Source of the DNA: Tenuifilum thalassicum | Lineage (GTDB): Bacteria > Bacteroidota > Bacteroidia > Bacteroidales > Tenuifilaceae | Length of the DNA stretch: 64,000 nt | Reading direction: 5' to 3' | NCBI RefSeq assembly: GCF_013265555.1 | Contig: NZ_CP041345.1 | Coordinates: 558,001-622,000, forward strand | Part shown: piece by piece, positions 1 to 64,000 of the stretch | How positions within the stretch are numbered: position 1 is the first letter of the stretch | How the letters are laid out: the number at the start of each line of letters is the position of its first letter | The notes under the pieces: generated by a model | The model's database searches: none | The model's input: the letters and a program-made list of their open reading frames with translations, nothing else | Told to the model about the DNA's origin: nothing | Program-made: the position numbers and the translations under genes

Positions 1-401
1 GAGCCACCAGTAATCATAACACCATCAACAAAGCCATTATAGCTATAGCATTGAAAATCTCTAATAACTGCCTCAAGAATGTTAATGGCAAGTAATAGAG
101 CGGGTAGCGCTAAAATGTATTTATTGTTTGCCCAACTTTTAATATACCGAATCCCCATTATGATTAGGGTGATAATTAGCACTGAATACACTTTAGCATA
201 ATGGAACCAAGTGCCAACGCTGGTTCCTGGCGCTGCTGTTTTAGGCCATACCCAAAAAGTAAGAAAAATGGGCAATACAAAAAAGATTCCAAGGCCAATC
301 CATTTACTTACTCGTGCTAGCTCGTTAATAAGCATTAAGCCTGCGAGAACGGCAAAGCCCATAAGTACTGTGTACCAAGGTAACGACTCATATAGAAACA
401 T
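1..401 (-). CDS. Membrane protein, N-terminal part (DUF5692-like)
   Basis: An open frame of 133 codons begins at the ATG complementary to 399-401 and runs off the left edge without a stop, so only the N-terminal part is present. The protein is very hydrophobic, with about four predicted membrane helices separated by short loops, and starts MFLYESLPWY. I associate this opening, with its Trp/Tyr-rich loops, with the DUF5692 membrane family, but only from memory of the family pattern. No enzymatic motif is visible. It is followed upstream, on the same strand, by the Crp/Fnr regulator at 505-1092, about 100 bases away, so the two may be co-transcribed. The function is unknown. Confidence 0.6.
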   Translation of the reverse strand, partial: MFLYESLPWYTVLMGFAVLAGLMLINELARVSKWIGLGIFFVLPIFLTFWVWPKTAAPGTSVGTWFHYAKVYSVLIITLIIMGIRYIKSWANNKYILALPALLLAINILEAVIRDFQCYSYNGFVDGVMITGG

Positions 402-504
402 AGCTCAAAGTTTTAAGTTATACATGGTTACAAAAATGGATAGCAGGAATATAAAAAAGGTTGAACTACTTCAACTTTTTAAGCAGTACATTAACAACAA
501 TTGC

Positions 505-1092
505 TTAGCTATGAGAAAGTAGTCGTCGTTTGAGTTTACTAAACCATTCTTTGCTTATGCCCATGAATTGAGCAATATACTTATCAGGGATTCTTTGTAG
601 GATTATAGGATGGTTTTTGTAGAGATAGTTTAAGAAATCTTCAGAACTTAACGAAAGGCGCATTGCGCTGAACATGTATAGGTTTTGGTAGCTTGAGGAG
701 GTGATTTTATGAAACATGATGGCAAACTCTGGGAAATGCTCAACTAGGTAACCAAGCTGTGGCTTTGAAAATTCAATTAGCTCGCAATTTTCAATAGCCT
801 TTATTTCGAAGTTAGACCTTGTATCGGAAAAATAACCAGTTACCTCGGAAAGGTAGGCATACACCTCATCAATATAAAACCCTTGAACAATTTCTTTCCC
901 GTTTGGGTTAAGGAAAGTTTTAACAAGGCTCCCCTTGTTAATGAAATATCCATGTTGGCATACTTCCCCGGCTTTGAGCAGGTACTCATTTTTTTTCAGA
1001 TACTTTACCATGGCAAATTCTTCAATATTAGCCCATAGTTTAGGGTTTAAGTCTATATTTTGTTCTAATGATTTTTTGAACTTGGTTAACAT
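505..1092 (-). CDS. Crp/Fnr family transcriptional regulator
   Basis: This 195-aa protein has the length and layout of a Crp/Fnr regulator. Residues 15-125 form a cyclic-nucleotide-binding-like beta-roll (pattern KAGEVCQHGYFINKGSL, then a GKEIVQGFY strand). The C-terminal segment around residues 168-191 looks like a helix-turn-helix (IPDKYIAQFMGISKEWFSKL). The cAMP-contacting Arg-Ser pair of classical CRP is not evident and there is no Cys cluster for an Fe-S centre, so the ligand cannot be predicted. Such proteins bind DNA as dimers and control transcription in response to small molecules or redox state. The gene has its own upstream gap of about 230 bases on the minus strand. Targets are unknown; the neighbouring membrane protein is one candidate. 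Confidence 0.85.
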   Translation of the reverse strand: MLTKFKKSLEQNIDLNPKLWANIEEFAMVKYLKKNEYLLKAGEVCQHGYFINKGSLVKTFLNPNGKEIVQGFYIDEVYAYLSEVTGYFSDTRSNFEIKAIENCELIEFSKPQLGYLVEHFPEFAIMFHKITSSSYQNLYMFSAMRLSLSSEDFLNYLYKNHPIILQRIPDKYIAQFMGISKEWFSKLKRRLLSHS

Positions 1093-1324
1093 AATATTTG
1101 TATGCGTTTTGCAAACATATACTTTTTTTAATGTAACGGAACTTTTGAGGATAAATAACCTGTAAAAGTATGATAAAGATAACGCTTTACTTCATTAATC
1201 TATTGGGAACAAACGCTTTTAAAAAAGAGATTCTCTTTGCCTTGATAAGGAAAATATATTGGAGTTTTTATTCATAATAATAACCAGGATGTTATAGATG
1301 TGCTCAATAAAAAGGGTAATTTGA

Positions 1325-2530
1325 TTAGCTTTTATTGTTCTGAAAGCAGGGTAATAGAATGCTCATTGTTGTTCCTTTTCCTAGTTCAGAATCGATTTGA
1401 ATATTTCCGTTAAGCTTATCAGCAATCTCCTTACAGGTAACTAATCCAATTCCCGTTCCCTTTTCGTTATCAGTTCCCCTGTTTGAATGAAAACTTTTAA
1501 ATAGGTTTTGAATTTGATCTTTGGTCATGCCAATGCCATTATCAGTAACGCTTATTGTGAAATGTTTGTCTTCTTTTGTAGCAGATATAACAACTTTACC
1601 CTCTGGGTAGCTAAACTTGATAGCATTTGATAACAGGTTCCGTACTATAACAGCAAGCATGTCGGGATCTGTATAAACAATAAATTCATGTGGTACGTTT
1701 TCTTGAATAGTCATTCTCTTTTTTAACCATATGGGTTGAAGAGCGTTTACTTGTTTTTGAATGAGTGAATCTAATGGTACTTCTCTATATTTTGGTTCAA
1801 TTGTATTTGTGTTAAGTTTTGCCCAGTTTAAAAGGTTTTCTGTTAGGTCGTAGAGGCTATGAGCTAAGTCGTTCAGAAGCTGAAGTCGCATTTGGAAATA
1901 CTCCTTATTCTCAAAATCGTGTTCAAAATTCATAATCATAAGGTCGGTAATACCTAAAAATGCGTTGAACGGACTTTTAAGGTCGTGTGAAACAATGGAG
2001 AACAACTTCTGAAGCGATTGATTCATCTCCTTTAGTTGCTCGTTTTGCTTCTCGAGCTGGTCTTGTTTAAGTAAAAGCTGATTTTTTAACTCCTTATTCT
2101 CACGAACAACAGCTGAAAGTGGAACGCTTTCACCTTCCTGAAGTTTTTCGTCTGGTTGAGACCAATGCCCATGGATCACTTTCCACTCTCCGTCTTCTTT
2201 TTTTAGGATAGCTGTTGTGCGGTTGTTTGTTAGTTCAAACTCGCCATTGGGTAGCAGAATTTTCATGTCGACTAATGCCATGATATAAGCTGAACCCTCG
2301 CAAATAGGAAAAACTTTAAACTCTTTAAAATTGTAGGTGTAGGGTTCGGGAGCCTGCTTAAACTCCCTCTTATAAAGATTGATTGAGTTCTCATAAGTTA
2401 GGCTGAATTCATCAATCCCTGTTCCAATCATGTTGAATGATTTGGAGAACGACTTTATTGTTTCGTCGTAATTCCGTTGCACATAGTTTTCAAAATATCT
2501 TAAATACGCTCTTTTAACTTCTTCTTCCAT
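1325..2530 (-). CDS. Soluble sensor histidine kinase with NTF2-like input domain
   Basis: This protein of 401 aa has no membrane segment. Residues 1-125 resemble the SnoaL/DUF4440 NTF2-like fold, a coiled coil spans about 140-178, and a HisKA dimerisation segment follows with the phospho-acceptor His near residue 182 (SHDLKSPF). The HATPase_c domain has N box LLSNAIKF, G1 box DNGIGM and G2 box GTGIGL. It should autophosphorylate on His in the cytoplasm and pass phosphate to a response regulator, none of which is encoded nearby. The NTF2-like domain probably binds a small ligand. The upstream in-frame codon at 2536 is TTG, so I chose the ATG at 2530. It is divergently transcribed from carA. 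Confidence 0.88.
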   Translation of the reverse strand: MEEEVKRAYLRYFENYVQRNYDETIKSFSKSFNMIGTGIDEFSLTYENSINLYKREFKQAPEPYTYNFKEFKVFPICEGSAYIMALVDMKILLPNGEFELTNNRTTAILKKEDGEWKVIHGHWSQPDEKLQEGESVPLSAVVRENKELKNQLLLKQDQLEKQNEQLKEMNQSLQKLFSIVSHDLKSPFNAFLGITDLMIMNFEHDFENKEYFQMRLQLLNDLAHSLYDLTENLLNWAKLNTNTIEPKYREVPLDSLIQKQVNALQPIWLKKRMTIQENVPHEFIVYTDPDMLAVIVRNLLSNAIKFSYPEGKVVISATKEDKHFTISVTDNGIGMTKDQIQNLFKSFHSNRGTDNEKGTGIGLVTCKEIADKLNGNIQIDSELGKGTTMSILLPCFQNNKS

Positions 2531-2601
2531 ATTCAAACTTTATATTTCAACCTCCAAAGTTATAAATCATAATTAATTATTTGCAACACAAAAGTTTAAA
2601 T

Positions 2602-2631
2602 TTTGAAATTCAAAAAGTTCATTTAATTTTG
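2602..2631 (+). promoter_or_regulatory. Promoter of carAB leader
   Basis: TTTG at 2602-2605 and TAATTTTG at 2624-2631 are separated by 18 bases. This matches the Bacteroidota housekeeping promoter consensus (TTTG, then TAnnTTTG). Transcription would begin near 2637, about 200 bases before carA. Confidence 0.72.
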
Positions 2632-2728
2632 TATGAACATTCAGCGTATGAAATCATTGCAAAAAATACTACTCTCGGGAAAACACAAAGGATTTGAACA
2701 AACGATATTTTTTATTGATTTGATTGAT

Positions 2729-2757
2729 AACCTGCCAATTCTGGCAGGTTTTTTTTT
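2729..2757 (+). terminator. Intrinsic terminator in carA leader (candidate attenuator)
   Basis: A perfect 9-bp stem (AACCTGCCA at 2729-2737 with TGGCAGGTT at 2742-2750) with a 4-nt loop is followed by a run of nine T. It lies between the promoter at 2602-2631 and the carA start at 2835. The upstream gene is on the other strand, so the terminator cannot serve it. It either attenuates carAB transcription or ends a small RNA of about 120 nt. A U-rich stretch at 2706-2713 lies just before it. Confidence 0.75.
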
Positions 2758-2834
2758 GCCTTTACGAGTAGAATTTTTTCAGCTTAACCTGCAACTACAA
2801 TCTCATATAGTTAAATCACCTAAAACGTATAAAA

Positions 2835-3911
2835 ATGGAACAAAGGTTAAAAGCCAAGCTTGTGCTTGAGGATGGCTCTGTCTTTCCTGGATATTCATTT
2901 GGTTTTGCTGGGAACTCATCGGGTGAGGTTGTTTTTAATACGGCAATGAATGGTTATCCGGAGAGTTTAACAGACCCATCGTATTATGGACAGATACTTG
3001 TTACAACTTTTCCCTTGATAGGGAATTATGGGGTGCCAGAACCAAAGCTTGATAATGGGGTTGAGCAAAACTGGGAATCGAATCGTATTTATATCAGAGG
3101 GCTAGTTGTGAACGAGTATAGCATTAGCTATAGCCACTGGAATGCAAATAAAAGTCTGGGGCAATGGCTCACGGAAAATGGAATTCCTGGAATAAGCGGT
3201 GTTGATACCCGTATGCTCACCAAACACCTACGCGAAAAGGGATGCATGTTAGGTAAGATTGTTGTTGACGGCGATATCGACTGGTACAATCCAAATTCCG
3301 ATAATCTGGTTGAAAAGGTCTCGGTTTCTGAACCTAAAGTTTATGGCAATGCCGAAAGGAAAATTGTGCTAGTTGATTGTGGTGTGAAGAATAACATCAT
3401 TAGATGTCTGTTAAAAAGAAATGTTCAGGTTTTACGTGTCCCATATAATTATAACTTTTTAAGCGATGATTTTGATGGGGTTCTAATTTCGAACGGACCA
3501 GGCGACCCAAAAGTAAATACTGCTACCATTGCCAATATTCGAGAAGCGTTATGTTTAAATAAACCCATAATGGGGATATGTCTTGGAAATCAGCTTTTAG
3601 CTCTGGCGACTGGTGCCAATACCTATAAGCTGCCGTATGGACATAGGGGGCATAACCAACCTGTCCGGTTAAAGGGTACGAATCGTTGTTTTATAACCTC
3701 GCAAAATCATGGCTACGCAATAGATGCGCCAACCCTTTCCGATGAGTGGGAGGTGATGTTTGATAACTTAAACGATGGCACCTGTGAGGGTATTAGGCAT
3801 AAATCGAAACCTTTTTTTGCCGTACAGTTTCATCCGGAAGCTTCGGGTGGCCCAAACGATACAGAGTTCCTTTTCGATGAGTTTGTGAATCTTGTTAATC
3901 AATATAAATAG
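2835..3911 (+). CDS. carA: Carbamoyl-phosphate synthase small (glutaminase) subunit
   Basis: This 358-aa protein hydrolyses glutamine and channels ammonia to CarB for carbamoyl phosphate synthesis, feeding pyrimidines and arginine. The N-terminal CPSase small-chain domain covers roughly residues 1-135. A class I glutamine amidotransferase domain follows, with the nucleophile Cys249 in GICLGNQ and the His333/Glu335 pair in FHPEA. The length is usual for the family. The start ATG follows the A-rich stretch normal for Bacteroidota rather than a Shine-Dalgarno. carB begins 8 bases after the stop, so the two form an operon. The promoter and strong terminator upstream suggest attenuation. Confidence 0.96.
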   Translation: MEQRLKAKLVLEDGSVFPGYSFGFAGNSSGEVVFNTAMNGYPESLTDPSYYGQILVTTFPLIGNYGVPEPKLDNGVEQNWESNRIYIRGLVVNEYSISYSHWNANKSLGQWLTENGIPGISGVDTRMLTKHLREKGCMLGKIVVDGDIDWYNPNSDNLVEKVSVSEPKVYGNAERKIVLVDCGVKNNIIRCLLKRNVQVLRVPYNYNFLSDDFDGVLISNGPGDPKVNTATIANIREALCLNKPIMGICLGNQLLALATGANTYKLPYGHRGHNQPVRLKGTNRCFITSQNHGYAIDAPTLSDEWEVMFDNLNDGTCEGIRHKSKPFFAVQFHPEASGGPNDTEFLFDEFVNLVNQYK

Positions 3912-3919
3912 AAGTAGAT

Positions 3920-6900
3920 ATGCCTCTGGTAAATAATAAATACAAAAAGGTATTGGTACTAGGTTCCGGTGCATTAAAAATAGGCGAAGCAGGCGAGTTC
4001 GACTATAGTGGTTCACAGGCGCTTAAGGCCCTTAAAGAGGAGGGTGTTGAATCGGTTCTGGTTAATCCTAACATTGCAACCGTTCAAACCTCTTCCGATG
4101 TGGCTGATAATATCTACCTTGAACCTGTGCTGCCTAATACCGTTAAGCAAATTATTGAGAGGGAGCGTCCCGATGGTATTTTCCTTGCGTTTGGCGGGCA
4201 AACCGCTTTAAACTGTGGCGTTGAACTCTATAAAATGGGAGTATTCCAAAAATTTAATGTTGAGGTTCTTGGAACTCCGGTTGAAACAATAATAAAAACT
4301 GAAGATAGAGAGCTTTTTGTTGAAGAGTTGAAAAAAATAAATGTTTGCACACCAAGGAGCATTGCAGTGGAAAGCATTGCCGATACGCTTGTAGCAGCGG
4401 AGCAGATTGGTTTCCCTGTGATTGTCCGTGCTGCATTCACTTTAGGAGGACTGGGTAGCGGGTTTTGTTCATCGGCCGATGAGCTAAAAAACATGGCTTC
4501 AAATGCTTTCTCATACACAAGTCAGATTCTAATTGAGGAATCACTTAAAGGATGGAAGGAGGTTGAGTATGAGGTGGTACGTGACAGGTATGACAACTGT
4601 ATTACGGTTTGTAACATGGAAAACTTTGACCCGTTGGGAATACATACCGGGGAGAGTATTGTGGTTGCACCATCCCAAACGCTATCGAATGGGGAGTATC
4701 ATAAGCTCAGGGAACTGTCAATTAAAATAGTTCGTCACCTTGGTATTGTTGGTGAGTGTAATGTGCAATTTGCCCTCGACCCTAATAGCGAGGATTACAG
4801 GGTGATTGAGGTAAATGCCAGGCTCTCACGCTCCTCGGCTTTGGCTTCTAAGGCAACCGGCTATCCCTTGGCTTTTGTGGCGGCTAAGCTAGGCTTGGGT
4901 TATGGCCTGTTTGAACTAAAAAATTCGGTTACCCATAAAACCACTGCCTTTTTTGAACCTGCCCTCGATTATGTTGTTGTGAAGATTCCTCGCTGGGATT
5001 TGGCAAAGTTCAAAGGCGTATCGCGCAATATCGGTTCTGCAATGAAGAGTGTTGGCGAGGTCATGGCTATTGGCCGCTCGTTCGAGGAGGCCATACAAAA
5101 AGGGTTAAGGATGATAGGGCAGGGAATGCATGGGCTGGTGGCAAATAGAGGTGCTGATTCTACGAATCTGACAGAGATTTTACGAAACCCTACCGATCAA
5201 AGGATATCTGCAATAGCTCGTGCTTTTGAAATGGGTTGGAGTGCCGATGCAATTCATGAAATTACCCGAATCGACCGATGGTTCCTTGATAAGCTTCAGG
5301 GGATTGTTGAAACCTCAAAGCAGCTGGGTGCCTATAGCTCAGTTGAGGAGCTTCCTAGGGAGCTTTTAATCGATGCTAAAAGAAAGGGGTTCTCGGATTT
5401 TCAGCTTGCAAGGATAATTTATAAGCCCAACAGCGATATGATTGAGGTCTACCAGAAGAAGGTCAGGGAACATCGCTTAGCCAATAGGGTTATCCCTTGT
5501 GTTAAACAAATCGATACATTGGCGGCGGAGTTTCCTTCGGAAACGGCTTATCTTTATCTTACCTACCATGGAGAGCAGAACGATGTAGAGGTGAAGCCAA
5601 AACCTAAGATTCTGGTTTTAGGCTCAGGTGCCTATCGTATTGGCAGTTCGGTTGAGTTCGATTGGTGCACCGTTAGCGCAGTTAAGGAGCTGCGTAGGTT
5701 GGGGTTTGAAGCGATAATTGTTAACTATAATCCCGAAACGGTGAGCACCGATTACGATGAGTGTGATAAGCTTTATTTTGATGAGCTCACCTTTGAGCGT
5801 GTTATGGATATAGTTGAGGTTGAGCGCCCGCTGGGTGTTGTGGTTTCGGTTGGTGGACAGATTCCTAACAATCTGGCGGGCAGGTTGCATGATGCGGGAG
5901 TTCGAGTTTTGGGAACATCGCCAATTTCAATTGATAAGGCTGAGGATAGAAAAAAGTTCTCGGATTTGCTCGATAAACTTCGGATAGAGCAACCGCAATG
6001 GCAAGAACTTACTACAATGGAACAGGTTCGCATTTTTGTTAAGCAAGTTGGATATCCCGTACTTATTCGACCTTCGTATGTTCTATCGGGTTCGGCAATG
6101 AATGTGGTGTCCAACGATGAAGATTTAGAGGAATACCTAAACCAAGCCGTTGAGGTTTCCAAGAATCATCCTGTGGTAATCTCTGAGTTTATCGAAGGTG
6201 CCAAGGAGATTGAATACGATGCTGTTGCTAATCAGGGTAAAGTGTTTGTCGATGCCATATCGGAACACATAGAGTTTGCTGGTGTGCATTCGGGTGATGC
6301 TACCCTCGTTTTTCCACCCCAACGACTTTACCTTGAAACAATAAGAAAAATAAGAAAAGTTGCTGCAGACCTAGCTAACGAGTTAAACATAACAGGACCG
6401 TTTAACATTCAATTCTTGGCCAAGAACAATCAAATAAAAGTGATAGAGTGCAACTTGAGGGCAAGTCGAAGCTTCCCATTTGTGTCAAAAGTGATGAATT
6501 ACAATATGATTTCAGCAGCCATCGATTTTATGCTGGGCGTTGAACCCAATGTAGCTCCTCCATCAATGCTCGATTTGTCTCATATTGGGGTAAAAGCCTC
6601 TCAGTTTTCATTTGGTAGGCTTACACTTGCTGATCCAGTTCTGGGTGTCGAAATGGCTTCCACCGGCGAGGTGGGCTGTTTAGGCCAAAACTTGCAGGAA
6701 GCACTCCTCAAAGCGATGCTCTCGGTTGGATTTAGAATCCCACAGAAAGCCGTGTTGGTTTCATCGGGACCGCTTAGGTCTAAACTTTCGCTTATAGAAC
6801 CTATTGCCCGTTTGGTAGAACGAGGGCTAACCGTTTACGCTACAAAAGGAACTGCTTCTTTCCTTAACGACCACGGGGTGAAGGTTGTAGCCGTTACTTG

Positions 6901-7159
6901 GCCCGATGAGGTGAACGACCTGCCGAATAGCCTTAATCTGATTCAGAATAAGCAGGTCGATTTGGTGATTAATATACCCAAAAACCTTTCGCGTGGTGAA
7001 CTCGATAACGACTATACCATACGGCGTGCTGCAATTGACCATGACATTCCACTTATAACTAACGCACGTCTTGCTGCTGCTTTTATCGATGCGTTTGTAA
7101 ATTTAGATGCGGATAAACTCTTAACTTGCAGCTACGGCGAATTGGTGGAGGGTAGATGA
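3920..7159 (+). CDS. carB: Carbamoyl-phosphate synthase large subunit
   Basis: The protein of 1079 aa has the duplicated architecture of CarB: an N-terminal carboxyphosphate half (VLVLGSGALKIGEAGEFDYSG) and a second carbamate-kinase half beginning near residue 555 (ILVLGSGAYRIGSSVEFDWC), each with an ATP-grasp domain, joined by an oligomerisation region. The last 140 residues form the MGS-like allosteric domain. It uses ammonia from CarA, bicarbonate and two ATP to make carbamoyl phosphate in the cytoplasm. The length is normal and both ATP-grasp signatures are intact. It is co-transcribed with carA and ends before the hairpin terminator at 7225-7258. Confidence 0.97.
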   Translation: MPLVNNKYKKVLVLGSGALKIGEAGEFDYSGSQALKALKEEGVESVLVNPNIATVQTSSDVADNIYLEPVLPNTVKQIIERERPDGIFLAFGGQTALNCGVELYKMGVFQKFNVEVLGTPVETIIKTEDRELFVEELKKINVCTPRSIAVESIADTLVAAEQIGFPVIVRAAFTLGGLGSGFCSSADELKNMASNAFSYTSQILIEESLKGWKEVEYEVVRDRYDNCITVCNMENFDPLGIHTGESIVVAPSQTLSNGEYHKLRELSIKIVRHLGIVGECNVQFALDPNSEDYRVIEVNARLSRSSALASKATGYPLAFVAAKLGLGYGLFELKNSVTHKTTAFFEPALDYVVVKIPRWDLAKFKGVSRNIGSAMKSVGEVMAIGRSFEEAIQKGLRMIGQGMHGLVANRGADSTNLTEILRNPTDQRISAIARAFEMGWSADAIHEITRIDRWFLDKLQGIVETSKQLGAYSSVEELPRELLIDAKRKGFSDFQLARIIYKPNSDMIEVYQKKVREHRLANRVIPCVKQIDTLAAEFPSETAYLYLTYHGEQNDVEVKPKPKILVLGSGAYRIGSSVEFDWCTVSAVKELRRLGFEAIIVNYNPETVSTDYDECDKLYFDELTFERVMDIVEVERPLGVVVSVGGQIPNNLAGRLHDAGVRVLGTSPISIDKAEDRKKFSDLLDKLRIEQPQWQELTTMEQVRIFVKQVGYPVLIRPSYVLSGSAMNVVSNDEDLEEYLNQAVEVSKNHPVVISEFIEGAKEIEYDAVANQGKVFVDAISEHIEFAGVHSGDATLVFPPQRLYLETIRKIRKVAADLANELNITGPFNIQFLAKNNQIKVIECNLRASRSFPFVSKVMNYNMISAAIDFMLGVEPNVAPPSMLDLSHIGVKASQFSFGRLTLADPVLGVEMASTGEVGCLGQNLQEALLKAMLSVGFRIPQKAVLVSSGPLRSKLSLIEPIARLVERGLTVYATKGTASFLNDHGVKVVAVTWPDEVNDLPNSLNLIQNKQVDLVINIPKNLSRGELDNDYTIRRAAIDHDIPLITNARLAAAFIDAFVNLDADKLLTCSYGELVEGR

Positions 7160-7224
7160 TTTAAGATTATTTTTTTACTAGAGAGTCAGAACTCTTGTTT
7201 GTGCCTGATATTAAAAGAAAGTGA

Positions 7225-7258
7225 AAAAGGTTGACGAGCATTTCGTCAACCTTTTTTT
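7225..7258 (+). terminator. Bidirectional terminator after carB and the FmdE-like gene
   Basis: An inverted repeat (AAAAAGGTTGACGA, then TCGTCAACCTTTTT) forms a stem of more than 12 bp with T on one flank and A on the other. It can end transcription of carAB on the plus strand and of the gene at 7280-7882 on the minus strand. Confidence 0.85.
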
Positions 7259-7279
7259 CTATTCTGCATGGCTTGCTAG

Positions 7280-7882
7280 CTATTTGCTTGCGCAATCTTG
7301 ACAAACCTTCATGTCGCCTTTAATTCTGCCGTATTCCATAACGGTCATCTCGCCACATTCCTCACAAACAAAGCTGTTAAAGCTGTGGGGATGCTCTTTC
7401 AGGTCATACTGGAATACCTCCGAAATGTTGATAAGTTTTTCGTCGGGAGCATTCATTACGTTTAAAACAAGGGGTTCAACAACCTCATCGGGCACCTTGC
7501 TGGCAGGGATTCCCTTTTCGCGATAATCTTTAAAGAATGAGGTCTGCTTGTTTGCAAGCATGGCTTTTGCTTTTGGAGTAACCCTTACAGCGCGTCCAGT
7601 AGCCTTGTCAATTACAGTTACCGCCCATTTTCCTTTGTGAGTTTTCTTAATGTTGCCTTTCCCAAAGGTAGTTCCCAGAATTACCTGTAAACCATCGGCA
7701 TAGCAGGTGGCGCAGTGGTCGTCGCCTAAATCAACAAGAGCAATTAGCTGACCATCTTTGGCGCGTTCTACACCAAGTGCATTCATTGCTGCAGCACCAA
7801 CTCTTAGGCCCATAGGCATTGCTGGGCATTTGTGGCCGTGAAACTTTTGGCCAAACTCTAACCAATCTTTTGGATTAATCAT
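7280..7882 (-). CDS. FmdE family protein with C-terminal zinc ribbon
   Basis: This 200-aa protein matches the FmdE family (formylmethanofuran dehydrogenase subunit E-like). An N-terminal motif FHGHKCPAMPMGLRVG and a second Cys pair (DDHCATCYADG) probably bind metal or an Fe-S cluster. The C-terminus has a four-Cys zinc ribbon (CEECGEM...VCQDCASK). Bacteria with this protein generally lack methanofuran, so the name marks a fold and not a reaction; a molybdenum/tungsten or formate-related role is possible. It is the last gene of a minus-strand run after TetR, TauE, porin, thioredoxin-like and CDF genes. Its start is an ATG 18 bases after the CDF stop, which supports co-transcription. Confidence 0.85.
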   Translation of the reverse strand: MINPKDWLEFGQKFHGHKCPAMPMGLRVGAAAMNALGVERAKDGQLIALVDLGDDHCATCYADGLQVILGTTFGKGNIKKTHKGKWAVTVIDKATGRAVRVTPKAKAMLANKQTSFFKDYREKGIPASKVPDEVVEPLVLNVMNAPDEKLINISEVFQYDLKEHPHSFNSFVCEECGEMTVMEYGRIKGDMKVCQDCASK

Positions 7883-7900
7883 AACGGTAAATTTTAATGG

Positions 7901-8791
7901 TTAATGAATTAATTGTTTACTATCTGATACTGAATACTCAGGCTGTATTGTAATGTGATTGATGCCATGCTTAGCAAGTGCATCCTTCACCTGTTTAAGA
8001 ATAACCTCAAACTCAGAGATTTTGATATCTTCATTTACATCCAAATGAGCTTCGAACATGATTTCGTGCTCGTCGATTTGCCAAACATGTACATGATGAA
8101 TATTCTTAACCCCTTGGATATCTTCTATTTCGTTAATGACGGGATTGAGGTTGATACCCTCAGGCGAGAACTGCATAAAAATCTTTAAGGAGGTTTTAAA
8201 AATCCCCCAAGAGGTGAAAATAAGATAAATGGCTATAACGATGCTAAAAACAGCATCAACCCAATACCATTGAAGGTATTTCATGGCCAAGCCACCAGCT
8301 AAAACGGCTATAGATGTTAGCATGTCGCTTAGTAAATGCAGGTAGGCCGATTTGATATTTATATTTTTGTGTGAGTCGTTACGGATTATTAAAACGCTCA
8401 AACCGTTTACAATGATGCTTAAAAGCGCTAACCAAATTACCCATTTTGAGTTGATACTAACAGGAGTTAGTAGACGATTTATACTCATCGCTAGTATTAA
8501 AATGGCTAAGCCTATTAGCGTTGCAGAGTTGACAAAAGCAGCAAGTATTTCCGAGCGCTTTAATCCAAAGGTTTTTTCCGCAGTTGCCTTTTTGCGGGCT
8601 ACTTTGTTGGCAACGTAGCTGATAATTAATGAAAGAATATCGCTTAAGTTATGAGCGGCTTCGCCAAGTAGCGACATGCTACCCGAAATAAAACCACCTA
8701 TGGTTTCAGCCAAAGTTATTGTTACATTAAGTAAAATTGTCCAAACCAAATTTTTGCCTTCAACTTCGTGGTGATGATGTTCGTGTGCCAT
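7901..8791 (-). CDS. Cation diffusion facilitator (CDF) metal exporter
   Basis: The protein of 296 aa starts with a His-rich tail (MAHEHHHHEVE). It has six predicted membrane helices and the CDF metal-site motifs HNLSD in helix 2 (near residue 47) and the Asp/Ser pattern SDMLTS in helix 5. The cytoplasmic C-terminal domain has the expected HVHVWQIDEHE pattern. Such proteins exchange divalent metal (Zn2+, Cd2+, Co2+) for protons across the inner membrane. It starts 5 bases after the small thioredoxin-like gene and is tightly clustered with a porin and a TauE-type exporter, pointing to an operon for metal or sulfur-compound handling. The substrate cannot be fixed from sequence alone. Confidence 0.92.
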   Translation of the reverse strand: MAHEHHHHEVEGKNLVWTILLNVTITLAETIGGFISGSMSLLGEAAHNLSDILSLIISYVANKVARKKATAEKTFGLKRSEILAAFVNSATLIGLAILILAMSINRLLTPVSINSKWVIWLALLSIIVNGLSVLIIRNDSHKNINIKSAYLHLLSDMLTSIAVLAGGLAMKYLQWYWVDAVFSIVIAIYLIFTSWGIFKTSLKIFMQFSPEGINLNPVINEIEDIQGVKNIHHVHVWQIDEHEIMFEAHLDVNEDIKISEFEVILKQVKDALAKHGINHITIQPEYSVSDSKQLIH

Positions 8792-8796
8792 TTGTT

Positions 8797-9039
8797 TTAC
8801 TTTATGTTTTTTAAAAGAATCTCTTTAGGGGGATTATAGCCTCGTGCAACAATTGAGTCGTTAACATTAACTGTAGGAAGAATCCATGTTTTATACTTTT
8901 TGAACTCTTCATGGTTGCTTATTATTTCCAAGTCAAAATCAACGTGCTTGGCTTTTAAAATTCCTTTTATTGAATTTGCAATTTTCTGAGTTCTCCTGCA
9001 ATTCCGTCCAGGGGATAATATCTCTATCTTATTTTTCAT
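8797..9039 (-). CDS. Small thioredoxin/glutaredoxin-like protein
   Basis: This 80-aa protein resembles the short thioredoxin-fold redox proteins seen beside metal and arsenic genes. The first strand ends in SPGRNCRRT, where the usual CxxC has only one Cys, and the cis-Pro region is WILPTVNVND. A single-Cys active site suggests a monothiol or binding role and not a standard disulfide reductase. The start codon overlaps the stop of the porin gene (ATGA overlap), so translation is probably coupled. It is a distant relative of the protein at 16102-16341, which keeps a complete CPKC motif. Confidence 0.75.
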   Translation of the reverse strand: MKNKIEILSPGRNCRRTQKIANSIKGILKAKHVDFDLEIISNHEEFKKYKTWILPTVNVNDSIVARGYNPPKEILLKNIK

Positions 9040-10034
9040 AAATTATCATTTAAGAAAATTTGAAGTTGCAAGGTGATAACGTAATTCTGAATTGCATTTT
9101 GTTGGATGTTAATTCCGTTATCTATCATAACCTTCAGCTTATCGCCATCAGCTATATAGCTATAGGCAAGATGAACGTTTGTGAAGTTGGGATTGCTTTC
9201 TATTGCATCGTTATACATATTCCAAGACGCAGCAACGATATTTTTGCCTATAAGTAGATTAGCTAGCAGATACCAGCCATCGGATTTGTAGCCTTCAAAA
9301 TTTGCTTGTAGGTATTCAGCCTGAACACTAAAATGTTTGGTGCGGTATTGAGCAAAGGCATTTAATCTGATGTCGCCTCCTGAGTAAGTGATAGAATCGG
9401 GTAGTATCTTTTGAACTTTTAGGTTGTTGGCCTTTCTGTACATAAAAGAGTAACCAAGATGAAAATGACCGTTGTTAATATTTAAGGCCGTTTTTTGTGT
9501 TAAGAGAATTCCCGTATTATCGAATCTGTACTCCTTGATACCGTATCCGTTAAAAACGCCTAGCCATGCCTTTAGCTGTTTGCTTTTCGATGTGTATTGT
9601 GTTTCAATCCCAATGTCTCTAACGCCAAGTGTTCCGTTGGGTATTAAGGCATCAATTACTGTAGAGCGTTCAGTTAGGGGAATCTGAAAATCGGGCTGGA
9701 ATCGTTGTAAGCTAAAGTGGGGGACAAATTGCCCCATGTTAAACTGGAACTGCCCTTCTTTGTAATAAACTAGTACATCCTGTAAAAAGAACTTCTCGTT
9801 TTGATTGCTGGTTAAAGTGGTTTGCACTTTCCACCCCCACCTATTATTAAAACTTGGGGTAGAGTTTACCCATAACTTAAGTCTACGCATTGAGAATGAG
9901 TTAACCTCGTTAAAGTTGCTAGTGAAACGCAATTGGGTATAACCGTTCCAATCTGCTTTAGGCATTTCTGTTTCTTGAGATGAAGCGCTAAAGCAAACTA
10001 AGAGAAGTGTTATATTTAACAGGTATCTTTTCAT
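9036..10034 (-). CDS. Outer-membrane porin (OprP/OprO-like)
   Basis: This 332-aa protein has an N-terminal signal peptide ending near residue 20 (LLVCFSASSQE). The remainder alternates polar and hydrophobic residues typical of a beta-barrel, with motifs such as WNGYTQLRF, FSMRRLKLWV and YNMGQFVPHFSL-like strands found in phosphate-selective porin O/P family members. It ends in an aromatic/hydrophobic strand. It should allow solute diffusion through the outer membrane. It lies between the TauE/SafE exporter and the thioredoxin-like gene and is translationally coupled to the latter. The substrate is unknown; its operon suggests an anion or metal-related solute. Confidence 0.8.
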   Translation of the reverse strand: MKRYLLNITLLLVCFSASSQETEMPKADWNGYTQLRFTSNFNEVNSFSMRRLKLWVNSTPSFNNRWGWKVQTTLTSNQNEKFFLQDVLVYYKEGQFQFNMGQFVPHFSLQRFQPDFQIPLTERSTVIDALIPNGTLGVRDIGIETQYTSKSKQLKAWLGVFNGYGIKEYRFDNTGILLTQKTALNINNGHFHLGYSFMYRKANNLKVQKILPDSITYSGGDIRLNAFAQYRTKHFSVQAEYLQANFEGYKSDGWYLLANLLIGKNIVAASWNMYNDAIESNPNFTNVHLAYSYIADGDKLKVMIDNGINIQQNAIQNYVITLQLQIFLNDNL

Positions 10035-10041
10035 TTTTAAA

Positions 10042-10806
10042 TTAAGCTATTACACCATAAACCATTTTGATGGCAATAAGAAGAAGAACTACAGCATAGG
10101 CTATTTTCACCTGTTTAGATTTAGCCTTCTGGGTCATGTATCGGCCGCCTAGTTGAGAACCGATTATAACAGCAATTACCAAGATTATTGTAAGTGGCCA
10201 GTTCATGTGCCCTTGCGAGATGTGCCCAAGGTAACCGGAGAACGATGAGAAAGTTACCACAAATGCTGTTGTTGCAGCAGCTTCCTTGGTTTTATAGCCC
10301 ATCATCATCAATATCGGAGCAATAATAAAACCACCACCTAAACCTAGCATACCACCAATGAAACCAGCAAAGCTACCAACAAAGAACCCTATAATGCTTC
10401 TTTGTTTAAGCGACATCATTTTTTCAGGCTCTGCCTGTTTTGAGGACCAAAGAGTTCTGAGAGCTGCCGCTACAACCATTGCTGCAAAAAGAATTTTAAG
10501 TGTTTGTACTGGTACGTGTTCACTTGTCATAGCTCCAAGAGGCGATGCAATTAGAGCGGTTCCAGCCATAACTGCTCCACCTTTCCAGTCAACCATTTTC
10601 TTACGGGCAAAGGGAATTAGTACCAAAGCTGTGTTTAATCCATTAAGCAGTAATCCTAACGGAATGGCCACCGAAACCATATCAAACCCAGCCCAGTTTA
10701 AAACTGGTACATAAACCATTCCGCCTCCTAAGCCAAGCATTGCAAAAATAAACGAGGCGGCAGCTATTACTAAAAATACAATTGTGTAAAGCATAATCAA
10801 ATCCAT
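10042..10806 (-). CDS. Sulfite exporter TauE/SafE family permease
   Basis: The protein of 254 aa has about eight membrane helices. It contains the internal repeat characteristic of TauE/SafE proteins: a glycine-rich loop LGLGGGMVYVP near residue 26 and again LGLGGGFIIAP near residue 150. Family members transport sulfite, sulfonates or related organic anions across the inner membrane, and the direction is often uncertain. It is the first gene after the TetR regulator, and a TetR-type palindrome lies directly before its ATG (10808-10826), so it is probably repressed by the upstream regulator. A second in-frame ATG four codons downstream is an alternative start. Confidence 0.9.
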   Translation of the reverse strand: MDLIMLYTIVFLVIAAASFIFAMLGLGGGMVYVPVLNWAGFDMVSVAIPLGLLLNGLNTALVLIPFARKKMVDWKGGAVMAGTALIASPLGAMTSEHVPVQTLKILFAAMVVAAALRTLWSSKQAEPEKMMSLKQRSIIGFFVGSFAGFIGGMLGLGGGFIIAPILMMMGYKTKEAAATTAFVVTFSSFSGYLGHISQGHMNWPLTIILVIAVIIGSQLGGRYMTQKAKSKQVKIAYAVVLLLIAIKMVYGVIA

Positions 10807-10807
10807 T

Positions 10808-10826
10808 AAGTGAGTAAATACTTACA
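10808..10826. promoter_or_regulatory. Putative TetR operator
   Basis: The imperfect palindrome AAGTGAGTAAATACTTACA (GTGAGTA / TACTTAC half sites) lies immediately upstream of the TauE start and downstream of the TetR gene. The half site recurs upstream of tetR itself at 11438-11454 (TGTAAGTAAACGCTCGC), which is the pattern expected for autoregulation. Confidence 0.5.
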
Positions 10827-10842
10827 TAATGGTTAAAAAAAA

Positions 10843-11430
10843 TTATTTTGCTAACATCCTGTTAATTAGCTGAAGCATCCTGTTACAAAAGTTTGATGTG
10901 TCCATTTGCCCGTTGCTAAGTACAAGTTCCACGTTAAGCGAAACTGGTATGCCCATATAAAGCATGGCTACATTCTCAACAGGAATGCTCTCATCCCAAA
11001 TACCTTCTGCAATTCCGTCAAGTACAATCTTGCTAATAAGTTTTTTTTGCGAGTTAAAAATCTGCATTAACGCTTTCTTCATTTCCGTATCATTATTGTG
11101 CGATGCTTCTGAAAAAAGCAAAAGGGTAATGCCCTTATTATCGGTAAGGTATTTTATGGTATAACACAACAGTTCCTCGAGCCTTTGTTGTGGTGAGTTG
11201 TTTGATGTTGCAATTTTTCTTAGTCCACCAATAAAATCAGTTTGGACATCTTTAATAATCGAAAGGATGATATCCTGCTTGGTAGAGAAATGTCTGAAGA
11301 TCGCTCCTTCGCTCATCCCAATTCGTTTCGCCAGCATGCGGGTCGATAGGTTTTTCAACCCATCGGTATATATGATGTCAAGCACCGCTTGCTTTATCTG
11401 CTCTTGCCGTATGTCGGTAGGTTGTCGCAT
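10843..11430 (-). CDS. TetR/AcrR family transcriptional repressor
   Basis: This protein of about 195 aa has the TetR N-terminal helix-turn-helix at residues 10-55 (LAKRIGMSEGAIFRHFSTKQDI) and a helical ligand-binding region. An ATG at 11460 extends the frame by ten codons, but a TetR-like half-site lies in that extension, so I prefer the ATG at 11430 (MRQPTDIRQEQ). It heads the minus-strand operon with the TauE exporter, porin, CDF and FmdE-like genes and probably represses it until an inducer binds. The inducer is unknown; a toxic anion or metal-thiol compound would fit the neighbours. Confidence 0.88.
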   Translation of the reverse strand: MRQPTDIRQEQIKQAVLDIIYTDGLKNLSTRMLAKRIGMSEGAIFRHFSTKQDIILSIIKDVQTDFIGGLRKIATSNNSPQQRLEELLCYTIKYLTDNKGITLLLFSEASHNNDTEMKKALMQIFNSQKKLISKIVLDGIAEGIWDESIPVENVAMLYMGIPVSLNVELVLSNGQMDTSNFCNRMLQLINRMLAK

Positions 11431-11437
11431 ATCTTTA

Positions 11438-11454
11438 TGTAAGTAAACGCTCGC
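11438..11454. promoter_or_regulatory. Putative second TetR operator half-site
   Basis: TGTAAGTA followed by CTCGC resembles the palindrome at 10808-10826 read on the opposite strand. It lies just upstream of the preferred tetR start. The second half is degenerate. Confidence 0.35.
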
Positions 11455-11542
11455 AAACATAGTCTCTTTTTATTTTCCAGCCAAATGTTTCTGAGAATAT
11501 TTCTTAGAAATTGATAATTATCAATGTACTAGTGATGTAGAG

Positions 11543-11817
11543 GTGGTCGAAGTAACTTTTTTAGAAGAATATGAGGAGGTTAGAGGAAGTTAAATGAAGT
11601 TAGAGGAATTTAAAAGAATGACACGGAATGAACCGGAAATATTCGGAAGGAATCGGAAGTGCCTTTTTACTCCGAACCTGCCAATGTTGTGTTTGTGGTG
11701 GCTGAGTTTGTCGAAGCCACTTTTTCCAAAGAATATGATGAAGTTAAAGGAAGTTAAAAGAATTACACGGAATGAGTCGGAAATATTCGGAACGAATCGG
11801 AATTTCATGTGACAATT
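11543..11817. repeat. Interspersed intergenic repeat, two units in tandem
   Basis: Two units of about 130 bases each contain GTCGAAG(cc)AC followed by an A/G-rich stretch with repeated GAAGTTA and CGGAATGA-like words. The same material occurs at 28795-29010 and 29198-29330. Open frames appear on both strands of the units, but they consist of the repeat words and share no codon signature, so I regard them as non-coding. The rest of the gap up to 12142 holds AT-rich sequence with no recognisable gene. Confidence 0.75.
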
Positions 11818-12142
11818 TTTGAATCTTAAATCTGAAATTTTGAACCTTAAATCTTGAATCCGTCTACGCCGGACACAGCCCTTAACGTAGTGTTATTGCC
11901 ATGTTGAGCTTTTCGAATTTTAAATTTTGAAAGAATTTGAGTGAGATAAAAACTATATTAAAATGAGAACATATGGTTCAATTATGTTTACGTTTATCGA
12001 GAAAAAATCCATTCCTCAAAATCATTAGTTAAAGAATTCCCAGAATTTCTTATGGAAAATATCTATCCGCTTGTTTGCGCGGAAAGGATATAATAAGCCT
12101 ATTTTTTCTTGAGAATTTAAAGTTAAAAGAAGATTATAAAAT

Positions 12143-13018
12143 TCAGACAGACTCAGGGCTAACTTTTTTTGCAAAGTTATCTGTCTTCACCTTGTCTAAG
12201 TAGGGCATAGGCGATACCAGTTCATATTCGTTTGATACATCAAAAAAGATATTTAACAGGTTTAAGTGGTCTGCACCCATGATAATTAATATTCGATCAT
12301 TGGGTTCCCGCTCAATTCGCTGAACATTTCTGAAAATTCTTAGATTCCTGCTAAACCATCTGCTCGTTTCAAAATCAACTCCCGTAAAATCGCCAGGAGT
12401 CTCTTCATATTTAAAGGGATTGAGCAGATAAACAGATAAACGTTGCTTAATACGTTCAGGAGCATTTAGCCTTTTTAGTTCTGCTAAAATACTTTCTACT
12501 CTTTTGGCGGTCTCTTTTAATGCATAGGCAGAATCTGGAAAATGGTTATAATAGTGCTCAAATCGGGCCAGGCGAGCACTGTCTTTGAAAATATCTTCCA
12601 AGCCTGCATAATATCTTCCCCAATCGTTAACACAATATAGTTTTGATAGATTAAGATTTTTAGCCATTCGAAATCCTAATTGGAATATTTCATTTTTTTT
12701 CAATTGGAATTTATCCATTTTATACAAGTTGTAAAGCGAGTCTGTTTTATGCTGCACTGAAGGGTCGATTTCTAAGGCTATTACCGTGGGGTTGAACTCT
12801 TCAATGGCTTTACAGATTGCTACTATCTCTGATTGATATGGTTCGTCTAAAACCGATATCTGATCTTCCTTTTTTGTTTTAACAGCATCGCGATTAGGAT
12901 AAGCAAAATGAAAAACTCCCAATGTCATAACTGGAGTTTTATAAGCCTTACTATCGTTTTGAGAAAAACCAATCTGACTTAAAAGGCAGAAGCTAAGCAA
13001 AGTGTAAGTTAATTTCAT
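12143..13018 (-). CDS. Secreted DUF5694 (TraB/TIKI-like) protein
   Basis: This 291-aa protein starts with a signal peptide (MKLTYTLLSFCLLSQIGFSQ). The mature part has motifs recalling DUF5694 and the wider TraB/TIKI-like fold: MTLGVFHFAYPNRD near residue 32, a VIALEIDPS strand, VNDWGRYY, and the C-terminal IIMGADHLNLL. These His/Asp/Glu residues could form a metal-dependent hydrolase site, but no activity is established for this family to my knowledge. It is a single gene flanked by repeats upstream and a gap downstream. It is probably periplasmic. Confidence 0.75.
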   Translation of the reverse strand: MKLTYTLLSFCLLSQIGFSQNDSKAYKTPVMTLGVFHFAYPNRDAVKTKKEDQISVLDEPYQSEIVAICKAIEEFNPTVIALEIDPSVQHKTDSLYNLYKMDKFQLKKNEIFQLGFRMAKNLNLSKLYCVNDWGRYYAGLEDIFKDSARLARFEHYYNHFPDSAYALKETAKRVESILAELKRLNAPERIKQRLSVYLLNPFKYEETPGDFTGVDFETSRWFSRNLRIFRNVQRIEREPNDRILIIMGADHLNLLNIFFDVSNEYELVSPMPYLDKVKTDNFAKKVSPESV

Positions 13019-13378
13019 GTGGGTTTGTTTTTAAAGATTTATACATAAGACGACGTTACTAGTGAATGGTTACTTGAATAATTGAATGATTTCGTTAAAA
13101 TCATTACCCTTTTCTAATTCGATTTCATAACTTTTTAAGTTTGAACAAGTTTTACAAAAAACATAGATGTTGCTAAAAGGAATTTGATATTGAAAAGCCT
13201 CAAGTAATGGCTGTCTTCAGTAAGCTTTATTAAATAGTGATATTTGTCTTAAAAGATAAAAGAAGGTTGATTTCATCTTGATATTCATAATAATGAAAAG
13301 CGCTTTAGCATGTGAGATTCTTACAAAGTAAAAATTAGCTTGAAGATTAAATATTTGGGGTAGCAAATTACATTACTA
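13019..13378. other. Intergenic gap without recognisable gene
   Basis: This AT-rich stretch of about 360 bases separates the DUF5694 gene from the truncated permease. I see no open frame of note, hairpin terminator or repeat. It may hold remnants of the missing part of the second permease, too diverged to recognise. Confidence 0.4.
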
Positions 13379-13594
13379 TCAATGTAACATGAAAACAAGT
13401 GGTAAACTAAGATATCTATGAATATTTGAGGTTTTATTTAATGAAATACATGAATTTTTTTTAAAGAGTAGTATCGAGGGTAGTATTTTAAAAAACATTC
13501 TCAGCCCTTTTCTTACTCCATGCCACGTCTTCCTGCTGTCGGCAATTAGCGACAGCAGAAGGCATAGACCTGTTAGTATAAGTAGAAGTTTCAT
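13379..13594 (-). pseudogene. Truncated second ArsP-type permease
   Basis: The ATG at 13594 lies one base after the TGA of the permease gene, as expected for a coupled two-gene permease set. The first 45 residues (a hydrophobic helix, then LIADSRKTWHGVRKGLRMFFKILPSILL) resemble the beginning of small ArsP_2-like permeases, which normally run to about 160 aa with several helices. After that the frame continues with low-quality, non-hydrophobic sequence and stops at 71 codons. I read it as a decayed gene. A genuine 71-aa partner protein is less likely. Confidence 0.55.
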
Positions 13595-13595
13595 T

Positions 13596-14939
13596 TCAAA
13601 ATAGTGCACCGTAGATCAAACCACTAATTGTGGCCATTACAACTACCAGCGAAACATAAACCAAAGTTTTGCGAGTACCAATAACCCCACGAATTACAAG
13701 CATGTTAGGTAAGGATAACGATGGTCCTGCGAGCAGAAGCGCTAGGGCAGGTCCCTTTCCCATACCTGAGGCTAGCAATCCTTGCAAGATTGGCACTTCG
13801 GTAAGAGTTGCAAAGTACATAAAAGCTCCTACAACTGATGCAAAGAAGTTGGCGAATATCGAGTTTCCTCCAACAAGGTATGCAATCCATTCATTAGGAA
13901 TTACTCCGGGTATGGTTTGTCCATCGTGAGTAGAACCAAGAAGAAATCCCGCAGTAACCACCCCTACTGCTAGAAGCGGCATGATTTGCTTGGCAAATCC
14001 CCATGATGCAATGGTCCACTCCTTGTTCTCGTCATCATTTTTATCTTTCAAAGTGATGACAGCAAGTGAAATAATGGCAACTAACATGGGTACAAGTGGA
14101 AGAACTTTGGGGTTTGTTATATACATATTTGCTAGAACGACCGATAATAGGGTAACACCAGCTGCACCTGCAACCCATTGCCATTTGATTTTGAGAATAT
14201 AGATTAATGAGTAGGTGAGGAACAGACCAAAGAATCCTGTAATGTACCATTTATATGCATATAGGTAATACCATGCGCTTGAAGTATCACCAGCTGCTGG
14301 TTTGCCCCAGTTTGCAAAAACGAGAATGAGTACTAGGGTGAAAAAGTGAAATGATGTTTGCCACATGGGACGTTTCTCTGGCGGCAACACTATGTTCATC
14401 TGACCTTCGCGCTTTGCTTGTTCTTCCTTACGATAGATAAGCGACATGGCAATTCCAATTACCACGCTAAATACAGCTGCACCAATTGTTCGGGCTATAC
14501 CCATTTCTACTCCCAGTATACGTGCAGTTAGTATTATAGCAAGTATATTAATGGCTGGTCCTGAGTATAGAAAAGCAATGGCAGGCCCTAATCCTGCGCC
14601 ACGCTTATGGATACTTGAAAATAGAGGTAGAATTGTACAGCTGCATACCGCAAGAATTGTCCCCGAAACTGCAGCAACGGAATAAGCTAGCCATTTTTTT
14701 GCGTTTGCTCCAAAATATTTAAGAACAGAGCCTTGGCTTACAAATACCGAAATTACACCAGCAATAAAAAATGCAGGAAGCAAGCAAAGTACAACATGCT
14801 CTCGCGCATACCAGCGGGTTAAATCAAGTGTGGCGTCAACAGCCGTTCTGAAGGTAGCGCTATCCACTGGCATAAAGAATGCTAAAGCAAAGAAAAATAC
14901 AATCCAGAATAGTATCTGTAGTTCCTTTTTAGTTTCCAT
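13596..14939 (-). CDS. ArsP_1-type permease (metal/organoarsenical efflux family)
   Basis: The protein of 447 aa has ten or more membrane helices. It carries the hallmark of the PF03773 permease family: a conserved Cys pair in AVCSCTILPLF (near residue 98) followed by IHKRGAGLGPAIAFLYSGPAINI, and a second related repeat at the C-terminal end (KGPALALLLAGPSLSLPNM). Members export trivalent organoarsenicals or metals across the inner membrane, and the Cys residues are thought to be important. It ends an ArsR-type operon with ArsG-like, ArsF-like and thioredoxin genes. Cargo could be an arsenical, copper or another thiophilic compound. Confidence 0.88.
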   Translation of the reverse strand: METKKELQILFWIVFFFALAFFMPVDSATFRTAVDATLDLTRWYAREHVVLCLLPAFFIAGVISVFVSQGSVLKYFGANAKKWLAYSVAAVSGTILAVCSCTILPLFSSIHKRGAGLGPAIAFLYSGPAINILAIILTARILGVEMGIARTIGAAVFSVVIGIAMSLIYRKEEQAKREGQMNIVLPPEKRPMWQTSFHFFTLVLILVFANWGKPAAGDTSSAWYYLYAYKWYITGFFGLFLTYSLIYILKIKWQWVAGAAGVTLLSVVLANMYITNPKVLPLVPMLVAIISLAVITLKDKNDDENKEWTIASWGFAKQIMPLLAVGVVTAGFLLGSTHDGQTIPGVIPNEWIAYLVGGNSIFANFFASVVGAFMYFATLTEVPILQGLLASGMGKGPALALLLAGPSLSLPNMLVIRGVIGTRKTLVYVSLVVVMATISGLIYGALF

Positions 14940-14960
14940 ATCAATAAGTTATTAATGCTG

Positions 14961-15662
14961 CTAAAACAGAAAAATGCTTAGGTAGTATATGCCTACCCCA
15001 ATAAAAATAAATGCAACCACACGTCTGAACCAAAGTTCAAAGGTTTTAACCTTATTATAGATGTTTCCAATTCCTCCTACAGTAAATGCAATGAAATAGG
15101 CAAAAATGATAACAGGCAAGCCAGTTCCAAATGCATAAATAATTGGAAGATAAAGTCCTTTAGCACTAGAAATTGTTATTGGGATTAGCATCCCAAAGTA
15201 TAGAACTCCGCTATATGGGCAAAATGCAAGCGCAAAAGCCATACCCATAAACAGAACACTTAAAAAGTTTCCACTTTTAGCCTTTTCTCCTATTCGTTCA
15301 GAAAGCTTGCCAGTGTTCCCCAGTTTAATTTTAATGATATCAAGCATGAATAGCCCAATAATGATAAGAGCGGGTCCTATAATTCGTTCTCCGTACTTAT
15401 TTAGGAAACCTGCAATTTTAAACTGGCTTGCACCAAAAAAGAAGAGCAAGCCAATTGCAGTGTAAGTAATTGCCCTGCCAAGTGTATAAACAAGTCCACT
15501 GTAAAACACGCGGCGTTGGTTTTCAATGTCCTTGCTGATGTATGCTATGGCAGTAATATTTGTTGCTAGGGGGCAAGGGCTGATTGCCGTTGCCAACCCC
15601 AGCAGAAATGCAGTAAGTACGGGGATGTTTGAGTTCTGGATTAGGTCTTGGATAAAATCCAT
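14961..15662 (-). CDS. ArsG-like CcdA/DsbD-type membrane protein
   Basis: This 233-aa protein with six membrane helices belongs to the CcdA/DsbD transmembrane family. Conserved Cys residues sit in AISPCPLATN (helix 1) and AFCPYSGVLY (helix 4), the pair that shuttles electrons across the membrane. Together with the neighbouring thioredoxin and ArsF-like lipoprotein it resembles the ArsEFG set described for organoarsenical handling. It probably passes reducing equivalents from a cytoplasmic thioredoxin to a periplasmic partner, perhaps the ArsF-like protein encoded 2 bases upstream. Its own start is ATG at 15662. Confidence 0.82.
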   Translation of the reverse strand: MDFIQDLIQNSNIPVLTAFLLGLATAISPCPLATNITAIAYISKDIENQRRVFYSGLVYTLGRAITYTAIGLLFFFGASQFKIAGFLNKYGERIIGPALIIIGLFMLDIIKIKLGNTGKLSERIGEKAKSGNFLSVLFMGMAFALAFCPYSGVLYFGMLIPITISSAKGLYLPIIYAFGTGLPVIIFAYFIAFTVGGIGNIYNKVKTFELWFRRVVAFIFIGVGIYYLSIFLF

Positions 15663-15664
15663 GG

Positions 15665-16096
15665 TTAACCTTTTATTAGTTTTTTAACCTCGTTGGCAAG
15701 TTCCTCACGGAACTGGTCAGGATTACGACGGGCATTTGAAAAAGCCATATTGGTTAGGTTTACAGTTTTGTTGCCTTTAACCAGTAACAATGTTGAGCCA
15801 TAAACACCATATTTTTCACAAAGAGCTTGATTTTTTGCCTCATCAGCATTGATAACCTCAAACTCAACGGTTCCTGCCTCTGCCTCTTTCGATAGGTTGA
15901 CTTCAAAAGTTGTTTTTGTTTCTTTTTCTATAGCTAAGCATGTTGGGCAACGATGCTCACCATGAAAGTAGTAAATGGTTACTGGACTGCCACTGTTTTT
16001 GTCGGACGAATCATTTGCCTGTGAGTTAACTTTTCCTTGACAACTGGCAATTGTTAGGCTTGCAGTAAATAGCAATAAATATCTTAGTGTTTTCAT
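15665..16096 (-). CDS. ArsF-like thioredoxin-fold lipoprotein
   Basis: This 143-aa protein has a lipoprotein signal peptide with lipobox around IASC (Cys19), so it is probably anchored in the periplasm. The mature part begins a thioredoxin-like fold (VTIYYFHGEHRCPTCLAIE) with a CPTC active site at about residues 53-56. It resembles the protein named nitrophenyl compound nitroreductase subunit ArsF in arsEFG clusters. A redox partnership with the adjacent CcdA-like membrane protein fits, with electrons flowing from the cytoplasm through ArsG to ArsF. The exact substrate is unknown. Confidence 0.82.
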   Translation of the reverse strand: MKTLRYLLLFTASLTIASCQGKVNSQANDSSDKNSGSPVTIYYFHGEHRCPTCLAIEKETKTTFEVNLSKEAEAGTVEFEVINADEAKNQALCEKYGVYGSTLLLVKGNKTVNLTNMAFSNARRNPDQFREELANEVKKLIKG

Positions 16097-16101
16097 AATT
16101 G

Positions 16102-16341
16102 TTATTGATTTTTAGTTAATAGCTCTTTTAGTTCGCTTGCTGTTGGTACACGTCCAGAAAGAACAACCTTTTCGTTTATTACAAGTGCAGGTGTTCGCAT
16201 TACACCGTAGTTCATAATATCCACAATATCTTCTACCTTTGAGATGTTTGCACTAACTCCTAGTTCAGCAACAGCATTTTGTGTTGCCTGCTCAAGCGCT
16301 TTGCACTTAGGGCATCCTGTTCCCAAAACTTTAATTTCCAT
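16102..16341 (-). CDS. Small thioredoxin family protein
   Basis: This 79-aa cytoplasmic protein belongs to the short thioredoxin family common in metal and arsenic operons. It starts with a beta strand and the active site GTGCPKCKALE (Cys at about residues 9 and 12), and its cis-Pro region is VMRTPALVINEKVV. It should act as the electron donor for the downstream CcdA-like ArsG protein. It lies 5 bases before the ArsF-like gene and 63 bases after the ArsR regulator in the same direction, so it is the first effector gene of the operon. Confidence 0.88.
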   Translation of the reverse strand: MEIKVLGTGCPKCKALEQATQNAVAELGVSANISKVEDIVDIMNYGVMRTPALVINEKVVLSGRVPTASELKELLTKNQ

Positions 16342-16404
16342 AATTACTTAGTTTTTAAGTTAAACTTGATTATTGGCTTATTTTGATTGTTTGTAAATCT
16401 TTGG

Positions 16405-16722
16405 TTATAAGTTGGTTGAGTTTTTGAGATTTTTGAAGAAGTTCTCAAAAAGCTTTTGGGCTTCTGCCCATGCCTCTTGACGGATGCAGTACTTAATTTT
16501 TGGTGGATTAAATTCACCTTGAATAAGCCCTGCCTCACGCAGCTCTGAGAGGTGCTGCGAGAGTGTGCTACGGGCGATGGGAAGGTCGTCAACTATATCA
16601 CCACTATAACAGCAACTCTGCTGTGATAGTATTTGAAGTATTTGTATCCTTACCGGGTGGCTAAGCGCTTTGGCATAGCGCGCTAACCTTATCTGCTCAT
16701 CTGTATAGCTCTTCTTTATCAT
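16405..16722 (-). CDS. ArsR/SmtB family metalloregulator
   Basis: The protein of 105 aa has the winged helix-turn-helix of ArsR repressors (LSHPVRIQILQIL...LPIARSTLSQHLSELREAGLI). A Cys pair precedes the recognition helix (QQSCCYSGDIVDDL, Cys near residues 37-38), which could coordinate a thiophilic metal or metalloid; this differs from the classical ELCVCDL loop, so the ligand set may differ. It heads the minus-strand thioredoxin-ArsF-ArsG-permease operon and should repress it in the absence of the toxic ligand. I see no clear palindrome before the gene. Confidence 0.9.
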   Translation of the reverse strand: MIKKSYTDEQIRLARYAKALSHPVRIQILQILSQQSCCYSGDIVDDLPIARSTLSQHLSELREAGLIQGEFNPPKIKYCIRQEAWAEAQKLFENFFKNLKNSTNL

Positions 16723-16896
16723 ATTATTCTACAATTATTTCGCAATTATACGAAAAGTTTTTATTTCGTCAAAATACGAAATATGTTTTTAATAAAATCC
16801 AATGGCTAGTATTATTGTATGGCTTAAACATGGTTATGATTGATTCTTACTAGATGCTAGTAAGGTTTAGAAGAACATGACGGTAGTTTCAAATTG

Positions 16897-17733
16897 TTAG
16901 TATTGTATTTTTCGGGTTATTTTATATTCTAACTTCTTATTTTTAATTTTTCCATTTCTTTTAATGTCGCATATGTAAATTCTTTTTTCTATCCAGTTAT
17001 GGTAGCTATCATAGTCGTATTCGTAGTAATATCCCTTTTCAAACTTGTTGTGGGGTATTGCTTCGAGTATAATGTCACCATACGAGTTAAACTCGCGCTT
17101 TATTGATGAAGGTGGCTCCGGTAGTTTTGGGTTTAAGGGATAGGTTGTAGCGCTAATAAATTGATCGTTTGCCTTGTATCGAAGCACACGTATTGAATTG
17201 TTTTGAGGAAGGTAAACCACCCGCTCGGTTTCAACATGAACATTCTTGTCGTTAAACACAAGTACTTTGGTGAGTTTCATATCTTTCGAAGTTACCTCGG
17301 CACTTTTTTGTAGCTTATTGCCATAGTAGATATCAATTTTGCTCAAAAGCCCAGTTGAATCGCTGTATGTTAGAATAGTTTTTTCCGAAACCCAGCCCTT
17401 AAAGTTCATAAATTGTTTGTTGACAAACTTAGTGGGCTCGCCCTTTGAGTTATATTCCCAATATGCTTCGCCCATTATCCCACCAACTTTGTTGTATTTT
17501 TTTTCGCTTATTACCCTACCATTTGAGTTATAGATTTTTACAACCTTAAAGTAGCTAACGGTCCCGCTTCTAGGTACATATAGTTCGTGAATCTCCTCAA
17601 CCTTGCTAAAATTAGGTCCTCTGGATTCTGAAGCCCTATTTGAAAAATAGATATCAAGTATTGGTTGAGCCAAAGCTTGAGTAGTTGTAATGTATAGGAA
17701 TGTTGAAAGGAATATGAGCCTGGTTAAACGCAT
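16897..17733 (-). CDS. Secreted protein of unknown function with YD-like repeats
   Basis: This 278-aa protein starts with a signal peptide ending near residue 22 (TTQALAQ). The mature chain repeats short beta-strand patterns such as YNSNGRVISEKKYN, YNSKGEPTKFVNK, YSDSTGLLSKID and FNSYGDIILEA, similar to YD/RHS-type or MORN-like strand repeats in many Bacteroidota periplasmic proteins. No catalytic motif is apparent. It stands alone between the ArsR regulator and a terminator-bounded sigma gene, with no coupled neighbour. It is probably periplasmic or on the cell surface. Confidence 0.7.
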   Translation of the reverse strand: MRLTRLIFLSTFLYITTTQALAQPILDIYFSNRASESRGPNFSKVEEIHELYVPRSGTVSYFKVVKIYNSNGRVISEKKYNKVGGIMGEAYWEYNSKGEPTKFVNKQFMNFKGWVSEKTILTYSDSTGLLSKIDIYYGNKLQKSAEVTSKDMKLTKVLVFNDKNVHVETERVVYLPQNNSIRVLRYKANDQFISATTYPLNPKLPEPPSSIKREFNSYGDIILEAIPHNKFEKGYYYEYDYDSYHNWIEKRIYICDIKRNGKIKNKKLEYKITRKIQY

Positions 17734-17992
17734 CTTTTAAGTTTTAACTGCAAATATAGAAAAATCTATTGCTCGTGTATGAAAAAAGTTTGTTTATCGC
17801 CTCGTTCGTTCCTTTTGTCAAATATGTTAAGACTTTTATTTTACTTGCATGGAATAAATTCAAATATATAAGATTAGGAGATTTGTTATCAATCTTAATC
17901 GGCCATTTTAACCCCTTAAGAAGCGAATCCTTAAAATTAGAGACAAGTCCAAAATTAATTAGCACCCTAAGCCTAATTATATAGTTGCAATG

Positions 17993-18028
17993 AAAAAAAA
18001 AGGGTGTCAATGTAATCATTAACACCCT
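17993..18028 (-). terminator. Terminator after the ECF sigma gene
   Basis: On the minus strand, AGGGTGT pairs with ACACCCT (7 bp, 18001-18007 with 18022-18028), followed by a run of eight T (17993-18000). It lies 20 bases beyond the sigma factor stop. Confidence 0.85.
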
Positions 18029-18049
18029 AAAATTTAGCTGAATCAAGTT

Positions 18050-18547
18050 TTATTGGTAATCTTTCAAAGAGTTCATAAGTTTTTGTCTAGAAAAGAATAT
18101 CCGACTTTTTACTGTTCCAATCTTTAGGTTAAGCTTTTCAGCTATTTCCTTGTACTTATAGCCAGATGTATGCATCTGGAACGGAATTCTAAAATCATCG
18201 TCAAGCTCATTAATCTTTTTACTGATCTCGCTGTGCGAGTACATGGAATCGGGGCCATACGTGTCGGGCTTGCTGTTTAACAGGAATTGGTTAGGGCTAC
18301 CGTCAATTGTAGTGTTCTGTTTTACCGATTTGCGGTAGTTGTTAATGAAGGTGTTTTTCATGATTGTAAAGGTCCAAGCTTTGATGTTAGTATTTGCCTC
18401 AAACTTGTCCTTGTAGGTTAATGCTTTTAAGTAGGTTTCTTGAAGCAAATCGCGAGCATCTTCCTGATTTGCTGTGAGGCTGTATGCAAACCTTTCTAGG
18501 TTTGGTTCCAGCTCTATTAATGCTTGGTTGAATTCTTGCTGTGACAT
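18050..18547 (-). CDS. ECF-type RNA polymerase sigma factor
   Basis: This 165-aa protein has the two domains of extracytoplasmic-function sigma factors. Region 2 spans residues 10-75 (QEDARDLLQETYLKALTYKDKF...WTFTIMKNTFINNYRK) and region 4 spans about 112-160 (IPFQMHTSGYKYKEIAEKLNLKIGTVKSRIFFSRQKL). The region between is the usual variable linker. No anti-sigma factor is encoded beside it, unlike most ECF genes. The MerR/B12 regulator lies upstream on the same strand, separated by a terminator, so the two are probably independent units. Target promoters are unknown. Confidence 0.92.
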   Translation of the reverse strand: MSQQEFNQALIELEPNLERFAYSLTANQEDARDLLQETYLKALTYKDKFEANTNIKAWTFTIMKNTFINNYRKSVKQNTTIDGSPNQFLLNSKPDTYGPDSMYSHSEISKKINELDDDFRIPFQMHTSGYKYKEIAEKLNLKIGTVKSRIFFSRQKLMNSLKDYQ

Positions 18548-18712
18548 ATGTTTTGGTTTTTTGTACTTAGATTAAATCTAAATAAATTGGTTATACAAAT
18601 ATAGACTAATTCTAAATAAGAAACAAGATGATATTTATCAATGTTAAATGGGGTAAAAACAGAACATGCTTAGGCAATGATAGTCGTGGGAAAGGTAATG
18701 AGACGTTTTTAT

Positions 18713-18740
18713 AAAAAAATAGCCCTGCATCAGGCAGGGC
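18713..18740 (-). terminator. Terminator after the MerR/B12 gene
   Basis: GCCCTGC (18722-18728) pairs with GCAGGGC (18734-18740). On the minus strand the stem is followed by a T run (complement of 18713-18719). It ends the unit at 18770-19660. Confidence 0.85.
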
Positions 18741-18769
18741 ATATAGCTTTAATTAGCTTTGAGTGGCGG

Positions 18770-19660
18770 CTATTTAATTATTGTTGGGTCAACTCTAGCA
18801 ATAATTTTCATTAGGTCTTGAGATGAGGAAACATATGTAAGGTATGATGGACCTGTTTTTTCAGTAAAGGCATGCCCCGTTGCTATTATTTCAACATCGG
18901 GCAACTCCTCTTTCATGGGTTTAAAGGCTTGGTCCATATCGGCGCTAACAAACGAGGATAGTGATGTGAATACCATCTTGCAATTTAGATCTTTAGCGCA
19001 TTTTATCACATCCTCAACTGGAGTCGATTGCCCAAGGTAGATGGTTTTATAGCCTGCATTCTTAGCCACATAGGCAAAGTAGAGTAATCCAATCTCGTGA
19101 AACTCGCCCTCAGGAAGGAAGAAGATTATGGGTGTAGTTTTTCCAACTTCAGGTTGTTTACATGTTCTGTAGAGCTGGCTTAGTAGGTTTCTGATAACAT
19201 TGCTGGCAAAGTGCTCATGGGTGGTAGATATTGCCCCGGTTTGCCATAGGTCGCCAAGTCGTTGGAGGTAGGGTAAAATAACGTTTTCAAATGTGTATTC
19301 TATCCCATGTTTCTCCGACCATTCATTTATCTGTTTAACAAGTTCAGGTTCATCGTACTGAATGGTGGCCGTAATCATGGGCTCAATATTTACGTTCCCA
19401 GCACGATGATCGGAAACAAACTTGGAGGCTAGGTCGGATAGTTCCTCCAGCGATAAGCTTGCCAGCTTACTTATTCTGAATCCACGTTTAAGGAGTAAGG
19501 ATAGATTAATAATGAAACGCAAGTCGTTATCGTCGTACCTGCGAATGTTTGTGTTGGTTCTTTGTGGTGAGAATATGTTATAACGCTTCTCCCACATCCT
19601 AATGGTAGATGCTCTAATGCCAGAGAGCAATTCCATTTGTCGAATTGTGTACTGTGCCAT
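18770..19660 (-). CDS. MerR family regulator with B12-binding domain (CarH/LitR-like)
   Basis: This 296-aa protein joins an N-terminal MerR helix-turn-helix (residues 1-70, YTIRQMELLSGIRASTIRMWEKRY) to a four-helix cap and a cobalamin-binding domain. The CarH light-sensing signature W-x9-EH is present (Trp139, Glu149-His150), as is the base-off B12 motif ExHEIG with His188. Known members bind adenosylcobalamin as a tetramer on DNA and release it in light, often controlling carotenoid genes. No carotenoid or photolyase genes are in the window, but an ECF sigma gene is next downstream. Light- or B12-dependent control is therefore likely but unproven. Confidence 0.9.
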   Translation of the reverse strand: MAQYTIRQMELLSGIRASTIRMWEKRYNIFSPQRTNTNIRRYDDNDLRFIINLSLLLKRGFRISKLASLSLEELSDLASKFVSDHRAGNVNIEPMITATIQYDEPELVKQINEWSEKHGIEYTFENVILPYLQRLGDLWQTGAISTTHEHFASNVIRNLLSQLYRTCKQPEVGKTTPIIFFLPEGEFHEIGLLYFAYVAKNAGYKTIYLGQSTPVEDVIKCAKDLNCKMVFTSLSSFVSADMDQAFKPMKEELPDVEIIATGHAFTEKTGPSYLTYVSSSQDLMKIIARVDPTIIK

Positions 19661-19726
19661 TTTGTTATACTGCTAAAAGTGTGTACCTCTTTAACGTAAA
19701 TTGAGCCAAAAGGTTTAACAAAATTA

Positions 19727-20368
19727 TCAGTATATTTTTCTAATTAACATCATTCCGTCTCTAAAAGGAAGTAAAACATTCTCCAGTTTTTCATCTTCTT
19801 GTATCATTCTGTTAAACTGACGGATAGCGTTTGTTTGAGCATCGTTATTGCTAGGGTTAAAAACCTTTCCATTCCATAGCACGTTATCGGCAATGATAAA
19901 TCCACCTGTGTTTAATTTATGAAGGACAGCGTTGAGGTATTGTGGATATTCCGATTTTTCGCCGTCAATAAATACTAGGTCGTAGGTATGCGAAAGCGTA
20001 TCAACTATTTCGAGTGCATTGCCTACTATTAGATTGATTTTTTGAGAGACATTCGCTTTCTTAAAAAATTCAACAATTGTGTCTTCTAACTCATCGTTAA
20101 CCTCAATGGTGTCAATCATAGCATTCTCTGGGATGGCTCGTGCCATGCAAATTGTGGAGTAGCCTGTAAATGTTCCTATTTCAAGTACGCGTTGAGGTTT
20201 TATCATGTGGCAGAGCATTTCAATAAATTTTCCTTGAATAGGCCCGCTTAGCATCCTTGGATTATAGGTGGTTAGATGCGTTTTGCGTGTTAGCTCTTCA
20301 AGAACGTCATCCACAGGAGTGGTATGATTTTTTAAGTATTCTTCTAAATCGTGATTGCTAAAGTACAT
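19727..20368 (-). CDS. Class I SAM-dependent O-methyltransferase
   Basis: This 213-aa protein matches the caffeoyl-CoA/catechol O-methyltransferase-like family (Methyltransf_3). The SAM-binding motif I is VLEIGTFTGYSTICMA near residue 65. The acidic motif is DLVFIDGEKSEYPQY, and ADNVLWNGKVFNP supplies the conserved metal-binding Asp/Asn region. It would methylate a small hydroxylated compound in the cytoplasm. The M16 peptidase gene ends 4 bases before its start, so they form a pair, although the link between the functions is not obvious. Confidence 0.9.
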   Translation of the reverse strand: MYFSNHDLEEYLKNHTTPVDDVLEELTRKTHLTTYNPRMLSGPIQGKFIEMLCHMIKPQRVLEIGTFTGYSTICMARAIPENAMIDTIEVNDELEDTIVEFFKKANVSQKINLIVGNALEIVDTLSHTYDLVFIDGEKSEYPQYLNAVLHKLNTGGFIIADNVLWNGKVFNPSNNDAQTNAIRQFNRMIQEDEKLENVLLPFRDGMMLIRKIY

Positions 20369-20372
20369 AATG

Positions 20373-21593
20373 TTACTTGTATATTAGGGTTGACAACCTA
20401 TTATTGCATAAGACCACGTTGGCCACATCCATAATATCTATTGAGTTAATTTGCTCAATCTTTTTAAACACATCATTTAAGCTATCGGGCTTATCGTATG
20501 TTAAGATGCTTTTTGCAGTGGAGATCATTAAATTCTCACCATTATCGGCCCCAATTGCAAGTTGACCAATGAGCTGTTTTTTTGCTTTTGAAAGTTGAAG
20601 AATCCCCATTCGTTTATCGCGTAAATTTTTCAGCTCCTGTAGAACTAGGTCTATTCCCTTTTCTGTATCACTTTTATCGGTTCCAAAGTAGATGGTAAAT
20701 ATTCCTGTATCGCTATATGGGGTGTATGATGATTCAATATTATAAGCCAAGCCGTGACGTTCTCGGAGCGATAGGTTGAGCCTAGAATTCATCCCAGGTC
20801 CTCCAAGAATATTATTTACCAAGTGCATGGCAATTCTTTTATCGTCATAGAGGTTGTATGCTGTTGTTCCAATAATACAATGCGATTGGTAGGTAGATTT
20901 CTTTACAGCTCTATTTATCGGTTTGTAGCTATTAATGGGTTGGCGGTTAAACTTTCGGGTATTGGAGTGGATGCCATTCATGTTTTTTTCAACCTGTTTA
21001 ATAACGCGATTAAATGATATGTTTCCAATTGAACAGAACACCATTTGATCGGTATTATAGGTGCGGTTTATAAAATCTAAGACATGAGAGCGATTAAACC
21101 TTTTAAGCTGTTGTTTTGTGCCAAGTATATTTCTTCCAAATGGGTGGTTTGGGAAGATTAGCTCCTCGAAATCGTCGAATATTAGTTCGGCAGGAGAGTC
21201 GAAATAAGAATTGATTTCATCGGCCACAACCTCTTTTTCGCGTTTTAGCTCCTTTTCTGGGAATGTGCTATGAAACATGATGTCGGAAAGGAGCTCAACG
21301 GCGCGTCCAAAATCTTGCTTTAGGAAGGTGGCATGAATAACCGTTTCCTCTTTAGCCGTGTATGCATTTAGCTCCCCGCCAACATCCTCCATACGGCTCA
21401 TTATATGAAAAGCCTTACGTTTTTTTGTCCCCTTAAAAATTACATGCTCAATGAAGTGGGCTAAACCATGTTCGTGTTCTAGCTCATCGCGCGAGCCAGT
21501 ATTTACCATTAAACAGCAATAGGCAACAGGCGAACTGGTTCGCTTGTGCGCTACTCGAATTCCATTTTGCAGAGTGTGAAGTTCAAAATCCAT
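20373..21593 (-). CDS. M16 family zinc metallopeptidase
   Basis: The protein of 406 aa has the inverted zinc motif HFIEH (His46, Glu49, His50), with the distal Glu in EKEVVADEINSY near residue 120, and the C-terminal M16 domain that forms the closed chamber. It has no signal peptide and is likely cytoplasmic, resembling processing-peptidase-like single-unit M16B proteins that work as homodimers on short peptides. An in-frame TTG at 21599 lies two codons upstream, and I chose the ATG at 21593. It is followed after 4 bases by the O-methyltransferase gene. Confidence 0.92.
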   Translation of the reverse strand: MDFELHTLQNGIRVAHKRTSSPVAYCCLMVNTGSRDELEHEHGLAHFIEHVIFKGTKKRKAFHIMSRMEDVGGELNAYTAKEETVIHATFLKQDFGRAVELLSDIMFHSTFPEKELKREKEVVADEINSYFDSPAELIFDDFEELIFPNHPFGRNILGTKQQLKRFNRSHVLDFINRTYNTDQMVFCSIGNISFNRVIKQVEKNMNGIHSNTRKFNRQPINSYKPINRAVKKSTYQSHCIIGTTAYNLYDDKRIAMHLVNNILGGPGMNSRLNLSLRERHGLAYNIESSYTPYSDTGIFTIYFGTDKSDTEKGIDLVLQELKNLRDKRMGILQLSKAKKQLIGQLAIGADNGENLMISTAKSILTYDKPDSLNDVFKKIEQINSIDIMDVANVVLCNNRLSTLIYK

Positions 21594-21820
21594 CGCCAAA
21601 AAATATTCGCAAACCTATTACATTTAAATGGTTTTGCAAAAAAGTATCGGAGTTGAGAGGGGGGGCTTGCACAATGTGATGAAAAAAATAAAATATGCAC
21701 AATATATTAAAAGCATAGCCTCTCATATCTAGCATCAAAAGAATCAGAAAAGAAAATGATGAATTGATAAGTGATTGGCTAAGTGTTAATTGGTAGAAGT
21801 TGAGAAATAGATATAATAGT

Positions 21821-22822
21821 CTAATCCACCAAACTAACTACAATTCTCCCTTTCAACTTTCCGTTAAGCATTAGGTTGATGTGGTGTTGTAAATCATCTA
21901 GCTTAATCTCTTTGTAAAGTGAATGCAAGTTTTCTGGTTTCCATTCATTGGCAAGCTTGTTCCAGACAATTTCTCTGTACTTCATGGGGTAGCTTTGCGA
22001 GTCGATTCCTATTAGCGAAATGCCTCTTAAAATAAACGGGAAAACTGTTAGCTCGAGTTTAGGAGAGGCAACATTGCCACAGCAGGTTACAACTCCCATT
22101 GGCTGTGTCGATTTGATTATGTTTTCGAGAATAGTTCCACCAACAGTGTCAACTGCTCCTGCAAACATAGGTTTCAACAGGGGCTTTTTGTCAAAATTCT
22201 CAATTTCACTTCGGGGTATAATTTCATTTGCTCCGAGTTGAATCAAGAAATCTTTTTCGGTTTGTTTCCCAGTAATGGCAGAAACAGAATATCCAATCTT
22301 GCTAAGAATGGAAATGGTAAGTGTTCCAACGCCACCAGTTGCACCAGAAACAATAATTTTGCCATCGTTAGGTTTTACAAGTTCCGCTAATCGCAGAACT
22401 GAAATACCTGCTGTTAATCCAGCAGTACCGTAAATCATGGCTTCTTTCATGCTCAATCCTTCAGGAAGCCTTACAGCCCAGTCGGCTGGTACGTGAATAT
22501 ATTCTGCAAAGCCTCCATCGGTATTCATTCCTAAATCGTAGCTTGTAACTATAACAGGGTCACCTGGAATGAACTTATTGCTATTCGATTCCTGAACAAT
22601 ACCAACTGCATCGATGCCAGGCGTGTGAGGGTATGTTTTGGTTACTCCCTTGTTCCCAGTTGCCGATAGCGCATCCTTATAGTTTAGTGAGCTATAGTAA
22701 ACTCTAACTAATATTTCATTATCCTTTAGTGGGTTAAGTTCAATATCTTTAATTGAACAGATAAAGTTCCCTTCAACCTCCTCAACACGGAAGGCTTTGA
22801 ATGTGTGTTTTCCTGATTTCAT
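21821..22822 (-). CDS. YhdH/YhfP-type quinone oxidoreductase (acrylyl-CoA reductase-like)
   Basis: This protein of 333 aa is a medium-chain dehydrogenase/reductase. It has the GroES-like N-terminal half and a Rossmann fold with VSGATGGVGTLTISIL near residue 165. The zinc ligands of alcohol dehydrogenases are absent, as in the YhdH/AcuI group, whose characterised members reduce acryloyl-CoA with NADPH. A TTG at 22840 extends the frame, but the ATG at 22822 (MKSGKHTFKAF) gives the usual length. It follows the T9SS substrate gene by 18 bases and may be read from the same transcript, though no functional link is apparent. Confidence 0.88.
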   Translation of the reverse strand: MKSGKHTFKAFRVEEVEGNFICSIKDIELNPLKDNEILVRVYYSSLNYKDALSATGNKGVTKTYPHTPGIDAVGIVQESNSNKFIPGDPVIVTSYDLGMNTDGGFAEYIHVPADWAVRLPEGLSMKEAMIYGTAGLTAGISVLRLAELVKPNDGKIIVSGATGGVGTLTISILSKIGYSVSAITGKQTEKDFLIQLGANEIIPRSEIENFDKKPLLKPMFAGAVDTVGGTILENIIKSTQPMGVVTCCGNVASPKLELTVFPFILRGISLIGIDSQSYPMKYREIVWNKLANEWKPENLHSLYKEIKLDDLQHHINLMLNGKLKGRIVVSLVD

Positions 22823-22840
22823 TTTTCTGTATTTAACCAA

Positions 22841-24205
22841 TTATTTCCCTCTGAAGAGGTGCAGGAATCCCTTGTAGGGGCCTCTGGCAAATTTTCGGTT
22901 ATCCCATCCACGGGCTTCAATAATAAAGTAGTAGACGCCTTCGGCAGCATCGGTTCCGATGTTGGTTTTGCCATCCCATCCTTCCCAATCGTGTGGGTTG
23001 CCACTATACTCATATACCAGTTTACCACTCCGGCTAAATATTTTTATTGAGAATGAGCTGATAGAGCGGATGCTTGCATCGGTATCGGAGAATACAAAAC
23101 GGTCGTTAATGCCATCGCCATTGGGTGAAAAAACGTTAGGAATTATATCAGCGCTTAGCTTGGATGAGTCAACCTTTATGTCGGTAATTATGGAATCGAT
23201 GCAACCAGAAGAGGTGTTAACCGAGTAGTGGTAGATTGTATAATATCCGGGCACCATAATATTTTTATCGGGGTAGGCATCGTTTCGGGTTGCAATAAGG
23301 GAGCTATCGCGCCAAATTACATAGTTAAAATCGCCTAGGGGTTCAATTTTTTTTGTGGTCATCTTCCAGTAAATTGAATCGCAGTTAAGGCTTTTACTTT
23401 CAAGGCGCAGGCCAAGAAGCGCTTCGTATTCCCCGTTAGAGTCCCAGTCTTTCCATGAGCCATCTTCATCAACCTGAATCAAATCATCGGCTTTAGTGGC
23501 TATTGCTGTAATCTCGGGTGTTGAAAGTGATAGAGTGCGACCAAAAGGATTGACAATGGTTATTGTATAGGACGAATTGTATAGCGGAGCGGGTTCCTCA
23601 ATTACTAATCGGAGCTGTTTCTCTTGCGAAACATCAATTCTACTATCGGATGAAGTCCATGTTATATTATCGAAATATTGTTTCCCATAGGTGTTGTTCT
23701 CACGGTTTGGATTACGAGATAAATCGAAGTAGGCAAATCTGTCGTAAGGAATATTGTACGACGATGGGGTTGTGATTGGATTAAGCTCAAGAAACTCACA
23801 GTTATTGTCAATCTCGATATTGTTTAAAGTGACATCATCGGTAAAGAGCCAGCATGTGTATGTTTCGGTTGAGTCGGTATTATCAGTTATTTCAACTCGA
23901 TAGCCACCTTCGGCAAGCGATTCCTTAAGCGATTGGCTAAGATTGCTTTCCTCTGCGAAAAGCTTAAACTTTAATGAGTCGGTGTTGTACCTGTACCATT
24001 TGAAAGTTGATGGATTCCCCGTTGAATGGGCAGCGCTGAGGTTTCCTGTACTGCCATAAAAAACAAAGATGGAGTCTTGCTTGGTGGTATTAACATACTC
24101 CGTTAGCAGCGACAAATCCCTTCCTGGGGCAACTACCTGAGCATGTATGCTAATTGTTCCAGCTAAAAAAGTAAAAAATGCTATTACTGTTTGAATTGCT
24201 CTCAT
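22841..24205 (-). CDS. T9SS type B sorting domain (gliding-motility C-terminal) protein
   Basis: This 454-aa protein has a signal peptide (residues 1-22). Its C-terminus carries the type B sorting domain used by the Bacteroidota type IX secretion system: NVFSPNGDGINDRFVF around residue 365, then FSIKIFSRSGKLVYEY and WDGKTNIGTDAAEGVYYFII to the end. It should cross the outer membrane and be surface-attached or released. The middle contains Ig-like beta-sandwich modules with few landmarks and no enzymatic motif. Other T9SS genes are not in the window. The next gene begins only 18 bases downstream. Confidence 0.9.
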   Translation of the reverse strand: MRAIQTVIAFFTFLAGTISIHAQVVAPGRDLSLLTEYVNTTKQDSIFVFYGSTGNLSAAHSTGNPSTFKWYRYNTDSLKFKLFAEESNLSQSLKESLAEGGYRVEITDNTDSTETYTCWLFTDDVTLNNIEIDNNCEFLELNPITTPSSYNIPYDRFAYFDLSRNPNRENNTYGKQYFDNITWTSSDSRIDVSQEKQLRLVIEEPAPLYNSSYTITIVNPFGRTLSLSTPEITAIATKADDLIQVDEDGSWKDWDSNGEYEALLGLRLESKSLNCDSIYWKMTTKKIEPLGDFNYVIWRDSSLIATRNDAYPDKNIMVPGYYTIYHYSVNTSSGCIDSIITDIKVDSSKLSADIIPNVFSPNGDGINDRFVFSDTDASIRSISSFSIKIFSRSGKLVYEYSGNPHDWEGWDGKTNIGTDAAEGVYYFIIEARGWDNRKFARGPYKGFLHLFRGK

Positions 24206-24284
24206 TTGTTTTTAAGGTGTTGTTACATGGGTTCAGGGTATAAAACGCAATTAAATGATTAATATTTTTGATTCACTGAATTAG

Positions 24285-25592
24285 TTAGGGCAGTCGACGA
24301 ATATCAGCACCTATGGCATTAAGACGACCATCAATATTTTCGTATCCGCGGTCAATCTGTTCGATATTATGAATAACGCTTTTACCTTCGGCCGAGAGCG
24401 CAGCAATAAGGAGTGCCACACCAGCTCGAATGTCGGGCGAGGTCATTACCGTAGGACGAAGTCTTAACTTTCTGTCGTGACCAATAACCGTAGCCCGGTG
24501 AGGGTCGCAAAGAATGATTTGTGCCCCCATATCAATAAGCTTATCGACAAAGAACAGGCGGCTCTCAAACATTTTTTGATGAATCAGAACAGAGCCTTTA
24601 GCCTGAGTTGCAACCACAAGAAATACGCTAAGCAGGTCGGGAGTTAGTCCAGGCCATGGGGCATCGGCAATGGTTAGGATTGAACCATCAATAAAGGTCT
24701 CAATCTCATAGTGCTGCTGCGCTGGGATATGTATATCATCATTTTGTACCTCGAACTGAATTCCCATTCGGCGGAATGCATCAGGAATAATGCCGAGATT
24801 ACTGTATGAAACATTTTTAATGGTGATGTCGCTAGCGGTCATGGCAGCCAAGCCAATGAATGAGCCAATCTCAATCATGTCGGGCAGTATGGTATGGGTA
24901 CAGCCTCCAAGGGATTCAACTCCATCAATAGTTAGCAGGTTGGAACCAATGCCCGAAATTTTAGCGCCCATGCTAACAAGCATTTTGCACAGCTGCTGAA
25001 CATAAGGTTCGCAAGCGGCATTGTATATTGTTGTTCTACCAGGAGTAAGAACTGCAGCCATTAGTATATTTGCTGTACCTGTAACCGAAGCTTCGTCGAG
25101 CAGCATATATGCACCACGCATATTCTCCCCTTTGAGGGAGAAGAAGTTTTCGCGATTGTTGAAATCGAATTTAGCGCCAAGTTTTTGGAATCCTAGCAGG
25201 TGGGTGTCAAGCCTACGTCGGCCAATTTTATCGCCACCAGGCTTTGGAGCATATGCTTTGCCATATCGTGCAAGTAGAGGTCCAACAACCATTATTGATC
25301 CCCTAATGGCCGATGCTTTAGTCTTGAATTCCTCTGTAGTCAAGTACTCAATATCAACATTTGAAGCCCTGAAGGTGCACTCCGATGGAGCTGTTCTTTT
25401 GACTTCAACTCCCAATCCTTGAAGTAGTTCAATTAGCTTGTTTACATCACGTATATTAGGTATATTTTTGATGGTAACGGGTTCTGAGGTTAGCAAGGTG
25501 GCACAAAGTACCTGTAGTGCTTCGTTTTTTGCTCCTTGAGGGAATAACTCACCTTTTAGCGGTTTACCACCATAAACTTCAAATGTTGCCAT
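24285..25592 (-). CDS. murA: UDP-N-acetylglucosamine 1-carboxyvinyltransferase
   Basis: This 435-aa EPSP-synthase-fold enzyme makes the first committed step of peptidoglycan synthesis, adding enolpyruvate from PEP to UDP-GlcNAc. The N-terminal GAKNEALQVL motif and the flexible loop are present. The loop reads PKPGGDKIGRRR, so the catalytic Cys (E. coli Cys115) is replaced by Asp121. This change is known from naturally fosfomycin-resistant MurA enzymes and is compatible with catalysis. The length and other conserved residues (such as DGSILTIADAPWPGLTPD) are normal. It lies 11 bases after the DUF4290 gene on the same strand, so the two probably form an operon. Confidence 0.96.
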   Translation of the reverse strand: MATFEVYGGKPLKGELFPQGAKNEALQVLCATLLTSEPVTIKNIPNIRDVNKLIELLQGLGVEVKRTAPSECTFRASNVDIEYLTTEEFKTKASAIRGSIMVVGPLLARYGKAYAPKPGGDKIGRRRLDTHLLGFQKLGAKFDFNNRENFFSLKGENMRGAYMLLDEASVTGTANILMAAVLTPGRTTIYNAACEPYVQQLCKMLVSMGAKISGIGSNLLTIDGVESLGGCTHTILPDMIEIGSFIGLAAMTASDITIKNVSYSNLGIIPDAFRRMGIQFEVQNDDIHIPAQQHYEIETFIDGSILTIADAPWPGLTPDLLSVFLVVATQAKGSVLIHQKMFESRLFFVDKLIDMGAQIILCDPHRATVIGHDRKLRLRPTVMTSPDIRAGVALLIAALSAEGKSVIHNIEQIDRGYENIDGRLNAIGADIRRLP

Positions 25593-25603
25593 AAGGAATT
25601 AGA

Positions 25604-26188
25604 TTAGCGTTTGCGATGATGCTTTGATCGCCGGTTACCTCTTACCTCTCGCTTGTCGATTAGTTTTGAGCCAGGAGCCATAATAAGTTTTCCACCGCTA
25701 AGGGTTTCCATATCACGGAAAATATCCTCATCGGTTACCGACTCCTTATTCCAAGTGATGTTAGCTTTTTTCATTTGGTTGGCTATGAGCTGCTTAAAGG
25801 CTTCCTTCTCTGGGCCCTCTTCCATCTCAATGGCCTTCGCAATCATCTGCTCAATTATTCTTCCGTAGTGCTTATAGTGGATGGGGTTATTGGGGTAGGG
25901 AACCTTTCTGGGTTTTTCGTTGTATTTTTCCAGTTGAGGTTTTGGGAATGGGGAATCTATATCAAGTTTAAAGTCGGACATGATAAATAGGTGGTCCCAA
26001 AGTTTTTGGCGAAAGTCGTTGATGTTACGTAAATGAGGGTTCTGGTTCCCCATTATAACGATGAGCGATCGCGCAAGCCTGTTCCTTTCCTCCCTATCTT
26101 CCAAGTTGGTAATATAATCTACCATCTGTTGGATGTGCCTTCCATACTCTGGCAGTCGCAACTTTTTCCTTTGTGTATTGTAGTCCAT
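25604..26188 (-). CDS. DUF4290 domain protein
   Basis: This 194-aa protein corresponds to DUF4290, a family I know only from Bacteroidota. It begins with the conserved LRLPEYGRHIQQMVDYI and contains a YKHYGRIIEQMIAKAIEM segment that repeats the same theme. The C-terminus is basic (RRSKHHRKR) and might bind nucleic acid or phosphorylated partners. No signal peptide is present, so it is cytoplasmic. It sits immediately upstream of murA, an arrangement common in related genomes as I recall, suggesting a link with cell-wall or growth control. The molecular function is unknown. Confidence 0.85.
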   Translation of the reverse strand: MDYNTQRKKLRLPEYGRHIQQMVDYITNLEDREERNRLARSLIVIMGNQNPHLRNINDFRQKLWDHLFIMSDFKLDIDSPFPKPQLEKYNEKPRKVPYPNNPIHYKHYGRIIEQMIAKAIEMEEGPEKEAFKQLIANQMKKANITWNKESVTDEDIFRDMETLSGGKLIMAPGSKLIDKREVRGNRRSKHHRKR

Positions 26189-26301
26189 TGAAAATGATTA
26201 ACTGTGAATATATAAAACTTATACGTTGCCTACATTACAAATATAAATCAACGAAGGCAAAAATCAAAAAGAGTTACTTACTGTGAAGGCAGAACAGATT
26301 A

Positions 26302-28599
26302 TTAATCTACCTTTTTCAGATTTGCAAATTTAAGCAATAAATTTTTACTACCAGCCATACGAAAATTAACCATAGCTTTTCGGTTTGGACCATCGCCTTC
26401 AATGTTTTCAACAATGCCATCGCCAAATTTAGCGTGGTAAACCTTCATCCCAATTCTAATATCGGCAGGAGCAATATCTTTTAGATTTTTAGGGGGTGTT
26501 GAAATTGTAGCAGAATTAGCTTTTGGGTTGGTTGAGGCTACGTTTTGAGTCGAAGGTTTGTTATAATAGCTTCGTTGTGTAAAGTTTTGCCTTGTGTTTT
26601 GTGGCGATGAGCTCTCCCATTGATTTTCGTCGAAAGATGCTTCGATGTATTGGGGGTCAATCTCCTTAATAAATCTACTTGGTGAGCAATTGGTAGATGT
26701 GCCCCAGCGGAAGCGAGTTTGTGCATATGAGATAAATGCCTTTTTTGCTGCACGTGTTAGAGCCACATAGAACAATCTACGTTCCTCTTCGATATCTTCT
26801 GCCGAAGAGATGCTCATGGTAGAGGGGAATAGGTTTTCTTCTAAACCCGTTAGAAAAACATAATCGAATTCTAGTCCCTTTGCCGAGTGCACGGTCATAA
26901 CGCTAACTCGATTATTATCCTCATCTTTATCTGTATCCTGATCAGTAAGTAGGGCTACATTCTCGAGGTAGTCGACAAGCGTAACGGTTTCTTCGTATCC
27001 TTCTGCCTTTCTGCCCTCAATAAATTCACGAATACCGTTAAGCATCTCCTCGATATTTTGTAGGCGAGAAATTCCCTCTTGGCTCTTATCTGCTTTTAGA
27101 TCGCTAATTAGGCCCGAAGCATTTGCTATATGGTAAACTGCTTCATAAGCATCCTGATTATAAATTTTTTGTTGGAACGATATGATGAGATTTCGGAAGT
27201 CGTCAAGTTTTTTTACTGCGGCTGGTTTTATTGCGCCAGTGGTATTACCTAGCACGCCAACGGTTTGCCAAAGACTAAGCCCTTGTTGGTTGGCCAGCTC
27301 TTGCAAATGCCCCATTGTTGTGTTGCCGATACCACGGGCAGGGTAGTTCACCACCCTTCGGAATGCCTCATCATCATTTGGGTTTACAGTTATGCGAATG
27401 TAAGCAAGTAGGTCCTTGATTTCCTTGCGCTGGTAGAACGACAAACTACCATAAATTCGATATGGGATATTTCGCTTGCGGAGGGTTTCTTCAAAAATAC
27501 GCGATTGCGCATTAGTACGATAAAGGATGGCTATATCGCTATAGTTGCAGTGGGTTTGGTGAACTATGTTAAGAATCTCCGATGCAATCAAAAAACCCTC
27601 CTCTTGGTCGGTATATGCGCTAATCAGTTTAATTTTTTCACCTTCCTCGTTACTTGAGTAGGCTATTTTGGGAATTTGCTTCTCGTTTTTAGCAATAACG
27701 CTGTTTGCAGCATTTACAATGGTTTGCGTTGAACGGTAGTTTTGCTCAAGTTTAAACAGACGATAATCCTTGTAGTCGTTCTGAAAGTTAAGAATGTTTT
27801 CAATCTTAGCACCACGGAACGAGTAAATGCTCTGAGCATCATCGCCTACCACGCAAAGATTCCTGTGACGCTCCGAGAGCTTTTTAACAATTAGATATTG
27901 TGAAAAGTTGGTGTCCTGATACTCATCTACTAAGAAATAGCGGAAGCGTTCCTGGTATTTTTGGAGCACATCGGGGAAGTCACGGAAAAGGACATTTGTG
28001 TTAAGTAGCAGGTCGTCAAAATCCATTGCCGATGCCTTTTTACATCGCTGAGCGTAAAGGGTGTAAATTCTATGAATCTCTCCTTTACGAGCTCTAACAT
28101 CTTGTTGAATGATTGATGCATTCTGCGAATATGCTTGAGGTGTTATTAGGTTGTTTTTAGCAAGAGAAATTCTCGATAGTATTTCGCCCGGTTTATACGA
28201 TTGAGCGTCAAGCTTCAACTCTTTAATTATTTGGGTGATAAGATTCTTGGAATCTGTTGTGTCGTATATTGTAAAGTTCCTATCGTAACCTAAATGCTCA
28301 GCCTCACTTCGGAGTATTTTAGCAAAGATGGAATGAAAGGTTCCCATCCAAAGTTTAGATGCTGTTTCTTGCCCTACTATCTTGGCAATACGCTCCTTCA
28401 TTTCACGAGCAGCCTTGTTGGTAAAGGTAAGAGCCATTATTGACCATGGCTTAACACCAATAGTTAAAAGGTGTGCAATTCTATATGTTAGCACACGGGT
28501 TTTCCCCGATCCTGCCGATGCAATAACCAAACTTGGTCCTTCGGTATTTGTAACTGCTTCGCGCTGTATTTCGCTCAGCTCATCTAAATAGTTCGACAT
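26302..28599 (-). CDS. UvrD/PcrA-type superfamily 1 DNA helicase
   Basis: The protein of 765 aa contains all SF1A helicase motifs: Walker A SAGSGKTRVL near residue 28, the DEYQDTN Walker B motif near 225, QNYRSTQ, VMTVHSAKGLEFDYVF and VALTRAAKKA. The last 60 residues hold the Tudor-like domain of PcrA/UvrD (GMKVYHAKFGDGIVENIEG), which links family members to RNA polymerase. It unwinds DNA 3' to 5' in excision repair and in clearing replication or transcription blocks. The length is usual. It stands alone, followed upstream by an unusual 800-base repeat-rich gap. Confidence 0.94.
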   Translation of the reverse strand: MSNYLDELSEIQREAVTNTEGPSLVIASAGSGKTRVLTYRIAHLLTIGVKPWSIMALTFTNKAAREMKERIAKIVGQETASKLWMGTFHSIFAKILRSEAEHLGYDRNFTIYDTTDSKNLITQIIKELKLDAQSYKPGEILSRISLAKNNLITPQAYSQNASIIQQDVRARKGEIHRIYTLYAQRCKKASAMDFDDLLLNTNVLFRDFPDVLQKYQERFRYFLVDEYQDTNFSQYLIVKKLSERHRNLCVVGDDAQSIYSFRGAKIENILNFQNDYKDYRLFKLEQNYRSTQTIVNAANSVIAKNEKQIPKIAYSSNEEGEKIKLISAYTDQEEGFLIASEILNIVHQTHCNYSDIAILYRTNAQSRIFEETLRKRNIPYRIYGSLSFYQRKEIKDLLAYIRITVNPNDDEAFRRVVNYPARGIGNTTMGHLQELANQQGLSLWQTVGVLGNTTGAIKPAAVKKLDDFRNLIISFQQKIYNQDAYEAVYHIANASGLISDLKADKSQEGISRLQNIEEMLNGIREFIEGRKAEGYEETVTLVDYLENVALLTDQDTDKDEDNNRVSVMTVHSAKGLEFDYVFLTGLEENLFPSTMSISSAEDIEEERRLFYVALTRAAKKAFISYAQTRFRWGTSTNCSPSRFIKEIDPQYIEASFDENQWESSSPQNTRQNFTQRSYYNKPSTQNVASTNPKANSATISTPPKNLKDIAPADIRIGMKVYHAKFGDGIVENIEGDGPNRKAMVNFRMAGSKNLLLKFANLKKVD

Positions 28600-28684
28600 C
28601 TATAACCTTCTCGTTTTAGCTATACAAAAGTAGTGGTACTAAATGAGTACAACAAGAAAACAGGGTGTTTGTTATTAACATTAG

Positions 28685-28750
28685 GGTGCATTGTGCTGTG
28701 TACATTGTGCTGTGTACAGTGTACAGTGTGCAGTGTACAGTGTGCAGTGA
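28685..28750. repeat. Short tandem GTGTACA/GTGCAGT repeat
   Basis: About eight imperfect copies of a 6-8-base word (GTGTACA, GTGTGCA, TGTGCTG) stand in tandem. It is low-complexity sequence between uvrD and the choice-of-anchor lipoprotein gene. It is too irregular and too short for a CRISPR array. Confidence 0.65.
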
Positions 28751-28794
28751 TAAGAGGTTTATCATGACGAAAAGTCGAGGTATCTCTTGTGGAG

Positions 28795-29010
28795 GAATAT
28801 GAGGAAGTTTGACGAAGTTAAAGGAATTTAAAAGGATGAAACGGAATGATTCGGAAATAATCGTAATGTATCGGAAGTGCCTTTTTACTCCGAACCTGCC
28901 AATGTTGTGCTTGTAGTGGCTGAGCCTGTCGAAGCCACTTTTTTCCAAAGAATATGAGGAAGTTAAAAGAAGTTAGAGGAAGTTAAAGGAATAAATCGGA
29001 ATGACTGGAA
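28795..29010. repeat. Interspersed intergenic repeat (copy 2)
   Basis: This stretch repeats the words of 11543-11817: GAAGTTA runs, ACGGAATGA-TTCGGAA and CTTTTTACTCCGAACCTGCC, followed by GAGCCTGTCGAAGCCAC. The copy is nearly identical to part of the first one, and it also shows open frames on both strands that I do not regard as genes. Confidence 0.75.
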
Positions 29011-29197
29011 GATTTAAGTGGCCATATTTGATTTTCCTCCCGTATGCCTCTGTGTAACTCTGTGGTGTAAAAAAATAAAATGCAGATGCCTCAAATAAAC
29101 AAAACTTTTATCGTTAACGCTTAACGTTTTACGTTTAACGCCTTTTATCCTTCTTCGCCGGACAAATCTGAAATCTTGAATTTGAAATCTTGAATTA

Positions 29198-29330
29198 TTG
29201 TCATGCTGAGCTTGTCGAAGCCACTTTTTTCAAAGAATATGAGGAAGTTAAAAGAAGTTAGAGGAATTTAAAAGAATGATACGGAATGAACCGGAAATAA
29301 ACGGAATGATTCGGAAGATTAAGGGAAGTA
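29198..29330. repeat. Interspersed intergenic repeat (copy 3)
   Basis: A third, partial copy begins with GTCATGCTGAGCTTGTCGAAGCC and continues with GAGGAAGTTAAAAG and GGAATGAACCGGAAAT. The intervening 29010-29200 holds AT-rich filler words (AACGTTTAACG-like and AAATCTTGAAT), resembling those after copy 1, with no gene. Confidence 0.7.
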
Positions 29331-29350
29331 CTTGGGAAAACTTATTATAA

Positions 29351-29381
29351 TAAAAAATAGGGCGAAGATACCCTCGCCCTA
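29351..29381 (-). terminator. Terminator after the receptor/lipoprotein pair
   Basis: TAGGGCGA (29358-29365) pairs with TCGCCCTA (29374-29381). On the minus strand this 8-bp stem is followed by six T. It ends the transcript of the genes at 29407-33904. Confidence 0.88.
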
Positions 29382-29406
29382 TAAAAATGCTGTGGATTAT
29401 TTTTGA

Positions 29407-31338
29407 TTACCTGTTCCAGCTAACATCTTCTGAAGTAAGTTTACCCTGATTAACCATCTCATCCTCAATGTCTTTTTTGCGTTCAAAGAATGGGTGAGTG
29501 TCTTTGGTTTTCTGGAAGATGCCAACATAGTAGTAGTTGTTGAAATCATTTTCAAAGGTCTTAAAGTAAACCCAGTAGTAAACAGGGAATCCAGCAACCT
29601 CGGATGTAGCATCAGGGTATTTCTCAGAGAGTAGAATGGTTAGGCCCTCTTCGAGTCGTTCCCAAGTCAAAGCAATCTGTTCCTCTTCGGTTAGTCCTTC
29701 AAATCCAGGAATATTATACTGTGTACGTTTCGACAAACGAAGATCGAAGTTGCTATAGTATGCACTTGCTCCAAAATAGAACTCATCGTTACCATAGCTG
29801 CTACCATAAGAGCGATCTAAATTGTTGTAAACCCAATCAACAAGAAGTTGATAATCGGAAGCACCAAGTGTTAAGTGAATTGTAGGATCAAAGAACCATT
29901 TTGTACCATCGTTGAAGAACTGATCGGAATGTGTATCAAGGAAGTCGTTAATTGTCCACTCGCCATTTACCTTGTTAAATTGGAGAACAGTTGCAGAAGA
30001 AACATCGTCTTTATCATTTCTAAAGGCAACGTTTTTAACCTCACCATCAAGTGTATAAGGGAACTTTACTTTAAGGTAAATTGGGAGGTAAGTTTGAGCA
30101 TCAGTAGTTGGGATATAGCCATTAGTAAATCCCAACTCCTGATAATCTGCATCGCTTAGAATAAGAATATCAGAAGCTAACTTCCATTTGTTGCTATTTT
30201 TAGAGTAGACCGTGTACAACTTTTTAGTTTCATCAACATTAAGAATAGTTGCATCATCCGAAATTGTCACATCATCAATTTGGTAGGTGGTTGTAGCTGA
30301 GTTGTCGGTTCCGTTACCAACATATTGGAAAGCAACATAAATAGTATCTCCTTTATAGCTTGATAAATCAAATGAACCAGCATCCTCGAAAGAAGCACCA
30401 TAACCACTTGTTGGTTCTTGAGGTAACGTGAAACTTGATGTGATATCGGTCCATGTAGCAGTAGCAATGTTGGCTTCGTTACCATCAAAATCATCAGAGA
30501 TCAAAATATGTAAGCAGTCAGCATTGTAAAAACCAACCTTAACCTTAAACGTTAACATGGGGTTAGCAATGGTATCGAGTTTGTCAAATTTGCGAATTAG
30601 CCAAACATCATTCTGCTCTCCGGAATTGTACGACGACATTTGGGCATAAAGATTCCCACTATAAGATCTGTAATCCCATGTCTTTGTTCCTATTAAGTCC
30701 TTATTAATCCAAGCATTGGCAACAGGATCGTAGGCTGTGCCCTCTTCAAAATCAAATTTTACTTTCTGTAATAAACCTCCAGTAGTGTAAGCTTCCTCTG
30801 CAGAATAATTATATGCTATAAACCTATATTTTCCATCAGAGTCATCTGGAAAGATTTTATCAAGAAGCACAGGTAGGCTATCCTCAACATTTACTGTTGG
30901 AGTAAATGCTTCAACATAAAGAGTATTACTACCCCAAAGTTTTTTGTAATCGCTTGTAGTTAAGGTATATATCGATGATAAGTCGGCAAAGTAGGAAGGG
31001 AGAGCCGCAAACTCATTATAGGTAATTTTTGCTGAGGAGCCTTTGCTTAATGCGGGGAAGTTATTAGCTAGAATTGCGGGTATGTAATCTTTACCAGGAA
31101 AACGACTGTTGAAAGCCAAATTTGATTTAATGGCTTTTGCAAGAGTGCTATCATCTTTTGTAGTAGCATCTTTTAGTGCGGCATTACTGGCTGTGGCATA
31201 ATCAGCATCTACAAGTGTGTACTCAATCGACTCCTTGTAGGGTTCTTGGGCATCGTCGAGCTGCTTATAGGTATCCTCCAGAGGGTTACACGACCAAAGC
31301 AGCGTGGCTCCAAATAGAAAAGCAAATATCTTTTTCAT
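29407..31338 (-). CDS. Surface lipoprotein with choice-of-anchor J-like domain
   Basis: This 643-aa protein has a lipoprotein signal with Cys18 (LFGATLLWSCNP). The central region (about residues 225-350, with NDVWLIRKFDKLDT, LTFKVKVGFYNADCL and SSYKGDTIYVAFQYVGNG) resembles the beta-sandwich choice-of-anchor J module found in Bacteroidota surface proteins. It lies 19 bases downstream of a TonB-dependent receptor in the position where a SusD-like protein would stand, but I see no SusD helical TPR pattern. It may be the ligand-capture partner of that receptor or a T9SS-independent surface-exposed lipoprotein. The ligand is unknown. Confidence 0.75.
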   Translation of the reverse strand: MKKIFAFLFGATLLWSCNPLEDTYKQLDDAQEPYKESIEYTLVDADYATASNAALKDATTKDDSTLAKAIKSNLAFNSRFPGKDYIPAILANNFPALSKGSSAKITYNEFAALPSYFADLSSIYTLTTSDYKKLWGSNTLYVEAFTPTVNVEDSLPVLLDKIFPDDSDGKYRFIAYNYSAEEAYTTGGLLQKVKFDFEEGTAYDPVANAWINKDLIGTKTWDYRSYSGNLYAQMSSYNSGEQNDVWLIRKFDKLDTIANPMLTFKVKVGFYNADCLHILISDDFDGNEANIATATWTDITSSFTLPQEPTSGYGASFEDAGSFDLSSYKGDTIYVAFQYVGNGTDNSATTTYQIDDVTISDDATILNVDETKKLYTVYSKNSNKWKLASDILILSDADYQELGFTNGYIPTTDAQTYLPIYLKVKFPYTLDGEVKNVAFRNDKDDVSSATVLQFNKVNGEWTINDFLDTHSDQFFNDGTKWFFDPTIHLTLGASDYQLLVDWVYNNLDRSYGSSYGNDEFYFGASAYYSNFDLRLSKRTQYNIPGFEGLTEEEQIALTWERLEEGLTILLSEKYPDATSEVAGFPVYYWVYFKTFENDFNNYYYVGIFQKTKDTHPFFERKKDIEDEMVNQGKLTSEDVSWNR

Positions 31339-31357
31339 AATTGTATCTCCTTAATGA

Positions 31358-33904
31358 TTAAAAGTTAATTCTTAAACCGGTTGACCAAGTTCTACCAAAA
31401 CCAAAGAAAACATAAGAAGTCATTGCATCATGTAGTGAGCCATCGGTAGCATCGGCAATATACTCAGTGTTTAAGAGGTTGTTAACGTTGCCATAAACAG
31501 ATGCATTAAGATTGCCAATTTTAAAACGATAGTTGGCATCTAAGTCAATAATGTAGTAGTTTGGCATTCTCCAGGCATCTACTTGACTTTCAGGTGATGT
31601 GCGTTTTGTTGGGTCAAAATCGGCATAGTTTTTAGCATACCAGCTAACATCGGCACCTATTTTTAGTTTAGGTAGCACCTCGTAGTTTACTGAAAGGGCA
31701 GCAGTAACCTGGGCAGAGTTCCCTACATGTACATTCTTTATGTAGGCATTGTAGGTACCAATTGCTTGTTGGTTTTGGTCAAATAATGTAAAGTTAACAT
31801 TATCGGACCATACGTAGTCGCCCCAGGAGAACATAGCTCTGATATCGAGTTTAGAAATAGGTTTAACTACACCTTCAACCTCAACACCCTGGTGTAAAGC
31901 GTTAATACCAGTGATGTTGGCAGTTTGTCCAGCAAGACTCTTTACTAGGCCTCTATCGTTCCATTGTGTTCTGAATAGGTTAACCTTCACGCTAAATATT
32001 TTAGCAGTATAGTTGTAGCCTAATTCAGCTGTGATTATGCTTTCGTACTTGACATCATTATTAAATTCATTGGTATAGTTAGGGAATGCATTGCGGAACG
32101 TAGGAGCGCGCTTAATGTAACCACCGTTAACAAATACGTTATGCTCGCCATAAACCTTGTAGTTGAAACCTGCCTTTACATTCCAAGGGAAAAAGTCGTA
32201 CCAGGGAGTTGTTCTGTTTCCGGGTTCGTATTGGAAGTAGTCTATCCTACGGAACATGTTGTCGGCAACAGCCATGGATAGAAAACCTGAGTATTGGTCG
32301 GTAACGTATTCGCCTTGTGCAAAGAGGCCTAACCAAAGAACTTGACCAAGGTTATGATAGTTAATGTAATCGCCCTTATATAGGGGTTGATTTGCAGGAC
32401 GGTTAATATCTTTAGAATCCAGGAAGTATTTTCCGCCGAGCAGGTCTTCAACCTTATAGGCGTGAACACCATTATAGAAACGGCCATCAAAACCTGCAGT
32501 TATTTTTAGGTCGTCAATATTTTTGGTGTAGGTTGATAGGGCACCGTACCACTGATGGTCGTTAACTGCATTGGCAATAATACAGGTTGAACCATTAAGA
32601 GAAGCGGCATTTTGCTGAATAACCCAATCATAGTCGTAGTAGCCCTCTGCTGTAAGGGCGGTATTATCATAGGGTAAGCCCGATGGGTATTGTCTATTCA
32701 GCCAGTTTGCATTTAGCCCATAAACCCTACGTCCGCCACCTGTTGCTAAAGATGCGTATAAATTGGTTACAAGCATAGAGCTCTCATCTATTTTCCAGTA
32801 ATGGTTTAGCGACATTTGTGGTTTGTGGTAGAAGTTATAGGCATAGGCTGATGTGTAGATTTTACCATTTCTGTAACCAAAGTCGGAGTTCCATTTTATG
32901 CCATTGGGGTTATCTCTATATTCTTGTATTAAGTGCTTATTTGAACGTTGGTTGTGCCATTGAGGTGCACCAAATGCGTTGAAGGTAACCGTGTGCTTTT
33001 CGTTAATTTTTTTGGAGATATTTACAAAGTATGAGTAACCTTCAAAGTTTGTAGCTTGAATGTAACCATCACCTTTAGTGTAACCACCCGAAACAGTTAC
33101 AGCCCAGCCATTGTCGAGTAAACCAGTAGAAACGGTAAAGTTTTGCTTGGTATACCCATCGTTACCCATACCATAGTAAACAGAACCGCCTTGCTTAGCA
33201 TCGGTTGATTTGGTGATAATGTTAATAGTACCACCAACTGAAGAAAGGGCAAGCTTTGAAGCTCCAAGTCCACGCTGTACCTGCTGATTGGAAGTTACAT
33301 CGGAAAGTCCAGCCCAGTTACTCCAGTAAACTTTTCCGCTCTCCATATCGTTTACGGGAATACCGTTTATAAGTACTCCAATGTTGTTTGAATCAAATCC
33401 ACGTAGATATATTCGGGAATCGCCAAAGCCACCACCTTGGCGGGTTGCGTAAACCGAAGGTGTAATTCTTAGAATTTCGGGGAACTCTTTGTTACTAAGC
33501 TTTTCAATAATGATTTTAGGTTCAATTGTAGATACCGCAACTGGTGTTGTGCGATCGCGTACAAACGATGCAGTAACAAGAACTTCGTCAATATCTACAG
33601 AACTAGGCTCAAGTTTGATTGTGCCTAAGTTGAGCTCTCCAGAAACATCAACAGGCATTTCTAGGTCTAAGTAGCCTACATAACTAAATTTTAGAGTGTG
33701 TTTGCCTTCTGGAACCTTGAGTGCAAACGATCCGTCAACATTTGTAGATAATCCAATGGTTGTGCCTTCAATCACAACCGCTGCACCAATTAGGGGAGAG
33801 CCACTATTTGAGTCGACAACTACTCCCTTAATTACTCCCTGTCCGAGTGCCCAGATAGGGGCGAGGAAAAGGATTAATGATAGAACCCAATTTTTTCTTC
33901 TCAT
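31358..33904 (-). CDS. TonB-dependent outer-membrane receptor with CarboxypepD-like domain
   Basis: The protein of 848 aa has a signal peptide, then a CarboxypepD_reg-like domain (residues 22-105, GVVVDSNSGSPLIGAAVVIEGT) followed by a plug domain (IRLRGFDSNNIGVLINGIPVNDMESG) and a 22-strand beta-barrel ending in an aromatic residue (LRINF). It imports a large or scarce ligand across the outer membrane using energy from TonB. It is coupled to the lipoprotein at 29407. A promoter match (TAATTTTG, complement of 33957-33964) and the palindrome GCAAACGTTTGC at 34019-34030 lie upstream. The substrate is not predictable. Confidence 0.92.
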   Translation of the reverse strand: MRRKNWVLSLILFLAPIWALGQGVIKGVVVDSNSGSPLIGAAVVIEGTTIGLSTNVDGSFALKVPEGKHTLKFSYVGYLDLEMPVDVSGELNLGTIKLEPSSVDIDEVLVTASFVRDRTTPVAVSTIEPKIIIEKLSNKEFPEILRITPSVYATRQGGGFGDSRIYLRGFDSNNIGVLINGIPVNDMESGKVYWSNWAGLSDVTSNQQVQRGLGASKLALSSVGGTINIITKSTDAKQGGSVYYGMGNDGYTKQNFTVSTGLLDNGWAVTVSGGYTKGDGYIQATNFEGYSYFVNISKKINEKHTVTFNAFGAPQWHNQRSNKHLIQEYRDNPNGIKWNSDFGYRNGKIYTSAYAYNFYHKPQMSLNHYWKIDESSMLVTNLYASLATGGGRRVYGLNANWLNRQYPSGLPYDNTALTAEGYYDYDWVIQQNAASLNGSTCIIANAVNDHQWYGALSTYTKNIDDLKITAGFDGRFYNGVHAYKVEDLLGGKYFLDSKDINRPANQPLYKGDYINYHNLGQVLWLGLFAQGEYVTDQYSGFLSMAVADNMFRRIDYFQYEPGNRTTPWYDFFPWNVKAGFNYKVYGEHNVFVNGGYIKRAPTFRNAFPNYTNEFNNDVKYESIITAELGYNYTAKIFSVKVNLFRTQWNDRGLVKSLAGQTANITGINALHQGVEVEGVVKPISKLDIRAMFSWGDYVWSDNVNFTLFDQNQQAIGTYNAYIKNVHVGNSAQVTAALSVNYEVLPKLKIGADVSWYAKNYADFDPTKRTSPESQVDAWRMPNYYIIDLDANYRFKIGNLNASVYGNVNNLLNTEYIADATDGSLHDAMTSYVFFGFGRTWSTGLRINF

Positions 33905-33956
33905 AGGTCTTTTGTTTTTGTTAGTCTTTGTGTTTATTGTTTTTAGAATTGGTTTT

Positions 33957-33964
33957 CAAAATTA
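33957..33964 (-). promoter_or_regulatory. Promoter -7 box of the TonB-dependent receptor gene
   Basis: On the minus strand TAATTTTG matches the Bacteroidota TAnnTTTG -7 consensus, about 55 bases before the receptor start. The -33 TTTG box is poorly conserved. Confidence 0.5.
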
Positions 33965-34018
33965 ATATCAAAAGATGTGCATGTTTGAATGCATAGGTTA
34001 AGTTTACATTAAATCATC

Positions 34019-34030
34019 GCAAACGTTTGC
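34019..34030. promoter_or_regulatory. 12-bp palindrome GCAAACGTTTGC
   Basis: A perfect palindrome in the gap between waaA and the receptor gene. It lies about 115 bases upstream of the receptor start, where a repressor or activator could bind. LacI-type regulators use sites with a central CG of this kind. No regulator gene is adjacent. Confidence 0.4.
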
Positions 34031-34046
34031 AAAGGGTGCCTTTTTG

Positions 34047-35270
34047 CTAAAAGATTAATTCAATGATTTTTTGAGTAGCACCAACACCCGAATTTACTAA
34101 TTCTTTTGCTTGATTTGCAGCTAGTTGGTAGGTGTTTTTGTGAGATAGGAGGGAATTTAGTAAATTCTTAAACTCATTGTACGATTTAATAGAAAATCCT
34201 GCTTTTTTATCTATTAAATCTTTGGCTTCTTGGAATTTATTGTAGTTTGGACCAAAAATTACTGGAACGCCATAAACTGCGGCTTCCAGAGTGTTGTGAA
34301 TGCCTGCACCAAATCCGCCCCCAATGTATGCCACAGTAGCATACTGGTATATGGAAGATAGTAGGCCTATGGTATCAACAATAAGAATGTTTGATTCCTT
34401 AGCATTGTTAAAGTCTGAATCGGTGAAACGAACAGGAGGAGTAGGGGATTTGCGTATTATTTCTTGAATGTGCGATTCTTCAATCTCGTGTGGTACTACA
34501 ATAATTTTTAGGTCGGGGATTTCTTTTGCTAGTGGCAAAATGATTTCCTCGTCTTTGGGCCATGTGCTGCCAGCAACTAGTACTTTATGTCCTTCAGCAA
34601 ATATTTTAACTAGTGGAATGTCTTTTGCTTCTGAAGCTATTTTAGAAACCCTATCATATCGTGTATCGCCTGTAACAACAACATTGCTATAACCAATACT
34701 TTCTAGTAAGGCTTTGGATGTGTTGTTTTGAACGAAAAAGGTGGAGAACGCCTTAAGAAAATTTCTGTACCACTTGCCATAGGGTTTAAAGAAAATCTGA
34801 TTTGACCTAAATATGCCGGATACTAAGTAGGTTGAAATGTTTCGTTGCTTTAGCACGTTAAGGTAGTGGTACCAGAATTCATACTTGACAAATATCGCCA
34901 TTTGTGGATTTATCAAATTGATAAATCGCTTAGCATTTCTTTTGGTATCGAGGGGTAAATAAAAGATATAATCGGCCCCTGGATAGTTTTTCCTTACCTC
35001 ATAGCCTGATGGTGAAAAGAAGGTGAGTAAAATTTTTTTGTTTGGGTCTTTTTGCTTGATTGCTTCAATTACAGGTCGTCCTTGTTCAAACTCGCCTAAG
35101 GAGGAGCAATGTATCCAAATAGGTGGATTTGCAGGGTCGATTTGTTTGCTGATTTTTTCCCAAATGTTTTTTCGTCCTATGCGAAAAAGCTTTGCTTTGG
35201 TGTTAAAAAGAGAAGCGAAGTTTACTAAGAGTTGATATAATCTGATCGACAGGTTGTAAAGAAACACCAT
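34047..35270 (-). CDS. waaA: 3-deoxy-D-manno-octulosonic acid (Kdo) transferase
   Basis: This 407-aa inner-membrane-associated GT-B enzyme adds Kdo from CMP-Kdo to the lipid A precursor. The N-terminus is a membrane anchor (residues 1-20), followed by the conserved SLGEFEQGRPVIEAI motif and KYEFWYHYL. The C-terminal half has VAGSTWPKDEE, IVPHEIEESHI and GGFGAGIHNTLEAAVYGVPVIFGP, all typical of WaaA. The length is normal. It lies downstream of the lpxD-lpxC-lpxA genes but is separated by a terminator, so it has its own promoter. It completes the Kdo-lipid A supply with those genes. Confidence 0.94.
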   Translation of the reverse strand: MVFLYNLSIRLYQLLVNFASLFNTKAKLFRIGRKNIWEKISKQIDPANPPIWIHCSSLGEFEQGRPVIEAIKQKDPNKKILLTFFSPSGYEVRKNYPGADYIFYLPLDTKRNAKRFINLINPQMAIFVKYEFWYHYLNVLKQRNISTYLVSGIFRSNQIFFKPYGKWYRNFLKAFSTFFVQNNTSKALLESIGYSNVVVTGDTRYDRVSKIASEAKDIPLVKIFAEGHKVLVAGSTWPKDEEIILPLAKEIPDLKIIVVPHEIEESHIQEIIRKSPTPPVRFTDSDFNNAKESNILIVDTIGLLSSIYQYATVAYIGGGFGAGIHNTLEAAVYGVPVIFGPNYNKFQEAKDLIDKKAGFSIKSYNEFKNLLNSLLSHKNTYQLAANQAKELVNSGVGATQKIIELIF

Positions 35271-35330
35271 AAGACTCTAAGCAATGGTTTAAAGATTTTT
35301 CAAATATACAAAAGGGAATAACCTATTCCA

Positions 35331-35354
35331 AAAAAAAAGCCGGCAAAAGCCGGC
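35331..35354 (-). terminator. Terminator after lpxA
   Basis: GCCGGC (35339-35344) pairs with GCCGGC (35349-35354) across a 4-nt loop, followed on the minus strand by eight T. It ends the lpxC-lpxA transcript. Confidence 0.88.
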
Positions 35355-35359
35355 ACTAT

Positions 35360-36169
35360 TTAGAGTTCAATTCCCTCTTCGGGATCGGAACCAGTGTACT
35401 CTCTAACAATACCACGTTTAGAGGTTTTTATGAATTCGCAAATTAGCTGCCTTTCTGGAGTGTTTTCAACGTTTTCTTCAATGTATTTCAGCGCTTGAGA
35501 AACGTTCATTCCCTTATTGTAGAGATTTCGGTAAATCTCTTGAATAGTGGCAATTTGTTCGCGCGAGAATCCTCTACGGCGAAGCCCAACAAGATTAATT
35601 CCAGCGTAGGTTAGAGGTTCACGTGCAGCAATTATGTATGGAGGTATATCCTTGTTAACTTTGGAGCCACCTTGTACCATTACATGGGCACCAATTTTTT
35701 CAAACTGATGAACTAATACATGTGCACTCAAAATTGCAAAGTCGTCAATTTCTACTTCGCCAGCAATTTGGGTCCCATTGCCTATAATGATATTATTTTT
35801 AAGGATGCAATCGTGAGCTATGTGAGAATAGGCCATTAGAAGGCAATTATTCCCAACAACAGTTTTCCCACGTGAGGCTGTACCCCGATTAACCGTTGCG
35901 CATTCCCTGATAGTCGTATTATCGCCTATCTCTGCAGTAGTTACCTCTCCCTTGAATTTTAAATCCTGAGGGATGGCTGAGATAACTGCACCAGGAAAGA
36001 TTCTACAATTCTTACCTATTCGAGCTCCATCCATAATGGTTACGTTAGGACCAATCCAAGTACCATCACCTATTACTACATCGCCTGCAATGTAAGAGAA
36101 TGGTCCAATAGTTACATCCTTGCCAATTTTGGCATCGGGATGAATGAATGAGTTGCTATGCTGTGTCAT
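35360..36169 (-). CDS. lpxA: UDP-N-acetylglucosamine acyltransferase
   Basis: The protein of 269 aa is a left-handed parallel beta-helix made of hexapeptide repeats (IGKDVTIGPFSYI, IGDGTWIGPNVTI), followed by an alpha-helical C-terminus. It transfers a hydroxyacyl chain from ACP to UDP-GlcNAc, the first step of lipid A synthesis, in the cytoplasm. The catalytic His lies in YSHIAHDCILKNN. The start overlaps the stop of the lpxC-fabZ gene (TAATG), indicating translational coupling. The length is close to the usual 255-265 aa. Confidence 0.96.
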   Translation of the reverse strand: MTQHSNSFIHPDAKIGKDVTIGPFSYIAGDVVIGDGTWIGPNVTIMDGARIGKNCRIFPGAVISAIPQDLKFKGEVTTAEIGDNTTIRECATVNRGTASRGKTVVGNNCLLMAYSHIAHDCILKNNIIIGNGTQIAGEVEIDDFAILSAHVLVHQFEKIGAHVMVQGGSKVNKDIPPYIIAAREPLTYAGINLVGLRRRGFSREQIATIQEIYRNLYNKGMNVSQALKYIEENVENTPERQLICEFIKTSKRGIVREYTGSDPEEGIEL

Positions 36170-37566
36170 TATTCTTTAACTTTTGTAATTTGTGCCATCA
36201 GTAATCCTTCCATAACCAGCTGGTCGCCAACAAATGCCTGACCTGTCATGTTTGCAATTCCTCTACGAATGGGTTCGTTAAGAAAACATTTAAATATTAT
36301 AGTGTCACCAGGGACAACCTTGCGTTTAAATCGAACCTGGTCGATTTTTAGAAAGTAGGTAAGGTAATTTTCAGGATCGGGAACGGTGTTTAAAACGAGT
36401 ATTCCCCCGGTTTGAGCCATCGCCTCAACCTGTAAAACGCCAGGCATCACAGGTTCACCTGGGAAGTGGCCAACAAAAAAGGCCTCATTCATGGTGACAT
36501 TTTTTACGCCAACCACTGTAGTCCCATCCAGGTATATAATTTTATCTATTAAAAGGAAAGGAGGTCTGTGGGGCAATGTCTTCATTATTTCATTGATATC
36601 CTTTACAGGGGGCTTGGTTGGGTCATAAACTGGTGGGGTTGGCTTAAGGCGTTCTTGTTTGTAGTGTTTACGCAATATTTGAGCAAAATCGGTATTGGCT
36701 TTATGACCTGGACGCATGGCAATTATCTTGCCTTTTATTCTCGCACCAACCAGGGCAAAATCACCAATCATGTCGAGCAATTTATGCCTTGCTGGTTCGT
36801 TGTCGAAGTGTAAGTCAAGGTTATTTAGAATACCTTCGGGTTTAACCTTAATATGAGGTTTGTTGAACAAATCGGCTATCCTGTCAAGCTCTTCTTGAGG
36901 CACCTCGTGTTCCATGATAACTATGGCATTCTCTAAATCACCACCTTTGATAAGGTTGTGTTTTAGTAGCACCTCAAGCTCATGGAAAAAAACAAAGGTT
37001 CTACAAGGCGATATCTGTTCTTTGAACTCATCAATAGAGTTCATTTTAGCATACTGATGTCCTAAAACTCTTGAGTTGTAATCAACCATTACATCAATGC
37101 TAAACTTATCATCGGGATAGATGATGATTTCGATGTTATTCTTTTCATCGGTATACACCATCTTTTCTTTGATGATAAGATAGTTGCGCTCGGCGCCTTG
37201 TTCTACAGTGCCAACTTTTTCTATAGCTTCAACAAAATATCGTGAACTACCATCCATTATGGGCATTTCAGGCCCATTTACCTGAACAATTGCATTGTCG
37301 ATACCCATTCCGTAAAGTGCAGCCATCATGTGTTCAATGGTATGCACCTTTACATTCTTTGTTGCTATAGTTGTTCCTCTTGAGGTGTCAATAACATGAT
37401 CGGCAATGGCTTCTATTTTAGGCTGGCCTTCCAAATCGGTACGTTGAAATACTATACCTGTGTTTACTTCGGCAGGAAGAATAGATACTTCAACATCGGC
37501 TCCAGTGTGCAAGCCCTTGCCTTTTAGTGTAACGGGTTGGTTTATTGTTCGTTGCTTGTCTGCCAT
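36169..37566 (-). CDS. lpxC/fabZ: Bifunctional LpxC deacetylase / FabZ dehydratase
   Basis: This 465-aa fusion joins an N-terminal LpxC domain (residues 1-300, zinc motif HTIEHMMAALYGMGI and HKLLDMIGDFAL) to a C-terminal FabZ hot-dog domain (from about 320, with LPHRPPFLLIDKI and GHFPGEPVMPGVLQVEA). LpxC removes acetate in the committed step of lipid A synthesis, and FabZ dehydrates hydroxyacyl-ACP. The fusion is characteristic of Bacteroidota. The frame extends nine codons upstream into a terminator hairpin, so I chose the ATG at 37566 (MADKQRT). It overlaps lpxA by its stop codon. Confidence 0.96.
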   Translation of the reverse strand: MADKQRTINQPVTLKGKGLHTGADVEVSILPAEVNTGIVFQRTDLEGQPKIEAIADHVIDTSRGTTIATKNVKVHTIEHMMAALYGMGIDNAIVQVNGPEMPIMDGSSRYFVEAIEKVGTVEQGAERNYLIIKEKMVYTDEKNNIEIIIYPDDKFSIDVMVDYNSRVLGHQYAKMNSIDEFKEQISPCRTFVFFHELEVLLKHNLIKGGDLENAIVIMEHEVPQEELDRIADLFNKPHIKVKPEGILNNLDLHFDNEPARHKLLDMIGDFALVGARIKGKIIAMRPGHKANTDFAQILRKHYKQERLKPTPPVYDPTKPPVKDINEIMKTLPHRPPFLLIDKIIYLDGTTVVGVKNVTMNEAFFVGHFPGEPVMPGVLQVEAMAQTGGILVLNTVPDPENYLTYFLKIDQVRFKRKVVPGDTIIFKCFLNEPIRRGIANMTGQAFVGDQLVMEGLLMAQITKVKE

Positions 37567-37591
37567 GGTTAAGCTTTTTTTGATTAACAAC

Positions 37592-37611
37592 AAAAAGGCG
37601 CTAAAGCGCCT
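37592..37611 (-). terminator. Terminator-like hairpin between lpxD and lpxC
   Basis: AGGCGC pairs with GCGCCT (37596-37601 with 37606-37611) with a TAAA loop, followed on the minus strand by five T. It lies 26 bases before the lpxC start and 6 bases after lpxD, so it could attenuate read-through. Confidence 0.72.
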
Positions 37612-37616
37612 ATTTC

Positions 37617-38666
37617 CTATTTGTTATCTAACTTTTGCAATAGTTCTTGTACTGTACGTTCTAATTCCGAAACCTTTTTCATTAGTTCAGGAAGATTCCT
37701 GTAAACAGCAGAGGAACGTCGTTCCTTGCTAATTTCTATTGCGGGACTTCCTAAAAGGATAGTTCCTGGTTTACGGATATCACCAGAAATGCCCGATTGT
37801 GCGCCAACTTTAACCTCATCGGCAACCTTAACATGTGGGCTAACTCCCACCTGTCCACCAAACATACAATTTTTACCCACTTTGGTTGAGCCTGCCACAC
37901 CAGTTTGTGCTGCCATAACGGTATTCTCTCCAATTTCTACGTTATGGGCAATATGTACGTGGTCGTCAATTTTAACACCTTTACGTAAAATGGTCGAGCC
38001 CATTGTTGCCCTGTCGATTGTTGCATTGGCACCTATTTCAACGTAGTCCTCTACAATGACATTCCCAATCTGTGGAATCTTTTTATAGTTAGTGTCGGCA
38101 CCAGAGGCAAATCCAAATCCATCGGCTCCAATTATGGCACCACTATGTACCATGCAGCTATTACCAATGATGCACTCTTCGTAAATAACAACTCCTGGAT
38201 ATAGAGTAACGTTGTTGCCAATTTTAACATTAGGTCCTATGTAAACCTGCGGATAAATTTTTACGTTATCGCCAATTGAAACACCCTCGGCAATATATGA
38301 GAAAGCACCAATGTATGCATCAGCGCCAATTTTGGCCGATTCATGGATGTACGATGGTTGCTCTATGCCGCTTTTGGGTTGCTTTGATTGGGCATATAAG
38401 TCGAGAAGTGAAGCAAAAGCTTCGTATGCATTTTTCACCCTAATAAGGGTGGTGGTAATAGGCTGTTCTGCAACAAAATCATCGTTAACAAGTACTATTG
38501 ATGATTTGGTTGTATAAATATAGGGTTCGTACTTAGGATTAGCTAGAAACGACAATGCTCCAGGGAATCCTTCTTCAATTTTTGCTACGGTAGTTACCTT
38601 AACATCAGGGTCACCATCAATAGTTCCGCCTAAGTAATTTGCAATTATCTGTGCTGTAAATTCCAT
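37617..38666 (-). CDS. lpxD: UDP-3-O-(3-hydroxyacyl)glucosamine N-acyltransferase
   Basis: The protein of 349 aa starts with the uridine-binding N-terminal domain ([19 protein letters not shown]) and continues as a hexapeptide-repeat beta-helix (residues 105-320). The catalytic His lies in [13 protein letters not shown]. It adds the N-linked acyl chain in the third step of lipid A synthesis. The open frame extends twelve codons upstream of the ATG at 38666, but the MEFTAQ start matches the family. The C-terminal helix ([19 protein letters not shown]) forms the usual trimer contact. It is followed by a hairpin and then lpxC. Confidence 0.96.
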
Positions 38667-38708
38667 ATTAACTTTTTGTAAACAACCTGCAAAACTAATC
38701 AAATAAAT

Positions 38709-39968
38709 CTAAATGCCTCGAAGCTCTTTAGGATAACATAGGAAAAATTTTTTTGTTTCGTTCGATAAAGCTTTGGCATTAAGCATATCAGAGGCCTCTG
38801 CAATGTCAATTAGTTGCTCGTTGTTGTTTAAAATTTTTATTGATTCATGGCCTGGCTCATATGCACTTAGGCTAATCATGTCGCTAAAAACAAAGTAATC
38901 TGAAAAATTGGAGAGGTTGGGGTACTTGTTTTTGAACTCAAAATCAAGTCTGTCTATCCGATTGGGAGCGAAAGGAGTGTTGCTTAGCTCTATAGATGGC
39001 AACCGTCTGTTCACAATTGAACTCGCTAATCTTGAGAGCACTTTGTCGGGGTGGTCAACCCATCTTTTAGCTGCAACCATTATATCGGCATCATCAATCT
39101 TTGAAAATAAAACTAATGGTTGAGGTATTTCATTAGATGTATCACTGGGTAAAAAATCGCTTTTGCTAAGTGAAGAGCTTAAAAGTAAATAAAGCGGTCC
39201 ATCGCAAATGGATTTGTCACCTGCTTTTATTAGATCTTTAGCACGGTTTAATAGCTTAATTAGAATTTGTTCAGCGGCAACAACAGTTTTATGGAGATAA
39301 ACCTGCCAGTACATTAATCTTCGAGCAATAAGAAACTTTTCAATTGAGTAAATGCCTTTTGCCTCAACCACAAGGTTGTCGTCAATAACATTTAGCATCT
39401 TAATTATTCGCTCAGAGCCAATAACGCCTTCGGAGACTCCTGTGTAAAAGCTGTCACGTTTAAGATAATCCATTCGGTCCATATCAAGCTGTCCCGAAAT
39501 AAGTTGATGGAGAAAATGGCGTGAATACTTATCTTCAAAAATGTCAATGGCTAATGAGAGTTTTCCACCGAACTCTTTGTTTAGCTGGGTTAAAAAACAT
39601 TTACTAAGAAACTCATGGTTTATTCCATTCGCAATAACATGCTCAAGAGCATGTGAGAATGGGCCATGCCCAATGTCGTGAAGTAATATGGCAACCGATG
39701 TAGCCTCAGCTTCTTCATCGGAAACACTGTGACCCTTACTACGAAGGGTTTCAATTGCTAAATCAAGCAGATGCATTGCACCAATGCTGTGCTGAAATCG
39801 GGAGTGTGTAGCTCCAGGATAAACCAAATGGCTTAGCCCGAGCTGCTTGATATTTCTAAGCCTTTGGAAATAGGGATGTTCAATAATATCGAAGATTAGC
39901 GGATGGCTAATGCTAATAAAACCATGAACAGGGTCGTTAACTATTTTCTTTTTATTGGTGGGTTTCAT
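38709..39968 (-). CDS. HD-domain phosphohydrolase (dNTPase-like)
   Basis: This protein of about 419 aa has the HD metal-binding signature: His in YPGATHSRFQHSIGAMHL near residue 60, the HD pair in AILLHDIGHGPFSHALEH, and a downstream Asp in LDMDRMDYLKRD. It belongs to the large cytoplasmic HD superfamily that includes dGTP triphosphohydrolases. The physiological nucleotide is not predictable. An in-frame TTG at 39977 lies in the T tract of the upstream terminator, so I use the ATG at 39968 (MKPTNKKKIVNDPVHGF). It stands between that terminator and lpxD. Confidence 0.88.
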   Translation of the reverse strand: MKPTNKKKIVNDPVHGFISISHPLIFDIIEHPYFQRLRNIKQLGLSHLVYPGATHSRFQHSIGAMHLLDLAIETLRSKGHSVSDEEAEATSVAILLHDIGHGPFSHALEHVIANGINHEFLSKCFLTQLNKEFGGKLSLAIDIFEDKYSRHFLHQLISGQLDMDRMDYLKRDSFYTGVSEGVIGSERIIKMLNVIDDNLVVEAKGIYSIEKFLIARRLMYWQVYLHKTVVAAEQILIKLLNRAKDLIKAGDKSICDGPLYLLLSSSLSKSDFLPSDTSNEIPQPLVLFSKIDDADIMVAAKRWVDHPDKVLSRLASSIVNRRLPSIELSNTPFAPNRIDRLDFEFKNKYPNLSNFSDYFVFSDMISLSAYEPGHESIKILNNNEQLIDIAEASDMLNAKALSNETKKFFLCYPKELRGI

Positions 39969-39996
39969 AAAAAACAATCACCCCTTTAGGGGTGAT
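39969..39996 (-). terminator. Terminator after the SiaC-like genes
   Basis: ATCACCCCT (39977-39985) pairs with AGGGGTGAT (39988-39996) and is followed on the minus strand by a T run. It ends the transcript of the gene at 40021-40410, and its T run adjoins the HD gene start. Confidence 0.83.
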
Positions 39997-40020
39997 GGGC
40001 TGTTAAGTTTGAAAAACTTT

Positions 40021-40410
40021 TTAAGATCCTTTTATTTCAATCAAATTAAAATCAACCTTGTTAATTAGTGCTTTATAGTCGTTCCCAGCAAAGTAGATAT
40101 CCTCGTCATCTTCTTCATAGTACCAGTTAATGGTAACCTTTTTGCCAGTATCAACTGCAAGCTTCTCAAACTTTTTCATAATATCAAATATGCGCTTAGA
40201 CGAACTGGTATTGAAATATTCAAACTTAAGATGAACTATAGTTTCAGGCTTCGGATCATTTGCATACTCATCTATCCACCTTAGTATTGGTTGGTAAAAG
40301 TCAATAACATTTTCGGGTATGGAACGACCTTCGATTCGAATAACACCCGTATCAGGGTCAAAATTCACGTAAGGTGTAGTTGCCGTCTCGTTAAGCTCAT
40401 ACTTTTGCAT
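40021..40410 (-). CDS. SiaC-like DUF1987 protein, second copy
   Basis: This 129-aa protein belongs to the DUF1987/SiaC family (SiaC family regulatory phosphoprotein). It begins YELNETATTPYVNFDPDTGVIRIEGRS and contains the conserved FEYFNTSSSKRIFDIMKKFE. In Pseudomonas, SiaC is a small phosphoprotein that controls a diguanylate cyclase, with its state set by a kinase and phosphatase. The Ser/Thr cluster (NTSSSK) lies at the family's phosphosite region. The frame extends to 40503, but the ATG at 40410 (MQKYELNE) fits the family start. It follows its paralogue by 49 bases. SiaA/B-type partners are not in the window. Confidence 0.83.
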   Translation of the reverse strand: MQKYELNETATTPYVNFDPDTGVIRIEGRSIPENVIDFYQPILRWIDEYANDPKPETIVHLKFEYFNTSSSKRIFDIMKKFEKLAVDTGKKVTINWYYEEDDEDIYFAGNDYKALINKVDFNLIEIKGS

Positions 40411-40459
40411 ACTCAATAACTTTAATGACTTTACAGCAAATATGCTATAAATTTTAATA

Positions 40460-40969
40460 TTATGAAAGCTCTTGAAGAACTTGGTATTCGTCGCCATGAC
40501 CATTTCTTACAATAGCATCCCAGTATTTGTAAGAAATTATTGCTTCGGCACCAGTTTTCTTGCTACGAATTTTAACCTTTGTTGCCCGTTGCTTTTCAAC
40601 ATCTTCAGCAATAAACTCAAAGGGCAATTCAAATATCGATTCAAAATCTTCACCTAATTGTTGTACTGCATCGTCGCCATTTTCGTAGTGCCATTTAACG
40701 CTAACTTTTGTTTTTTTGCCGTTTACCTCTTCTAACTTTCTAAATATCTCGCTAAGATATTTATTTGAACTACTGTTAGAGTATTCCAAGAATACAATTA
40801 GCTGGGTGTTTGGAGCTGGATTGGTGCAATAACTTTCTACCCACTCAAGTATAGGTTGCCAAAATGTAAATGGGTCTTCAGTGATTGAACGACCTTCAAT
40901 CTCTAATATGCCTTCTTCGGAGAAGTTAATATATGGACAATCTTGGGTTTTTTCTACTAATATTCCCAT
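40460..40969 (-). CDS. SiaC-like DUF1987 protein, first copy
   Basis: This 169-aa protein is a paralogue of the next gene. It shows the same DUF1987 pattern: CPYINFSEEGILEIEGRSITEDPFTFWQPIL and LEYSNSSSNKYLSEIFRKLEE, with the Ser-rich SNSSSN patch. It has an extra C-terminal extension of about 45 residues (EAIISYKYWDAIVRNGHGDEYQ) absent from the second copy. Tandem pairs of this kind are frequent in Bacteroidota as far as I recall. It is probably a cytoplasmic phosphorylation-responsive regulator. It is the first gene of a two-gene unit that ends at the terminator 39969-39996. Confidence 0.83.
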   Translation of the reverse strand: MGILVEKTQDCPYINFSEEGILEIEGRSITEDPFTFWQPILEWVESYCTNPAPNTQLIVFLEYSNSSSNKYLSEIFRKLEEVNGKKTKVSVKWHYENGDDAVQQLGEDFESIFELPFEFIAEDVEKQRATKVKIRSKKTGAEAIISYKYWDAIVRNGHGDEYQVLQELS

Positions 40970-41073
40970 TGTTATAGGAATTTAAAATTTTTAAACGCAC
41001 ACTTTTTTCAAAGATATTAAAAAAATGTTGTATTACAAGTGGGTTTTTTGATAAGTTTATTCAAACAGTTTGT

Positions 41074-42522
41074 CTATTCACCTTTTGAATCTTTTAAAAG
41101 GGTTATCATGGATTTTAATTTGATTAAGCCTGATAAGAAAGCGAGAACGAGGATTGCTAAAATTGCGCCTATATAACCTAGAATAGAGGCGTTGCTTTTC
41201 TCAAAAAATATGACAGAGACAATTATTGTTGCAATAATGAAGATGACGATTTTAAAAGTGATTACCCAATCTATCTTAATCCTAAAGGTTTTTGTAAAGA
41301 AGAACCACTGTAAAACCGCTGCTATCCCATTTGAGATTAAATTAACAAATCCTGCTCCTATAACACCAATTTGAGGGATTAGTATGATTGATAGTAGTAT
41401 GTTTACAACTAATGTGAATAGAGAAATACGACAAAGCAGCCATATGTTCCCATTGGCAGTTAGTGCAGTGCCAAAAAGATACGAAAGCGCTACAAAAAAG
41501 AATGATCCCATAAGTAGTTTTAAAACTTCTGCAGAAATTTCAATATGTTCCTTGTACAAAATGGACATAAGTGGTTTGTCGAAAATTATAGTTGGTACTG
41601 CAACTGCAATAACCGGAACTATAAGAATTATCATATTGAATCGGAACATATCAGAAATATCTTTTTTTTCACTTAACATTCTTGATATAACAGGTAACAT
41701 GAGCGATGCAAATAGGAATGGGTACATGTTAAAAGCGTCGAAAAGCCTAAAGGCTTGCGCATAAACACCTGCTGATAATGCACCTTTATCGCTAAGGCGC
41801 TCAATAAAAACAGTATCAAGCCTGCTATAAAGAGACATGAGAAGAACCAACGTAGCAAAAGGAAATCCTTCTTTTACTATTTGTTTAATTCTGGTTTTGC
41901 TTAAATTGATGTTTATGTGGATGTTATACCTTTTAAGCAGTAACCAAAGAGAGGTGATAAGTGCTAACACGTACGAAAAGGTTTGGCAAAGGGCAAATAT
42001 GTAAACATTAAATTGCATGTTTGTGTCTCCCCATAAGTATATGGAGATAAGAGCAATCAAAATCAGTTTATCTAGTACACTCAATATGCTGTCGGCTTTA
42101 AAGTGATGCAAAGCGTTTAGGTTTGAGCGTATAAATAATATGAATGAGGCCAGTATTTGGTTTGTGGAAAGCAGAATAAGCAATTTGATCTGCTCGTTAT
42201 TAAAGCCAACCATTATAGCAGCTGCAATGCTTATTATAATGTAAAGCAAGGCTAATGTGGCTTTTATAATGATGATATTGAAGAATTGGTTACTTATCTT
42301 ATTTGGATGAAAACTTATTTCCCTGTTATTGAAGTTTGTTATTCCAAAATCTAGCAAGAAGTTAAAAAAAAGTGTGAAGTTGAATAGGGTAAAAAACAGT
42401 CCATACTCTTGAGCACCTAGAGTGATTTGGACGTTTCGATCGATAGCAAAAATCCAAATGGGCTTTATTACTGCATTAAGCAGTAAGAGGAAGATGAGAT
42501 TTGTTGTAAAAATGCGCTTCAT
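41074..42522 (-). CDS. Polysaccharide flippase (Wzx/MATE-type membrane protein)
   Basis: This protein of about 482 aa has twelve to fourteen predicted membrane helices with the spacing of polysaccharide-export flippases (MOP superfamily). It begins MKRIFTTNLIFLLLLNAVIKPIWIF. It should move lipid-linked glycans across the inner membrane for capsule, O-antigen or exopolysaccharide. The frame extends 22 codons upstream with a Phe-rich sequence, and I take the ATG at 42522. No glycosyltransferase genes are adjacent, so it may be a stand-alone flippase. A second flippase-like gene starts at 63763. Confidence 0.85.
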   Translation of the reverse strand: MKRIFTTNLIFLLLLNAVIKPIWIFAIDRNVQITLGAQEYGLFFTLFNFTLFFNFLLDFGITNFNNREISFHPNKISNQFFNIIIIKATLALLYIIISIAAAIMVGFNNEQIKLLILLSTNQILASFILFIRSNLNALHHFKADSILSVLDKLILIALISIYLWGDTNMQFNVYIFALCQTFSYVLALITSLWLLLKRYNIHININLSKTRIKQIVKEGFPFATLVLLMSLYSRLDTVFIERLSDKGALSAGVYAQAFRLFDAFNMYPFLFASLMLPVISRMLSEKKDISDMFRFNMIILIVPVIAVAVPTIIFDKPLMSILYKEHIEISAEVLKLLMGSFFFVALSYLFGTALTANGNIWLLCRISLFTLVVNILLSIILIPQIGVIGAGFVNLISNGIAAVLQWFFFTKTFRIKIDWVITFKIVIFIIATIIVSVIFFEKSNASILGYIGAILAILVLAFLSGLIKLKSMITLLKDSKGE

Positions 42523-42670
42523 GTGAATGGCCAATACAAAGTTTTGCAAGATATTTGAAAAAAAGAAAAATATAAAATGTACATGCAAAAACGCACGCTG
42601 TTGTTAAAAAACTTTAATTGATTTTTGCGGTTAAATATAAAAGTTCTATATTTGCACCCGAAAACAGAAT

Positions 42671-42743
<73 letters not shown>

Positions 42744-42753
42744 CTAAAAACAG

Positions 42754-42778
42754 AACCCCGCCTGAGGCGGGGTTTTTT
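42754..42778 (+). terminator. Terminator of tRNA-fMet
   Basis: ACCCCGCC (42755-42762) pairs with GGCGGGGT (42766-42773), followed by a T run. Confidence 0.88.
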
Positions 42779-42788
42779 GTTATCATGT

Positions 42789-43040
42789 ATGTACCACGTA
42801 TACGCCATCTACTCGGAGTTGTAGGACAAGATCTACATCGGCTACACGTCGGACCTGGAGGCCAGGCTTAGGGCGCACAACCACCCGAATAATAGGGGCT
42901 GGACCAGGCGCTACCGGCCGTGGGAGTTGGTCTACTATGAGGAGTACACCTCAAAGCGAGATGCGCTGACCCGGGAGCGCGAGCTGAAGCAGCACAAAGG
43001 TAGGGACTTCATCCGCGAGCTGATAGGACGGAGGGGTTAG
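42789..43040 (+). pseudogene. GIY-YIG endonuclease copy with nonsense codon
   Basis: This 252-base segment aligns codon by codon with the intact gene at 43145-43396 (MYHVYAIYSE... RRG) but has TAG at 42822-42824 where a sense codon is expected (SEL*DKIYIG). It otherwise stays in frame to the matching stop at 43038-43040. It is unusually GC-rich for the window. It follows tRNA-fMet and is part of a tandem unit of about 350 bases. It would give only an 11-aa product unless the stop is suppressed. Confidence 0.85.
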
Positions 43041-43102
43041 CCTGTTGGGCTCATATCAGGCCAAGCCTGACGCAGGTGTACCGAGTCCTGCCCCCGCTAC
43101 AA
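43041..43102 (+). repeat. tRNA-fMet-derived remnant (first)
   Basis: The stretch contains GTTGGGCTCAT (anticodon arm) and CGAGTCCTGCCCCCGCTAC (3' end) of tRNA-fMet with scrambled sequence between them, then a short terminator-like hairpin. No full cloverleaf can form. Confidence 0.75.
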
Positions 43103-43144
43103 AAAAGTAGCCCCGCCTGAAGCGGGGTTTTTTGTTTATCAGGT

Positions 43145-43396
43145 ATGTACTACGTATACGCCATCTACTCGGAGCGGTGCGACAAGATCTACATCGGCTA
43201 CACGTCGGACCTGGAGGCCCGGCTGGCCGCGCACAACCACCCGAAGAATAAGGGCTGGACCAGGCGCTACCGGCCGTGGGAGTTGGTCTACTATGAGGAG
43301 TACACCTCAAAGCGAGATGCGCTGACCCGGGAGCGCGAGCTCAAGGGGCACAAGGGTAGGGACTTCATCCGCGAGCTGATAGGACGGAGGGGCTAG
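43145..43396 (+). CDS. Small GIY-YIG nuclease domain protein
   Basis: This 83-aa protein is a free-standing GIY-YIG nuclease domain. It begins MYYVYAIYSERCDKIYIGYTSDLEARLAAH, where YVYAIYS and KIYIGYT give the GIY and YIG motifs. The catalytic Arg is in the ARLAAHN helix and the Glu in the RERELKGHKG segment. Such proteins cut DNA and are often scattered in multiple small copies beside tRNA genes in Bacteroidota. The codons are very GC-rich, unlike neighbours, which points to transfer. It is the middle, intact member of three tandem copies, each flanked by tRNA-fMet-derived sequence. Confidence 0.88.
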   Translation: MYYVYAIYSERCDKIYIGYTSDLEARLAAHNHPKNKGWTRRYRPWELVYYEEYTSKRDALTRERELKGHKGRDFIRELIGRRG

Positions 43397-43480
43397 CCCG
43401 TTGGGCTCATATCAGGCTAAGCCTGACGCAGGTTTCCGGCCTAGCCGGACCCCCGCTACAAAAAAAAGTAGCCCCGCTAA
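43397..43480 (+). repeat. tRNA-fMet-derived remnant (second)
   Basis: GTTGGGCTCATATCAGG and a degenerate 3' end (CCCCCGCTAC) again resemble tRNA-fMet after the intact GIY-YIG gene, followed by a broken terminator hairpin (GCCCCGCTAAAAGCG with a T run). Confidence 0.65.
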
Positions 43481-43505
43481 AAGCGTTTTTTTTTGTTATG
43501 TGCGG

Positions 43506-43586
43506 TAAGTACTACGTATGCGCCATCTACTCGGAGTTGTACGACAAGATCTACATCGGCTACACGTCGGGCCTCGAGGCCAGGCT
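43506..43586 (+). pseudogene. GIY-YIG endonuclease fragment (third copy)
   Basis: About 27 codons match the N-terminal part of the intact copy (YYVCAIYSELYDKIYIGYTS). The ATG is replaced by AAG and the gene is cut off where a REP-like hairpin begins (43591). It is a remnant of the third tandem unit. Confidence 0.8.
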
Positions 43587-43590
43587 CAGC

Positions 43591-43653
43591 GAAGCCTGCG
43601 ACTTCGTCGTCCATAAGTAGCGGCGTAGATACGCTTCGCTAATCTACGCCGAA
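43591..43653. repeat. REP-like hairpin repeat, copy 1
   Basis: A GCGACTTCGTCGTCC word is followed by an inverted repeat GGCGTAGAT/ATCTACGCC (43622-43630 with 43642-43650) enclosing ACGCTTCGCT. A second copy stands at 51954-52020. Both lie directly upstream of a peptide-leader cassette. Confidence 0.7.
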
Positions 43654-43659
43654 CTAGGC

Positions 43660-43945
43660 AATACACAACTCACGATTTTATTATACAAGCCTTTTTGAGT
43701 TAAACCCACTTGTTTTTATGTTATAAAACATATTTTTCCTCTTAACTTTTTGTCAGGAGGGCACGAAATTTGTGTTATATTTATGTCTATCCATAAATTT
43801 TATTTAAACAACAAAAGAACAAAAAAGAAGAGTGTTATTTGTAACACGCCAACCGTGTGTAGTCGATGCCTAAAGAGGCAAAAGTGAAACTAAATAGTTT
43901 GAATTAAATAAAGTAAGTTATTTTTTTATAATAAAAAACTATCTC
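43660..43945 (+). promoter_or_regulatory. Leader cassette A (operator, promoter, 5' leader)
   Basis: First of five copies. The palindrome TATGTTATAAAACATA is at 43717-43732, with promoter elements TTA and GAAATTTG after an interrupted G tract (GGAGGG). The leader that follows has divergent structure: hairpin GTGTTA/TAACAC near 43831 and GCC/GGC pairing before AAAAGTG. The upstream 60 bases match those of copies B and E. Confidence 0.7.
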
Positions 43946-44194
43946 ATGAATACAAAAAAAAATCTAATGTTATTCTCTGTTCTAGCACTTGGATTGGTGT
44001 TTTCCTATCAAAGCAAAACTTCTACGCAAATTTCAGTTGACACTCAAATTGATGATGCTTTAACTACACTACATTACAGGTTTAAGCATGGAGGATGCTA
44101 TGGAGGGAATATTATAAGTTTCATGACAGAATGTGCAAAACTTAGTGGTAAAGATCAAGATTATACCGGCAAAAAAGATAATTGCCCTAGCTAG
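43946..44194 (+). CDS. Small secreted Cys peptide A (NVEAL-like)
   Basis: This 82-aa peptide has a basic start and hydrophobic segment (KKNLMLFSVLALGLVFS) like a signal sequence. The C-terminal part has three Cys (GGCYGG, TECAK, DNCPS). The shape, size and place before a beta-propeller lipoprotein recall Bacteroidota NVEAL-type peptide precursors, but the NVEAL motif itself is not evident. The peptide is probably exported and then cross-linked or cleaved. It begins about 70 bases after the leader's AAAAGTG motif. The downstream lipoprotein gene at 44295 follows after 100 bases without a clear terminator. Confidence 0.65.
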   Translation: MNTKKNLMLFSVLALGLVFSYQSKTSTQISVDTQIDDALTTLHYRFKHGGCYGGNIISFMTECAKLSGKDQDYTGKKDNCPS

Positions 44195-44294
44195 TTTTTT
44201 AGTCAAAAGGTTAGTGCCCCGATACGTTGATAAATTTAATAGGCACGATGTAATGAGGCATTTTATTATTCATTAACTCAAATAATAAATAAAG

Positions 44295-45449
44295 ATGAAA
44301 AAGTTAAAAGTCTATTTATCAATTTTTATAGGACTACTAATTTGCGCATGTAATTCACCCAAGAACGATAGTAACAAAAATAGTTCTAGCGCAAATAGGG
44401 CTCCGTCAAAACTCACAGTTGTGAGTATTGACACCATTAATTTAAAAACGCCAAATGGTTCAGGCATATATCTGGCTTCATACAACGATGGGAAAATTTA
44501 CTTTCTTGATAGTAAGTTTGGCGTGCTTAACGTTTTCGACACCCTATTCAAGCCATTGGGAACATATTGGGGGATAGGAAACGGACCTTATGAAATACCA
44601 AACATACCCAGAAAATTCTGCGCCACTAAAAAACATGGTACCATTGTTGTTTCTGATTTTATCTTCTTAAAAACAGAAAAACTAGGCAAAAGCTTAAAAA
44701 AAATCCCTATTAATTATAATGTAAAAGAAACCCTATATGAGCTTCAAAATAGCCCCAATGGGGATATGCATGGTATTTACGAGATTGACTGGTCAAGGTC
44801 AGAAAATCGCGTTTCAGTAGCTGGCGTCTATATAGTACTACCCCTTACTAGTTATCACCCAAAGTTCAACGGTTATATGCACGATAAATACTACGAAGAA
44901 TCAAAACCTGTTGGCCTTTTTGATATTAATACGGGTAAACTAGAAAAACTTATTGGGAAAAAGCCACATATCTACCTGGAGAAAAGATACATTCCAAATT
45001 TTGATCAGGTGTTTTTTGATTGCAACGACACCATTATCTATCTTTCATTTGCCGCAGATAGCGGAATATATGCATACAGCACAAACGGTAAGCTACTAAA
45101 AAAGTTTGGGCGCTCACACAAAGGATTTAACTCGGAATACCCCAAATATAATGGGAACTGGGAAGAGGCCGACAAAAACTATGTAAATGAAAGAAGTAGA
45201 TTTAGCTCCTATGGCACAATTAAGGTTGATAAAGAAGGAAACACCATTGTACGACACGTATTCCTGAATAAGGATGCTGGTGGTGTTTTACAAGTTTACA
45301 GAAACGATAATCTTATTGGAGCAATACCTGTTGCTCAAGACTACACGCTAATAGATGTTGTAGGAGAATCAATATATGGCTATTTAAAGAATAACGAGAA
45401 TATTGTTAATGAAAACAGAATTAAACTAATTAGAATAAGATACCAATAG
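44295..45449 (+). CDS. 6-bladed beta-propeller lipoprotein (first)
   Basis: This 384-aa protein has a lipoprotein signal with Cys19 (LLICACNSPK). The mature part carries the repeating blades of the 6-bladed TolB-like propeller family seen in Bacteroidota; its first blade ends in the family's G-x-GPxE turn (WGIGNGPYEIPNIPRKF). It is probably periplasmic or surface-exposed and binds a peptide or other ligand. The family occurs next to NVEAL-type small peptides, as here (44194 stop, 44295 start). Length and signals are intact. No catalytic residues are recognised. Confidence 0.82.
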   Translation: MKKLKVYLSIFIGLLICACNSPKNDSNKNSSSANRAPSKLTVVSIDTINLKTPNGSGIYLASYNDGKIYFLDSKFGVLNVFDTLFKPLGTYWGIGNGPYEIPNIPRKFCATKKHGTIVVSDFIFLKTEKLGKSLKKIPINYNVKETLYELQNSPNGDMHGIYEIDWSRSENRVSVAGVYIVLPLTSYHPKFNGYMHDKYYEESKPVGLFDINTGKLEKLIGKKPHIYLEKRYIPNFDQVFFDCNDTIIYLSFAADSGIYAYSTNGKLLKKFGRSHKGFNSEYPKYNGNWEEADKNYVNERSRFSSYGTIKVDKEGNTIVRHVFLNKDAGGVLQVYRNDNLIGAIPVAQDYTLIDVVGESIYGYLKNNENIVNENRIKLIRIRYQ

Positions 45450-45517
45450 TAATGCTCATTCTTAAAAGAATAATTACAAAATAACCAAATTGCATAATAG
45501 AAATAAAATTTATCATT

Positions 45518-46918
45518 ATGAAAGAGGAAGCAATAAGTATATTTAAATGCTCAGCTACTTTTCTGCTGGCAACTTTTTTCAGCATGGTTATCTGCAGCCC
45601 AGCTGCATTATCACAAAACGTTACAATCAAGACAGTGGGAACAGATTCAACCGCAATTGAATACGCAACTGTTTTTTTAAGATCAAAAAACATTACGTAC
45701 ATCACAAACGATGCTGGTGAGCTTGAACTTGATTCGGCTCAGCTTTTTTCTACCGATACTTTAATATTTACTCACATTAGTTACCAAACCGATTCCCTTA
45801 ATACGCAAGAGCTTAAAACTGATAGCAATGGTGTTTATATTATTTGGCTTGAGCCTAAAGTTCAAAAAATCAACGAAGTTGTCATAAAAAGTAAAAAGAT
45901 ACAATACTATAAAGAACTTATTCGTAATTTCGAAAAATCTAAATCCGATATTCCATTAATTTTTAAAGGTATCCTAACCTATATGGAGACCCAAAATGGC
46001 AAGCCATTGTTCTCCTTGGTTAGCGACATAGTCGCAATGCAAGGCAGCAATCAAAAAGATTACTTTAGCAATCACTCACTAGAATGGGACATTCCACATC
46101 TAACATTTGCTATCCTTGGCTCTTACTACTATATCGATAGTACTTATAGCTCCCCCGACAGTTACAATGAACTGGACAAATGGTTTAAATTTAAAGAATT
46201 GAAATGGACGGAGCTGTTCACTTACGGAAGGGGTCCAATGTCATCAAGGTATTCAAAATATTATGAATACAAATTGGATAGCACTACAGGGGAAGAGAAT
46301 TTAAAAAAGTACTATCTTTCCTTCAGTAGCATAAGAAAAACCAAATCAAAGCACATTACGATTGGAAAAGGGCAGGTAGTGGCTAACAACAAGCTACAAC
46401 CGATCCTTATAGTTTACCATAATCCTTTATATCCAATTCGTTACCCTTCTAACAGAATTCATTTTGCAAGGAATATGAAAGAATATAACGAAGTAGATTC
46501 CATTGGGTTTATAAATAATGACACCTTAAGTGTGCCAGCTTACATTTCATACACTGCAACATTTCCAAATGGAAGAAAAGTGTCTGCTTCTTTGTCTTTC
46601 TATAGCTTTACCCAAAATAATATTCCTAAAAAGAGTGAATACAACACAATTCAAGTTTTAGACTATCTCAATGGACCTGAATATAACTTATATCTTTTAC
46701 CATTTGATAAAGAGTCAACTAGAACTTCAAAAAAGATAATCGAATTTCAGAATGCTTATAACATTAACTACACTTGGGTCTCAAAGCCTTTAACTATTAG
46801 TAAGGAAGAAAATAAATCACATTCAGAGAAATTTATTGAACTGTCACAAAAATACAGGAATCTACTATGGGAAATATTTCAAAACCCGGAATACTGGAGA
46901 TCATTTTCTTTGCAGTAA
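45518..46918 (+). CDS. CarboxypepD-regulatory-like exported protein
   Basis: The protein of 466 aa has a signal peptide (FLLATFFSMVICSPAALSQ). It is followed by a CarboxypepD_reg-like/DUF5686-type N-terminal domain (residues 35-110: VGTDSTAIEYATVFLRSKNITYITNDAGELEL) with the familiar LxxKVQKINEVVIKSKK ending. The remaining 330 residues are beta-rich with no motif I recognise. Proteins of this type act as outer-membrane or periplasmic adaptors in Bacteroidota. It follows the propeller gene by 68 bases and overlaps the remnant lipoprotein frame that begins at 46867. It is possibly part of the same peptide-handling locus. Confidence 0.72.
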   Translation: MKEEAISIFKCSATFLLATFFSMVICSPAALSQNVTIKTVGTDSTAIEYATVFLRSKNITYITNDAGELELDSAQLFSTDTLIFTHISYQTDSLNTQELKTDSNGVYIIWLEPKVQKINEVVIKSKKIQYYKELIRNFEKSKSDIPLIFKGILTYMETQNGKPLFSLVSDIVAMQGSNQKDYFSNHSLEWDIPHLTFAILGSYYYIDSTYSSPDSYNELDKWFKFKELKWTELFTYGRGPMSSRYSKYYEYKLDSTTGEENLKKYYLSFSSIRKTKSKHITIGKGQVVANNKLQPILIVYHNPLYPIRYPSNRIHFARNMKEYNEVDSIGFINNDTLSVPAYISYTATFPNGRKVSASLSFYSFTQNNIPKKSEYNTIQVLDYLNGPEYNLYLLPFDKESTRTSKKIIEFQNAYNINYTWVSKPLTISKEENKSHSEKFIELSQKYRNLLWEIFQNPEYWRSFSLQ

Positions 46919-47223
46919 TTTTAAGCTTAACTAGTTGCATAAAAAAATTGGACAAGCCCCAGTTAGCATTTGATGTCGATTTTTTTGATATTACATAACT
47001 CCGATAATGGTGTTAATATGGGAAAAAAGTTGAACCTCTTAAAATTATCTCAATAAAACCTAGCTGCCCCTACACTGGGTATGAGATAGATTATGAAAGC
47101 GAAAAAAGTGGTAAAATAATTCTTAAAACACTAACTAAAAACTTAAACCATTTTGAATATATCGATGCAATTGTAAAAACAAATGCAGAAAAAAGGTTTA
47201 CTCTTTTAAAAGTTAAGTTTTAG
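46867..47223 (+). pseudogene. Frame-broken DUF1573-like lipoprotein remnant
   Basis: An ATG at 46867 overlaps the previous gene and encodes a lipoprotein-like start (ILSLTSCIKKLDKPQLAFDV) that stops at 46996. A shifted frame then continues with PLKIISIKPSCPYTGYEIDYE and DAIVKTNAEKRFTLLKVKF to the TAG at 47221-47223. The order (lipobox, PL-x-I-x-x-x-x-x-SC, then SGKI and V-x-TN strands) resembles DUF1573. At least one indel separates the halves. The match is weak and the region may be simply non-coding. Confidence 0.5.
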
Positions 47224-47511
47224 CAGCTGCATGTTTAAATTGCAATAAACCTGAAACGTACTTGTTATTTTGTTAATAGATATTGTAAATTATGTAAATA
47301 AAAAAATTGTTACTAGAAATATTATCGCATCAATTGCTTTCTTAGCAAAAATATCAGCACATGTTGCAATTTAACAGGACAAAACACATATAGCAGGTGA
47401 AGAGAACAAAAAAACAATATGCCAAACTACATAGTGTAGTTGTACATGTATCCCATATTCGAAGTATAGTGTAGCCTTCAAACAATAATGTCAATAAAAA
47501 TGAATTAACCT
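47224..47511. other. Intergenic region before second propeller gene
   Basis: This AT-rich region holds a short palindrome (CTACATAGTGTAG near 47430) but no leader cassette, open frame or terminator that I can support. Confidence 0.35.
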
Positions 47512-48659
47512 ATGAGATCTAGTTTACAAATATTAATCATAGCAGCCTCACTTCTGCTATTTGGATGCAATAAAACTGAAAATAAAATCATTGAAAAAGT
47601 TGTCGTTGACACTAAAAATCCAGAAACACTTTCCATATCTTTTAAACCCGGTAATTATAAATTATTCGATCTTTCTGAATTTGATACCTTTCTTGGAGAA
47701 ATAGAAAAGATATGTGTGTATAAGGACGACCTAATCATTTACGATGGTCAGCTACGACTATTCAACTATAATAGCAAAAAAGTTATTGATTTAAGCAAAA
47801 AGGGGAAAGGACCCAATGAGTACATTACTGTTAGCGCAATTAGAACTGCTCCTGATGGGGTATACTTTATCGACCGTCGTTCAAGAAAACTAAATAAGGT
47901 AAACTTTAATGGTAAGTTAGAACTTAGCATTGACATCGACTCAAACCCATCGGACTTTTTACTACTAAATGATTCTATGGTAGTTTTTTTTCATGGCAGC
48001 TTTCCAATTAAAGACAAATTATACAGGACTAGCATTTTTAACATAAACTCAAGAAAGCATACTGATTATCAAATATCATATCCCAAAAGCCATTTAAACT
48101 ATTTCTATTTTGAGGACTGGAACAATTTTTCGTACTATAACAAAAGTATAAAATTACGATTCAGTGGCAGCAATGAGATTTACTTCATGGACTCCATGTA
48201 TAGAATAAAACCGATTTTATATTTCGATTTTGGAGATAACACAAAAAGGGAAGAACTTTTAAAAGAAATTATTCCGAAGTTTATGAATTTGTTGAAGATG
48301 CAAATAAAATGAATGTGCTGTTTAGAGTAATATCGTTTTATGAAACCTCAAAGTATTATATTTCGACTACTTTTATTAATAAAGATTGGTATATTTATAT
48401 TTACAACAAGACCACCAAAGCAACAAAGTTCTACAACAAAATAAAACTTGGGGATAACTTGGTAGATATTACTTATGACATCATTCCTAAAGGTTTAGTT
48501 GGTGAATATCTTGTCTTTATATTAGAACCAACCTTTCTTGATGAGAATAAAATTGATTTAACCTCAATGAATAGAGGAAAAGCGTTTATTAATAAATTAG
48601 ATTATACTTCAAATCCCATAATTTTACTAATTAATGAGAACTCGTTAGAGTTAGATTAA
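47512..48659 (+). pseudogene. 6-bladed beta-propeller lipoprotein (second), frameshifted
   Basis: The first frame (266 codons, 47512-48312) gives a lipoprotein signal (LLLFGCNKTE) and the family motif KKGKGPNEYITVSAI. It stops soon after YFDFGDNTK. From about 48252 another frame continues with YSEVYEFVEDANKMNVLF and runs to 48659, adding about 130 residues. This would restore the usual 380-aa length. A single-base shift in the A/G-rich stretch near 48245-48260 explains the break. Either this is a decayed gene or a sequencing error. No leader cassette precedes it. Confidence 0.72.
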
Positions 48660-48846
48660 ATTATTTGAATTTTAACATAAATGCACGGCCATCTACCTTA
48701 GAGGTTAATGCAAAAGTACACTTTGATTCTGTAATTCCTTTCCTGAAAGAATCAGAGAGTAACTACAAAAATTGTTATGGCTAGAATAAAAGCTTCATGC
48801 CATAACTCATAATTATTTAGGCTTTACATTTGTTCAAACGAGTTGC

Positions 48847-49130
48847 TTCCTATGAGCAATACTCAACTCACGATTTTACTAAACAAACCTTTTTGAGTTA
48901 AACCCTCTTGTATTTATGTTATAAAACATATTTTTCCTCTTGACTTTTTGTTAGGGGGGGTAATTTTGTCTTGTGTTTATGTTTAACCATTTAAAAACTT
49001 TTAAAAACAGGAAAAGAAAAATTATACTAAATTTGTACTAAGCCTACCAGGTGGGGGAGGTACACCCAGAGGCACAAACTGGGTCGAAAGGGTGCAAATA
49101 AGTTGTTAATCTAAAATAAAGGAGAAAATT
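48847..49130 (+). promoter_or_regulatory. Leader cassette B (operator, promoter, structured 5' leader)
   Basis: The palindrome TATGTTATAAAACATA is at 48915-48930. A TTG box at 48940-48942 lies 18 bases before TAATTTTG at 48961-48968, a match to the Bacteroidota promoter, and the spacer contains seven G. The leader carries the hairpin CCTAC-CAG-GTGGG near 49044-49056, then ACCCAG/CTGGGT and the invariant CGAAAG before GGGTG. The start codon is preceded by AAAGGAG, an unusually good Shine-Dalgarno for this phylum. Confidence 0.8.
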
Positions 49131-49370
49131 ATGAGAAAGAAGATCTTAAATGCTTTTGTAATAATAGTAATTGTTGCTATTTCAGTTATTAACATAAGTA
49201 ACTCTTATAGTAATGTTGCACCTCAAGTTTTAGAAAAAAAAACCAGAGAGGCTGATTGTTATTGGACCTATCAAACTGGTTGGTTTGCAAGTTGGCATAT
49301 TATGGCTTGTTTTAGTTGTAAACCAGTTGAAGTGAAAGAATTTAGAAACTCATCTATCTGTTCTTTATAA
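49131..49370 (+). CDS. Small secreted Cys peptide B (NVEAL-like)
   Basis: This 79-aa peptide begins MRKKILNAFVIIVIVAISVI, a signal-like segment, and ends in a Cys-rich tail with four Cys (DCYWTY, ACFSC, SICSL). The even Cys number could form two disulfides. It follows the best-conserved leader cassette and has a strong Shine-Dalgarno. A terminator at 49458-49511 lies between it and the downstream beta-propeller lipoprotein, so the peptide would be made in larger amounts than the lipoprotein. No known function; the arrangement resembles NVEAL-type precursor loci. Confidence 0.7.
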   Translation: MRKKILNAFVIIVIVAISVINISNSYSNVAPQVLEKKTREADCYWTYQTGWFASWHIMACFSCKPVEVKEFRNSSICSL

Positions 49371-49457
49371 TTATGATATAAATTATATCCATACTATGGG
49401 CTTAATTTCTACAATTTTTGTTAAGTTCTGAACTAAATTTTAATGTTTTTACAAAAT

Positions 49458-49511
49458 GAAACACCCAGCATATCTTAAACCTATAATAAAAGTTTGGGTG
49501 TTTCATTTTTG
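49458..49511 (+). terminator. Leaky terminator between peptide B and propeller gene
   Basis: GAAACACCCA (49458-49467) pairs with TGGGTGTTTC (49495-49504), a 10-bp stem with a long loop, followed by ATTTTT. It lies before the propeller start and could set the ratio of peptide to lipoprotein. Confidence 0.65.
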
Positions 49512-49562
49512 AAAATTAAGTTATTATCAAATATCAAAATATTAATTTTTAACATGTTATCC

Positions 49563-50633
49563 ATGCGAAATCTATCCTATATTTTTATCGGCCTGCTCTT
49601 GTTTTCAAGCTGTGGCAGTATCTCTACTAATAAAGAAATAAAAGTTTCAAGCTTCCCTGTAGAAAAGGAGCTAGTAGGCAAATGGGTTTCACTTGAGAAT
49701 TCCCAATTCCCTGACTACATTGGGATAGTTGATTCTTTCATCCTTACTAAAACATTTCAACAAAGCGATAGCTTTCTATTTCAACTTTACATCAAAAATT
49801 GCCATAAACAATATCTACGATTTGGCAAAGCAGGTAAAGGGCCAAATGAGTTTTTAAACCCAAAGCCAACTGGGCAAGTAGAAACAAAAGGTAATAAAAT
49901 TGGCCTATGGGTGAACGATTTGTACAAACAAAAATACATGTTTATAAACCTTACCCAGACTATTAATGACAAAAAAACAATAATTGATAAGGAGTTTATC
50001 ACACCAAAAGAAGCTGAAATTGGTCTTGATGCATTTATCCTAAAAAACAATGACATAGCTGGCACTTCAATGAGCGAAAAAGGGCGACTATTCTATTACA
50101 ACCATAAGGATAAAACAACCAAATGGGTGGAATATTTTCCTAAGGTCACCTATCCTCCAGTAAAGGAGGAACAGCTTCACAATTTATATTCAAGTACAAC
50201 GAGAATCAGCCCAAACCAAAAGTATATCGTGTCTGCATTAAGGTTGTTTAAAAGGATTGATGTCTTTAACGATAAGTTAGATCATATTTTTTCTATTACT
50301 TTTAAAGACAGCCCCAAAGAACCAAACTTTTTCAAAGACGAAAAGAATCCAATACCTAATAACCTGGTACATTACTATACCGATCTTTTTCTTTCATCAA
50401 AATATATCTATGCACTTAATTCTGCCATAACACAAACCGACCTCTCAAAAGAGAACGACACCCGTTACTCCGAAGTTCAGGTATTTACTTACACTGGCGC
50501 TCCTATTGCACTATACAAGCTAGACCATTTCATAGGTTCCTTTACTGTTGACGAAGAGAATGGTATAATCTGGGGCATTTCAATGCCCAAAGAAGATTTA
50601 AGCACCCAAATTGTTAGCTACAACATAAAATAA
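49563..50633 (+). CDS. 6-bladed beta-propeller lipoprotein (third)
   Basis: This protein of about 356 aa has a lipoprotein signal (MRNLSYIFIGLLLFSSCGS) when started at 49563; the frame extends further upstream into the terminator at 49458-49511. Its blade turn FGKAGKGPNEFLNPKPTGQV matches the family G-x-GPNEF motif. It is a paralogue of the propellers at 44295, 47512 and 52569, with low identity outside the motif. It probably binds a peptide or glycan at the cell surface or in the periplasm. It is 2 bases upstream of the PsbP-like gene, so both are probably co-translated. Confidence 0.82.
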   Translation: MRNLSYIFIGLLLFSSCGSISTNKEIKVSSFPVEKELVGKWVSLENSQFPDYIGIVDSFILTKTFQQSDSFLFQLYIKNCHKQYLRFGKAGKGPNEFLNPKPTGQVETKGNKIGLWVNDLYKQKYMFINLTQTINDKKTIIDKEFITPKEAEIGLDAFILKNNDIAGTSMSEKGRLFYYNHKDKTTKWVEYFPKVTYPPVKEEQLHNLYSSTTRISPNQKYIVSALRLFKRIDVFNDKLDHIFSITFKDSPKEPNFFKDEKNPIPNNLVHYYTDLFLSSKYIYALNSAITQTDLSKENDTRYSEVQVFTYTGAPIALYKLDHFIGSFTVDEENGIIWGISMPKEDLSTQIVSYNIK

Positions 50634-50635
50634 TT

Positions 50636-51160
50636 ATGAAATCTAAACTATTTTTATTTACGGCACTACTTCTCTCAACAGGAGTGGCTTTTAGCCAAAC
50701 GTGGAATAACCCATTTTTTGAAATGCAAATTTCAGCCAATTGGAGGAAACCTGACCGGGATTACAGCAGCTACCCTCCGTTAAAATATAACCAAGGGCAG
50801 GTGTTACTATACAAAGATGTAAGATTTACACCAGAAGAAGATGAAAAAAACGGTACAATATTAGTTGAAACATTTATAGACAATGATTCTCAAAAGTTAT
50901 TTTATAATGACTTTATTACTAAGTCATTTAAAACACTAAGTAAAAAACACATCAAAGTCAACAACATGACTTGCTTAAAAGAAAGTGTAATAAAAAAAGT
51001 TTTTAGCCAAAAAGGCACGTTGTATTACTACTGTACAAAATGGTATATTCAGGGCTCTAAGAGAGTTTATAGAATTGAATTTGGAGCTTATGACTTGGAA
51101 ACATATAAAAATCATATAGATGAGGTAGAAAATTTTATTACAACTTTTAAGGAAAAGTAG
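50636..51160 (+). CDS. Secreted protein of unknown function (PsbP/DUF1795-like)
   Basis: This 174-aa protein has a signal peptide (LFLFTALLLSTGVAFSQ). The mature domain (WNNPFFEMQISANWRKPDRDY to the end) has the alpha-beta pattern of PsbP-like or DUF1795 proteins, ending in a helix (KNHIDEVENFITTFKE). It is probably periplasmic and might bind a small molecule or partner protein. It sits between the propeller lipoprotein and the thioredoxin-like gene, with the stop of each touching the start of the next. I cannot assign a function from sequence. Confidence 0.65.
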   Translation: MKSKLFLFTALLLSTGVAFSQTWNNPFFEMQISANWRKPDRDYSSYPPLKYNQGQVLLYKDVRFTPEEDEKNGTILVETFIDNDSQKLFYNDFITKSFKTLSKKHIKVNNMTCLKESVIKKVFSQKGTLYYYCTKWYIQGSKRVYRIEFGAYDLETYKNHIDEVENFITTFKEK

Positions 51161-51763
51161 ATGAAACGTTTTAGTATAATATTAACTGTCATTTTATTAA
51201 GCTCTTCTGTTATATCACAATTTATGTTTCAAAGATATAGAAAAGCAAGCAAGTCTATGATAGATAGCTTATCGTACAAATGCAAAAAAAATACTGAAGA
51301 AAATAGAAAGTTAAAACTATATTTTGTTTATCAAAACAACATATTAAATAAGAAAAAAATAAGTGTATTTTTAAACCAAAGTAGGTTTCTTTTACACGGT
51401 GACAAATGCCCCCATCTATTAGTAGCGTGTATTAGTAAAACATGCTGTAGTATTTGTGGGAAAAGGCTTCTTGTTGACATGCTTAATTTTAAAAATAAAC
51501 ACAAGTTTATAAAGATATTAATATTAAGTGACATTCCTGAAAAGGATTTTTTTTCTATGATGGGTATAACAAAAAATAAAAAAGAAATTATTTTTAAATA
51601 TGATCAAGAAATGTTTCTTGATAATGAAAGTTATTTTACATATCCACTCTTATTTGTCACAAACAATAAAGGTTTAGTAATGCAGCTATTTATCCCAGAT
51701 CTGATGAAAGAATACAATGAATTATTTTTTGATGTTATATTGCCAGATCTAATTTCAAAATGA
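51161..51763 (+). CDS. Thioredoxin-like membrane-anchored protein
   Basis: This 200-aa protein has an N-terminal membrane anchor or signal (ILTVILLSSSVISQF). A Cys-rich segment (LLVACISKTCCSICGKRLLVDML, residues 83-105) is followed by an ILILSDIPEKDF strand. The pattern is like a bent thioredoxin domain with a C-x-x-C (CSIC) pair in the periplasm. A role in peptide disulfide formation or reduction would fit the Cys-containing small peptides of the locus. The resemblance to known thioredoxins is weak, and the gene directly follows the PsbP-like one, so the three genes form an operon. Confidence 0.55.
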   Translation: MKRFSIILTVILLSSSVISQFMFQRYRKASKSMIDSLSYKCKKNTEENRKLKLYFVYQNNILNKKKISVFLNQSRFLLHGDKCPHLLVACISKTCCSICGKRLLVDMLNFKNKHKFIKILILSDIPEKDFFSMMGITKNKKEIIFKYDQEMFLDNESYFTYPLLFVTNNKGLVMQLFIPDLMKEYNELFFDVILPDLISK

Positions 51764-51953
51764 AGTTAACTTAAATAAAACTGATGTCCTATGTTATAGA
51801 ACGATTTATGCGAACTTTTCAGTACTGAAGATAATTTGACATTCATATGGCAAAACTACCAAAGTAGAAAAAGTATCATTTTTTAAAATCATAATTTTTC
51901 ATTGAAATTGCAACTCTAGAGGTATTTAAAATAGGTGTTTAAACCCCTTCCTC

Positions 51954-52020
51954 CTCGAAGTCTGCGACTTTGTTGTCCAGAAGTAGTGGCGTAGATACGC
52001 TTCGCTAACCTACGCCGAGC
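51954..52020. repeat. REP-like hairpin repeat, copy 2
   Basis: The word CTGCGACTTTGTTGTCC and the inverted repeat GGCGTAG/CTACGCC (51988-51994 with 52010-52016) repeat the element at 43591-43653 almost base for base. Leader cassette C starts directly afterwards. Confidence 0.7.
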
Positions 52021-52027
52021 AAGGGAA

Positions 52028-52290
52028 AATTTCCGAAAACCAAGTAAGTTCTCCACTAAAACATATTATATGTTATAAAACATATTTTCACTCTTGACTT
52101 TTTGTTAGGGGGGGGTAAATTTGCTTTGTATTTATGTCTAACTTAAAACCATATTTAAACAACAGGAAAGAAGAATATTTACTACATTCGTACCAAGCTC
52201 ACCAGGTGGGCGCGGTACGCCCGGAGCACCACCGGGGCGAAAGGGTGAAACTAATTTTTGGTATAATAAAATCCTAAATCTTTGTTTAAT
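52028..52290 (+). promoter_or_regulatory. Leader cassette C (operator, promoter, structured 5' leader)
   Basis: The palindrome TATGTTATAAAACATA is at 52069-52084, and the TTG box is followed after 19 bases (with eight G) by TAAATTTG. The leader hairpin is GCTCAC-CAG-GTGGGC near 52197-52211, with CCCGG/CCGGG next and CGAAAG then GGGTG. The sequence upstream of the palindrome matches cassette D on the other strand. Confidence 0.8.
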
Positions 52291-52498
52291 ATGAAAAAAA
52301 ACAAGACTTTTTGTTTTACTTATCGCATTTTTTCTCATAACTATAGTTAGCCTTCAAATGGCTTCAAAAAAGGCATCTGCTCAACAAATAACTGTTGCAT
52401 GCGAATATTGCCCCGGGAGTTTCTGTATTATCGATTGGCAATTGTGGTTTGGCTTTTCCCCAATAAAAGTAAATGGTCCTTTGAGACCAGCTCAATAA
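52291..52498 (+). pseudogene. Small secreted Cys peptide C, frame interrupted in poly-A
   Basis: ATG at 52291 is followed by a run of eight A. In the annotated frame translation ends after 19 codons. Removing one A gives a 68-aa peptide with a signal-like start (LFVLLIAFFLITIVSLQ) and a Cys tail (CEYCPGSFC), ending at 52496-52498. This matches the peptides behind leaders A and B. The change may reflect slippage (reversible or programmed) or a sequencing error. Confidence 0.65.
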
Positions 52499-52510
52499 TG
52501 TGATTAAATG

Positions 52511-52528
52511 ATGCACTTTAAAGTGCAT
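52511..52528. terminator. Palindrome after peptide C
   Basis: ATGCACTTTAAAGTGCAT is a perfect inverted repeat, followed after some bases by TTTTGTTTTT. It may end or slow transcription between the peptide and the propeller gene, like the element after peptide B. Confidence 0.45.
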
Positions 52529-52568
52529 ATTGTAAATTTTGTTTTTATCTTAAAAATTATTATTAACC

Positions 52569-53627
52569 ATGCGCTTATTATATTTCACACTGTTTGTCAC
52601 TACCAGTTTTATTTTAAATTCTTGTTTAAGCAATAATCATGAAACAGATTTTGCTGATTTTCCAGAATATAATGAAATCTCCACGGCAAATGTGGTTCAA
52701 TTGCCTAGTATTTTGATTTTCCCTAATTCAATTCGGGTTTCCGATACACTATTATTTATATTAGACATTAAGGATGTGTCGGGATTTTTAAAAATATATA
52801 GCAAAAAAGATTTTCATCTTATTAAAACTTTTGGTGAGATTGGGAAAGGCCCTAACGAGTTTCTAAATCCACATTTAAGCTATGTCAACACCAAAAAAAA
52901 TGTTATTTTTCTTTCAGACGTAGCTGGAAAAAAACTTTATAAAATAGATTTGAAAAAATTAATTTTTAGCAAGGTGACAACTCTTTCAGACTACTCTATC
53001 AGTTACAAAGAGTATTACCAATTATTTTCTTCCTTTGCCTTATCTTCAGACGGGAAGTTCTACGCCTCTGGCCCGAAAGGTTATGACAGATTTGTTTTAT
53101 GGGATTCTGCTTTTAATATTTCAAATCTGGGCGGGAAACCACTCGAGGATTGGGATTTAGAAGAACCCATACGATCATTATTTTATTTTAACTTTCTTGT
53201 TTACGATTCTATAAATCATTCTATTTTTTGTGCATATTTAAATAAAGATAGAATTTGTAAGTTTGATATTAATAGTAAAAAAACATTTGAGATTTTTGGG
53301 AAAAAACACAAGGATAAACGGCCAGAATCTATCGGCCTCAATGGCTTAAACCAGGATTACCGTGCGTTTGGTGATTTAAAGATTTGGGAAACCAATCTAA
53401 TTGCTCCATATCTTGGTGATAATCAGATATATTATAAAAATGACGGTTATGAATTTGTTTGGCCACAGAAACTGTTAGTTTTTGATCTTAACCTAAACCC
53501 AAAAGTTATTCTTAAACTTAACCATCAAATCTTAAGCATGGACATTGATGAATCCGGACTTTTATATATTCTCACACCAGATGAAGAAAATAAGTTGTAC
53601 ATCTACAACCTTAAAAAATACTTGTAA
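52569..53627 (+). CDS. 6-bladed beta-propeller lipoprotein (fourth)
   Basis: This 352-aa protein has a lipoprotein signal (MRLLYFTLFVTTSFILNSCLSN, Cys19). The blade motif FGEIGKGPNEFLNPHLSY again marks the family, and later strands (LSSDGKFYAS, LILTPDEEN-like) show the remaining blades. The protein is intact, unlike the second copy. It is probably the partner of peptide C, being the first complete gene behind that leader. A thioredoxin-like lipoprotein follows about 100 bases downstream. Ligand unknown. Confidence 0.82.
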   Translation: MRLLYFTLFVTTSFILNSCLSNNHETDFADFPEYNEISTANVVQLPSILIFPNSIRVSDTLLFILDIKDVSGFLKIYSKKDFHLIKTFGEIGKGPNEFLNPHLSYVNTKKNVIFLSDVAGKKLYKIDLKKLIFSKVTTLSDYSISYKEYYQLFSSFALSSDGKFYASGPKGYDRFVLWDSAFNISNLGGKPLEDWDLEEPIRSLFYFNFLVYDSINHSIFCAYLNKDRICKFDINSKKTFEIFGKKHKDKRPESIGLNGLNQDYRAFGDLKIWETNLIAPYLGDNQIYYKNDGYEFVWPQKLLVFDLNLNPKVILKLNHQILSMDIDESGLLYILTPDEENKLYIYNLKKYL

Positions 53628-53730
53628 GGTAAAAACGTTAGTTTCACATGTTCCAGCTTAGGATTATATAAAAACAAATTTTTGTATCAATTAATGTTTT
53701 TTTAAAGAACAAAACGATTAGTTTTTCTAT

Positions 53731-54273
53731 ATGAAATCAACTAAAACTTTGTTTCATTTACTTGTACTAATTCTGTTTTCTTGTAGTAGAATCAACACAA
53801 ATAAAGACGAATGCAATACCAGCTTATTAAATAAAAAATTAATCCTGCCCGATTCCATATCAGTAGTAACTAATGATACTATTTCATTTCATAAAACAAG
53901 TGAAGTATTAGCATTAAATAAACCTACATTAATAATTACGATTTGGGGTGATTGTCATGTCTGTGCACACAAAACATTTGAGTGGGCTGACTTTATCAAT
54001 CACAATAAACTAAATATACAGACACTTTTAGTTGTGATCACCGATACCCCTTCATATTTTTTAAGGATTTTTTCAGATCAAATCCCAGAAATTGGAATCG
54101 TTGCTATCGACAAAAGAATAATAAATGAAAACAATCTCTGTGAATTAAGACCCGACTTAAATGTTTTCCTTATTGACCCTAATCAGTTTGTTAGAATTCA
54201 AGGGGACCCATTTATTTATAAAGAGTTAAAAGAAAAATATTTGAAAATGATAAAAAGTAACAGTTTTGAATAG
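53731..54273 (+). CDS. Thioredoxin-like lipoprotein
   Basis: This 180-aa protein starts with a lipoprotein signal (LVLILFSCSRI, Cys19). The mature part has a strand LIITIWGDCHVCAHKTFEW, giving a CxxC-like active site (CHVC) in a thioredoxin-type context, then TLLVVITDTPSYF and a C-terminal LIDPNQFVRIQGDP strand with a Pro that could be the cis-Pro. It could reduce or make disulfides in the periplasm, a plausible activity for maturing the locus's Cys peptides. It is one of two thioredoxin-like proteins in the peptide region, the other being at 51161. Confidence 0.7.
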   Translation: MKSTKTLFHLLVLILFSCSRINTNKDECNTSLLNKKLILPDSISVVTNDTISFHKTSEVLALNKPTLIITIWGDCHVCAHKTFEWADFINHNKLNIQTLLVVITDTPSYFLRIFSDQIPEIGIVAIDKRIINENNLCELRPDLNVFLIDPNQFVRIQGDPFIYKELKEKYLKMIKSNSFE

Positions 54274-54435
54274 ATAGTACATTGTTTTAACCCCCGATAT
54301 ATTAGACATTATTAAAAAAGGATAAGGTCACCCTTGTCGCCCTTATTCTAATTGAAACTTTAATTTTGCTATAGCATATCCAAAATTGTACTATATTTGA
54401 AATATAATTAGCTTAATTTAATTAACCCTGATTTT

Positions 54436-55518
54436 ATGAAAAAAACTATAGTAAAAGCGATCAGCTATTTTTTTTGTATTTACACAATTACGTTTTCATT
54501 TCAGTCGTGCAGGACTCCTATTAATAGTGAAAATAACAAAACCGAAGGTGGCGGAGCAAAGGCCATACCCGTTTACGTAACAACAGCTAAGGCAGAGGTA
54601 AAAACATTTTACAATGAGCTATGGTGTAATGGTAAGGTTGAAGCAGGTCAGGCAGCAACTCTTAACTTTGAGCAACCCGGGATTGTTAAGGAGGTACTTA
54701 TCCGCAACGGACAAGAAGTTAAGAGAGGAGATATACTTGTCAGGCTCGACGATAGCCAACAAAGGCTGGCCCTGCAAAAGGCCGAAGGCATGCTTGAAAG
54801 GGCTAAGGTAGAAATGGCCGATATTCTTTTGGGCTATAACTCATCGGGTGATACGGCCAATATATCTCCACAGGTTAAACAAACAGCCTGTATACGCAGC
54901 GGGTTGTACGATGCCAGGCTAGAACTTAAAGAGGCACAGCTACACCTATCGAAAACGATTATTAAATCGCCTATAAATGGCCGGATTGTTGATTTTGAGG
55001 TACAACCAAATAATCCCACATCGATTTACAACAAGGTTTGCAGGATAATAGATGAGTCATCGTTAAGGGTGCGCTTTGGCATAATGGAAACAGAGTTGGA
55101 ATGGGCACAGGTCGGAACCGAGGTTCAGGTTTCGCCTCTTTCTTCGTCAGGAATAAAAGTTATTGGCCATATAGCTGAGGTTAACCGCATAGTTGATAAA
55201 ACCGGAATGGTAAGCGTTGTAGCATCTCTCCCAAAGACTCAGCATTTAATACCGGGCATGAATGTAAAGCTATGCATACGTAAAGCCATTCCCAACGCAC
55301 TGGTTATTCCAATTGAAGCATTAACCCAGCGGCAAAACCGCGATGTGGTATTTGTCATGTCCGATTCTCTTGCCATTTGGAAGTATGTTGAGGTAGGTCC
55401 GCGTAATATTACCGAGGTTGTAATTACCGATGGCCTTAAGCCCGGCGAAAAGGTAATAGTAAAAGGCAATGCAACCATTGGGCATGAGGCATGGGTAAAG
55501 GAGCTAATATCGGAATAG
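54436..55518 (+). CDS. RND efflux membrane-fusion protein (periplasmic adaptor)
   Basis: This protein of 360 aa has a lipoprotein signal (ITFSFQSCRTP). It has the HlyD/MexA-type layout: lipoyl/barrel-sandwich halves (FEQPGIVKEVLIRNGQEVKRGDILVRLDD and SKTIIKSPINGRIVDFEV) joined by a helical hairpin, then beta-barrel and membrane-proximal domains. It links an inner-membrane RND pump to an outer-membrane channel. The two permease genes follow 22 bases later, forming an operon. No TolC-type channel gene lies in the window. The base composition is closer to the core genes than to the peptide region. Confidence 0.92.
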   Translation: MKKTIVKAISYFFCIYTITFSFQSCRTPINSENNKTEGGGAKAIPVYVTTAKAEVKTFYNELWCNGKVEAGQAATLNFEQPGIVKEVLIRNGQEVKRGDILVRLDDSQQRLALQKAEGMLERAKVEMADILLGYNSSGDTANISPQVKQTACIRSGLYDARLELKEAQLHLSKTIIKSPINGRIVDFEVQPNNPTSIYNKVCRIIDESSLRVRFGIMETELEWAQVGTEVQVSPLSSSGIKVIGHIAEVNRIVDKTGMVSVVASLPKTQHLIPGMNVKLCIRKAIPNALVIPIEALTQRQNRDVVFVMSDSLAIWKYVEVGPRNITEVVITDGLKPGEKVIVKGNATIGHEAWVKELISE

Positions 55519-55540
55519 CAGATTCTTCCAATTTTTTGTA

Positions 55541-58500
55541 ATGAGAACATCCAAAAGAATCTCTGGCAATTCGAGTTTAATGCCGTTTGGGTTCAGGCCA
55601 TACCCGGTTATCCTTATATTCATTCTGTTTGCCCTGCTTGGCGCAGTTGTAGCACCCAGGCTTTCGCTCAAACTTTACCCTTCGCAAACGGGGGAGCAAC
55701 TCTTCATAAACTTTTACATGTATGGTGCCAAACCCGAATTGGTTGAGATGCTTGCCACATCGCGAATCGAATCGTCCATCTCGCTGATTGAGGGGGTAAA
55801 AAGCATTAAATCGACATCGGGTGAGGGTTGGGGTGAGATTGATATTGAAATTGCCAAGAACTACGACATCGAGAATATTAGAGCAAAAATAGTTGCATCG
55901 ATTAGAGAAATATACCCCAAACTACCCCATAACATAAGCTATCCCGAGGTTTCAGAAGTAAGCGAATCGGAAAGCTACAAAAAAAGGTTACTGGTATATA
56001 CCCTTTCGGGCAATTTGCCAAGCTGGCAAATTAAACAGCTGGCCACCAACAACCTGATACCCTCAATCATTGGTATAGATGGTGTTGCGGAAGCAAATAT
56101 ACAAGGAGCAACGGAGTTGGATTGGCAGATATGGCTTAATCACGCTGCCATGGAGCAGTTCGGAATTAGCCCATCAGCTGTAGCTAAAGCACTTAAACCC
56201 TATACCCTGTGGGAGGGTGTGGGAGAAACCAGCCTCAATAATTATTCAAGCCACGAAGTTTCAATTACAGGGCCAGGCTTAAACCGAGAAAACCTTGGCA
56301 GCATCCCTATCTGCATGGTTAACGGACGACTAATTCATTTAGGACAAATCGCACGCATTGGTCAAAGGCAAAGGGATGCCGATGTAGCCTTTAGAATAAA
56401 TGGGCAGCCTGCGGTGTATCTTATCATTTCATCAACTCCAAGTGCTAACCAAATTGTACTGGCCGATAAGATTTTCGAAACGATAAAGCAAAAAAAAGAG
56501 GAGCTGCCAGGTATCCACTTCGGAAAAACTTACGATGCAACCGACCAGCTGCGTAGCGATTTAAATAAAAATTTAATTCGGACTGCAACTTCGCTAGGCA
56601 TTCTACTGCTTTTTGTGCTTTTGACATATCGCAGTTTCCGATATCTATGGGTTGTCGGTTTCGCATTAACGGTAAACATATTGCTAGCCGCATTCTTATA
56701 CTTTCTCCTAAAAATAGAGATTCATCTTTTCTCGCTTTCGGGCTTTACCCTTTCATTAGGACTCATCATTGATAACACCCTTGTGACCTTAGACCATTTA
56801 AGGGCTAAGGGTAATATGAAAATCTTCACGTCGCTTTTAGCAGCAACCCTCACCACCATTGCCGCATTGGCATCGATATTTTTCATGCAGAGCGAGCAGG
56901 CCACAAACCTGGTTGACTTTGCCTGGGTTATAATAATTAATTTAGTAATTTCACTGCTTGTCGCTCTGTTCCTTATTCCGGCATTACACAAAAAGACAAC
57001 CGGAACAGAAAACAAAAAGCCAAAATACGCTCATCTTCGAACGTGGGTAAAAATAGCAACTGGCTATAAATCGTTTTCGCTATTTGCAAGCAAGAATAAA
57101 CGGTGGGGAATAGTGTTAGGAGTACTAATAATAGGCATACCAACATTTTTGCTTCCAATCAAAATCGAGAGTGAAAGTTTTTGGGCTAATCTTTATAACA
57201 AGACTATAGGCAGTAACACCTACCAGTACGAGATAAAACCCATTACAGATAAGATTCTTGGGGGTACACTGAGGCTATTCTACAACAGCTCCTGGGCGAA
57301 TCATTCGTGGAGTATTCCCGAAAGAACAAAACTTAATGTGGTGTTCAAGATGCCCGATGGCGCAACTCTTCAACAAGCCGATGAGGTTGCCAAAATTTTC
57401 GAATCGCACATACTCTCTTTTGAAGGGGTTGAAAATCTGGTAACCAATGTAAACAGGAGTAGAGGCACTCTAACAATTTATTTTGACAAGCAGGCGGAGA
57501 GCACTCCCCTGCCCTATGAGCTAAAAGCATACCTGGAGCGTTTATCGATAACTCAAGCAGCAGCCGATTTTTACATCTATGGAGTAGGTTTAGGCTTTTC
57601 CAACAGCACCTCAACAAATTTCGCCAATTCAATAATTACGCTTAAGGGATACAGCCATAAAGCACTCATGTCTTGGGCTTTACAATTTGCCGATAGCATT
57701 GCCAAAAACCCCAGGGTAAACAAGGTATGGATTACCGGAGGCGAAAGATGGCTTTTTACTGATGAATTAAAACATTATTCAAATTTTGATACCGAAAAAC
57801 TGCTATCGCGTAACATTAATCCGCAATCAATTTTTAGCAAACTTTCAAACTACACAAAATCCAACGCATGGCATGGTTGGATACCCATTGAAAACCATGT
57901 AAAAAGGATGGAAATTTCTTCCGATATAGAATTGCTTAGCGATTTTGAAATAAACCAGCTGGTAATGAATTTAGATTCTTCAGGAGTAAGAGTAGGAGAT
58001 GTTTCAACATTTCATACTCGCTTTGTTAGAGATAACATATACAGGGAAGATCAGCAGTATATCATAACGCTAGCCTATAACTTAATTGGTCCCGACAAAT
58101 TGATTGAAAAGACGCTTAAAAAGCAAATAGAAAAAATAAATTCGGTTCTCCCCCAGGGATTTTTGGCCAAGGCACCATATGTTAATTGGAGTACCGAAAA
58201 GGATTTATGGAGCTACTACCTCATCTTTCTAATGCTGCTTCTGATTTTCATTATTTCGGCTGCACTATTTGAGTCGTTGGTTCAACCTCTTACCGTAATT
58301 TCAATAATCCCACTATCTTTTGCCGGGGTTTTCCTTACCTATTGGATATTCGAACTTCCATTCGACCAAGGTACAATAGCTTCGTTTCTTCTACTTGGTG
58401 GACTTGTTGTGAACTCTGCCATATACATTTTAAACGAGATGAACCATCTGAACAAAAATGCTGAAGCTCCCTTACGAAACTATTTTAAGGCATTAAGATA

Positions 58501-58696
58501 CAAGTTAACCCCTATCCTATTAACCATTTTATCGACCGTTCTGGGACTTCTACCTTTTGTGATATTTGGGGAAGAACCATTTTGGTACTCATTAGCCCTT
58601 GGAACAATAGGCGGGCTGATTTTCAGCATTCCTGTAATTCTGATTTTTCTGCCTGCTCTACCAGGCGTGTTAAAACAAAATAGAAAACAACATTAA
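55541..58696 (+). CDS. RND efflux permease subunit 1
   Basis: The 1051-aa protein has the twelve-helix, two-large-loop architecture of RND (HAE1/AcrB-like) transporters. The proton-relay region is in SLGLIIDNTLVTLDHL, retaining one Asp of the usual pair. In the second half, the helix around GGLVVNSAIYILNEMN lacks the Lys of AcrB. It uses the proton gradient to export substrates from the inner membrane or periplasm. It pairs with the next gene (one base apart), like MdtBC-type heteromultimers. Substrate unknown. Its place beside peptide genes invites a peptide-export role, but drug-type substrates are equally possible. Confidence 0.9.
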   Translation: MRTSKRISGNSSLMPFGFRPYPVILIFILFALLGAVVAPRLSLKLYPSQTGEQLFINFYMYGAKPELVEMLATSRIESSISLIEGVKSIKSTSGEGWGEIDIEIAKNYDIENIRAKIVASIREIYPKLPHNISYPEVSEVSESESYKKRLLVYTLSGNLPSWQIKQLATNNLIPSIIGIDGVAEANIQGATELDWQIWLNHAAMEQFGISPSAVAKALKPYTLWEGVGETSLNNYSSHEVSITGPGLNRENLGSIPICMVNGRLIHLGQIARIGQRQRDADVAFRINGQPAVYLIISSTPSANQIVLADKIFETIKQKKEELPGIHFGKTYDATDQLRSDLNKNLIRTATSLGILLLFVLLTYRSFRYLWVVGFALTVNILLAAFLYFLLKIEIHLFSLSGFTLSLGLIIDNTLVTLDHLRAKGNMKIFTSLLAATLTTIAALASIFFMQSEQATNLVDFAWVIIINLVISLLVALFLIPALHKKTTGTENKKPKYAHLRTWVKIATGYKSFSLFASKNKRWGIVLGVLIIGIPTFLLPIKIESESFWANLYNKTIGSNTYQYEIKPITDKILGGTLRLFYNSSWANHSWSIPERTKLNVVFKMPDGATLQQADEVAKIFESHILSFEGVENLVTNVNRSRGTLTIYFDKQAESTPLPYELKAYLERLSITQAAADFYIYGVGLGFSNSTSTNFANSIITLKGYSHKALMSWALQFADSIAKNPRVNKVWITGGERWLFTDELKHYSNFDTEKLLSRNINPQSIFSKLSNYTKSNAWHGWIPIENHVKRMEISSDIELLSDFEINQLVMNLDSSGVRVGDVSTFHTRFVRDNIYREDQQYIITLAYNLIGPDKLIEKTLKKQIEKINSVLPQGFLAKAPYVNWSTEKDLWSYYLIFLMLLLIFIISAALFESLVQPLTVISIIPLSFAGVFLTYWIFELPFDQGTIASFLLLGGLVVNSAIYILNEMNHLNKNAEAPLRNYFKALRYKLTPILLTILSTVLGLLPFVIFGEEPFWYSLALGTIGGLIFSIPVILIFLPALPGVLKQNRKQH

Positions 58697-58697
58697 T

Positions 58698-61600
58698 ATG
58701 GTACGCTACCTCATAAACCGACCAATCGCTGTAATAATGGTTTACCTTGCAATGCTACTGCTGGGCATCTACTCTGTTTTTTTTATTCCTGTTTCTCTTT
58801 TACCCGATATCGACGCACCAGAGGTAACCGTTAAAGCAGATTATCCTGGCAAGTTGGCTAAGGAGATAGAACAATCGGTTACAGCACCATTAAGATTCCA
58901 GTTGCAACAAGTAGGCAACCTCGAATCGTTGGAAAGCGAAACTCGCGATAACGAAGCTGTAATATCCTTGCGATTCAAATACGGGACCAATGGGGAAAGA
59001 ATATTCTTCGACGTAAACGAGAAGGTTGACCTGGCCATGTCGACCATTCCGCGTGAAGTTAGCAGGCCAAGAGTAATCAGAGCCAGCTTATCGGACCTTC
59101 CGGTTTTCAATGTGAATATAACTTACAAAGACACAGCTGCTAAAGCCAAACAGTTGTTAGAGCTTAGTCAGCTCACCCGTTTTGTCCTACAAAAGCGCCT
59201 CGAACAGCTACCCGAGGTTGCCTTTGCCGATGCATCAGGTTTTATTCAACCCGAAATAAGGATTACCCCCAATCAGGCCAAACTTGATGCGCTCGGAATT
59301 TCCTATGCCGAAATAGCCGAAGCCCTTAACAATGCAATGTACGACCTGGGAAGTATCAGATTTAAACAAGGGCAAATGGTTTTTGACGTTACCTTTGAGT
59401 CGAGTATTGTCAAACCCGAAGACATTGGAAACGTTCTACTAAGCGTTTCGGGCAGGGTTTTCAATCTGAACGAACTGGTCACAATCGAAACGCTCCCCCG
59501 AACACAACAAGGAACTTTCCTGCTTAATGGAAAACCTGGAGTTAACCTTGCCATACTTAAAACCTCAAATGGAAAAGTATCGGAACTAAAACAAAGTGTA
59601 ATTAATTTACTTGACCAGTTTAGGACCGATTATCCTGAACTGGAGTTTAGCATAACCAACGACCAATCCTATATACTTAACCTATCGATTGGCAACTTAC
59701 GAAACTCTTTGATTTTAGGGTTAATACTTGCCATTGGGGTTATGTTCCTTTTTATGGGAAGCTACCGTAGCCCATTATTAATGGCAGTAACCATTCCCGT
59801 TTCGCTGGTAATTTCCATGTTCTTTTTTCATATTCTCGGTTTATCGGTTAACATCATCTCATTGGCCGGACTAATTCTCGGGGTGGGTATGATGATTGAT
59901 AACTCAATTGTTGTAATAGACAATATCAACCAATGGCAAAAGCAAAACATACCGTTTGAAGAGGCAGTTGTAAAAGGTACCAACGAGGTGGTAACACCTT
60001 TGCTCTCCTCAATGCTAACAACATGCTCGGTTTTTCTACCGCTTATCTTCCTTAGTGGTATTGCCGGTGAAATGTTTTACGACCAGGCCGTTGCCGTTTC
60101 AATCGGACTTATCGTGTCGTTTTGGGTTTCAATCACGTTAATGCCAACCCTATATTTCAACTTACATCAATTTAAAAAAATCGAATCCGCAAGACCAATT
60201 GTTAACCTAAAACAACCATTCCTCCGCGGGCACTTCTTTGTTGAAAGGCATAAGGGTTTGATTCTATCCCTTTCATTTGCTCTTGTGCTAGGGCTACCTA
60301 TCATCTTTAAGGGAATGGATAAGCAACAAATCCCATCGCTATCGCATAATGAGTTAATGGCCAGGATAACCTGGGGTAACAATGTAAGCTTTGACGAAAA
60401 CCTTAAAAACATGCTCAAGCTTGAGTCAAATTTAAAACCATTTGCAAGGCAAATCGCTGCTTACGTAGGTCGGCAGCAATTTTTACTAATAAAAGGCTTC
60501 GAGCAAGAGGAGGGTGAAACAATCCTTTACATCGAGCTAAAAAAGGGTATAAATATCGACCAAACAACAAACGCCATTCAGCTCTTAGTAAAACAGATGG
60601 CAAGTAATGCCAGGGTTAGTTTCACCTACCCCGAAACTGCATTCGACCGCATTTTTCCCAATTCGGGTTACACCCTAATAGCCAAGTTCTATCCAGGAAA
60701 GAATACCGGCAGCATTTCAAAAGAGACAATCCAAAAAATGAAAGCGATGCTATTGGAGTTAAATGAATCACAGATGAGCATCACCTCATCAGACTCAACT
60801 GAACAGATAGCCCTTCGGATAATTCCAGAGCGCTTATTGCTTTACCAGGTTGACTTAGAATCGGTAATTAATGCGGTAAGCATGGAGCTAGGTACCATGC
60901 AGCTTTCACAGCTAAATTTTGAGCAACAGACCCTACCGATATCCTATGGTAATAAAGTAAAAAAACTAACCGAGCTAATAGACCAAACCCGGATAAGAAA
61001 CAGCCAGGGAATTCAAGTCCCTATAAAAGAGCTGATTGATGTACAATTCATCAAAGCGCCCCGTACCATAAAAGCAGACGGGACGGGAGTGTATGTCCCA
61101 CTATACATAAATACCACTGATGATAACGCGGAAAATGTAGTTGAAAAATTAAAAAGTTCAAAATCTGCAAGCGATACCTATACGCTGGGAGTTGAAGGCG
61201 AGTATTTTAAATCGAGGAATACAATGGCTGAACTTCTAGTAGTGTTGCTTGTATCGGTGATGCTGCTGTACTTTATTCTAGCAGCACAATTCGAGTCGGC
61301 CTGGCAACCCTTGGTGGTTCTCATTGAACTCCCTATCGATTTCTCACTTGCTCTTCTGGCATTATGGTTATTCGGGGGTTCTATTAATTTAATGAGCTTG
61401 ATAGGGCTGGTTGTTATGGGGGGTATTGTAATTAACGATTCCATTCTTAAAATCGATACCATCAACAGGCTTCTCAAGAATGGAATGGGAATTGACGAGG
61501 CCATTGAAAAGGCAGGTATTAGAAGGGTTAAGGCCATAGTAATGACCAGCGCAACCACCATTCTGGCCATGTTGCCAATACTTTTTGGCACGGATATCGG

Positions 61601-61739
61601 TTCAGAGCTTCAACAACCAATGGCTATTACAATAATGGGCGGTATGTTTTTAGGTACAATGGTCAGCCTATTTATTGTACCTTTACTTTATAAATTACTG
61701 TTTGGGATTTTTAGTATTAATAAAAACAAAATGGGGTAG
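58698..61739 (+). CDS. RND efflux permease subunit 2
   Basis: This 1013-aa protein is a second RND permease with the same layout as subunit 1. Motifs include GVGMMIDNSIVVIDNIN (TM4 Asp region), the periplasmic pore segments, and GGIVINDSILKID in the second half. It starts 1 base after subunit 1 and shares its operon, so a heteromeric pump with the adaptor at 54436 is likely. It ends at 61739, 193 bases before the stop of the minus-strand peptide D, so the two units converge. No channel protein follows. Confidence 0.9.
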   Translation: MVRYLINRPIAVIMVYLAMLLLGIYSVFFIPVSLLPDIDAPEVTVKADYPGKLAKEIEQSVTAPLRFQLQQVGNLESLESETRDNEAVISLRFKYGTNGERIFFDVNEKVDLAMSTIPREVSRPRVIRASLSDLPVFNVNITYKDTAAKAKQLLELSQLTRFVLQKRLEQLPEVAFADASGFIQPEIRITPNQAKLDALGISYAEIAEALNNAMYDLGSIRFKQGQMVFDVTFESSIVKPEDIGNVLLSVSGRVFNLNELVTIETLPRTQQGTFLLNGKPGVNLAILKTSNGKVSELKQSVINLLDQFRTDYPELEFSITNDQSYILNLSIGNLRNSLILGLILAIGVMFLFMGSYRSPLLMAVTIPVSLVISMFFFHILGLSVNIISLAGLILGVGMMIDNSIVVIDNINQWQKQNIPFEEAVVKGTNEVVTPLLSSMLTTCSVFLPLIFLSGIAGEMFYDQAVAVSIGLIVSFWVSITLMPTLYFNLHQFKKIESARPIVNLKQPFLRGHFFVERHKGLILSLSFALVLGLPIIFKGMDKQQIPSLSHNELMARITWGNNVSFDENLKNMLKLESNLKPFARQIAAYVGRQQFLLIKGFEQEEGETILYIELKKGINIDQTTNAIQLLVKQMASNARVSFTYPETAFDRIFPNSGYTLIAKFYPGKNTGSISKETIQKMKAMLLELNESQMSITSSDSTEQIALRIIPERLLLYQVDLESVINAVSMELGTMQLSQLNFEQQTLPISYGNKVKKLTELIDQTRIRNSQGIQVPIKELIDVQFIKAPRTIKADGTGVYVPLYINTTDDNAENVVEKLKSSKSASDTYTLGVEGEYFKSRNTMAELLVVLLVSVMLLYFILAAQFESAWQPLVVLIELPIDFSLALLALWLFGGSINLMSLIGLVVMGGIVINDSILKIDTINRLLKNGMGIDEAIEKAGIRRVKAIVMTSATTILAMLPILFGTDIGSELQQPMAITIMGGMFLGTMVSLFIVPLLYKLLFGIFSINKNKMG

Positions 61740-61931
61740 TACTTAATGGTTCTATTAACAGTATGCATCTTCAATCTTAAGTATTGGCAATTTTATGCAT
61801 CAGCCTATTGCAAATCCTTAAATAATGTAATATTAGATAAGTTATTCCTTTTCCAAAAAACACAATAATAATACTTGGAAAGCGCCCTTAAACTTATCAT
61901 ATTCTCACCATAGAAACCTCCATGTTTACAT

Positions 61932-62057
61932 CTACAAACATAGCGACGATCTCCACTGGTACGCTAATTTCTTCACCCCTTTAGCTTTAGTTGGTTCCTG
62001 GTTTAAAATTAATGCGACTGAACCAATGATTGAAACAAATAATGAGATTTTTTTCAT
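61932..62057 (-). CDS. Small secreted peptide D
   Basis: This short gene, starting at the ATG at 62057, encodes a 41-aa peptide: a signal-like segment (ISLFVSIIGSVALIL), a basic stretch and a C-terminal SSLCL with one Cys. The frame is open 24 codons upstream, but those codons lie in the conserved leader. It stands behind leader cassette D in the same relation as peptides A to C. It is much shorter than the others, so it may be truncated. No partner gene is downstream; it converges on the RND operon. Confidence 0.55.
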   Translation of the reverse strand: MKKISLFVSIIGSVALILNQEPTKAKGVKKLAYQWRSSLCL

Positions 62058-62330
62058 AACAAACTCATCTATTAATAAAAATGACATACACTCTTTCGCC
62101 TCGGTTGTGCCTCCGGTTGTGCCGCCCACACCTTGTGGGCTAGAAACAAATGTAGTTAAATTTTTCTTTTCCTGTGTCTTAATGTTGTTATATGGTTAAA
62201 CATAGATGTAAGACATAGTTAATCCCTCCCCATAACAAAAACTAAGAGGTAAAATGTGTTTTATAACAATATGTTTTAGTGGAAAACTTACTTTGTTTTA
62301 GGAAATTTTCCCTGAATCTATTTATATTCT
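62058..62330 (-). promoter_or_regulatory. Leader cassette D (operator, promoter, structured 5' leader)
   Basis: Reading the minus strand, the operator is degenerate (TTGTTATAAAACACA, plus 62255-62270), with TTA and TAACTATG boxes and an interrupted G tract (GGGGAGGG). The leader hairpin is GCCCACA-AGG-TGTGGGC, a compensatory version of the other copies, followed by CGAAAGAGTG. The upstream 50 bases match cassette C. Confidence 0.7.
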
Positions 62331-62684
62331 GCTCAAGTTAATAAGGATATGGATGGAAGTATTAATTGTGGAATTGTTGTGGTTGTTAACAAAAGCGAGT
62401 AAAAGAAACCATAGAAACTTAGGGAAAAATCAGCTCAATAATAAAAAGGTAGAATTTGTCTGCTATTTTGCATATATTTAGCTAATTAAGATATTTTAAA
62501 GGGCGCTGTTGTAAAATTAGCTGAAAGGCATAACTAACGTTTTACAGAATAACCATACTATTCCCCTTCCTTAAAATAGATTGAAATGTTTGGTATTGAG
62601 TAAAATATGAAACAAGAAACAAGCAACTTGTAAGTTTACTTTATTTTTTACTAATCATTTACTAGCAGACATCGCGAAATAAAA
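62331..62684. other. Intergenic region between cassette D and the bacteriocin-like pair
   Basis: This AT-rich stretch of about 350 bases lies between two minus-strand units. A 42-codon plus-strand frame occurs at 62353-62481 but has no signal or neighbour that supports it. I see no other feature. Confidence 0.35.
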
Positions 62685-62711
62685 GAGGCTATCCTTTTTT
62701 AGATAGCCCCT
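62685..62711 (-). terminator. Terminator after the two-helix membrane protein
   Basis: AGGGGCTATCT and GGATAGCCTC pair (62685-62694 with 62701-62711) with G-U pairs, followed on the minus strand by a T run. It ends the transcript of the peptide E and 59-aa membrane-protein genes. Confidence 0.78.
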
Positions 62712-62722
62712 ACTGGAGTTAA

Positions 62723-62902
62723 TTAAATCTTGCTTAAATAAGAGCTAATCAAAAGAAGCCCTATCGTTATAATAGCAATAAGTAGTGTTCGAGTTTTTAT
62801 TTTAATTTCGTCATTTGGTTTTTTTATAATAATATATAACAAACCTACAATTGCTATTACAACTACCAAACTGACTCCGTATAACATGATTTTATCCCAC
62901 AT
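62723..62902 (-). CDS. 59-aa two-helix membrane protein (possible immunity protein)
   Basis: An ATG at 62902 opens a frame of 59 codons ending at TAA (62723-62725). The protein has two hydrophobic segments (SLVVVIAIVGLLYIII and LLIAIITIGLLLISS) separated by a charged loop (KKPNDEIKIKTR). It begins 12 bases after the stop of the bacteriocin-like peptide E and is followed by a terminator. Small two- to four-helix membrane proteins of this type are often immunity factors for hydrophobic bacteriocins, which I offer as inference only. It could instead be an unrelated membrane peptide. Too short for many gene finders. Confidence 0.6.
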   Translation of the reverse strand: MWDKIMLYGVSLVVVIAIVGLLYIIIKKPNDEIKIKTRTLLIAIITIGLLLISSYLSKI

Positions 62903-62914
62903 ATTTTTTGTGTT

Positions 62915-63136
62915 TTAATCACCTGTTATCATGCATTCTGTGAAATCTGCCACAATAATGGCAGCGCCAATCCAACCAGCATAACGGCTTGCTATTTTAC
63001 CCGCAGCTTTGATAATTACAGCCTTTGAGGCTTGAATTGCTGCAGATGAACCTACAGCCGATATTAATTCAGAAAAAGCGGCAACGTCTAATACTTCCAT
63101 AGCACAGTTCCACGCACCTTTTGAACTTTTTAGCAA
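62915..63136 (-). CDS. Ala/Gly/Ile-rich bacteriocin-like peptide E
   Basis: This 73-codon frame starts at a TTG (63136) because no ATG precedes it; the first ATG is at codon 13. The body is a long Ala/Gly/Ile/Val-rich amphipathic helix (SELISAVGSSAAIQASKAV, then IGAAIIVADFTECM) between two Cys (GAWNC and TECM). The composition resembles circular or two-peptide class II bacteriocins. It has no signal peptide, unlike the other leader peptides, and lacks a clear GG leader. It lies behind leader cassette E and just before a two-helix membrane protein. The start is uncertain. Confidence 0.55.
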   Translation of the reverse strand: MLKSSKGAWNCAMEVLDVAAFSELISAVGSSAAIQASKAVIIKAAGKIASRYAGWIGAAIIVADFTECMITGD

Positions 63137-63436
63137 CCTTTTTTCTGAAGAGCTATTAAAAATGTTTGTTTCAAAGTGTTATAAGTTACACACTTTCGTC
63201 CCAGTTGTGCCTCCAGGTTTACAGCCCCCACCTGGTGGGCTAGGCCCGAATGTAGCAAAAATTTCCTTTTCATGTTGCTTAATGTTTTTATGTGGTTAAA
63301 CATAGATGTAAGACAAAACTACCCCCCCCTAACAAAAAGTCAAGCGGAAAAATATGTTTTATAACATAAACGCAAGTGAGTTTAACTCAAAAAGGCTTGT
63401 ATAATAAAATTGTGAGTTGAGTATTGCTCATAGGAA
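63137..63436 (-). promoter_or_regulatory. Leader cassette E (operator, promoter, structured 5' leader)
   Basis: On the minus strand the operator TATGTTATAAAACATA (plus 63353-63368) precedes a TTG box, a spacer with eight G, and TAGTTTTG, a full match to TAnnTTTG. The leader hairpin is CCCAC-CAG-GTGGG, followed by the CGAAAG loop and GTGTG. The upstream 90 bases match those of cassette B. Confidence 0.8.
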
Positions 63437-63537
63437 GAAATCCAATAAATGTAAAGACTTAAGAGTTGTGGTTTATTGAAGAAAGAATGATGTGAGCAGA
63501 TTAATGCGAACTTTTGCAGGAAGTCACTTTGCCTAAA

Positions 63538-63566
63538 AACAAAAAACCCGGCTTTTGGCCGGGCTT
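63538..63566 (-). terminator. Terminator of tRNA-His
   Basis: CCCGGC pairs with GCCGGG on the minus strand, followed by a T run (complement of 63541-63546). It lies just beyond the tRNA-His 3' end. Confidence 0.85.
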
Positions 63567-63568
63567 TG

Positions 63569-63643
63569 GGTGGAAGATGGGACTTGAACCCACGACCCCC
63601 AGATCCACAATCTGGTGCTCTAACCAGCTGAGCTACATCCACC
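63569..63643 (-). tRNA. tRNA-His (GUG)
   Basis: The cloverleaf has anticodon GUG in GATTGTGGATCT, D arm AGCTCAGCTGGTTAGAGC and T arm with TTCAAGT. The extra G at position -1 opposite C73, specific to tRNA-His, is present. The acceptor stem is GTGGATG/CTTCCAC with one U-U mismatch. CCA is not encoded. Confidence 0.92.
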
Positions 63644-63762
63644 ATTTCAATTGCGGATGCAAAGATAAAACTTTTTTTACAATTGCAAAAATCTTCCTCA
63701 AAGATATTTTCCCTTGCTGTATATCGCGTATTTTAATACCTTCGCAAATATATTCCCGCTAA

Positions 63763-64000
63763 ATGTTGCAATATTTTAAAAACTCTACAAGAGCCTTACA
63801 AGCCTTTCAGGTTATTCGTTTTATTGCCATGTTTGCCATTGGTGTGGGGATGGCACGTTTAGGGTTCAGTAAGGAGGAGATCGGTAGCTACGAGGCTATT
63901 CTTTTTATCAGCGGATTGCTCACTACATTTTGGATTACTGGATTAATACAGGCATTACTACCTCTTTATTCCTATCAGGTTGGGGATGATAAAACCGATA
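63763..64000 (+). CDS. Membrane protein, polysaccharide flippase-like (partial)
   Basis: An ATG at 63763 opens a frame that runs off the right edge (79 codons). The start MLQYFKNSTRALQAFQVIRFIAMFAIGVGMARLGFSKEEIG is followed by two hydrophobic segments with the feel of the first helices of a polysaccharide-export (MOP/Wzx) protein, including the GSYEAILFISGLLTTFWITG pattern. It would resemble the flippase at 41074-42522 in role. Only about one-sixth of a usual protein is visible, so the call is provisional. It begins 120 bases after tRNA-His. Confidence 0.65.
   Translation, partial: MLQYFKNSTRALQAFQVIRFIAMFAIGVGMARLGFSKEEIGSYEAILFISGLLTTFWITGLIQALLPLYSYQVGDDKTD

Follow-up and report, generated by a model that had tools for sequence, protein, structure and literature searches.

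The closest described setting for the locus reported here is that of the NVEALA/propeller loci of Bacteroidales (PF14055 with PF15869 or PF17170), in which a small peptide with a hydrophobic N-terminus and a variable Cys tail is followed by a propeller-type lipoprotein, with a CxxC protein nearby. NVEALA-type peptides with propeller partners were found in 7 of 149 genomes of the order, and a literature search returned no paper on this association. Upstream DNA and N-terminal codons are common to three of the five NVEALA genes examined in one genome (G130) and to both of those in another (G146), with differing C-terminal sequences; three genes of a further genome (G131) have no leader in common.

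A second point of comparison is the downstream-peptide motif (RF01704), a glutamine riboswitch that is similar to the glnA RNA. The source report on this cyanobacterial motif describes a structured RNA that precedes many short ORFs, potentially as part of their 5' UTRs; these ORFs are typically of 17-100 aa and outside known families (PMC2864571). As to promoters, the passage on the Bacteroides sigma-ABfr consensus in another report gives TTTG near -33 and TAnnTTTG at -7 (PMC7366714).

We analysed a stretch of 64,000 nucleotides from Tenuifilum thalassicum (the window), in which one promoter-plus-leader unit occurs at five places. The same layout was found around NVEALA genes, which bears out the earlier note in naming them as the nearest relatives. 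The resemblance ends at the sequences: PF14055 matched none of 10 proteins (E up to 1) and nothing in the own genome (E 0.001), and the leader differs, our search model R2 finding nothing in five G130 loci. As described for RF01704 in the report cited, a predicted structured leader RNA precedes varied short ORFs, but the phylum is another one and there was no RF01704 match in the window at gathering score, where Rfam returned two tRNAs only. In the same way, a search of the Rfam 15 families with copies B, G17a and F at E up to 10 gave 8, 1 and 1 matches, all well short of gathering score and none to RF01704.

A repeated promoter and leader

Copies B, C, D and E are complete and copy A is without most of the leader core (Table 1). 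BLAST with copy B recovered the other four window places (E 1.0e-43 to 1.5e-17) as well as a sixth copy of the same genome, F (G000:C1:3010570-3010754, E 5.5e-63); after copies A-F, own-genome matches were 0.003 or weaker. A further nine copies come from contigs of three other MAGs (G13a-e, G17a-b and G402a-b, from G013, G017 and G402), giving 15 in total. The claim that all five window copies share palindrome, promoter, leader and spacing was partly confirmed. Repeats link all five (A/B 104 nt, 91%; B/E 125 nt, 90%; C/E 169 nt, 75%; D/E 152 nt, 78%) and the dyad is regularly placed, but the core of A is degenerate (38 bits against 146-161, 47-56% core identity) and is without the CGAAAG word. 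Duplication of whole cassettes, proposed from the upstream likeness of B/E and C/D, is supported. C and D have an upstream block of 46 nt in common that is 93% identical.

Table 1. Features of the window, in order of position
Feature	Position	Strand	Description
Copy A	43658..43889	+	upstream block; palindrome 43719-43730; -7-like GAAATTTG 43765-43772; degenerate leader
Peptide A	43946..44194	+	82 aa; hydrophobic N-terminus; 3 Cys; no Pfam/NCBIfam family above cut-off
Lipoprotein-like protein behind peptide A	44295..45449	+	384 aa; propeller by position only
CarboxypepD_reg-like domain protein	45518..46918	+	466 aa; 1.1e-5, below cut-off
TolB-like propeller lipoprotein gene	47512..48659	+	3.8e-4, below cut-off; frame broken near 48309
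Copy B	48843..49097	+	upstream block; palindrome 48917-48928; -7 TAATTTTG 48961-48968; RNA core 49026-49097 (leader end 49097)
Peptide B	49131..49370	+	79 aa; hydrophobic N-terminus; Cys-rich C-terminal half; no family above cut-off
Hairpin GAAACACCC...GGGTGTTTC and T-run	49454..49509	+	between peptide B and propeller; terminator-like by eye, none returned by script
TolB-like 6-bladed propeller lipoprotein	49494..50633	+	PF15869, 5.3e-13
Protein with signal-like N-terminus	50636..51160	+	174 aa; no family
CCSIC-motif protein	51161..51763	+	200 aa; no family; Cys pair alone common to CxxC proteins (alignment)
Copy C	52022..52250	+	D-like upstream block; palindrome 52071-52082; -7 TAAATTTG 52116-52123; leader; RNA core 52179-52250
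Peptide C gene	52291..52497	+	frame broken shortly past start codon; Cys-rich C-terminal part in another frame
TolB-like/DUF5128 propeller lipoprotein	52569..53627	+	PF15869, 1.8e-10; 49% identical to propeller of G013 copy e
Lipoprotein-like CxxC protein	53731..54273	+	180 aa; no family; model pLDDT 69.6
Peptide D relic	61840..62057 (ends approximate)	-	homologous to peptide A; broken frame
Copy D	62086..62313	-	C-like upstream block; palindrome 62257-62268; -7-like TAACTATG 62214-62221; leader; RNA core 62086-62157
Membrane-protein-like ORF behind E	62723..62902	-	59 aa; relatives also followed by similar small ORFs (by eye)
ORF behind E	62915..63136	-	TTG start, no ATG; 73 aa; C-terminal piece of longer lipoprotein-like family
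Copy E	63186..63440	-	upstream block; palindrome 63355-63366; -7 TAGTTTTG 63314-63321; leader; RNA core 63186-63257

The dyad TGTTATAAAACA stands 32-35 nt before the -7 box in the five window copies. A dyad of the form YGTTNTANAAYA is present in 15 of 15 copies and, variants included, stands 31-35 nt upstream of the box; by its resemblance to such sites we take it to be a candidate operator of Crp/Fnr type. TAnnTTTG was thought to be common to the five window copies and is exact in B, C and E but not in A and D; over all 15 it is exact in 11, with A, D, F and G13e deviating. At 17-20 nt before the exact boxes TTTG is found in 8 of 11 copies, and the other 3 have TTG at 18-19 nt. These elements correspond to the sigma-ABfr consensus as given in the passage cited, and the start sites are predicted from them; that consensus is, by contrast, without the G-rich run of the copies' spacer and the upstream dyad.

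The distribution of the unit is narrow. A covariance-model search across genomes, the check proposed in the earlier note, gave matches in 3 of 27 genomes of the family and in 2 of 393 of the order, the own genome counted in both. The palindrome-plus-promoter pattern finds B, C, E and one further place in the own genome and misses A, D and F. A pattern scan of genome contigs returned six stretches, five from the three MAGs with known copies and one from Pseudomonas, and a scan of viral contigs returned one; neither the Pseudomonas nor the viral stretch was confirmed by search model R2. An own-genome match of model R1 (28 bits, E 0.63) was taken as chance.

A predicted structured core at the leader end

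The leader ends in a core of 72 nt that is rich in G+C and RNA-like, for which three stems and a pseudoknot are proposed. Core identity is 74-97% among 13 copies (A and G13e left out), and RNAalifold recovered P1, P2 and P3 unaided on 13 copies. The predicted arrangement would be P1 enclosing P2, followed by a P3 hairpin with a loop that would pair with the GUG after CGAAAG to give the pseudoknot. When the latter is included in the consensus, 92.2% of 293 cells pair, against 34-51% in slid versions and a mean of 89.5 in shuffled ones. Five pairs, two of them in the pseudoknot, are changed on both sides among 14 cores, a number matched in 3 of 500 shuffles; the count of cells with both-side change was reached by 22 of 500. 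On 12 cores the test is weaker (4 pairs, as many in 38 of 500 shuffles). The single change from A-U to U-A in the pseudoknot is owed to G13e, a copy with a poorly pairing P3, and pairing at the outer pseudoknot positions breaks down in 3 and 5 of the 14 copies. Covariation for the predicted fold is moderate. With regard to the aptamer fold of a metabolite riboswitch, it stands beside weak folding z-scores, and by eye no conserved expression platform was seen. By-eye comparison with HDV-like, twister and pistol ribozyme folds gave none that fitted. The core GUG lies 36-44 nt before the ATG in nine copies (B, C, F, G13a-d, G402a, G402b), and no conserved start-codon masking or terminator was seen by eye between core and start codon.

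The same stretch could be read as a short upstream coding frame that starts at ATG TTT AAT and runs into the core, as in attenuation by a leader peptide. In 11 of 15 copies an ATG occupies the same position, and in seven of these (C, E, F, G13a-d) the frame is open to the core end; the other 4 copies have no ATG there, in-frame stops interrupt B, D and G13e, and A ends early. Moreover, one-base length differences in the P3 loop shift the frame between copies, and the changes in P1 keep pairs. A leader-peptide attenuator was set aside given this lack of a conserved frame; we regard such a frame as very improbable, and coding by the leader is unlikely on the sequences compared.

It could also be that the promoter alone matters, with gene conversion preserving the likeness of a core that is a passive leftover. 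Front ends are strongly alike within G013, G017 and G402, an intact peptide A stands behind a degenerate core, and single-sequence folding energies are modest, with only a slight advantage over shuffles (11 of 14 cores, z -0.26 to -2.16). Weighing against an RNA role as well, the lowest-energy folds are clearly off the consensus in five of those 11 (B, D, E, G13e, G402a). Yet between genomes the core is 75-94% identical (A and G13e left out) against 45-68% for the adjacent 5' half in all genome pairs except G017-G402 (77-82%). Since the core is conserved between genomes, copying within a genome cannot account for its conservation, and a passive core appears unlikely to us. We favour a core that would act as RNA.

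Peptide genes and propeller modules behind the copies

Behind most copies the module comprises a small Cys peptide, a 6-bladed beta-propeller lipoprotein and a CxxC thioredoxin-like protein. An intact small peptide ORF follows 7 of 15 copies (A, B, G13a-d, G402b), and reading of these ORFs showed them to be small, hydrophobic at the N-terminus and Cys-tailed. The peptide ORF of G402a, whose start resembles that of G13b, is cut by the contig end, and peptide genes are broken, relic or N-terminally shortened behind four copies (C, D, G13e, G17a). A 117-aa secreted protein is found behind F, a fragment of another protein behind E and no peptide gene behind G17b. Small ORFs had been expected to follow always; this holds in 12 of 15 copies at most, E, F and G17b being without small-peptide gene or relic.

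One shared control unit before different peptide genes, as first proposed, is supported. The peptides are, however, not all unrelated: those of A and D are identical at 10 of 14 residues (RxKHGGxYGxNxIS) and their DNA also aligns. Nor is a Cys peptide behind all five window copies supported; the frames of C and D are broken. The Cys-rich part of C has weak similarity to the relic behind G013 copy e. The ORF behind E matches the C-terminal end of frames of 234 (G240) and 222 residues (G174), and a stop-interrupted relative from the same genus has the lipoprotein-like N-terminal part that is absent from E.

PF15869 has three matches in the own genome, two over cut-off and all inside the window. 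Propellers directly behind B, C and G13a-d match PF15869 or PF17170 at E <0.01, those of G13a, c and d below the curated cut-off. The ORF of the propeller behind peptide B is listed with a TTG start inside the hairpin, and in-frame ATGs at 49554 or 49563 are likelier starts. One 382-aa ORF of G013 matches both parts of the broken TolB-like gene upstream of copy B, with 55% and 46% identity. The 384-aa protein behind peptide A gave no Pfam match at 0.01 and an uninformative structure model (pLDDT 39). A PDB profile search with the propeller alignment gave 7 matches at E 0.1, the best being 4raa, a putative exported protein (2.4e-5), followed by NHL-repeat chains and rotavirus VP4 (0.003-0.085); the CxxC alignment gave none at E 1. 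The modelled CxxC protein behind copy C resembles thioredoxin-fold proteins, AhpC, CcmG and DsbE being among its Foldseek hits.

Instead of the diversifying selection expected in the earlier note, evidence was found that the front end evolves in concert. In the relatives, promoter and leader resemble one another within each genome, whereas the modules have their orthologues in other genomes. Copies a and c of G013 are 99% identical in the 5' half, 96% in the core and 97% in the next 150 nt, and their propellers 36% at the amino acid level. Orthologous modules in G017 and G402 (propeller identity 87% and 83%) carry front ends like those of their own genome. Homogenisation is weaker in the own genome than in the others (B, D, E and F 76-82% in the 5' half). 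G402 belongs to another family: its HemW pieces share 41% and 48% identity with the own genome, where values within the genus are 58-61%. A peptidase on its contig C186 has 89% and 90% identity to the ones next to the cassettes of G013 and G017, and for this reason between-family transfer was set aside and the contig is probably a misbinned one of the same genus or a transferred island. A tRNA-His stretch was searched in 20 relatives to locate the neighbouring site in G014 and G018. Among the 6 of 145 papers listed in a literature search on concerted evolution and Cys-rich peptides, none concerned such a system by title.

Front ends might instead be swapped onto peptide modules at the core itself, as a DNA element for folded-strand or site-specific exchange whose pairing reflects DNA hairpins. 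Between G13b and G402a, identity is indeed 47% ahead of the -7 box, 58% in the 5' half and 94% in the core, and the 119 nt that remain behind the core before the contig ends are 100% identical; inverted repeats lie directly upstream of A and C, with a similar one upstream of F. This mosaic is nevertheless explained by ordinary gene conversion, and the core invariably follows the promoter, keeps one orientation and has a regular spacing to the ATG. The G13a/G13c tract continues through the signal-peptide codons (97% to +150), and its end is therefore not fixed at the core. We consider such an element quite improbable.

A proposed common input to a variable peptide family

The repeated unit is rather likely to be a front end whose cis-acting leader RNA places a polymorphic peptide/propeller family under common control. 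Its predicted parts are a dyad resembling an operator (TGTTNTANAACA), a promoter of the Bacteroidota housekeeping type and an untranslated leader of ~130 nt, through which one transcription factor and one RNA-level signal would set the peptides jointly. Owing to the hairpin that is frequent between peptide and propeller, more peptide than propeller would be made; the leader may accordingly exert its effect through read-through, the stability of the mRNA or translation. A uniform front end with variable modules suggests that peptide and propeller are cognate partners.

More tentatively, the core may represent a new class of pseudoknotted cis-regulatory RNA, so far from one Bacteroidales lineage, that gives a common input to a polymorphic secreted-peptide system; gene conversion would keep promoter, RNA and sometimes signal peptide uniform, with turnover of cognate peptide/propeller/redoxin modules behind them. 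If true, bacteria would here have their equivalent of those families in which the leader is conserved and the Cys-rich tail varies. The shared structured leader would also offer a handle, as the stimulus of the RNA or of the operator would make the condition of peptide production testable.

Distribution of the repeated front end

Comparison of the window with itself revealed repeats that connect A, B, C, D and E, copies of a promoter and leader on the plus (A, B, C) and minus (D, E) strands, in agreement with an earlier note that saw one cassette at five places. The aligned copies have in common the dyad TGTTATAAAACA, a promoter with a G-rich spacer and an A-rich stretch, and a G+C-rich core (the last 72 nt of the leader) ending in CGAAAG-N-GTG is present in B, C, D and E. 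BLAST of the own genome, a single contig of 3.2 Mb, located a sixth copy (F) at a distance of about 2.4 Mb. A covariance model built from the five copies B-F (R1) gave 146-161 bits to these and 38 bits to A; of the leader said to be common to all five, the promoter and upstream block thus extend to A and the core does not. In the promoter spacers of A-F and of the relatives, a G-rich run lies between -33 and -7, often with 7-8 consecutive Gs and sometimes interrupted; it is a possible slippage site for promoter spacing.

The covariance-model search that had been proposed for Bacteroidota was run on genomes of the family and of the order and found copies in three other genomes. R1 detected copies in 3 of 27 family genomes (the own genome, G013 with five copies, G13a-e, and G017 with two); these three are among seven genomes of a single genus. 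A model of the 72-nt core (R2), used with stricter filters, was positive in two genomes, the own genome and G402 (two copies), out of 393 sampled within the order; G013 and G017 were evidently outside this draw. An exact-pattern search of genome_contigs, a collection that may omit records close to the own genome, matched contigs of three MAGs, Bacteroidales SpSt-1180, Bacteroidota JPNA_maxbin.169 and Bacteroidales Gw_SlDig_bin_127, which are G017, G402 and G013 respectively and not additional carriers. A Pseudomonas stretch and one viral match to the same pattern were discarded, R2 confirming neither. In two genomes of the same genus, G014 and G018, the stretch beside tRNA-His holds no copy. 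The distribution of the motif is narrow. Contig C186 of G402 carries a peptidase 89-90% identical to those beside the G013 and G017 cassettes, and HemW pieces of G402 are 41% and 48% identical to the own genome; this contig may be misbinned from the same genus.

The core as a probable RNA structure

RNAalifold, unguided on 13 copies, gave the stems P1 (6 pairs), P2 (5 pairs, CAG loop) and P3 (5 pairs), to which a pseudoknot between the P3 loop (RCAC) and the 3' GUGY was added by hand. With the pseudoknot included, pairing holds in 92.2% of the 293 cells of the 14 cores (A left out), against a shuffled mean of 89.5 and 34-51 in slid versions. Five pairs are changed on both sides (shuffled mean 2.0; as many in 3 of 500 shuffles), as are eight cells (as many in 22 of 500). 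Two of these pairs belong to the pseudoknot, with CAC/GUG becoming CUC/GAG in G13e and C-G becoming A-U in E. The same test on 12 cores was weaker (4 pairs; as many in 38 of 500 shuffles). Single-sequence folding energies are modest (z -0.26 to -2.16, 11 cores tested), and G+C reaches 49-64% in the core versus 19-30% in the 5' half of the leader and 20-32% in the following 100 nt. Taken together, these features make it likely that the core structure is under selection, and a pseudoknot plausible. The core GUG stands 36-44 nt before the ATG in nine copies.

That the leader is instead an upstream coding frame is improbable, since the upstream ATG is absent in 4 of 15 copies, stops interrupt the frame in B, D and G13e, and the P3 loop changes length by one base between copies; some weight is kept for it because the frame is open through to the core end in seven copies. 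With moderate confidence, we regard the repeated unit as a cis-regulatory front end with a leader RNA core, placed before peptide/propeller modules. The closest RNA concept is the cyanobacterial Downstream-peptide motif (PMC2864571).

Modules behind the front ends

Behind B lie a peptide, a TolB-like propeller (PF15869, 5.3e-13), a 174-aa protein and a CCSIC protein; behind C, a broken-frame peptide, a propeller (PF15869, 1.8e-10) and a CxxC lipoprotein-like protein; and behind G13a, b, c and d, a peptide, a propeller and a CxxC protein. The own genome has three PF15869 matches, all in the window and two above cut-off. A model of the CxxC protein behind C (pLDDT 69.6) resembles thioredoxin-fold proteins, the best 50 Foldseek matches including AhpC, CcmG and DsbE (E 8.5e-5 to 4.6e-4); its sequence profile found no match in PDB. 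Between the first and second gene, a script picked out a terminator-like hairpin in C, F, G13a, G13b and G17a; in B, G13c, G13d and G402b hairpins are visible by eye only, and A and D showed no convincing one by eye.

The peptides reach no Pfam or NCBIfam family above cut-off. They had been held to be unrelated, which fails for A and D, whose peptides are homologous; the D gene is a relic. The C peptide weakly resembles the relic that follows G13e (28% over 36 residues), and the propellers behind these two copies are 49% identical. Nor is E a small peptide: its frame represents the C-terminal portion of a longer family (table), of which a same-genus copy in G018, itself stop-interrupted, has a lipoprotein-like N-terminal part missing from E. 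Among the five copies in the window, B is the only one to combine a full core with an intact peptide ORF. Frames are broken at several points in the cluster, which hints at decay or at errors in the sequence. One G017 leader copy, at the start of a contig, has no peptide gene and is immediately followed by an RND efflux operon.

Features beside the cassettes (L-numbers are stretches around single loci)
Feature	Window position	Other loci	Observation
Repeat units, three of ~356 bp	42726-43620		Directly behind tRNA-Met gene; short ORFs like YVYAIYSE..DKIYIGYTSDLEARL, presumably GIY-YIG-like; Pfam on one ORF, no match
Hairpin repeat GTAGYGGCGTAGATACGCTTCGCTAAYCTACGCC	43617-43650		Just upstream of A
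Hairpin repeat GTAGYGGCGTAGATACGCTTCGCTAAYCTACGCC	51983-52016		Just upstream of C
Hairpin similar to GTAGYGGCGTAGATACGCTTCGCTAAYCTACGCC		L002 about 1392-1422	Upstream of F
Propeller gene	47512-48659		Split in two ORFs; G013 ortholog a single 382-aa ORF
RND efflux operon	54436-61739	L062 1-8000, L059	Adjoins cassettes in three genomes
Lipoprotein-like family	62723-63136	L107, L108, L109	234/222 residues in G240/G174; Gly/Ala-rich domain with Cys...Cys at the C-terminus; a small membrane-protein-like ORF follows; apparently an undescribed two-gene unit

Probable concerted evolution and related loci

Within a genome, 5' halves are 94-98% identical in G013 (a-d), G017 and G402, while between genomes they share 45-68%, except for G017-G402 (77-82%). 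G13e is 73-76% identical to G13a-d, and in the own genome B, D, E and F share 76-82%, with C at 62-67% to these. An unrooted FastTree of 15 copies groups the own-genome copies (0.998), G402a/b (0.979) and G17a/b (0.825), the G013 copies not resolving as one clade. Propellers cross these groups, G13a/G17a being 87% and G13c/G402b 83% identical and G13a/G13c 36%. The front ends of G13a and G13c nevertheless agree at 99% in the 5' half, 96% in the core and 97% in the next 150 nt, signal-peptide codons included, beyond which identity falls to 41-60%. Because modules cross genome groups while front ends are alike within a genome, the most economical interpretation is that the modules diverged first and that front ends were later copied between units. 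This argument is independent of contig C186 of G402 coming from another family.

In the NVEAL/beta-propeller loci proposed as the nearest known setting, reading of ORFs in G130, G146 and other genomes gave the same arrangement as here. A peptide precedes a lipoprotein; three of these lipoproteins were tested and matched PF17170 or PF15869 (one below cut-off), and in G130 a CxxC lipoprotein with DUF1573 lies near one gene. Three of five NVEALA genes in G130 share 329-539 nt, from upstream DNA into N-terminal codons, at 81-92%, and both genes in G146 are 92% identical over 192 nt. In G099, with eight loci listed, four (two of them overlapping) are alike in the N-terminal coding part (96-99%) and another two are 79% identical over 541 nt, whereas the three genes found in G131 have no common leader. 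At the level of sequence, a uniform front end with a variable tail recurs in NVEALA loci. Their leader is nevertheless unlike that of the cassette, and R2 matched none of the five G130 loci. Among openly licensed PMC papers, no relevant literature was found on NVEALA-type peptides or on a propeller with a small peptide.

Conserved masking of the start codon was not seen, so that the leader could act via stability or translation, or via read-through of the hairpin that follows the peptide. A single regulator acting at the dyad would co-regulate the peptide modules, and the leader would add one RNA-level control over them. Joint inheritance suggests that peptide and propeller may be cognate pairs.
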